Virus record (IMG/VR): IMGVR_UViG_3300036846_000414
Location: 1-20,998 of that record
Reading direction: 5' to 3' (one strand)
DNA length: 20,998 nucleotides
Source of the DNA: a virus
Translations under genes and position numbers: made by a program
Notes under the pieces: model-generated
Database searches by the model: none
Told to the model about the DNA's origin: nothing
Seen by the model: the letters and a program-made list of their open reading frames with translations, nothing else
Shown: positions 1-20,998 of the stretch, piece after piece
Layout of the letters: every line of letters begins with the position of its first letter
Numbering within the stretch: position 1 is the stretch's first letter

Positions 1-45
1 GACGAGCTCGTCGACGCCGGCGACCGCGCGGACGGCTTCCGATGA
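1..45 (+). CDS. 3' end of small helical protein (partial)
   Basis: Only the last 14 codons and the TGA stop lie in the window. They read DELVDAGDRADGFR and match the C-terminus of the complete 88-residue protein at 15089-15355 (which ends VDALVDADRADGFR). The substitutions between the copies show that divergence already exists at the left edge. The stop overlaps the methyltransferase start as ATGA. Function is unknown; see the full-length copy. Confidence 0.75.
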   Translation, partial: DELVDAGDRADGFR

Positions 46-614
46 GGCTCGCATACGCCGACCCGCCCTATCCTGGCAACGCCGCGCTTTACGTCGGTCA
101 TCCCGACTACGCCGGCGAGGTCGACCATCGCGAGCTCGTCGACGAGCTCGTCCGCTTCGACGGCTGGGCGCTTTCGACGAGCTCCCGCTCGCTCCGATCC
201 GTCCTCTCTCTCTGTCCGCCGGAGACGCGCGTCCTCGTCTGGGCGAACTACTCGATAGGCCGCTCATGGGAGCCGGTCCTCGTCTCGCCGGCTCGCCCGA
301 TCGCCGCCACGGGAGCTCCGCGCGACTGGCTCCGCATCGACGTCGAAGCCTTCCAATGGCGACCGCGGCCGGACGGCTACGTCATCGGTCGCAAGCCGCG
401 CGAGTTCTGCGTCTGGCTCTTCCGCTGGCTCGGCGCGATCGCCGGCGGCGACGATGAGCTCGTCGACCTCTTTCCGGGCTCCGGCGCCGTCGGCGATGCC
501 TGGGAGGCCTGGAATCGTCAACCGTCTCTCTTCGAGGCGCCGCGCGAGCCCGATCGTCGCGCCGCTCGTCGCTGGCGCCGCGACCGTCCCGGATGGGTCT
601 CGCTCCGCCTATGA
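42..614 (+). CDS. DNA adenine-N6 methyltransferase-like protein (variant A)
   Basis: This 190-residue protein is probably a phage DNA methyltransferase that transfers a methyl group from S-adenosylmethionine to adenine. The catalytic DPPY motif sits at the N-terminus (residues 7-10, in YADPPYPG). A motif-I-like DLFPGSGAVGDAWE, the cofactor-binding loop, sits near residues 145-158. DPPY before FxGxG is the order of the permuted beta-class N6-adenine enzymes. The protein is shorter than a typical 250-300 residue enzyme, but both key motifs are intact. It starts in an ATGA overlap with the previous gene and ends in another with the next. Likely roles are protection from host restriction or marking of the phage genome; the target sequence cannot be read from the gene. 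The allele at 15352 differs at about nine residues. Confidence 0.85.
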   Translation: MRLAYADPPYPGNAALYVGHPDYAGEVDHRELVDELVRFDGWALSTSSRSLRSVLSLCPPETRVLVWANYSIGRSWEPVLVSPARPIAATGAPRDWLRIDVEAFQWRPRPDGYVIGRKPREFCVWLFRWLGAIAGGDDELVDLFPGSGAVGDAWEAWNRQPSLFEAPREPDRRAARRWRRDRPGWVSLRL

Positions 615-898
615 GCCGCAAACGGCAGAAGGCCGCAGGCGGCGCCATAGGAGCCGGTCTCCCGGCCTCCGAGCACGTCGTCCGGTTAGACCGTCGCCGG
701 CGATCGCCGTCTCACCCGTGGGCCTGGCGTCCGACCTGCGCCGTCTGCGGTCCGCTCGGCTCCGGCTGGACGAAGGCCGAGCAGGAGGCGACCGAGCTCG
801 GCTTCAATCACGCCTTCGAGCACGCTCGGCCGCTTCAACTCGAGCTCGAGCTCGAGCTCCCACAAGGCCGGATAAGGCGCGCGAGGATCGTCCCTTGA
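611..898 (+). CDS. Small CxxC protein with Leu-Glu repeat (variant A)
   Basis: This 95-residue protein starts at the ATG of an ATGA overlap (residues MSRKRQKAAGG). A longer in-frame start at 593 lies inside the previous gene and is less likely. The N-terminus is basic. A CAVCGPLG segment gives one CxxC pair, which could form half a zinc site, with histidines further on (GFNHAFEHAR). A low-complexity LELELEL stretch encoded by repeated GAGCTC follows. The second copy at 15921 keeps the CxxC (CGAC), the WTKAE..ATELGF core and the Leu-Glu run but has a different tail, which supports a real gene. Function is not recognised; a small DNA- or protein-binding accessory protein is possible. Confidence 0.75.
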   Translation: MSRKRQKAAGGAIGAGLPASEHVVRLDRRRRSPSHPWAWRPTCAVCGPLGSGWTKAEQEATELGFNHAFEHARPLQLELELELPQGRIRRARIVP

Positions 899-984
899 GC
901 GGCCTCCAGGCCTGGCTTCTCCTGGCCGAGGGTCCGATCCTCGTCGCCGTCCTCGTCGTCGCCTTCGGCCGCCGGCGGCGATGA
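895..984 (+). CDS. Tiny single-pass membrane protein, TTG start (variant A)
   Basis: This 29-residue frame starts at TTG in a TTGA overlap with the preceding stop and ends in an ATGA overlap with the next start. It reads as one hydrophobic helix (QAWLLLAEGPILVAVLVVAF) followed by a GRRRR tail, so the basic end should face the cytoplasm. The second copy at 16196-16276 begins with ATG and encodes 26 residues with the same pattern (QVWLALVEGPLLVVVLVLIV, then RR). Conservation of frame, hydrophobicity and the EGP motif despite base changes is the main evidence for a real gene. It could be a holin accessory or another small membrane modulator; no function is assigned. Confidence 0.6.
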   Translation: MSGLQAWLLLAEGPILVAVLVVAFGRRRR

Positions 985-1361
985 GCGTCGTCCCGGCCGC
1001 GCCGATCTACGAGAGCGGCTTCAAGGCGCTCGAGGCGAACATCGCCGAGGTCCGCCGGCGGATCGCTCGCGGCCGTCCTCGGCCCGACGACCTCGACGAC
1101 CTCGAGGCCTGCACCGAGGCGCTCGCCGAGCTCCGCGCCTTGTACCGCGGCGACCTTCGCGTCGCGCTCGAGCTCGGCGACCGGAAGGTGTCGCCGCTCG
1201 ACGTCGCGCTCCTCCATGCGGAGGAGCTCCTCGCCGATGGACTCAGCTTGAGGACGATCCCGTTCGAGACTCGCGAGGCGCTTCGCCGCGATCGCGAGGC
1301 CGACTGGTCGGTCATCCTCTACGGCCTCGCCGGCTCCGGAGGTCACTCCGCGACTACCTAA
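981..1361 (+). CDS. Conserved helical protein of unknown function (variant A)
   Basis: This 126-residue, mostly helical protein is rich in Arg, Glu and Leu. It opens with VVPAAPIYESGF, followed by a helix with IRRRIARGRPRPDDLDDL-like sequence and an LHAEELL segment, and ends with a DWSVxLYGLAG motif. The second version (16734-17141, 135 residues) is about 80% identical by eye and differs mostly in the tail. The gene starts in an ATGA overlap directly with the tiny membrane gene. In the other copy a 154-residue gene lies between these two. It is the last gene before a hairpin terminator. The family is not recognised, and no catalytic motif is visible. Confidence 0.8.
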   Translation: MSVVPAAPIYESGFKALEANIAEVRRRIARGRPRPDDLDDLEACTEALAELRALYRGDLRVALELGDRKVSPLDVALLHAEELLADGLSLRTIPFETREALRRDREADWSVILYGLAGSGGHSATT

Positions 1362-1375
1362 GCCGGCGACGGCGG

Positions 1376-1403
1376 CCAGGCCTCCTCATCGCTTGAGGCC
1401 TGG
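1376..1403 (+). terminator. Hairpin terminator after accessory operon (variant A)
   Basis: CCAGGCCTC and GAGGCCTGG form a perfect 9-bp stem around a 10-base loop, 14 bases after the stop of the helical protein. At the same place the other copy has a different sequence forming a 12-bp stem, also with a 10-base loop (17162-17195), so the structure is conserved while the bases change. There is no T-tract. An overlapping alternative stem, TTGAGGC/GCCTCAA (1393-1412), competes with it in this copy. Confidence 0.6.
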
Positions 1404-1557
1404 TCGCCTCAACACTCGACGCTCAAGCCTGCCGGCGCGCCGGCGCTCGAGCTCGTCGACGTCATACGGTCGCGTCTGGGCCTCATCGGAGGCCTCGCTC
1501 CCGCCTGCGTCGTTCCGGGCGGAGGCGTCCCCTCCCCCCAGACCCCCCACCGAGACC

Positions 1558-1579
1558 CGAGCTCGCCCTAGCGAGCTCG
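1558..1579. promoter_or_regulatory. Perfect inverted repeat next to C-runs, possible packaging or control site
   Basis: CGAGCTCGC and GCGAGCTCG flank a four-base loop CCTA, giving a perfect 9-bp stem. It is preceded by runs of six C (about 1534-1548). Both elements persist in the second copy (17341-17362) although the flanks differ, which suggests function. The position upstream of the terminase gene is where cos or the late promoter would be expected in related phages. Terminator, cos-binding site or operator are all possible. Confidence 0.45.
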
Positions 1580-1597
1580 AAGGTCTCTCGACCAAGG

Positions 1598-1617
1598 TCC
1601 GACCTCACTCGGTCGGA
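1598..1617. promoter_or_regulatory. Short hairpin at the start of the identical region
   Basis: TCCGACC and GGTCGGA form a 7-bp stem with a six-base loop (TCACTC), 61 bases before the terminase ATG. The identical part of the two genome copies begins at 1590, just before it. It could be a leader structure or part of a packaging site; role unknown. Confidence 0.35.
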
Positions 1618-1677
1618 AGGCGACTCCTGCGCTCGACGCTCGCGGCCGAGCTCCGACGTCGGCGCTACCGTCTCCGC

Positions 1678-3618
1678 ATGGCGGCCAAGCAGCGAGCTCA
1701 CGGCCAGGCCTGGCGCGAGCACGTCGCTCGAGTCACGCCGGAGCTCCGCGCTCGATGCGGCGACCTCTGCGAGCTCTGCGGCGCGCCGATCGACTTCGAC
1801 GCTCCGCCTCGTTCGAGGCGATCGCCGAGCGTCGACCACGTCGTCCCGATCCATGCCGGCGGCGATCCTCTCCCGCCGGTCGAGGAGCTCCGCCTCGTTC
1901 ACTACGGATGCAACGCCAAGCGAGGCAACCGGACGAGGCGAGGCGGCGTCCGCCTCGCCGCTCCCGTCGCGCCGGCCGTCGAGCTCCGAGCTCCGGCCTC
2001 GCCGAGGCCTCGCATGTACGAGCCGCCTCGACGGTCGCGCCACGACTCGAGCCTCGACTCTCATCCGTCGCTCCTCGACGAGCTCGAGCTCGCGGCTCTC
2101 GAGCGGTCGCGCTCCGGCCGGTTTTCTAGCCCTGCGATGACCCGGCGCCAGTCGGCAAGTGTTATCTCCCCTGGAAACACCCGGAGCTCCGCCAGGACGC
2201 GCCGGCGTCCGTCGGAAGAGGTCGAGCTCGTCCCGCCTCGCCTCGAGACGCGCCGGCCTTCCGACGTCGTCGGCTCCTACGGCGCCGAGGCGGCCGGCTG
2301 GATCGAGCGCTACCTCCGCGACGACCTTCGACCCTGGCAGCGCTACGCGCTCGAGCGGGTCCTCGAGCATCGCGAGGACGGCTCGCTCCGCTGGCGCCGC
2401 GTCATCCTCACCGTCTCGCGCCAGTCCGGGAAGAGCATCCTCTCGCGCGGCCTTTGCGGCTGGCGCGTCGGCGCCGCGGACCTCTTCGACGAGCCGCAGG
2501 AGGTCCTGCACGTCGCGAACCTCCGCGCGACCGCCTCCCGTATCTGGACGCCGGCGGCGCGGACGCTCGAGGAGACGCTCGGCGTCACCGTCCGCCGCTC
2601 GAACGGTCAAGAGGCGATCGAGCTCGTCGACGGCTCGGCCTGGCGGCTCGCCGCGTCGACCCTGGACGGCGGCGTCGGCTCGAGCGTCTCGCTCGCCTTC
2701 GTCGACGAGGCCTGGCGCGTCTCCCGCGACGTCGTCGACGGCTCGATCGCGCCGACGATGCTCGAGCGCGCCTCGCCTCAACTCGTCCTCGTCTCGACGG
2801 CCGGCGACGGCGGCTCGACGCTCCTCATCGAGGACCGCGACGCCGCGATCGCGGAGCTCGACGACCCGGACGAGGCGCGCATCCTCCTCCTCGAGTGGTC
2901 GGCGCCGCCGGAGGCCTACCCGGACGACCGCGACGCCTGGCGGCTCGCCTCGCCTCACTGGACGCCGGCCAGGCTCGAGGCGCTCGAGCACGCGCACGCG
3001 ACGAGCTCCGAGAACGACTGGCGCCGCCAGTACCTCAACCAGTGGGTCCTCGCGGCCCGGTCCTGGATCGCGCCGGCTCAATGGTCGGCCGCGGCCGAGG
3101 CGGAGCTCGAGCTCCCGTCGAAGCCGGCCGGCACGCTCGCCGTCAACGACCGCGACGGTCAGCCGGGAGCCTGCGGCTACGTCCTCGCGATCGCCGACGA
3201 CGCCGGCGACGTCGTCGTCTCCGGTCGCGCCTTCCCGACCCGCCGCGCTCTCTGGGCGGAGCTCGAGCTCCTCGCCGCGCGCCGGCGAGGCCTCGTCCTC
3301 CTCCATCCGGCCTCGTTCGAGAGGCACGTCGCGAGCCTCCGCGGCGTCACGACTCAGAAGGTCGGCACCGCCGAGCAGCGCGCCGGCTACGGCCCGACGC
3401 TGGCCGCGGTCGTCGACGGCCGCCTCCGCCACGACGGCGACCCGGAGCTCACTCGGCAAATGCTCACGGCGACGCCAGTGACGATCCCGGACGTCGGGAC
3501 GACGCTCTCCGCCAGGCGGTCGCCTGGTCCGATCTTCCTCGCTCGCGCGGCCGTCTGGGCGATCGGCGCCGAGCTCCGGCCGGAGCGTCGCCGGAAGCCG
3601 CTCATCGTCTCCGCCTAG
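1678..3618 (+). CDS. terL: HNH endonuclease-large terminase subunit fusion
   Basis: This 646-residue protein combines a packaging nuclease and motor. Residues 1-85 form an HNH domain with zinc pair C31/C34, catalytic D53-H54 and the H75..C78-N79 end. Residues from about 190 onward are the terminase large subunit. Its Walker A-type loop VSRQSGKS lies at 246-253, a Walker B DEAW at 343-346, and the LVSTAGDGGS coupling motif near 370. The C-terminal nuclease region is divergent. In most phages HNH and TerL are separate genes; here no stop divides them. TerL alone could start at the in-frame ATG at 2137 (493 residues, a normal TerL size). The start at 1678 is supported by the second copy, where an in-frame stop lies upstream. 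The segment around 2120-2215 has odd codon use. No small terminase gene is seen. It heads the late operon. Confidence 0.88.
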   Translation: MAAKQRAHGQAWREHVARVTPELRARCGDLCELCGAPIDFDAPPRSRRSPSVDHVVPIHAGGDPLPPVEELRLVHYGCNAKRGNRTRRGGVRLAAPVAPAVELRAPASPRPRMYEPPRRSRHDSSLDSHPSLLDELELAALERSRSGRFSSPAMTRRQSASVISPGNTRSSARTRRRPSEEVELVPPRLETRRPSDVVGSYGAEAAGWIERYLRDDLRPWQRYALERVLEHREDGSLRWRRVILTVSRQSGKSILSRGLCGWRVGAADLFDEPQEVLHVANLRATASRIWTPAARTLEETLGVTVRRSNGQEAIELVDGSAWRLAASTLDGGVGSSVSLAFVDEAWRVSRDVVDGSIAPTMLERASPQLVLVSTAGDGGSTLLIEDRDAAIAELDDPDEARILLLEWSAPPEAYPDDRDAWRLASPHWTPARLEALEHAHATSSENDWRRQYLNQWVLAARSWIAPAQWSAAAEAELELPSKPAGTLAVNDRDGQPGACGYVLAIADDAGDVVVSGRAFPTRRALWAELELLAARRRGLVLLHPASFERHVASLRGVTTQKVGTAEQRAGYGPTLAAVVDGRLRHDGDPELTRQMLTATPVTIPDVGTTLSARRSPGPIFLARAAVWAIGAELRPERRRKPLIVSA

Positions 3619-3680
3619 CCGATCGGCCTACGCCGAACGGCCGATTGCGGCGCGAGCTCGCCGAGCTCACGCTTCGAGGG

Positions 3681-4817
3681 ATGAGACTCCGCCGCGGAGC
3701 GTCGCTCGAGCTCGAGGCCGCGAGGCCTCGCGTCCGGCTCCCGGTCGTCCGCTCCGGCACGCCGCTCGAGGTCGCCGAGGTCGCCTGGCTCACCGAGGGA
3801 GTCGGCCGCGAGGCGGCGCTCACGATCCCCGCGGTCGCCGCCTGCCGCGCCGCGATCGTCGGGACGGTCGTCCAGCTTCCGGCCTACGCCTACCGCGGCG
3901 ACGAGCGGCTCGAGCCCGGCTACCTCCTGACGAGGCCGGACCCGTCGACGACCTGGACGGCGACGATCGCCGGCACCGTCGACGACCTCCTCTTCCACGG
4001 CCGCGCCTACTGGCGCGTCCTCGAGCGCGACTCGGAAGGCTTCCCGCGGCGCGCTCGCTGGACGCCTCACCGCGACGTCACGCCGGAGACCCGCTCGACC
4101 GGCGGCTCCTACTCCGAGCTCACCGGCTACCGCGTCGCCGGCGTCCCTCGCGAGCTCGAGGTCGACGAGCTCATCCGCTTCGACGGCCAGGCTCCCGGCG
4201 TCCTCGAGACCGGAGCTCGCACGCTCGCCGCGGCGCTCGAGCTCGAGGAGGCGGCTCGCCGGCTCGCCTCCATCGAGCTCCCCGCCGGCGTCCTCAAGAA
4301 CGAAGGCACCGAGCTCGGCGAGGACGAGGCGGCCGCGCTCGTCGCCTCGTTCGAGGCGATGCGGCGCGAGCATGGCGTCGCCTTCGTCCAAGGCCTCGAG
4401 TACCAACGCGAGAACCTCAACGCCGCCGACCTCCAACTCATCGAGGCGCGTCACAACGTCTCGACCGAGGTCGCGCGGCTCTTCTCGGTCCCGGTCGCGA
4501 TGATCGGCGCCTCGCCGTCCGGCAACTCGAGCGCGCTCCTCTACTCGAACCTCAGCCAACAACTCGCGATCCTGGTCTCGTCGGCCTGCGCGCCGCATCT
4601 CAAGGTCGTCGAGTCGACCCTCTCCGACGTCGTCCCGCGCGGCCAGGCGGTCGCCTTCGACGTCCAATCGTTCCTTCGCGGCGACCCGCAGGCCGCGTCC
4701 GACTACGCGACCGGCCTCCTCGCCGCCGGCGTCATCGACGTCGCCGAGGCCCGGTCCATGCTCGGCATCCCGTCCTCGTCCGGCACGCCGCCGGACCTCA
4801 CCCCTGGGAGGCTCTAA
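3681..4817 (+). CDS. Portal protein (HK97-type)
   Basis: This 378-residue protein forms the dodecameric ring through which DNA enters the capsid. Family hallmarks are visible: an N-terminal segment ending in AACRAAIVGTVVQLPAYAY, a VDDLLFHGRAYWRV strand region, and the C-terminal core NLNAADLQLIEARHNV followed by EVARLFSVPVAMIG and the SSALLYSNLSQQ helix. The length matches small HK97-type portals. The ATG at 3681 is chosen. An in-frame TTG at 3645 would add 12 residues and cannot be excluded, because the GAGG run next to the ATG is too close to act as a good ribosome site. The gap from TerL (62 bases) contains a weak ATCGGCC/GGCCGAT inverted repeat. The stop lies two bases before the protease start. 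Confidence 0.9.
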   Translation: MRLRRGASLELEAARPRVRLPVVRSGTPLEVAEVAWLTEGVGREAALTIPAVAACRAAIVGTVVQLPAYAYRGDERLEPGYLLTRPDPSTTWTATIAGTVDDLLFHGRAYWRVLERDSEGFPRRARWTPHRDVTPETRSTGGSYSELTGYRVAGVPRELEVDELIRFDGQAPGVLETGARTLAAALELEEAARRLASIELPAGVLKNEGTELGEDEAAALVASFEAMRREHGVAFVQGLEYQRENLNAADLQLIEARHNVSTEVARLFSVPVAMIGASPSGNSSALLYSNLSQQLAILVSSACAPHLKVVESTLSDVVPRGQAVAFDVQSFLRGDPQAASDYATGLLAAGVIDVAEARSMLGIPSSSGTPPDLTPGRL

Positions 4818-4819
4818 CG

Positions 4820-6430
4820 ATGCTCCACTTCGAGCGCGAGGTCCTCGTCGCCGACCTCAACGAGAGGACGATCGAGGGAGTCATCGTCCCCTATGACGAG
4901 GTCGGCGTCATCCAAGGCCGCGAGTACCGCTTCAGGGCCGGCTCTGTCCAGCTCGGCCGCCGCGTCCCGCTCCTCGTCGACCACGATCGCGGCCGGCCGA
5001 TCGGCGTCCTCGCCGAGCTCGTCGACCAACCGACCGGCGTCCTGGCGCGCTTCCGCGTCGACGCGACCGAGGCCGGCGACGAGGCCTTGACGCAGGCCGC
5101 GTCCGGCTCGCGCGGCGCGCTCTCGGTCGGCGCCGAGGTCATCCGCTCGAGCATGGCGCGCGACGGCGTCGTCGACGTCGAGGCCGGCCTCATCCATGAG
5201 ACCTCGCTCCTCGCGCTCGGCGCCTTCGAGTCGGCGGCCGTCACCCGCGTCGCCGCCGAGCAGGACGACCCGGACGGCGACGAGCCGACCGCCGAGCCGG
5301 CCGCCGACGACGGCCACGAAGCCGAGCTCGGCGACGACGAGCAGGACGACGAGCAGGAGACGACCGCCGAGCCGGTCGAGACGTCACCCGATCAAGAGGA
5401 GCTCGAGCTCGACGAGCCCGACGACGACGACGCCGGCGCCGCCGGCGACCCCGAAGGAGGGACCATGACCGAAGCAGCATCCGCGGCGCCCGTCATCCGC
5501 GCCGAGCGCTCGCGCTCGCCGCGCGAGCTCCTCGCCGGCGAGTACGTCGAGGCGATGATCCGCGCGAGCCAGGGAGACCGCGACGCCGCGCGGCTCATCG
5601 AGGCCGCGCTCACCGAGACGCTCTCGACCGACGTCGGCGGCCTCCTGCCTCCGACCTTCGAGCGGACCGTCATCGGCGGCCGCGACGTTCACCGGCCGCT
5701 CTTCGAGACCTTCCGCTCGAGGCCGCTCCCCGGAGTCGGCCTCCTGGTCAACAAGCCGGCATGGACGACGCCGCCGGAGGGAGCATGGGCGGCCGACGTC
5801 GACGCCGACGCGACGACCTCGAAGGTCGTCGTCGGCTCTCAGTCGGCGGCCGTCATCCGCTGGGACTGGGCCGGCGCGATCCCCTGGGTCGTCGTCCAAC
5901 GCTCCGACCCGTCGATCGTCGACGAGATCTACGGCGAGGCCGTCCAGTCCTGGTATCTCGACGTCGAGGCGAAGATCGGCGGCGAGGTCCTCCAGGCGGC
6001 TCCCGGCGTCGCGACGACGCTCGGCGCCGGCATCGCGGAGTTCTACGTCGCGAGCGGCTCGGAGCGCTCGCCGGAGGTCATCCTCATGGCGCCCGACGTC
6101 TGGGGCATGTTCGCCGACGCCGGCGCGCTCACCGTCCCGCTCGGCATGGGAGGCGTCTCCGCGGCCGAGCTCACGGCGAGTTTCGCCGGCATCCCGGCGA
6201 AGAGCTCCGGCACGCTCGCGCCTGGGACGGCGATCCTCGCGACCCGGCGCGCCGTCGACGCCAGGGTCACCGAGCCGGTCCGGCTCACGGCGAACGCGAT
6301 CGGCGCGCTCAACGTCGAGCTCGCCGTCGTCGGCGAGGGGCTCTTCGACACCGACTACCCGCGCGAGCTCCTCATGCTCTCCGGCGTCACGCCGGCGACC
6401 GCGGTCGCGTCGGTCAAGGCGAAGAGCTAG
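4820..6430 (+). CDS. Prohead protease-major capsid protein fusion
   Basis: This 536-residue polyprotein carries two head functions. Residues 1-150 resemble the HK97-type prohead protease: H55 in LLVDHDRG, the likely catalytic S102 in GALSVG, and a following HETSLLALGAF segment. Residues 149-214 are extremely acidic (long Asp/Glu runs), resembling a scaffold or delta region. From M216 an HK97-fold major capsid protein follows, with the conserved TDVGGLLPPTFERTVI N-arm and a P-domain/E-loop region rich in PPEGAWAADVDADAT. A GGGAGG ribosome site precedes the start. An internal start with a stronger ribosome site at 5465 probably makes extra free capsid protein. The fusion would supply protease, scaffold and shell from one frame, with self-cleavage releasing mature capsid. 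Confidence 0.9.
   Translation: MLHFEREVLVADLNERTIEGVIVPYDEVGVIQGREYRFRAGSVQLGRRVPLLVDHDRGRPIGVLAELVDQPTGVLARFRVDATEAGDEALTQAASGSRGALSVGAEVIRSSMARDGVVDVEAGLIHETSLLALGAFESAAVTRVAAEQDDPDGDEPTAEPAADDGHEAELGDDEQDDEQETTAEPVETSPDQEELELDEPDDDDAGAAGDPEGGTMTEAASAAPVIRAERSRSPRELLAGEYVEAMIRASQGDRDAARLIEAALTETLSTDVGGLLPPTFERTVIGGRDVHRPLFETFRSRPLPGVGLLVNKPAWTTPPEGAWAADVDADATTSKVVVGSQSAAVIRWDWAGAIPWVVVQRSDPSIVDEIYGEAVQSWYLDVEAKIGGEVLQAAPGVATTLGAGIAEFYVASGSERSPEVILMAPDVWGMFADAGALTVPLGMGGVSAAELTASFAGIPAKSSGTLAPGTAILATRRAVDARVTEPVRLTANAIGALNVELAVVGEGLFDTDYPRELLMLSGVTPATAVASVKAKS
5454..5467 (+). promoter_or_regulatory. Internal ribosome site and start for free capsid protein
   Basis: AAGGAGGG at 5454-5461 lies three bases before an in-frame ATG at 5465. 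It is one of the best Shine-Dalgarno sequences in the window. Initiation here would give a 321-residue protein, MTEAASAAP onward, which is a natural major capsid N-terminus. It would allow many capsid copies per protease-capsid fusion. This is inference from sequence; the fusion frame itself is continuous. Confidence 0.6.
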
Positions 6431-6759
6431 TGGCCGACTGGATCACGCCGGAGGACGTCGCCGAGCTCCTCGACCTCCCGGAGGCCGAGGCGCTCGACGA
6501 CAACCTCGTCAACTCGACCGCGGCCGTCCGCGCCGCGGTCGAGCAGCGTCGATCCGACCTCGACTACACCGACGCGACGACCGTCCCGGACAACGTCCGC
6601 CACGGCTCGGTCATCTGGGCCTCGATCCTCTACCAGACGCGCTCGGCCCCGTCCGGCTTCGCCGGCTACGGCGACGAGACCGCGATGTTCGACCCGCTCG
6701 GCTCGAGGCGCGCCGAGGTCCTGCGGCTCATCGGCTGGCGGAGGCCGGTCGCCTACTGA
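6430..6759 (+). CDS. Head-tail connector protein (gp6-like)
   Basis: This 109-residue protein starts with GTG sharing one base with the capsid stop (TAGTG). It begins DWITPEDVAELLDL and continues with a helical segment and a C-terminal SRRAEVLRLIGWRRP. The position directly after the capsid gene, the size and the helical opening fit the HK97 gp6-type adaptor that docks beneath the portal ring. Assignment rests on position plus general sequence character rather than a diagnostic motif. It ends in a TGATG overlap with the next gene. Confidence 0.65.
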   Translation: MADWITPEDVAELLDLPEAEALDDNLVNSTAAVRAAVEQRRSDLDYTDATTVPDNVRHGSVIWASILYQTRSAPSGFAGYGDETAMFDPLGSRRAEVLRLIGWRRPVAY

Positions 6760-7139
6760 TGGGCACCGTCGCCGCGCCTCCCGCCTCGCGAGCTCGCGCC
6801 GAGCTCGTCGACGAGCTCGTCGCCGCCGGCCTCGAGGCGACCGGCGACGCGGGAGCGTTTCATCCTCAGCCGACCGGCGTCCTGGTCGGCCTGCCGGCGC
6901 TCGTCGGCCGCACGCTGGCCGGCCGCACCTTCGAGGTCCCGGTCCTCGTCGTCTCCGGCGACCCGCTCAACTCCGACCTCAACGTCGACCGCCTCTACGC
7001 GATCGCCGACGAGGTCGCGCTCGTCCTCTCGACCGGCGCCTACCGGCCGAGCTCCTGGCGCTCGAGCTCGAACGCCGAGCCGCTCCCGGCGCTCGAGCTC
7101 ACCGTCACCGTCACCGTCACCGAGGAGGGACTCGCATGA
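6759..7139 (+). CDS. Probable tail terminator or head-tail joining protein
   Basis: This 126-residue protein starts at ATG sharing one base with the previous stop. It has an N-terminal helix (ARAELVDELVAAGLEATG), a hydrophobic strand region (FEVPVLVVSGDPLN) and a C-terminal beta strand LTVTVTVT encoded by a short ACCGTC repeat. The gene lies between the connector and the major tail protein, where siphophages encode the tail terminator or minor joining protein. The sequence contains no decisive motif, so the name is from position and fold impression. Confidence 0.55.
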   Translation: MGTVAAPPASRARAELVDELVAAGLEATGDAGAFHPQPTGVLVGLPALVGRTLAGRTFEVPVLVVSGDPLNSDLNVDRLYAIADEVALVLSTGAYRPSSWRSSSNAEPLPALELTVTVTVTEEGLA

Positions 7140-7591
7140 CTGATTCACGCCAGGGACCCGGCACGCTCACGATCGGCACGCCGCCGGTCGACGGCGTCGA
7201 GGTCTCGACGCAGGCCTCGGCCGTCAAGCTCACGCCGACCGTCAACTCGAACGACGGCACGCCGACGCTCGCGACGCCGGACCCGGCGCCGGAGACCGAC
7301 GTCGCCTGGTCGCTCAACGTCTCCGCGATCCAAGACTTCGAGGACCCGGCCGGCTTCGTCAACTACCTCATGGACCACGCGCTCTCCGAGGCGGAGTTCT
7401 CCTGGGAGCCGCTCACCGGCTCCGGCCCGACCTACTCCGGCACGCTGCAAATCGTCCCGATCGAGGTCGGCGGCGACGTCGCCGTCCAGGTCGTCACCGA
7501 CGTCGAGCTCCCGCTCGTCGGCCTTCCGATCCGCACCGACGGCGCGGCCGCCGCGAGCTCGAGGTCGAGGTCGAAGGCGGAGACCGGATGA
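7136..7591 (+). CDS. Major tail (tube) protein
   Basis: This 151-residue, beta-rich protein probably forms the tail tube. It opens with GTLTIGTPPVDGVEVSTQAS, continues with an ETDVAWSLNVSAIQDFEDPAGF segment and a BLOCK of beta strands ending IVPIEVGGDV, a pattern familiar from small actinophage tube proteins. Start choice is firm: a GAGGAGGG ribosome site lies five bases before the ATG, which also overlaps the preceding stop as ATGA. The strong ribosome site suits a highly expressed structural protein. Placement directly before the frameshifting chaperone pair supports the assignment. Confidence 0.8.
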   Translation: MTDSRQGPGTLTIGTPPVDGVEVSTQASAVKLTPTVNSNDGTPTLATPDPAPETDVAWSLNVSAIQDFEDPAGFVNYLMDHALSEAEFSWEPLTGSGPTYSGTLQIVPIEVGGDVAVQVVTDVELPLVGLPIRTDGAAAASSRSRSKAETG

Positions 7592-7863
7592 TCCGGCTCC
7601 GAGGCTCGGTCGAGTACGACTCCGGCCAGTCGGTCGAGTTCCAGGCCGGCTCGGCGGCGCTCGTCGCCTGGGAGGCCTACGCGCGCCGGCTCGGCATCCC
7701 GTCCGACCCGACCGAGAACCCGAACACCTGCGCCGCCTTCGTCGCCTACGTCTCGCTCGGCATCCAAGAGGGATTCGACGTCTGGATGCGCTCGGTCGTT
7801 GACATCGACGCGAAGCCGGTCGAGGAGGTCGACCCTTTCCCCGTGGAAGCGTCTCCCGCTTGA
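7588..7863 (+). CDS. Tail assembly chaperone, short form (gpG-like)
   Basis: This 91-residue protein starts in an ATGA overlap with the tube gene. It has an N-terminal beta region and a helical middle (AALVAWEAYARRLGI, then CAAFVAYVSLGIQEGFDVWM). Between the tube and tape measure genes, siphophages encode two overlapping chaperones, the longer made by a -1 ribosomal frameshift. Here a T TTC CCC heptamer lies at 7836-7842, near the 3' end, and the -1 frame stays open to 7976. The chaperone coats the tape measure protein while the tail tube is built. Identification is from order, size and slip site together. Confidence 0.75.
   Translation: MIRLRGSVEYDSGQSVEFQAGSAALVAWEAYARRLGIPSDPTENPNTCAAFVAYVSLGIQEGFDVWMRSVVDIDAKPVEEVDPFPVEASPA
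7836..7842 (+). other. Probable -1 programmed ribosomal frameshift site
   Basis: The heptamer T TTC CCC fits the X XXY YYZ rule in the reading frame of the chaperone gene: TTC and CCC codons can re-pair as TTT and CCC after a one-base slip. Shifting gives 85 residues from the first frame plus 44 from the second, 129 in total. There is no stop in the -1 frame before 7974. It is located seven codons before the stop of the short form. Confidence 0.7.
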
Positions 7864-7976
7864 TGGTCGAGCTCGCCGTCGCGACCGGCCGGCCGCTCGC
7901 CGAGCTCCGCGAGCTCGACGACGAGGAGCTCGCGACGCTCGTCGACGTCGCCGAGGAGCTCGGCCGCCTTGGCTAG
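7842..7976 (+). CDS. Tail assembly chaperone extension, -1 frame (gpGT-like part)
   Basis: This is the second segment of the frameshifted chaperone: 44 residues beginning RGSVSRLMVELAVATG and continuing with an acidic, Leu-rich helix (LRELDDEELATLVDVAEELGRLG). It lacks an independent ribosome site, but an ATG at 7863 shares one base with the short form's stop, so re-initiation giving a 37-residue peptide is an alternative route. In lambda the GT extension recruits the tube protein to the tape measure. The segment is smaller than usual, in keeping with the compact genome. Its stop overlaps the next gene's TTG start by eight bases. Confidence 0.65.
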   Translation, partial: RGSVSRLMVELAVATGRPLAELRELDDEELATLVDVAEELGRLG

Positions 7977-8439
7977 GTCGACCGTCAAGGGAGGCCTCTC
8001 GGTCCGCGTCTACGGCCTCACCGAGACGCTCAAGGCGATCCGCCACGTCGAGGCGGAGCTCCGGCCGGAGGCGAACGGCCGTATCCGCGACGCCGCCGGC
8101 CGATGCGCCGGCGACCTCATCCCTCACCTCACCGCGGCCGCCTCGACCTCCGGCGTCCCGGTCGCGCCGAGGGTCGCGCGCTCGATCCGCGTCAAGCGCG
8201 ATCGGATGCCGACCGTCTCGATCGGCGGCTCGACCCGCGTCGGCGCCGGCGGAGCTCCGGCCGGCGCGCTCGTCTGGGGCTCCGAGCAGGGACCGAAAGG
8301 CGCCGTCAATCACTTCGCCGTCGCGCCTGGTCCCGGCTACTGGATCAAGCCGGCCGTCGAGCGCTTCAAGGCCGGACCGGCGCTCGCGATCTACCTCGCC
8401 GCGATCGCCGCGGTCGAGCGGGAGGCTGGTCTCTTCTAG
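7969..8439 (+). CDS. HK97 gp10-like / minor tail protein
   Basis: This 156-residue protein starts at TTG inside the preceding gene. It opens with TVKGGLSVRVYGLTETLKAIRHVEAEL followed by a helical RIRDAAGRCAGDLIPHL, the signature opening of HK97 gp10-like neck or tail-completion proteins. A basic beta segment (APRVARSIRVKRDR), a Gly-rich loop, then VWGSEQG and a GPGYWIKPAVERF ending follow. In HK97 the gene lies before the tube gene, but in small actinophages a similar protein is often found just before the tape measure, as here. It probably acts at the neck or in tail completion. The stop shares one base with the tape measure GTG (TAGTG). Confidence 0.65.
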   Translation: MARSTVKGGLSVRVYGLTETLKAIRHVEAELRPEANGRIRDAAGRCAGDLIPHLTAAASTSGVPVAPRVARSIRVKRDRMPTVSIGGSTRVGAGGAPAGALVWGSEQGPKGAVNHFAVAPGPGYWIKPAVERFKAGPALAIYLAAIAAVEREAGLF

Positions 8440-10022
8440 TGGCCGGCCCTGGGAACATCCTCATCCGCGTCGGCGCCGAGACCGGCCAGGCCGTCTCGGA
8501 GCTCTCGCGCGTCAACGGCGCGCTCGGCCAGTCGATGACGAAGAGCGAGAAGGTCGGCGCCGCCTTGAAGCGCGCCGCGGTCCCGGCGACGATCGCGCTC
8601 GCGGCGATCGCGGTCGGCGCCAAGAAGGCGCTCGAGTCGGCCTCCAACCTCAACGAGGCCGTCAACAAGGCCGAGGTCGTCTTTGGCTCCTCCGGGAAGA
8701 GCGTCGTCGCCTGGTCCAAGACGCTCGCGGAGTCGTTCGGCCTCTCGGCGGTCGCCGCGCTCGACGCCGCGACGCAGTTCGGGAACATGCTCGTCCCGAT
8801 GGGCTTCTCCCGGAAAGAGGCCGCGGCGATGAGCAAGACGATGGTCCAGCTCGCCGGCGACATGGCCTCGTTCAACAACGCCTCGCCGGAGGAGACGCTC
8901 GCCGCGATCCAATCCGGGCTCGCCGGCCAGGCTCGGCCGCTCCGCCAGTACGGCGTCTTTCTCGACGCCGCGAGGGTCAAGGAGAAGGCGCTCGAGATGG
9001 GCCTTTGGTCCGGGAAGGGAGCGATCGACGCTCACGCCAAGGCGGCGGCGACGATGGCGATCATTCTCAAGGACACCGCCGACACTCAAGGCGACTTCGC
9101 CAGGACCGCGGACGGCGCCGCCAATCAGACGCGCATCCTCAAGGCCGAGCAGGAGAACCTTTCGGCTCAACTCGGCCAGTCGATCCTGCCGGCCTGGATC
9201 GCGATCCAAAAGGTCATGCTCTCGGTCACGAAGGCGACGAGCCAACACACCGGCGTCGTCAAGGTCGCCGTCGGCGTCATCGCCGGCCTCTCCGCCGCGA
9301 TCCTCGTCGCCAACGCCGGCTTCAAGGCCTGGACGATCGTCACGAAGATCGCGAGGGTCGCGACGCTCGCCTTCTCGGCGGCCAACCGAGCGCTCATGGT
9401 CTCGATGCTCTCGAACCCGATCACGCTCGTCGTCATCGCGATCGTCGCGCTCGGCGTCGCGCTCGTCGTCGCCTACAAAAAGAGCGAGACCTTCCGAAAC
9501 ATCGTCAACTCGGCGCTCAACTCGGTCGCCGGCGCCGCTCGAGCTCTCGGCCGCGCGTTCTTCGCGATCAAGGACGCCGCCGCGGCCGCCTTCGGCTGGA
9601 TCGTCGCTCACTGGCGCGTCGCGCTCTTCGCGCTCGGCCCGATCGGCGCCGCTCTCTACGTCCTCTCCAACCACTTCGACAAGGTCAAGGCCGCCGGCGT
9701 CGGCGCCTTCAACGCCGTCCGCTCGATCGTCGCCGCGCTGGAGCGCTCGATCCTCGCGGTCGTCAACGCCGTCAAGAGCCTCATCGCCTGGCTCGGCAAG
9801 ATCCACGTCCCCAAGATCAGCCTCCCGCACGTCCCCGGCCTCAACGTCGCCGGCTACGCCTACGGCCCGACGCCGTCGCTCGCCGGCGCCGGCCGCGCGA
9901 CGAGCTCCGGCCTAACCGTCAACTTCTACGGGCCGACCGACCCGGAAGGCGCCGCTCGTTCGATCGCTCGCGTCCTCCGCGCGCATGAGACCCGCCAAGG
10001 CCGGCTCAAGCGAGCAGGATGA
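8439..10022 (+). CDS. Tail tape measure protein
   Basis: This 527-residue protein starts with GTG in a TAGTG overlap and sets tail length. The N-terminal half carries the typical tape measure core: ATQFGNMLVPMGFSRKEAAAMS, then LAGDMASFNNASPEETLAAI, SGLAGQARPLRQYGV, and QGDFARTADGAANQ before an LGQSILPAW segment. The centre has several hydrophobic helices (near residues 270-290 and 325-345, and a later GWIVAHWRVALFALGPIG). The C-terminus ends in a basic tail. At the usual 0.15 nm per residue, 527 residues imply a tail of roughly 80 nm. It is short for an actinophage but fits the small genome. Confidence 0.92.
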   Translation: MAGPGNILIRVGAETGQAVSELSRVNGALGQSMTKSEKVGAALKRAAVPATIALAAIAVGAKKALESASNLNEAVNKAEVVFGSSGKSVVAWSKTLAESFGLSAVAALDAATQFGNMLVPMGFSRKEAAAMSKTMVQLAGDMASFNNASPEETLAAIQSGLAGQARPLRQYGVFLDAARVKEKALEMGLWSGKGAIDAHAKAAATMAIILKDTADTQGDFARTADGAANQTRILKAEQENLSAQLGQSILPAWIAIQKVMLSVTKATSQHTGVVKVAVGVIAGLSAAILVANAGFKAWTIVTKIARVATLAFSAANRALMVSMLSNPITLVVIAIVALGVALVVAYKKSETFRNIVNSALNSVAGAARALGRAFFAIKDAAAAAFGWIVAHWRVALFALGPIGAALYVLSNHFDKVKAAGVGAFNAVRSIVAALERSILAVVNAVKSLIAWLGKIHVPKISLPHVPGLNVAGYAYGPTPSLAGAGRATSSGLTVNFYGPTDPEGAARSIARVLRAHETRQGRLKRAG

Positions 10023-11269
10023 GCGAGCTCGAGCTCGAGCTCGACGTCGAGCCTCGCGCGCCGGCCTACATCGGCGAGGTCCTCGTCGGCGGCGTCCCGG
10101 TCGACCTCGAGGCCGTCCTCGCCTCGGTCACGATCCGCCACGGCCGCGACGACGTCGACGGCCCGATCCAATCGTCGACGGCGACGCTCCGCCTCCGCAA
10201 CCTCCTCCGCTCGGAGCTCGAGGCCTGGGCTCCCGGCGGCGAGCTCGTCGTCAAGGCCGTCGCCGGCGAGCTCCTCTTCACCGGCGAGCTCTCCGACGCG
10301 AGCCTCACGCACGACGACCCGGAGCTCGACGCGATCCTCGAGGTCATCGCCGTCTCGACGCTCGCCGCCGCCGGCGACCGGCCGGTCCGCGGCCACGCCT
10401 GGCCGGCGGAGCCCTGGGCGGCGCGCGTTCAACGCATCCTCGGCGAGGCCGAGCTCGTCGGCGTCGTCCAGGCGCCGGCCGTCGACGTCCCGATCGCGGC
10501 GACCAAGCCGGACGACCCGGAGACCGGCGCCTACTCCTCGAGCTCGGCGCTCGACGCGCTCGACCTCGTCCGCCAGGACGTCGGCGCGACCGCCTTCGAC
10601 GCGCCGGACGGCTCGCTCGTCGTCCAGGCCTTCGACGCGCGCAAAGGCCTCTTCGACCCGCTCACGCTCGACCCGGCGATCGTCCTCTTCGCGCCGGCCT
10701 GGTCTCAGACGCTCGACGTCGCGAACCGCGTCGTCCTCGGCTACGGCTACGGCGACGGCTCCGTCACCGTCGACGATCCCGTCTCTCAAGACCGCTTCGG
10801 CGTTCACTGGACCGGCCTCTTCGAGACCGGCCTCGCCGACGCCGCGACCGCTCAATCTCGAGCGGCTCTCTGGGTCGACCGCGTCTCGTTCCCGCGCTGG
10901 AAGCTCCCCGGCGTCACGCTCCTCGAGCCTCAGCCGCTCGCGATCGGCCAACTCGTCCAACTCGAGGCGCTCCCCGACTCGGCGCCGTTCCCCGCCTATG
11001 GCGCCGTCGTCGAAGGCTGGACCGACGTCATCGAGGGACCCGACTGGACGCAAGAGGTCGTCCTCTCCGACCCGATCTTCTCCGGCATGGCGCTCTCCTG
11101 GGCGGAGCTCCCGGTCGACCTCACTTGGCTCGAGGTCGACCCGGCCTGCGCCTGGCGCGAGGCCTACCTCCTCGACAACCTTCTCCCGGCTCTCCTCGGC
11201 GACGCGCCGCGGCCGCGGCCGACCAATCCCTACTTGAGAGGAGCTCCCGATGCCGGCGTCGACGCCTAA
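10019..11269 (+). CDS. Baseplate hub-like minor tail protein
   Basis: This 416-residue protein begins in an ATGA overlap with an acidic SELELELDVEP leader. It contains a beta-rich first part (VASVTIRHGRDDVDGP-like, TATLRLRN, LLFTGELSD), a middle with LVRQDVGATAFDAPDGSLVVQAFDA, and a C-terminal beta region. The pattern resembles the ring-forming hub proteins (gp27/late control D type) found directly after the tape measure. There is no separate distal tail protein, so this gene may perform both roles. Assignment is by order and domain impression. The last 20 bases overlap the next gene's start. Confidence 0.6.
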   Translation: MSELELELDVEPRAPAYIGEVLVGGVPVDLEAVLASVTIRHGRDDVDGPIQSSTATLRLRNLLRSELEAWAPGGELVVKAVAGELLFTGELSDASLTHDDPELDAILEVIAVSTLAAAGDRPVRGHAWPAEPWAARVQRILGEAELVGVVQAPAVDVPIAATKPDDPETGAYSSSSALDALDLVRQDVGATAFDAPDGSLVVQAFDARKGLFDPLTLDPAIVLFAPAWSQTLDVANRVVLGYGYGDGSVTVDDPVSQDRFGVHWTGLFETGLADAATAQSRAALWVDRVSFPRWKLPGVTLLEPQPLAIGQLVQLEALPDSAPFPAYGAVVEGWTDVIEGPDWTQEVVLSDPIFSGMALSWAELPVDLTWLEVDPACAWREAYLLDNLLPALLGDAPRPRPTNPYLRGAPDAGVDA

Positions 11270-11786
11270 GCTCGCGATCCCGTACCCGCTCCCGGACGAC
11301 TCCGTCGCCGACTATCCCGGCGTCGGCCTCGACCTCGCCGAGACGCTCGAGACGCTCCTCGGCTCGCCGAGCGTCCGCGTCCGCAACGCGAACAACAACG
11401 TCTGCCCGGTCAACGCAACGACGACGCTCAACTTCGACACTGAGGACTGGGACACCGATGGGATGCACGCCGCCGCGACGCCGAGCCGACTGACGATCGT
11501 CAAGGCCGGCGTCTACCTCGTCACCCTCGCCGTCATCGCAACGTGCGCGCAGGGAGTCTCCGGCAACAACTACCTCCGCCTCCGCCACGGCGCCGGCGTC
11601 GAAGCCGACCAGACGATCCCCTTCGTCCCGGCGATGCTCTCGCTCCGGATGACGATGAGCGCGCTCATCCGCTGCGCCGTCGGCGACTACCTCGACGCCG
11701 CCTACTACAACGGCCTCCCCGCCGGCGCGACCGTCACGATCAGCGGCGGCGGCTCGTTCTTCGGCGCCGCCTGGCTCGCACCCTGA
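11250..11786 (+). CDS. Tail tip protein with C1q-like jelly roll, probable receptor binder
   Basis: This 178-residue protein is the last of the late operon. A short N-terminal attachment part (residues 1-45) is followed by a beta sandwich: FDTEDWDTDGMH, then PSRLTIVKAGVYLVTLAVIA, NNYLRLRHG, and VGDYLDAAYYNG before GSFFGAAWL. The GxYxVTLxV pattern and spacing resemble C1q/TNF-like domains found on many phage fibres, which trimerise and bind cell surfaces. A GAGAGGAG ribosome site precedes the ATG, inside the end of the hub gene. It is the only candidate for host recognition in the genome. A strong terminator follows eight bases after the stop. Confidence 0.65.
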   Translation: MPASTPKLAIPYPLPDDSVADYPGVGLDLAETLETLLGSPSVRVRNANNNVCPVNATTTLNFDTEDWDTDGMHAAATPSRLTIVKAGVYLVTLAVIATCAQGVSGNNYLRLRHGAGVEADQTIPFVPAMLSLRMTMSALIRCAVGDYLDAAYYNGLPAGATVTISGGGSFFGAAWLAP

Positions 11787-11793
11787 GAACGAC

Positions 11794-11817
11794 CGAGGCC
11801 GCCACGCGGCGGCCTCG
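11794..11817. terminator. Strong hairpin terminator between convergent operons
   Basis: CGAGGCCGCC and GGCGGCCTCG form a perfect 10-bp stem with an ACGC loop, followed by TCTGTC. It lies between the end of the tail operon (+) and the end of the integrase gene (-), so it can serve both directions. It lacks a long T-run, as is common in GC-rich bacteria. Confidence 0.8.
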
Positions 11818-11836
11818 TCTGTCATGCTCGCGGCTC

Positions 11837-11862
11837 GGCCGCGGCTCTGCGGCGGCCGCGGC
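11837..11862. repeat. GC-rich direct repeat beside integrase, possible attP region
   Basis: GGCCGCGGC occurs twice (11837-11845 and 11854-11862) in the 70-base non-coding gap between the terminator and the integrase stop. Large serine integrases often lie next to their attP, and only this gap and the 76-base upstream gap are available nearby. No firm att core can be read from one sequence. Confidence 0.2.
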
Positions 11863-11887
11863 GCCCGTCACTGACTCCAGAGGAGAC

Positions 11888-13411
11888 CTAGTGCCGCGCC
11901 GCCTGCTTGACGAGCTCCTCGCGATCCTCGCCGATCGCCTCCGAACCTGCGCTCCTGAGCGGCGCCGCGTAGCGAAGCTCGGCGCGCTCGTCGATCGCGA
12001 CGCCGCGGCCGGCGCGCCGGACGATGACGTCGACGAGGACGACCTTGAGGAGGCGCCTTGACTCGGCGACCTCGAGCTCATGGCTCTCGACGGCCTGGCG
12101 GAGCGTCGTCCGCGCGAGCTCGAGCTCGGTCGCCTGGCCGCAGGCCTCGAGCTCCTCGCGGCGGAGCTCGACGACGTCGAGGCGCGCGCGGCGGCCGGCG
12201 GCGAAGGCCTCGCGGCCAATCTCGAGCTCGAGCTCGACGTCGAGCTCATACTCGAGCGCGACCCGCTCGGCCTCGGCGAGGCGATGCTCGGCGACGATCC
12301 GGTCGCCGCTCGCGTCCAACTCGAGCTCGAGCTCGACGAGCTCGTCCGCCGCGGGGCCGGCCCATTCGAGGACCTCGTCCCAGACGTAGGCGTCGAGCTC
12401 GTCGGCCACGATCGAGGCGCGAGCCGGGCATCCCGGCGTCGCACACTCGTAACGGCGGCGGCGGCCGTTCGCCTTCGTATGCGAGCTCATCGGCCGCCGG
12501 CAACCGTGGCAGGTCGCGACGCCGCCGAGCATCGAGACCGGCGCGCCGGAATGGCGGAGGCCGGCACCGTCGCCGGCGCGCTCGGCGTTGACGCGCTGGA
12601 CGGTCTCGAAGAGGTCGAGCTCGACGATCGCCTCATGCGCCTCGGCGTTGACGAGCTCCCCGTAGGAGACCTCGCCGAGATAGACCCGCGAGCGGACGAG
12701 CTCGCTCATCGTCTGCCGCGCCGTCGACCGGCCGGTCCGCTCCTCGAAGCGCTCGAGCAGCGTCGTCCAGGAGGCGCCGGCCGCGCGGAGCTCGAAGAGC
12801 TCGACGACGACCTTCGCCTCGGCCGGATGCTTGACGTAGCGATGGTCTCGGTCGAAGCGATACCCGAACGCCGGCGTCCTGGCGATCGCGCGGCCGGCGG
12901 CGATCGCGCCGCGCTTCGCCTGGTCCCAGTTCCCCGCGATCTTCTCCCACTCCATCCGCGCCAGGCTGAAGAAGAGCTCGCGCACGAACCGACCCTCTGG
13001 CGTCTTGGTGTCGAAGGCCTCGCTCGCCGAGAGGATGACGCCGCCGGCCGACTCGATCCGCTCGACGAGTTCGAGGCGATCCTTCGGCGCGAGCCTCGAG
13101 AGGCGGTCCAGCTTCGCGACGATGATCCCGTCGAGCTCGCCGGCCTCGATCGCCTCGACGAGCTCGTCCAGGATCGCGCGGCTCTTCCTGGCGCCGGAGA
13201 CGTCGAGCTCCGGCGGATACATGCGGACGTCGACGTCATGCTCGCCGGCGACGCGGTCGATGAGCTCCTCCTGAAACTCCGGGCTCCGGAGCCGCTCGTC
13301 GGCCTCGCGCCGGCCGACGTCCGAGACCCTCGGATACCCGCCGAGCAGGCGGCGACCCCTGGCTCGAGTTTGCCTCCGGCCGGTCCTCTTGGTAGCTTCG
13401 CGCTTGGTCAT
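11888..13411 (-). CDS. int: Large serine recombinase (integrase)
   Basis: This 507-residue enzyme would integrate and excise the genome. The N-terminal resolvase domain (about 20-160) has catalytic S30 in YPRVSD and the KLDRLSR motif near 100-106. A recombinase domain follows (about 165-290), including AFGYRF and a VYLGEVSYG segment. A zinc ribbon has C301/C304 and C323/C328, then a long Glu/Leu coiled coil (about 355-460), typical of large serine integrases. The start is chosen at 13411, where GGAGAGGAG precedes the ATG; an upstream in-frame ATG at 13462 has no ribosome site and lies inside the operator region. It is the only leftward gene, divergent from the lysis operon, so one short region probably controls both. 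A directionality factor is not recognised. Confidence 0.93.
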   Translation of the reverse strand: MTKREATKRTGRRQTRARGRRLLGGYPRVSDVGRREADERLRSPEFQEELIDRVAGEHDVDVRMYPPELDVSGARKSRAILDELVEAIEAGELDGIIVAKLDRLSRLAPKDRLELVERIESAGGVILSASEAFDTKTPEGRFVRELFFSLARMEWEKIAGNWDQAKRGAIAAGRAIARTPAFGYRFDRDHRYVKHPAEAKVVVELFELRAAGASWTTLLERFEERTGRSTARQTMSELVRSRVYLGEVSYGELVNAEAHEAIVELDLFETVQRVNAERAGDGAGLRHSGAPVSMLGGVATCHGCRRPMSSHTKANGRRRRYECATPGCPARASIVADELDAYVWDEVLEWAGPAADELVELELELDASGDRIVAEHRLAEAERVALEYELDVELELEIGREAFAAGRRARLDVVELRREELEACGQATELELARTTLRQAVESHELEVAESRRLLKVVLVDVIVRRAGRGVAIDERAELRYAAPLRSAGSEAIGEDREELVKQAARH

Positions 13412-13487
13412 CTTCCGTTCTCCTCTCCGTTGTGCCTGTTTTGTATTCCTGGAGAATACCAACGCGACAAAGGGGGCTCATATTCCC
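13412..13487. promoter_or_regulatory. Divergent control region with palindromic operator-like site (13443-13459)
   Basis: This 76-base gap is clearly richer in A+T than its surroundings. GTATTC and GAATAC form a perfect 6-bp inverted repeat with a five-base spacer (13443-13459), the shape of an HTH-dimer operator. On the minus strand TTGTCG and AATACA are 17 bases apart and could be -35/-10 boxes for the integrase, overlapping the palindrome. For the + gene, AAAGGGGG (13468-13475) is a candidate ribosome site. CTCAT/ATGAG could fold over its start codon. Confidence 0.5.
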
Positions 13488-13847
13488 ATGAGGAGCAATC
13501 ACAAGGCGCGCCTCCTCCGCCACGACGCCGCGCTCGAGCTCGTCCTCGAGCACCCCCGCGGCCAAGCAATCCTCGAGGCCTCCGGCGGCGACGCCGAGCA
13601 CGCGCTCCGCATCATCGAGACGCTCAAGGCGCCGAGCTCGGTCAGCGCCGAGGTCATCCGGCTCCCGCGGACGCCGATCCTCGACTTCGCCGAGGTCTAC
13701 GACCAAGAGACCGACGCCGGCCTCGAGCTCGAGCAGCGCGCGCCGTTCCCCTTCGTCCTCGCCGCCGCGCTCGGCCTCGCCGCCTGGCTCGTCGTCGCCG
13801 CGATCGGCTTCGGCCTCTATGAGCTCGCGACTCGCTGGCCGGCATGA
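13488..13847 (+). CDS. Small protein with C-terminal membrane anchor
   Basis: This 119-residue protein has a soluble N-terminal part of about 85 residues: basic MRSNHKARLLRH, then a helix, a Pro-rich VIRLPRTP turn and an acidic ETDAGLELEQ stretch. One long hydrophobic helix follows (FPFVLAAALGLAAWLVVAAIGFGLYELA) near the C-terminus. This topology is that of a tail-anchored membrane protein. It opens the operon that contains the endolysin two genes later, so a holin-like or lysis-timing role is possible, but one transmembrane helix at the C-terminus is not diagnostic. Immunity or superinfection exclusion is an alternative. The ATG at 13488 has a G-rich ribosome site 12 bases upstream; the frame is open further upstream to 13389, over the operator and integrase start. 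Confidence 0.7.
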   Translation: MRSNHKARLLRHDAALELVLEHPRGQAILEASGGDAEHALRIIETLKAPSSVSAEVIRLPRTPILDFAEVYDQETDAGLELEQRAPFPFVLAAALGLAAWLVVAAIGFGLYELATRWPA

Positions 13848-14044
13848 CTGGCCGGCGCTCGACTCGAGGCCTCCGCGGCGTCCTCGAGCGTCGACGCGCC
13901 GAGCTCGACGAGCTCACCGGCGCCAAGACCGAGGACGAGGAGGTCGACGACGTCACTCGCCGGCCGGTCTCCTGGCCGCTCGAGCGCGACGACCCGGAGC
14001 GCGAGCGCTCGCATCCGGGAGCGTCGAAGGGAGACGGCTCCTAG
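13844..14044 (+). CDS. Small charged protein of unknown function
   Basis: This 66-residue, highly charged protein starts in an ATGA overlap and ends in a TAGTG overlap with the endolysin. It has an Arg-rich N-terminus (TGRRSTRGLRGVLERRRAELDEL), an acidic middle (TEDEEVDDV) and a disordered-looking tail. No known domain is visible. Translational coupling to both neighbours suggests it belongs to the lysis cassette, perhaps as a regulator or chaperone. An excisionase-type small basic protein is another possibility given its nearness to the integrase, but no DNA-binding motif is seen. Confidence 0.55.
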   Translation: MTGRRSTRGLRGVLERRRAELDELTGAKTEDEEVDDVTRRPVSWPLERDDPERERSHPGASKGDGS

Positions 14045-14871
14045 TGGCGCTCAAGCGTAAGAGCATCCCGTCGCCTAACTACTCGAGCCGCGGCGGCGCG
14101 ACCGTCCGGCTCATCGTCCTCCATACGGCCGAGGGAGCGCGCACGATCGAGGACCTCGGCGCGTTCTTTGCGAGCTCGAGCTCCGGCGTCTCCTCGCACG
14201 TCGGCATCGACGACAAGGACGGGACGGTCGGCGAGTACGTCAAGCGCGGCTCGAAGGCCTGGACCGCGGCCGACGCGAACCCGGTCGCCGTCCAGGCCGA
14301 GCTATGCGCCTTCGCCTCCTGGTCGCCGGCGGAATGGGACCGGCATCCGAACATGCTCGAGAACGCCGGCCGCTGGGTCGCGGAGGAGGCGGCGAAGCTC
14401 GGCGTCCCGATCACGAAGCTCTCCGCCGGCGCCGCTCAAGGCTCCGGCCGCGGCGTCTGTCAGCACGACGACCTAGGCGCCTGGGGTGGAGGTCACTGGG
14501 ATTGCGGCGGCGGCTTCCCGATCGACCGCGTCCTCTCAATCGCCCGCGACTGGGCAGACGGCTCCGGAGGGAGTGAGGACTACATGAACCCGCCTCAATG
14601 GCTTTGGGACTGGCTCCGCTGGTACTTGACGACCGACCGCGACCCGGCGAAGAGGCCGGACGCCGCGCCGGAGAAGATCCCTCAATGGGCCTGGGACTAC
14701 GAGGCCGAGGTCGAGAAGATCGGCAAGCGCTACGGCACGACCGGCGGCGAGCGCGACTGGATGGACTGGCTCGAGGCCGGCAAGCCGGACGGCGAGCGGC
14801 CCGACGTCCCGGAGACGATCCCGGAGCGTTGGTGGACCGACAACGACTACGTCCTCGAGCGCTCGCGATGA
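14044..14871 (+). CDS. Endolysin, N-acetylmuramoyl-L-alanine amidase
   Basis: This 275-residue enzyme cuts the amide bond between muramic acid and L-alanine in peptidoglycan. The amidase_2 fold is indicated by VRLIVLHTAEG (zinc ligand H27), SSHVGID (H52), and the terminal GGHWDCGGGFPID (H151, with D153/C154) that replaces the usual HxDPGxxFP. The C-terminal third (about 180-275) is Trp-rich with three repeats of a PxxWxW type (PPQWLWDW, IPQWAWDY, IPERWWTDN), a likely cell-wall-binding region. GTG start in a TAGTG overlap. No signal peptide, so a holin is needed for release; candidate membrane proteins are the 119-residue protein two genes upstream and the tiny membrane protein downstream. Confidence 0.92.
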   Translation: MALKRKSIPSPNYSSRGGATVRLIVLHTAEGARTIEDLGAFFASSSSGVSSHVGIDDKDGTVGEYVKRGSKAWTAADANPVAVQAELCAFASWSPAEWDRHPNMLENAGRWVAEEAAKLGVPITKLSAGAAQGSGRGVCQHDDLGAWGGGHWDCGGGFPIDRVLSIARDWADGSGGSEDYMNPPQWLWDWLRWYLTTDRDPAKRPDAAPEKIPQWAWDYEAEVEKIGKRYGTTGGERDWMDWLEAGKPDGERPDVPETIPERWWTDNDYVLERSR

Positions 14872-15092
14872 TCGTCGGCTCCTACTCGATCGAGGCCGGC
14901 CGGCCGCTCTCGCCGCGGATGCGAGACGTCCTCCGCTCCGCCGGCCAAGGTCGCGGCGTCACCGAGACCGCGCTCGAGCTCCGCCTCTCGACCGGCACCG
15001 TCCGCACGATCCGCGCCGCCGCGATCGCGCGGCTCGGCGTCTCGAACGTCACCGCGGCCGTCGTCGAGGCGGCGAAGCGAGGCGAGCTATGA
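14868..15092 (+). CDS. Small LuxR/GerE-type helix-turn-helix protein
   Basis: This 74-residue protein is essentially a lone LuxR-type DNA-binding domain. LSPRMRDVLRSAGQGRGVTETALELRLS matches the pattern LTPRExxVLxLxAxGxxxxEIAxxLxxS, and STGTVRTIRAAAIARLGVSN matches the recognition helix and the final KLGV segment. No sensory domain is present. It starts in an ATGA overlap with the endolysin. As the only recognised DNA-binding regulator apart from the integrase, it may control the divergent promoter region or the late operon, though phage proteins of this type may also act as terminase-like DNA-recognition factors; the missing small terminase makes that worth considering. Confidence 0.8.
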   Translation: MIVGSYSIEAGRPLSPRMRDVLRSAGQGRGVTETALELRLSTGTVRTIRAAAIARLGVSNVTAAVVEAAKRGEL

Positions 15093-15355
15093 CGGCCGGC
15101 GAGCACGCGCGCCGCGCCTCCGAGCTCCTCGAGCTCATCGAGCGCCAGGAGGACGAGCTCGACGAGCTCCTCCGCGACGATCCCGACCGCCACCTCGAGC
15201 TCATCGCCGGCGGCGCGATCAAGCGGCTCAACGCGAGCCGCCAATGGTCGGCGGAGCTCGCTCGAGCTCACGCGCTCGCCGCGATCGCGCTCTCGGTCTC
15301 GCCGGCGATCGTCGACGCGCTCGTCGACGCCGACCGCGCGGACGGCTTCCGATGA
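15089..15355 (+). CDS. Small helical protein of unknown function
   Basis: This 88-residue, helix-rich, acidic protein opens with a heptad-like stretch (ASELLELIERQEDELDELLRDD), then IAGGAIKRLNASRQWSAELARAHALAAIAL, and ends VDADRADGFR. It may form a coiled coil. Starts and ends in ATGA overlaps, between the HTH protein and the methyltransferase. The first-copy counterpart ends at 45. No catalytic motif or known family is recognised. Confidence 0.75.
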   Translation: MTAGEHARRASELLELIERQEDELDELLRDDPDRHLELIAGGAIKRLNASRQWSAELARAHALAAIALSVSPAIVDALVDADRADGFR

Positions 15356-15924
15356 GGCTCGCATACGCCGACCCGCCCTATCCTGGCAACGCCGCGCTTT
15401 ACGTCGGTCATCCCGACTACGCCGGCGAGGTCGACCATCGCGAGCTCGTCGCCGAGCTCGTCCGCTTCGACGGCTGGGCACTTTCGACGAGCTCCCGCTC
15501 GCTTCGATCCGTCCTCGCTCTGGTCCCGCCGGAGACGCGCGTCCTCATCTGGGCTAACTACTCGATCGGACGCTCATGGGAGCCGGTCCTCGTCTCGCCG
15601 GCTCGCCCGATCCCCGCCACGGGAGCCCCGCGCGACTGGCTCCGCGTCGACGTCGAGGCCTTCCAATGGCGACCTCGGCCGGACGGCTACGTCATCGGCC
15701 GCAAGCCGCGCGAGTTCTGCATCTGGCTCTTCCGCTGGCTCGGCGCGATCGCCGGCGGAGACGATGAGCTCGTCGACCTCTTCCCCGGCTCCGGCGCCGT
15801 CGGCGACGCCTGGGAGGCCTGGAATCGTCAGCCGTCTCTCTTCGAGGCGCCGCGCGAGCCCGATCGTCGCGCCGTTCGTCGCTGGCGCCGCGACCGTCCC
15901 GGATGGGTCTCGCTCCGCGTATGA
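15352..15924 (+). CDS. DNA adenine-N6 methyltransferase-like protein (variant B)
   Basis: This is the second allele of the methyltransferase at 42-614: 190 residues, starting at the ATG in the ATGA overlap (the frame is open further upstream, inside the previous gene). The DPPY and DLFPGSGAVGDAWE motifs are unchanged. About nine substitutions separate the two (for example D35A, SLC to ALV near 55-57, I to V in WLRI, terminal L to V), with most base changes at third codon positions. That pattern fits purifying selection on two functional alleles rather than decay. Confidence 0.85.
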   Translation: MRLAYADPPYPGNAALYVGHPDYAGEVDHRELVAELVRFDGWALSTSSRSLRSVLALVPPETRVLIWANYSIGRSWEPVLVSPARPIPATGAPRDWLRVDVEAFQWRPRPDGYVIGRKPREFCIWLFRWLGAIAGGDDELVDLFPGSGAVGDAWEAWNRQPSLFEAPREPDRRAVRRWRRDRPGWVSLRV

Positions 15925-16199
15925 GCCGCAAACGTCAGAAGGCCGCAGGCGGCGCCACAGGAGCCGCTCTCACGGCCTCCGAGCACGTCACGCGGTTAGT
16001 ACGTCGCCGGCGAACGCCGGAGACGCCTTGGTCCTGGCGCGCCGTCTGCGGCGCCTGCGGTCCGCTCGGCGGCGGCTGGACCAAGGCCGAGCACGAGGCG
16101 ACCGAGCTCGGCTTCGCGCACGCGCTCGAGCACGCCAGGCCGACTCAACTCGAGCTCGAGCTCGAGCTCCCGAACGGCCGGATGCGGAAGCGGCGATGA
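15921..16199 (+). CDS. Small CxxC protein with Leu-Glu repeat (variant B)
   Basis: This 92-residue allele of the gene at 611-898 keeps the MSRKRQKAAGG start, a CGAC pair preceded by another cysteine-free Arg-rich region, the WTKAEHEATELGFAHALEHAR core and the LELELEL run. It ends with LPNGRMRKRR, shorter and more basic than variant A. Histidines H in EHE, AHA and EHA follow the cysteines and could complete a metal site. ATGA overlaps on both sides. Confidence 0.75.
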   Translation: MSRKRQKAAGGATGAALTASEHVTRLVRRRRTPETPWSWRAVCGACGPLGGGWTKAEHEATELGFAHALEHARPTQLELELELPNGRMRKRR

Positions 16200-16276
16200 G
16201 CAACGCTCAAGTCTGGCTCGCTCTCGTCGAGGGTCCGCTCCTCGTCGTCGTCCTCGTCCTCATCGTCCGGCGATGA
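16196..16276 (+). CDS. Tiny single-pass membrane protein (variant B)
   Basis: This 26-residue allele of the gene at 895-984 has an ATG start. Reading: MSNAQVWLALVEGP, then LLVVVLVLIV and two arginines. The EGP kink and following hydrophobic run are the same as in variant A, while many bases differ, which argues that the peptide is made. It ends in an ATGA overlap with the 154-residue optional gene. Possible holin-like or membrane-modulating peptide; function unknown. Confidence 0.6.
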   Translation: MSNAQVWLALVEGPLLVVVLVLIVRR

Positions 16277-16737
16277 GCGCGCTCGTCGAGCTCTCGACGG
16301 AGGAGCTCCTCCTCGCCGCGATCGTCGGCGTCCGTCGGTACGTCGAGAGCATCGCCGCCGGCCACTCGAGCATCTTCGCGACCGACTGGTCCCGCCACGT
16401 CGAAGGCGCCGCGGCCGAGCTCGCCTTCGCCAAGGATCGCGGCCTCTACTGGACCGGCGTCACGCAACTCGCCCGGACCGACGTCTCCGGCGTCCAGGTT
16501 CGCCACACGACCCGACCCGACGGCTGTCTCGTCATCCGCGACCGCGACTGTCTCGCCAACGAGCCGACTGTCCTCGTCACCGGCGCCGCCGGCGTCTACC
16601 GCCTCGTCGGCTGGATACGACCGGCCTTCGCTCGCCGCGAGGAATGGCGGCGCGACCCGAACGGCTACGGCCCCGCCTACTTCGTCCCTCAATCCGCGCT
16701 CGAGACGCTCGAGGAGCTCGAGGAGCTCCTCGCATGA
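16273..16737 (+). CDS. Optional accessory protein, possible PD-(D/E)XK-like fold
   Basis: This 154-residue protein is present only in the second genome copy, inserted exactly between two genes that overlap directly in the first copy. An acidic N-terminal helix is followed by EGAAAELAFAKDRGLYW, TDVSGVQVRHT, LVIRDRD and a C-terminal YRLVGWIRPAFAR..EEWRRDPNGYGPAYFVPQSAL. The order Glu-containing helix, Asp in a turn, then a VQVR strand resembles the core of PD-(D/E)XK-type nucleases, with R in place of the usual K. The C-terminal signature is familiar from phage and prophage proteins of unknown function. Starts and ends in ATGA overlaps, so the operon stays coupled. A defence or counter-defence role would suit an optional gene beside a methyltransferase, but this is inference. 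Confidence 0.75.
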   Translation: MSALVELSTEELLLAAIVGVRRYVESIAAGHSSIFATDWSRHVEGAAAELAFAKDRGLYWTGVTQLARTDVSGVQVRHTTRPDGCLVIRDRDCLANEPTVLVTGAAGVYRLVGWIRPAFARREEWRRDPNGYGPAYFVPQSALETLEELEELLA

Positions 16738-17141
16738 GCTCGGTCGTCCCGGCCGCGCCGATCTACGAGAGCGGCTTCGGCTCGCTCGAGCGCGACCTCG
16801 CCGAGATACGCCGCAGGATCGCTCGCGGCCGGCCTCGGCCCGACGACCTCGACGACCTCGACGCGCTCACCGAGGCGCTCGCCGAGCTCCGGGCTCTGTA
16901 CCGCGCCGACCTCCGCGTCGCGCTCGAGCTCGGCGACGAGGCGACGCCGCTCGACGTCGCGCTCCTCCACGCCGAGGAGCTCCTCCACGACTCGCTCACT
17001 CTGAGGACGATCCCGTTCGAGACGCGCGAGGCGCTCCGCGCCACGCGCGAGGCCGACTGGTCGGTCGTCCTCTACGGCCTCGCCGGCGCCGCCAGGACTG
17101 GCGCGTCGACCAACGCCGGCGATGAGGCAGGCGGCCGTTAG
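16734..17141 (+). CDS. Conserved helical protein of unknown function (variant B)
   Basis: This 135-residue version of the protein at 981-1361 is about 80% identical. VVPAAPIYESGF, RRRIARGRPRPDDLDDL, the LHAEELL helix, LRTIPFETREALR and DWSV.LYGLAG are preserved. The N-terminus has one extra residue and the C-terminal tail (ARTGASTNAGDEAGGR) is different and longer. The gene is coupled by ATGA to the optional gene and is followed by a 12-bp hairpin terminator. Confidence 0.8.
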   Translation: MSSVVPAAPIYESGFGSLERDLAEIRRRIARGRPRPDDLDDLDALTEALAELRALYRADLRVALELGDEATPLDVALLHAEELLHDSLTLRTIPFETREALRATREADWSVVLYGLAGAARTGASTNAGDEAGGR

Positions 17142-17161
17142 GTAGCGACCGTCCGCCACGG

Positions 17162-17195
17162 CGGCCGGCCTCCTCGAGACCCCGGAGGTCGGCCG
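17162..17195 (+). terminator. Hairpin terminator after accessory operon (variant B)
   Basis: CGGCCGGCCTCC pairs with GGAGGTCGGCCG (12 bp including one G-U) around a 10-base loop. It stands at the same place as the 9-bp hairpin at 1376-1403 but uses different bases, so the pairing is conserved by covariation. It lies 20 bases after the stop of the preceding gene. Confidence 0.7.
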
Positions 17196-17340
17196 TCACA
17201 ACACTCGACCGCTCGAGCAGCCGGCGCCGGCGCTCGAGCTCTCGACGTCATCGGCTGGACCCGGCTCGAGAGAGACGCCGGCACGCCGCGCCTACTTCCG
17301 GCGCGACGGCGACCCTCCCCCCGGACCCCCCTCCAAGCCC

Positions 17341-17362
17341 CGAGCTCGCCCTAGCGAGCTCG
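17341..17362. promoter_or_regulatory. Perfect inverted repeat next to C-runs (second copy)
   Basis: Same CGAGCTCGC - CCTA - GCGAGCTCG element as at 1558-1579, again just after two C-runs, within otherwise altered flanks. It lies before the sharp switch to full identity at 17372. Confidence 0.45.
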
Positions 17363-17379
17363 AAGGGCTTAGACCAAGG

Positions 17380-17399
17380 TCCGACCTCACTCGGTCGGA
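17380..17399. promoter_or_regulatory. Short hairpin before terminase (second copy)
   Basis: Identical to the TCCGACC/GGTCGGA hairpin at 1598-1617; 60 bases before the HNH-terminase ATG. Confidence 0.35.
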
Positions 17400-17459
17400 A
17401 GGCGACTCCTGCGCTCGACGCTCGCGGCCGAGCTCCGACGTCGGCGCTACCGTCTCCGC

Positions 17460-19400
17460 ATGGCGGCCAAGCAGCGAGCTCACGGCCAGGCCTGGCGCGA
17501 GCACGTCGCTCGAGTCACGCCGGAGCTCCGCGCTCGATGCGGCGACCTCTGCGAGCTCTGCGGCGCGCCGATCGACTTCGACGCTCCGCCTCGTTCGAGG
17601 CGATCGCCGAGCGTCGACCACGTCGTCCCGATCCATGCCGGCGGCGATCCTCTCCCGCCGGTCGAGGAGCTCCGCCTCGTTCACTACGGATGCAACGCCA
17701 AGCGAGGCAACCGGACGAGGCGAGGCGGCGTCCGCCTCGCCGCTCCCGTCGCGCCGGCCGTCGAGCTCCGAGCTCCGGCCTCGCCGAGGCCTCGCATGTA
17801 CGAGCCGCCTCGACGGTCGCGCCACGACTCGAGCCTCGACTCTCATCCGTCGCTCCTCGACGAGCTCGAGCTCGCGGCTCTCGAGCGGTCGCGCTCCGGC
17901 CGGTTTTCTAGCCCTGCGATGACCCGGCGCCAGTCGGCAAGTGTTATCTCCCCTGGAAACACCCGGAGCTCCGCCAGGACGCGCCGGCGTCCGTCGGAAG
18001 AGGTCGAGCTCGTCCCGCCTCGCCTCGAGACGCGCCGGCCTTCCGACGTCGTCGGCTCCTACGGCGCCGAGGCGGCCGGCTGGATCGAGCGCTACCTCCG
18101 CGACGACCTTCGACCCTGGCAGCGCTACGCGCTCGAGCGGGTCCTCGAGCATCGCGAGGACGGCTCGCTCCGCTGGCGCCGCGTCATCCTCACCGTCTCG
18201 CGCCAGTCCGGGAAGAGCATCCTCTCGCGCGGCCTTTGCGGCTGGCGCGTCGGCGCCGCGGACCTCTTCGACGAGCCGCAGGAGGTCCTGCACGTCGCGA
18301 ACCTCCGCGCGACCGCCTCCCGTATCTGGACGCCGGCGGCGCGGACGCTCGAGGAGACGCTCGGCGTCACCGTCCGCCGCTCGAACGGTCAAGAGGCGAT
18401 CGAGCTCGTCGACGGCTCGGCCTGGCGGCTCGCCGCGTCGACCCTGGACGGCGGCGTCGGCTCGAGCGTCTCGCTCGCCTTCGTCGACGAGGCCTGGCGC
18501 GTCTCCCGCGACGTCGTCGACGGCTCGATCGCGCCGACGATGCTCGAGCGCGCCTCGCCTCAACTCGTCCTCGTCTCGACGGCCGGCGACGGCGGCTCGA
18601 CGCTCCTCATCGAGGACCGCGACGCCGCGATCGCGGAGCTCGACGACCCGGACGAGGCGCGCATCCTCCTCCTCGAGTGGTCGGCGCCGCCGGAGGCCTA
18701 CCCGGACGACCGCGACGCCTGGCGGCTCGCCTCGCCTCACTGGACGCCGGCCAGGCTCGAGGCGCTCGAGCACGCGCACGCGACGAGCTCCGAGAACGAC
18801 TGGCGCCGCCAGTACCTCAACCAGTGGGTCCTCGCGGCCCGGTCCTGGATCGCGCCGGCTCAATGGTCGGCCGCGGCCGAGGCGGAGCTCGAGCTCCCGT
18901 CGAAGCCGGCCGGCACGCTCGCCGTCAACGACCGCGACGGTCAGCCGGGAGCCTGCGGCTACGTCCTCGCGATCGCCGACGACGCCGGCGACGTCGTCGT
19001 CTCCGGTCGCGCCTTCCCGACCCGCCGCGCTCTCTGGGCGGAGCTCGAGCTCCTCGCCGCGCGCCGGCGAGGCCTCGTCCTCCTCCATCCGGCCTCGTTC
19101 GAGAGGCACGTCGCGAGCCTCCGCGGCGTCACGACTCAGAAGGTCGGCACCGCCGAGCAGCGCGCCGGCTACGGCCCGACGCTGGCCGCGGTCGTCGACG
19201 GCCGCCTCCGCCACGACGGCGACCCGGAGCTCACTCGGCAAATGCTCACGGCGACGCCAGTGACGATCCCGGACGTCGGGACGACGCTCTCCGCCAGGCG
19301 GTCGCCTGGTCCGATCTTCCTCGCTCGCGCGGCCGTCTGGGCGATCGGCGCCGAGCTCCGGCCGGAGCGTCGCCGGAAGCCGCTCATCGTCTCCGCCTAG
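17460..19400 (+). CDS. terL: HNH endonuclease-large terminase fusion (second copy)
   Basis: This 646-residue gene appears identical to 1678-3618. Here the upstream frame is stopped by TAG at 17370-17372, so the ATG at 17460 is the first possible ATG/GTG/TTG start; this fixes the start in both copies. The same internal ATG for a TerL-only product is at 17919. HNH, Walker A and DEAW motifs are as in the first copy. The lack of any change across nearly 2 kb, next to a diverged region, means very recent duplication, homogenisation or the same molecule read twice. Confidence 0.88.
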   Translation: MAAKQRAHGQAWREHVARVTPELRARCGDLCELCGAPIDFDAPPRSRRSPSVDHVVPIHAGGDPLPPVEELRLVHYGCNAKRGNRTRRGGVRLAAPVAPAVELRAPASPRPRMYEPPRRSRHDSSLDSHPSLLDELELAALERSRSGRFSSPAMTRRQSASVISPGNTRSSARTRRRPSEEVELVPPRLETRRPSDVVGSYGAEAAGWIERYLRDDLRPWQRYALERVLEHREDGSLRWRRVILTVSRQSGKSILSRGLCGWRVGAADLFDEPQEVLHVANLRATASRIWTPAARTLEETLGVTVRRSNGQEAIELVDGSAWRLAASTLDGGVGSSVSLAFVDEAWRVSRDVVDGSIAPTMLERASPQLVLVSTAGDGGSTLLIEDRDAAIAELDDPDEARILLLEWSAPPEAYPDDRDAWRLASPHWTPARLEALEHAHATSSENDWRRQYLNQWVLAARSWIAPAQWSAAAEAELELPSKPAGTLAVNDRDGQPGACGYVLAIADDAGDVVVSGRAFPTRRALWAELELLAARRRGLVLLHPASFERHVASLRGVTTQKVGTAEQRAGYGPTLAAVVDGRLRHDGDPELTRQMLTATPVTIPDVGTTLSARRSPGPIFLARAAVWAIGAELRPERRRKPLIVSA

Positions 19401-19462
19401 CCGATCGGCCTACGCCGAACGGCCGATTGCGGCGCGAGCTCGCCGAGCTCACGCTTCGAGGG

Positions 19463-20599
19463 ATGAGACTCCGCCGCGGAGCGTCGCTCGAGCTCGAGGC
19501 CGCGAGGCCTCGCGTCCGGCTCCCGGTCGTCCGCTCCGGCACGCCGCTCGAGGTCGCCGAGGTCGCCTGGCTCACCGAGGGAGTCGGCCGCGAGGCGGCG
19601 CTCACGATCCCCGCGGTCGCCGCCTGCCGCGCCGCGATCGTCGGGACGGTCGTCCAGCTTCCGGCCTACGCCTACCGCGGCGACGAGCGGCTCGAGCCCG
19701 GCTACCTCCTGACGAGGCCGGACCCGTCGACGACCTGGACGGCGACGATCGCCGGCACCGTCGACGACCTCCTCTTCCACGGCCGCGCCTACTGGCGCGT
19801 CCTCGAGCGCGACTCGGAAGGCTTCCCGCGGCGCGCTCGCTGGACGCCTCACCGCGACGTCACGCCGGAGACCCGCTCGACCGGCGGCTCCTACTCCGAG
19901 CTCACCGGCTACCGCGTCGCCGGCGTCCCTCGCGAGCTCGAGGTCGACGAGCTCATCCGCTTCGACGGCCAGGCTCCCGGCGTCCTCGAGACCGGAGCTC
20001 GCACGCTCGCCGCGGCGCTCGAGCTCGAGGAGGCGGCTCGCCGGCTCGCCTCCATCGAGCTCCCCGCCGGCGTCCTCAAGAACGAAGGCACCGAGCTCGG
20101 CGAGGACGAGGCGGCCGCGCTCGTCGCCTCGTTCGAGGCGATGCGGCGCGAGCATGGCGTCGCCTTCGTCCAAGGCCTCGAGTACCAACGCGAGAACCTC
20201 AACGCCGCCGACCTCCAACTCATCGAGGCGCGTCACAACGTCTCGACCGAGGTCGCGCGGCTCTTCTCGGTCCCGGTCGCGATGATCGGCGCCTCGCCGT
20301 CCGGCAACTCGAGCGCGCTCCTCTACTCGAACCTCAGCCAACAACTCGCGATCCTGGTCTCGTCGGCCTGCGCGCCGCATCTCAAGGTCGTCGAGTCGAC
20401 CCTCTCCGACGTCGTCCCGCGCGGCCAGGCGGTCGCCTTCGACGTCCAATCGTTCCTTCGCGGCGACCCGCAGGCCGCGTCCGACTACGCGACCGGCCTC
20501 CTCGCCGCCGGCGTCATCGACGTCGCCGAGGCCCGGTCCATGCTCGGCATCCCGTCCTCGTCCGGCACGCCGCCGGACCTCACCCCTGGGAGGCTCTAA
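19463..20599 (+). CDS. Portal protein (second copy)
   Basis: Identical to 3681-4817 as far as can be seen: 378 residues with the same portal core (NLNAADLQLIEARHNV, LFSVPVAMIG). The same alternative TTG start lies 36 bases upstream. It is followed after two bases by the protease-capsid gene. Confidence 0.9.
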   Translation: MRLRRGASLELEAARPRVRLPVVRSGTPLEVAEVAWLTEGVGREAALTIPAVAACRAAIVGTVVQLPAYAYRGDERLEPGYLLTRPDPSTTWTATIAGTVDDLLFHGRAYWRVLERDSEGFPRRARWTPHRDVTPETRSTGGSYSELTGYRVAGVPRELEVDELIRFDGQAPGVLETGARTLAAALELEEAARRLASIELPAGVLKNEGTELGEDEAAALVASFEAMRREHGVAFVQGLEYQRENLNAADLQLIEARHNVSTEVARLFSVPVAMIGASPSGNSSALLYSNLSQQLAILVSSACAPHLKVVESTLSDVVPRGQAVAFDVQSFLRGDPQAASDYATGLLAAGVIDVAEARSMLGIPSSSGTPPDLTPGRL

Positions 20600-20601
20600 C
20601 G

Positions 20602-20998
20602 ATGCTCCACTTCGAGCGCGAGGTCCTCGTCGCCGACCTCAACGAGAGGACGATCGAGGGAGTCATCGTCCCCTATGACGAGGTCGGCGTCATCCAAGGC
20701 CGCGAGTACCGCTTCAGGGCCGGCTCTGTCCAGCTCGGCCGCCGCGTCCCGCTCCTCGTCGACCACGATCGCGGCCGGCCGATCGGCGTCCTCGCCGAGC
20801 TCGTCGACCAACCGACCGGCGTCCTGGCGCGCTTCCGCGTCGACGCGACCGAGGCCGGCGACGAGGCCTTGACGCAGGCCGCGTCCGGCTCGCGCGGCGC
20901 GCTCTCGGTCGGCGCCGAGGTCATCCGCTCGAGCATGGCGCGCGACGGCGTCGTCGACGTCGAGGCCGGCCTCATCCATGAGACCTCGCTCCTCGCGC
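20602..20998 (+). CDS. Prohead protease-capsid fusion, 5' part only (second copy)
   Basis: The window ends after 132 codons of this gene, within the protease domain. The sequence equals 4820-5216, including H55 and the GALSVG serine. The truncation is the window edge, not a biological break. Confidence 0.9.
   Translation, partial: MLHFEREVLVADLNERTIEGVIVPYDEVGVIQGREYRFRAGSVQLGRRVPLLVDHDRGRPIGVLAELVDQPTGVLARFRVDATEAGDEALTQAASGSRGALSVGAEVIRSSMARDGVVDVEAGLIHETSLLA

Follow-up and report, generated by a model that had tools for sequence, protein, structure and literature searches.

Why should a single viral contig carry the same stretch of DNA twice, each time with a different neighbour on its left? 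The window analysed here, at 20,998 bp, is an entire IMG/VR virus record with nothing beyond either end, and a preliminary description had reported two identical segments in it, flanked by diverged alleles of the same region. A base-by-base comparison bore this out: the 3,627 bp at 1590-5216 recur without a mismatch at 17372-20998, an offset of 15,782, which makes an exact repeat far beyond chance expectation, and at this offset identity drops to background directly left of 1590. The left flanks of the two copies of this segment (S) are indeed diverged alleles, here called A and B, with 80-89% identity overall, except that B aligns from 15314 and not from 15311 as first described. In gapped alignments, positions 1-960 match 15314-16261 at 89.5% identity, while 981 to ~1590 match 16734-17371 at ~80% with indels; B also holds a 154-aa gene that A lacks and that has distant homologues in two relatives (L008 and L083). 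Homology between the alleles is unbroken up to 1590, where a 28-bp identical stretch is followed by ~10 diverged bases and then by full identity. Given this divergence between A and B, a plain circular read-through fails to explain the contig, as had been argued from the outset. The features on which the analysis draws are collected in Table 1.

Table 1. Features of the window, with positions, strand and the basis on which each was placed
Feature	Position	Strand	Basis or remark
Allele A of right arm	1..1589	+	methyltransferase-like gene and small genes; 89.5%, then ~80% identity to allele B
Segment S, first copy	1590..5216	+	end of right arm, cos, HNH-TerL, portal, start of protease-capsid gene; identical to 17372-20998
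Putative cos core GAC-CCGGCGCCA-GTC, first pass	2139..2153	+	cut before 2151, putative 9-nt 3' overhang 2142-2150; contig ends of relatives
Portal protein	3672..4817	+	Pfam PF04860, E 1.6e-33; start codon provisional
Fused head protease and major capsid protein	4820..6430	+	PHROG 2263, 3270
Large serine integrase	11888..13462	-	PF00239, PF07508, PF13408; PHROG 95, E 3.4e-67
Allele B of right arm	15314..17371	+	alignment to 1-1589
154-aa gene, in B only, missing from A	16273..16737	+	ORF list and alignment gap
Segment S, second copy	17372..20998	+	reaches contig end; identical to 1590-5216
HNH-TerL single frame, 646 aa	17460..19400 (first copy 1678-3618)	+	ORF; cut inside codon 158
Putative cos core, second pass	17921..17935	+	cut before 17933, putative overhang 17924-17932; contig ends of relatives, joined records

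Behind the repeat stands a tailed phage with a small, GC-rich genome of about 15.8 kb, the size proposed in the preliminary description, which agrees both with the offset and with full-length linear relatives of 14.4-15.9 kb between fixed ends. Profile matches identify among its genes TerL, a portal, a fused head protease-capsid, a connector, a major tail protein, an amidase and a large serine integrase, the last of which would permit lysogeny. The relatives were taken from IMG/VR in searches giving 23 and 56 records. Three of them (G005, G021 and G029) are circular contigs that cross the joined genome ends; their ends overlap by 106, 123 and 127 bp, and their units measure ~14.6-15.4 kb; for such circular relatives we used blastn end overlaps and ignored tblastx end mapping, which is noise in GC-rich DNA. 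The contig tails of two relatives (L014 and L015) end in poly-C or C-rich runs that resemble sequencing or assembly junk. The 15,782-bp unit maps end to end onto linear and circular relatives alike. While the window, taken alone, could be read as a single larger phage genome that truly holds a 3.6-kb duplication and both right-arm alleles, this mapping, the fixed ends and lack of any such repeat in the linear relatives, and the size of the circular ones make that reading extremely improbable.

The relatives also indicate where the genome begins and ends. The contigs of 23 relatives, drawn from sixteen datasets, all have window base 2151 (equivalent to 17933) as their first base and start with GTC, and seven full-length relatives end 9 nt short of this point on the other side. 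The missing 9 nt are present in joined contigs, including both passes within the window, and the flanking GAC/GTC is symmetric in most joined records. In the simplest reading this would be a cohesive-end site, GAC-N9-GTC, whose 9-nt 3' overhangs would have been lost to end repair during library preparation. We infer an overhang of this length because the 9 nt are missing in the linear contigs, and its polarity would be 3'; the 3' extensions of 8-11 bases in Microbacterium phages are in keeping with such a site (PMC7302621). Measured against these ends, the window physically starts with the terminal 2,150 bases of one genome (with allele A), continues through one whole genome (with allele B) and finishes with the initial 3,066 bases of a further copy that matches the second exactly.

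What template could give rise to such a contig? Of the two possibilities raised in the preliminary description, a tandem of two phage genomes or a haplotype mixture in assembly, the evidence favours the latter and does not support the former. One dataset (3300005764) holds five different TerL-bearing contigs of this phage group (L015, L019, L020, L021 and L041), several further datasets hold two to four group members each, and the relatives are single units; strain mixture is the normal state for datasets in which the group is present. We thus regard the contig as most likely the product of an over-extended 'lasso' assembly in which two or more strains of a small cohesive-end siphovirus were mixed. 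The assembler would have entered via the right arm of a strain X (allele A), met segment S, which would be common to X and a second strain Y, gone once around the joined Y genome (from S through the body to allele B), re-entered S and halted where the shared stretch ends, shortly ahead of a hypervariable linker. How often S occurs, and in which order A and B stand, would be products of this path, not properties of one molecule. The path itself we infer; what was observed is that the repeat is exact and its flanking alleles diverged, that unit size and genome ends are defined, and that datasets contain many related strains.

Both ends of the contig bear on this reading. On the right, the contig stops within conserved sequence, ~45 bp short of the acidic linker of the protease-capsid gene (~5260-5460). 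This linker varies among relatives, and the contig end is a likely branching point of strains. No identity step was seen at 5216 in relatives compared along the genome, which gives no reason to assign the first S copy and the body to separate strains. At the left end, a difference between alleles A and B already appears within the first five bases. The idea that two genomes with a common body are present did not hold, given this early difference and the fact that only S occurs twice, and because of it the body of strain A is probably a different sequence, absent from the record. On the same grounds we rejected a simple bubble of two alleles joined on either side to a single shared body. Neither an A-specific nor a B-specific 30-mer had an exact match among viral contigs, and the true neighbours of either allele were therefore not seen.

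A real tandem would take the form of a double lysogen, or of a concatemer from mixed co-infection, with the molecule running A-S-body-B-S and the S copies made identical by recent recombination or conversion. Although a serine integrase is present, the joined ends are crossed twice by the contig and recombination does occur in the group (L009 and L010 show sharp divergence blocks between near-identical flanks), no large internal repeat or multi-unit contig was found among the other fetched relatives tested, and two pattern-limited scans of 84,980 species genomes revealed no close prophage, the one match being at 39% (L087). Furthermore, a concatemer from a single infection would carry identical copies. 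We consider a tandem unlikely on this evidence, and a mosaic double lysogen in particular slightly less likely still. An exact repeat of 3.6 kb is beyond what a short-read assembler can bridge, so that the contig would be no evidence of linkage across S even were a tandem present; with long source reads, on the other hand, the linkage between A and B could be real.

Assembly from a strain mixture, the reading we prefer, still allows that part of the mosaic is genuine. The A strain may truly share S as a result of recent recombination, and the edge at 1590 would then be real; a real A-S recombinant strain is possible; the junction from A to S is homologous and smooth, as real recombination would also give. 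A conserved inverted repeat (GAGCTCGCCCTAGCGAGCTC) lies at 1560-1585, with a matching stretch in B at ~17340-17366, directly before the identity between the alleles begins. Two relatives from different datasets (L013 and L015) are 100% identical over the 5,345 bp next to cos, beyond which identity falls abruptly to ~85%, a pattern expected of strain switching or of real mosaicism; the pair may represent one sample assembled twice or a genuine mosaic. The same lasso could also have formed with strain X lacking a true S, the junction from A to S being a chimera made at a short exact stretch common to X and Y. The boundary does lie just past the 28-bp stretch conserved in A and B, and strain collapse by assemblers is known, yet a 28-bp match is too short at large word sizes, truly shared DNA explains just as easily why 3,627 bp are identical right up to the contig end, and long shared tracts exist in separate records, as in the pair just described. 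A chimeric junction of this kind is, in our view, improbable.

Over-long and strain-confused contigs have been described before. CheckV reported over-long contigs from assemblers that concatenate genome copies, such contigs being listed in IMG/VR, and removed 6,543 of 751,567 end-repeat contigs at a duplication of at least 20% (PMC8116208), while Phables described strain bubbles in phage assembly graphs, where strain collapse by assemblers is likewise known (PMC10563150). As in these cases, the window holds a repeated part of a genome in one viral contig from a public metagenome, in a setting of strain mixture; unlike them, its second lap enters via a diverged allele, which makes it resemble two different phages. 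The 106-127-bp overlaps of the circular relatives match the type that CheckV ascribes to assembler word length (PMC8116208); joined templates normally close as circles with an overlap of this kind. At 17% of the window length, the duplication slips just under the commonly used 20% filter. The record is not trustworthy as a tandem phage: the order of its alleles and the number of copies probably stem from assembly, and the doubled contig is, in the best reading, not a real biological feature.

While the repeat is of low interest, the HNH-TerL frame that spans cos is worth following. One frame runs across the putative cos site in both copies within the window and also in L007-L011, L027, L039 and L055, with an HNH domain at residues 2-88 (PHROG 338) and TerL at residues 170-491 (PHROG 9). 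Among nine joined records with six linker lengths (324-372 nt), HNH and TerL are in register and stop-free in all nine. From the cut to the conserved part of TerL, several linear relatives lack any in-frame ATG, GTG or TTG, and the group has no start codon in common in this interval. If the overhang is 9 nt, HNH and TerL are in register in the linear relatives G016, G024 and G025 but out of register in G015 (left end L021, right end L030), an exception that may reflect a sequencing error, a different overhang or a real separation. The whole linker has a third-position bias (1078/1055/1565), whereas the ~40 codons around cos have none (277/328/325). Because the codons beside cos lack this bias, the case for a fused frame rests on register, on the absence of stops and of any start common to the group, and on both domain matches.

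Together, these features suggest that HNH and TerL have likely become one gene across cos. The HNH nuclease and the TerL motor would then probably be encoded by a single gene that is cut at every packaging, lies in two pieces in each virion and is rebuilt only when the ends are joined, and a fused HNH-TerL protein would be produced. If true, terminase expression would depend on successful end joining, and the group would offer a clean case for the study of cos cutting by a fused enzyme. The phages in question form a widespread uncultured group of small phages with well-defined genome ends, the cut lying within their own HNH-TerL frame. No small terminase subunit was identified in the window phage. 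A limited literature search, which is weak evidence of absence, returned no earlier description of a cos cut inside an HNH-TerL frame.

A functional parallel comes from HK97, in which the HNH protein gp74 promotes cos cutting together with TerL (PMC9410871). Its cos ends are 10-nt 3' overhangs, with which the predicted 9 nt in the window phage are in keeping; its HNH, TerS and TerL, in contrast, are separate proteins, whereas HNH and TerL share one frame here (PMC9410871). In overall layout the window phage is similar to Decurrovirus (Arthrobacter phages Toulouse, KU160670, and Kels, ON970580), siphoviruses of ~15 kb that also have a fused protease-capsid gene, an HNH gene at the extreme right end and the same order of head and tail genes. 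Decurrovirus is not a close relative, however, with ~38% identity over 28% between the capsid proteins. Moreover, HNH in Toulouse and Kels has its own stop before the genome end and TerL is separate, behind a small first gene, in contrast to the single 646-aa frame of the window phage; nor is an integrase annotated in Decurrovirus, while the window phage has its serine integrase. A protease-scaffold-capsid fusion comparable to that of the window phage is also described in very small actinophages (clusters EE, AX, FE, CW, DM and RRH1), and cluster EE genomes vary mainly in their rightmost part, much as A and B do; these clusters were likened through their published description, a comparison that covers features other than genome ends (PMC7302621).

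Among more distant relatives is a set of complete-looking contigs of ~13.1 kb (L060-L066, G031 and G032) with ~41% TerL identity. The HNH part had no match in G031 and G032, and the contigs of the whole set, these two included, also start near the same place in TerL.

What the first reader, a model, noticed from the sequence alone, without database searches (positions are those of the whole stretch)
16273..16737. Whole-gene presence/absence at an ATGA junction between two genome copies
The 154-residue gene sits between the tiny membrane gene and the helical-protein gene in copy two. In copy one those two genes overlap directly by ATGA at 981-984. The inserted unit starts and ends with ATGAGC, so gain or loss leaves perfect translational coupling. 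This suggests a cassette mechanism in which short start-stop overlap repeats act as recombination joints. The optional gene lies next to a methyltransferase and has a nuclease-like motif order, as expected of defence or counter-defence cargo.
Basis: partly seen in the sequence, partly recalled or inferred. Interest (0 to 1): 0.62.

Follow-up and report, generated by a model that had tools for sequence, protein, structure and literature searches.

The report
Optional nuclease-like gene in phage operon
A small bacterial virus carries, in one of two strain versions of the same stretch of DNA, an extra gene that is predicted to fold like a DNA-cutting enzyme and fits exactly between two overlapping genes; this looks like ordinary whole-gene swapping in phages, kept in register by overlapping start and stop codons, rather than a new recombination device.

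Summary
A 461-bp unit (one 154-aa gene, 16273-16737) sits between two genes that overlap by ATGA in the other copy. The 'two genome copies' are one ~15.8-kb cos-type phage genome read 1.33 times in a virus record: 1590-5216 equals 17372-20998 exactly (3627 of 3627), while the right arms differ, most likely two strain haplotypes in one contig. The locus really varies: in 6 haplotypes that keep both flanking genes the joint has 5 states (empty twice, a 42-aa ORF, a phrog_12600 gene, a tiny membrane gene, the tiny gene plus the 154-aa gene). The 154-aa protein belongs to phrog_18407 (unknown function); two AlphaFold models resemble PD-(D/E)XK nucleases, but the signature lysine is arginine in 15 of 15 aligned proteins. 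The proposed mechanism (ATGA repeats as recombination joints) is not supported: 4-bp start-stop overlaps are the commonest junction throughout the genome and ATGAGC follows from codon bias. Selection for translational coupling acting on ordinary mosaic exchange explains the pattern. No link to the methyltransferase was found. New member of a known kind: single-gene phage mosaicism with an uncharacterised nuclease-like cargo family.

The parts
16273..16737 (+). optional 154-aa gene, phrog_18407 family, PD-(D/E)XK-like predicted fold; invariant E44, E49, D70, R77, D92
16196..16276 (+). 26-aa tiny hydrophobic gene upstream of the optional gene (copy two)
16734..17141 (+). 135-aa helical-protein gene downstream (copy two)
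15921..16199 (+). 92-aa gene (copy two), left anchor of the variable joint
15352..15924 (+). methyltransferase-like gene (DPPY and FPGxG motifs; weak phrog_56 match), also an optional unit at an ATGA joint
15089..15355 (+). 88-aa gene, upstream neighbour in the overlap chain
14868..15092 (+). LuxR-like HTH gene (Pfam GerE), upstream border of the accessory region
42..614 (+). methyltransferase-like gene, copy one
611..898 (+). homolog of the 92-aa gene, copy one (95 aa)
895..984 (+). tiny hydrophobic gene, copy one (TTG start)
981..1361 (+). helical-protein gene, copy one; direct ATGA overlap with the tiny gene at 981-984 (empty site)
1590..5216 (.). stretch identical to 17372-20998 (wrap-around redundancy of a ~15.78-kb genome)
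17372..20998 (.). second copy of the identical stretch, ends at the end of the record
17460..19400 (+). HNH-terminase ORF that spans the inferred cos
17924..17932 (.). inferred cos: about 9 nt between the right and left physical ends of relatives (also 2142-2150)

Best explanation
The gene is an optional module in the hypervariable right arm (LuxR-like gene to cos) of a small, about 15.8-kb, cos-type phage that carries a serine integrase. Genes of this operon are chained by 4-bp NTGA stop-start overlaps. Whole genes are gained and lost by ordinary phage recombination (illegitimate or between diverged copies); products that restore the overlap are favoured because downstream genes depend on translation re-initiation, and this makes visible breakpoints fall on ATGA. 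The two versions in the record are two strain haplotypes joined when one genome was assembled. The 154-aa product is most likely a divergent PD-(D/E)XK-like DNA-binding or DNA-cutting protein, with counter-defence or exclusion as the most likely benefit. Shown: presence/absence, variability of the joint, overlap chain, family membership, predicted fold. Inferred: chimeric assembly, translational coupling, selection, DNA-related function.
For: Six haplotypes with both flanking genes show five joint contents, with NTGA at every border (genes listed). NTGA overlap is the commonest junction: 12 of 22 gene ends of the unit. The gene's composition matches the phage: GC 0.705, GC3 0.890, GAGCTC 10.8 per kb. 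Redundancy is exact over 3627 bp, while the best local DNA alignments of the 8 relatives compared are 65-89% identical. Full-length relatives are 15007-15891 bp with a shared terminus. Fold: mean pLDDT 85.9, pTM 0.82; best VIA matches D212 (Z 7.0, rmsd 4.2, 113 aligned), Hjc 1gef (Z 7.0, rmsd 2.8, 93), Eco15I (Z 6.7, rmsd 3.5, 114); a second model, from another family member, gives the same set, with unrelated rows only from Z 3.3 down. Literature: single-gene modules are common in mycobacteriophages (PMC3029335, passages); ATGA or TGATG overlaps coupled translation in 13 of 14 tested pairs (PMC6728339, abstract); IMG/VR contigs with repeated genomes are probably assembly artefacts (PMC8116208, passages).
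Against: Only the two arms of this record directly flank the insertion, so gain in one or loss in the other is unresolved. Reads are not available, so a real tandem arrangement or a recent recombinant is not excluded. Foldseek against PDB gave no match at E <= 0.001 (best 0.21), Z stays under 8, and the signature lysine is arginine in 15 of 15 aligned proteins. No functional family match beyond an unnamed PHROG.
Confidence: 0.66

Rival explanations
1. Cassette mechanism of the first reader: short ATGA(GC) start-stop repeats are themselves the recombination sites, so that coupled genes are exchanged as cassettes.
For: Both ends of the unit carry ATGAGC; different genes occupy the joint; another optional unit, the methyltransferase-like gene, also sits at an ATGA joint.
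Against: NTGA is present at most joints, including those in parts not seen to vary; codon 2 AGC is simply the commonest (11 of 24); some joints are TTGA or GTGA; ATGAGC also occurs widely off-joint (31 in the window); 4-6 bp is far below what homologous recombination is known to need (recalled).
Confidence: 0.1
2. Free-standing homing endonuclease: the gene codes for a PD-(D/E)XK nuclease that cuts the empty ATGA junction and copies itself into it.
For: Optional single gene, sharp borders, nuclease-like fold; the homing enzyme I-Ssp6803I is among the matches (Z 6.1, rmsd 3.2, 100 aligned); homologs in varied contexts.
Against: Other, unrelated genes fill the same joint; the closest in-group homolog (L003, 41%) sits at a different joint without these flanking genes; the catalytic lysine is replaced.
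Confidence: 0.1
3. Nuclease and methyltransferase form a restriction-modification-like pair carried for defence or exclusion.
For: Both are present in copy two, two genes apart.
Against: Copy one has the methyltransferase-like gene alone; 0 of 80 other methyltransferase loci hold the nuclease-like family and 0 of 19 loci with the nuclease-like family (18 distinct) hold the methyltransferase; no PADLOC match.
Confidence: 0.04
4. Artefact: the inserted segment was misassembled from an unrelated phage into this contig.
For: The contig is redundant and joins two haplotypes.
Against: Homologous flanks on both sides, intact frame and overlaps on both sides, same codon and GAGCTC signature.
Confidence: 0.05

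Closest known systems
Single-gene mosaic modules of mycobacteriophages and other actinobacteriophages (PMC3029335, passages)
   Same: one gene per module, present in one genome and absent in a near relative
   Different: here the module is set in a chain of 4-bp overlaps, and both states appear in one record
phrog_18407 (unknown function)
   Same: all 15 aligned proteins match it; Salinibacter and Synechococcus phage proteins are found by a relative's search
   Different: no function is known; this member is in a very small cos-type phage
PD-(D/E)XK nucleases: D212, Hjc, Eco15I/NhoI, DpnI, I-Ssp6803I
   Same: predicted fold and conserved carboxylates
   Different: arginine instead of the motif III lysine; no sequence match to solved structures
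Arthrobacter cluster AN phages (PMC5513430, passages)
   Same: similar size (15.5 kb average); many Arthrobacter phages of that paper have 3' cohesive ends of 9-13 bases
   Different: that paper calls its phages primarily lytic, this one has an integrase; relationship to cluster AN not tested

Membership tests
phrog_18407 | profile match over the whole protein | tested here: met
   E 1.8e-19, residues 4-152, profile 3-161 of 162; 15 of 15 aligned proteins match
PD-(D/E)XK superfamily | restriction-endonuclease-like core fold | tested here: met
   two models; best Z 7.0 and 5.7, with the top-ranked rows all nucleases of this superfamily by name or by recall. Caveat: Z under 8 and no significant Foldseek hit in PDB
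PD-(D/E)XK superfamily | catalytic carboxylates (motif I E, motif II D, motif III D/E/Q) | tested here: inconclusive
   E44, E49 and D70 invariant, position 75 is Q, E or D in 15 of 15, but their place in an active site was not superposed
PD-(D/E)XK superfamily | motif III lysine | tested here: not met
   R77 in 15 of 15; PMC1913061 (passages) describes families with this lysine replaced or migrated, so the protein is called PD-(D/E)XK-like, not filed as an active member
Classical moron | extra gene absent in a close relative | tested here: met
Classical moron | own promoter and terminator around the gene (recalled definition) | tested here: not met
   the unit runs from start codon to stop-start overlap with no intergenic space
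Recombination at conserved boundary sequences | conserved sequence at module borders beyond what coding requires | tested here: not met
   only NTGA plus a common second codon is shared
Restriction-modification pair | linked nuclease and methyltransferase | tested here: not met
   no co-occurrence in 80 and 19 loci
Free-standing homing endonuclease | cuts the empty site | not testable with these tools
   needs purified protein or mixed infection

The most novel reading that the evidence does not exclude
The right arm next to cos is a standing exchange slot for DNA-modifying and DNA-cutting cargo (the methyltransferase-like gene; the phrog_12600 gene of L002, whose relative in Rhodobacter phage Ebor is annotated putative DNA methylase; and the phrog_18407 nuclease-like gene), used for counter-defence or exclusion, where the start-stop overlap gives each incoming gene immediate coupled expression. 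phrog_18407 would then be a new phage-borne nuclease-like counter-defence or exclusion family.
Probability: 0.25. Interest if true: 0.5.

Novelty: new member of a known kind. Interest (0 to 1): 0.3.

Why it matters
It gives an unusually clean natural pair (with and without one gene, same joint, frames kept) in a minimal phage genome, so the cost and benefit of one accessory gene and of ATGA coupling could be tested directly. It also points to phrog_18407 as an uncharacterised, widely spread phage family with a nuclease-like fold that is ready for biochemistry.

Tried and rejected
Tried: a single-sequence scan of viral contigs with the 154-aa protein found no relative, and tblastn in the phage collection none; a two-sequence profile then found 14 loci, and a distant homolog used as query found 9 phage records. 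Genome-contig scans with the terminase and with the 15-member family found none, so the host stays unknown. Pfam, NCBIfam and PADLOC gave nothing useful for the gene (PF12183 NotI at E 0.15 for one homolog, below its cut-off). Sequence search of solved structures gave only E 0.35 and 1.1. The helical protein has no match in the phage collection. Paper search for the PHROG number: 0 papers.

Rejected: ATGA as recombination joint; restriction-modification pair; two true genome copies. Left open: tandem prophage or recent recombinant instead of chimeric assembly.

Duplicates in the counts: homologs L063-L065 are near-identical and L066/L067 alike, so '15 of 15' counts fewer independent events. 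L004 and L005 are near-identical in this region; L059 and L160 are the same contig as L003; L038, L043, L051 and L161 the same as L022; L156 the same as L034. One search kept the best 80 of 92 loci.

Full report
What the window is. The window is the whole of a virus record, 20998 bases. Positions 1590-5216 equal 17372-20998 at 3627 of 3627 positions with an offset of 15782. Before that, the two right arms differ: methyltransferase-like gene 95.5% identical, 92-aa gene 83.2%, tiny gene 75.3%, helical gene 87.5%, following intergenic stretch 83.1%. Relatives found through the terminase (23 loci) include records of 15007, 15198, 15515, 15572, 15891 and 16058 bp. In 9 of the 17 contigs whose terminase-side starts I printed, the contig begins at the same place (window 17933 or 2151), and three right ends stop about 9 bases earlier. 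The natural unit is therefore one genome of about 15.78 kb with cohesive-type ends (inferred), and the record reads it 1.33 times. In the 8 relatives compared, the best local DNA alignments to the unit are 65-89% identical, so an exact repeat next to diverged arms is best read as one genome whose two strain haplotypes were joined in assembly. CheckV's authors describe IMG/VR contigs with repeated genomes as probable assembly artefacts (PMC8116208, passages). Without reads this remains an inference.

The observation. The ORF at 16273-16737, its two ATGA overlaps and the direct ATGA overlap at 981-984 in the other arm are all there. The unit is 461 bp, plus a 3-base difference after the second ATGAGC. 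It is a clean presence/absence of one gene.

Does the joint vary? Six haplotypes keep both flanking genes: the two arms here, L002, L022, L035 and L036. The joint holds nothing in L022 (TTGA) and L036 (ATGA), a 42-aa reading frame in L035, a 198-aa phrog_12600 gene in L002 (E 2e-55), the tiny membrane gene in copy one, and the tiny gene plus the 154-aa gene in copy two. Of these 11 borders 9 are ATGA and 2 are TTGA. The methyltransferase-like gene is likewise present only in the two arms here, at a joint that in L022 and L036 is a direct ATGA overlap of its neighbours. In the wider group the stretch from the LuxR-like gene to the HNH gene holds still other genes (L034, L165-L168, L004/L005, L003). 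The region is an accessory arm next to cos.

Is ATGA a recombination joint? NTGA overlaps end 12 of 22 genes of the unit, several of them in the structural-gene part, and follow the LuxR-like gene in 12 of 14 haplotypes. Codon 2 is AGC in 11 of 24 joints, so two random joints share codon 2 with probability 0.27. ATGAGC occurs 31 times in the window against 6.5 expected, mostly away from joints. The two ends of the unit share nothing else: 8 of 30 bases upstream. Coupled translation at such overlaps is established (PMC6728339, abstract), and single-gene modules, mostly without recognisable boundary sequences, are common in mycobacteriophages (PMC3029335, passages). Selection on the outcome explains the joints without a special recombination step. 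The data cannot exclude rare use of very short homology.

The protein. It matches only phrog_18407 (E 1.8e-19). A profile found 14 loci; all 15 aligned proteins match that PHROG. Invariant residues include R22, W39, E44, E49, D70, R77, D92, G104 and G113; position 75 is Q, E or D. The AlphaFold model (pLDDT 85.9, pTM 0.82) has no significant PDB match by Foldseek (best NhoI, E 0.21) but 47 viral predicted structures at E <= 0.001, nearly all without a telling name, one called HNH endonuclease and one restriction endonuclease. VIA alignment ranks D212, Hjc, Eco15I/NhoI, SPARDA, I-Ssp6803I and DpnI first (Z 7.0 to 6.0). A model of a distant member gives the same families, with unrelated rows only from Z 3.3 down. 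So the nuclease-like fold is likely; activity is uncertain, because arginine stands where the signature lysine is expected in 15 of 15. PMC1913061 (passages) reports families with this lysine replaced or migrated.

Context and function. In annotated phages the homologs lie beside terL and portal (S-CBS4), after a primase and a hypothetical gene downstream of terL (S-CBS2), or a few genes before a polymerase III beta-subunit gene (Salinibacter phages). In relative L003 the homolog lies between a 102-aa gene and a lysin-like gene near the integrase, again with GTGA and ATGA borders. The methyltransferase-like family (DPPY and FPGxG motifs conserved in most of 81 sequences) was not found with it: 0 of 80 loci and 0 of 19 loci, 18 distinct. 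I commit to a DNA-acting accessory protein, nuclease or DNA-binding, with counter-defence or exclusion as the most likely benefit; that last step is a guess.

Verdict. It is ordinary phage mosaicism with an uncharacterised cargo family.

Noticed in passing
17460-19400 and 1678-3618; inferred cos about 17924-17932 and 2142-2150: An HNH domain and the large terminase form one open reading frame that runs straight across the inferred cos site; the frame is open in the window and in L002, L022, L003, L004, L005 and L006. In virion DNA the two halves would lie at opposite ends, so the fused ORF would exist only after the ends join. Two paper searches (listings only) showed no title or abstract describing this.
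   Followed up: partly
42-614 and 15352-15924: Methyltransferase-like gene with 92 relatives in viral contigs, none seen in the other members of this phage group examined; DPPY and FPGxG motifs conserved but only weak library matches.
   Followed up: partly
L002:1691-2287: phrog_12600 gene at the same joint; relatives in very different phages, including microviruses and small Xanthomonas and Rhodobacter records, one annotated putative DNA methylase.
   Followed up: partly
whole window: Many GAGCTC and CTCGAG sites, up to 26 GAGCTC per kb in one gene; cause not examined.
   Followed up: no
14041-14871: The amidase endolysin has close relatives (67-79%) in other viral contigs, several of them 19-47 kb and otherwise without matches to this phage, which suggests a shared host range.
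   Followed up: no
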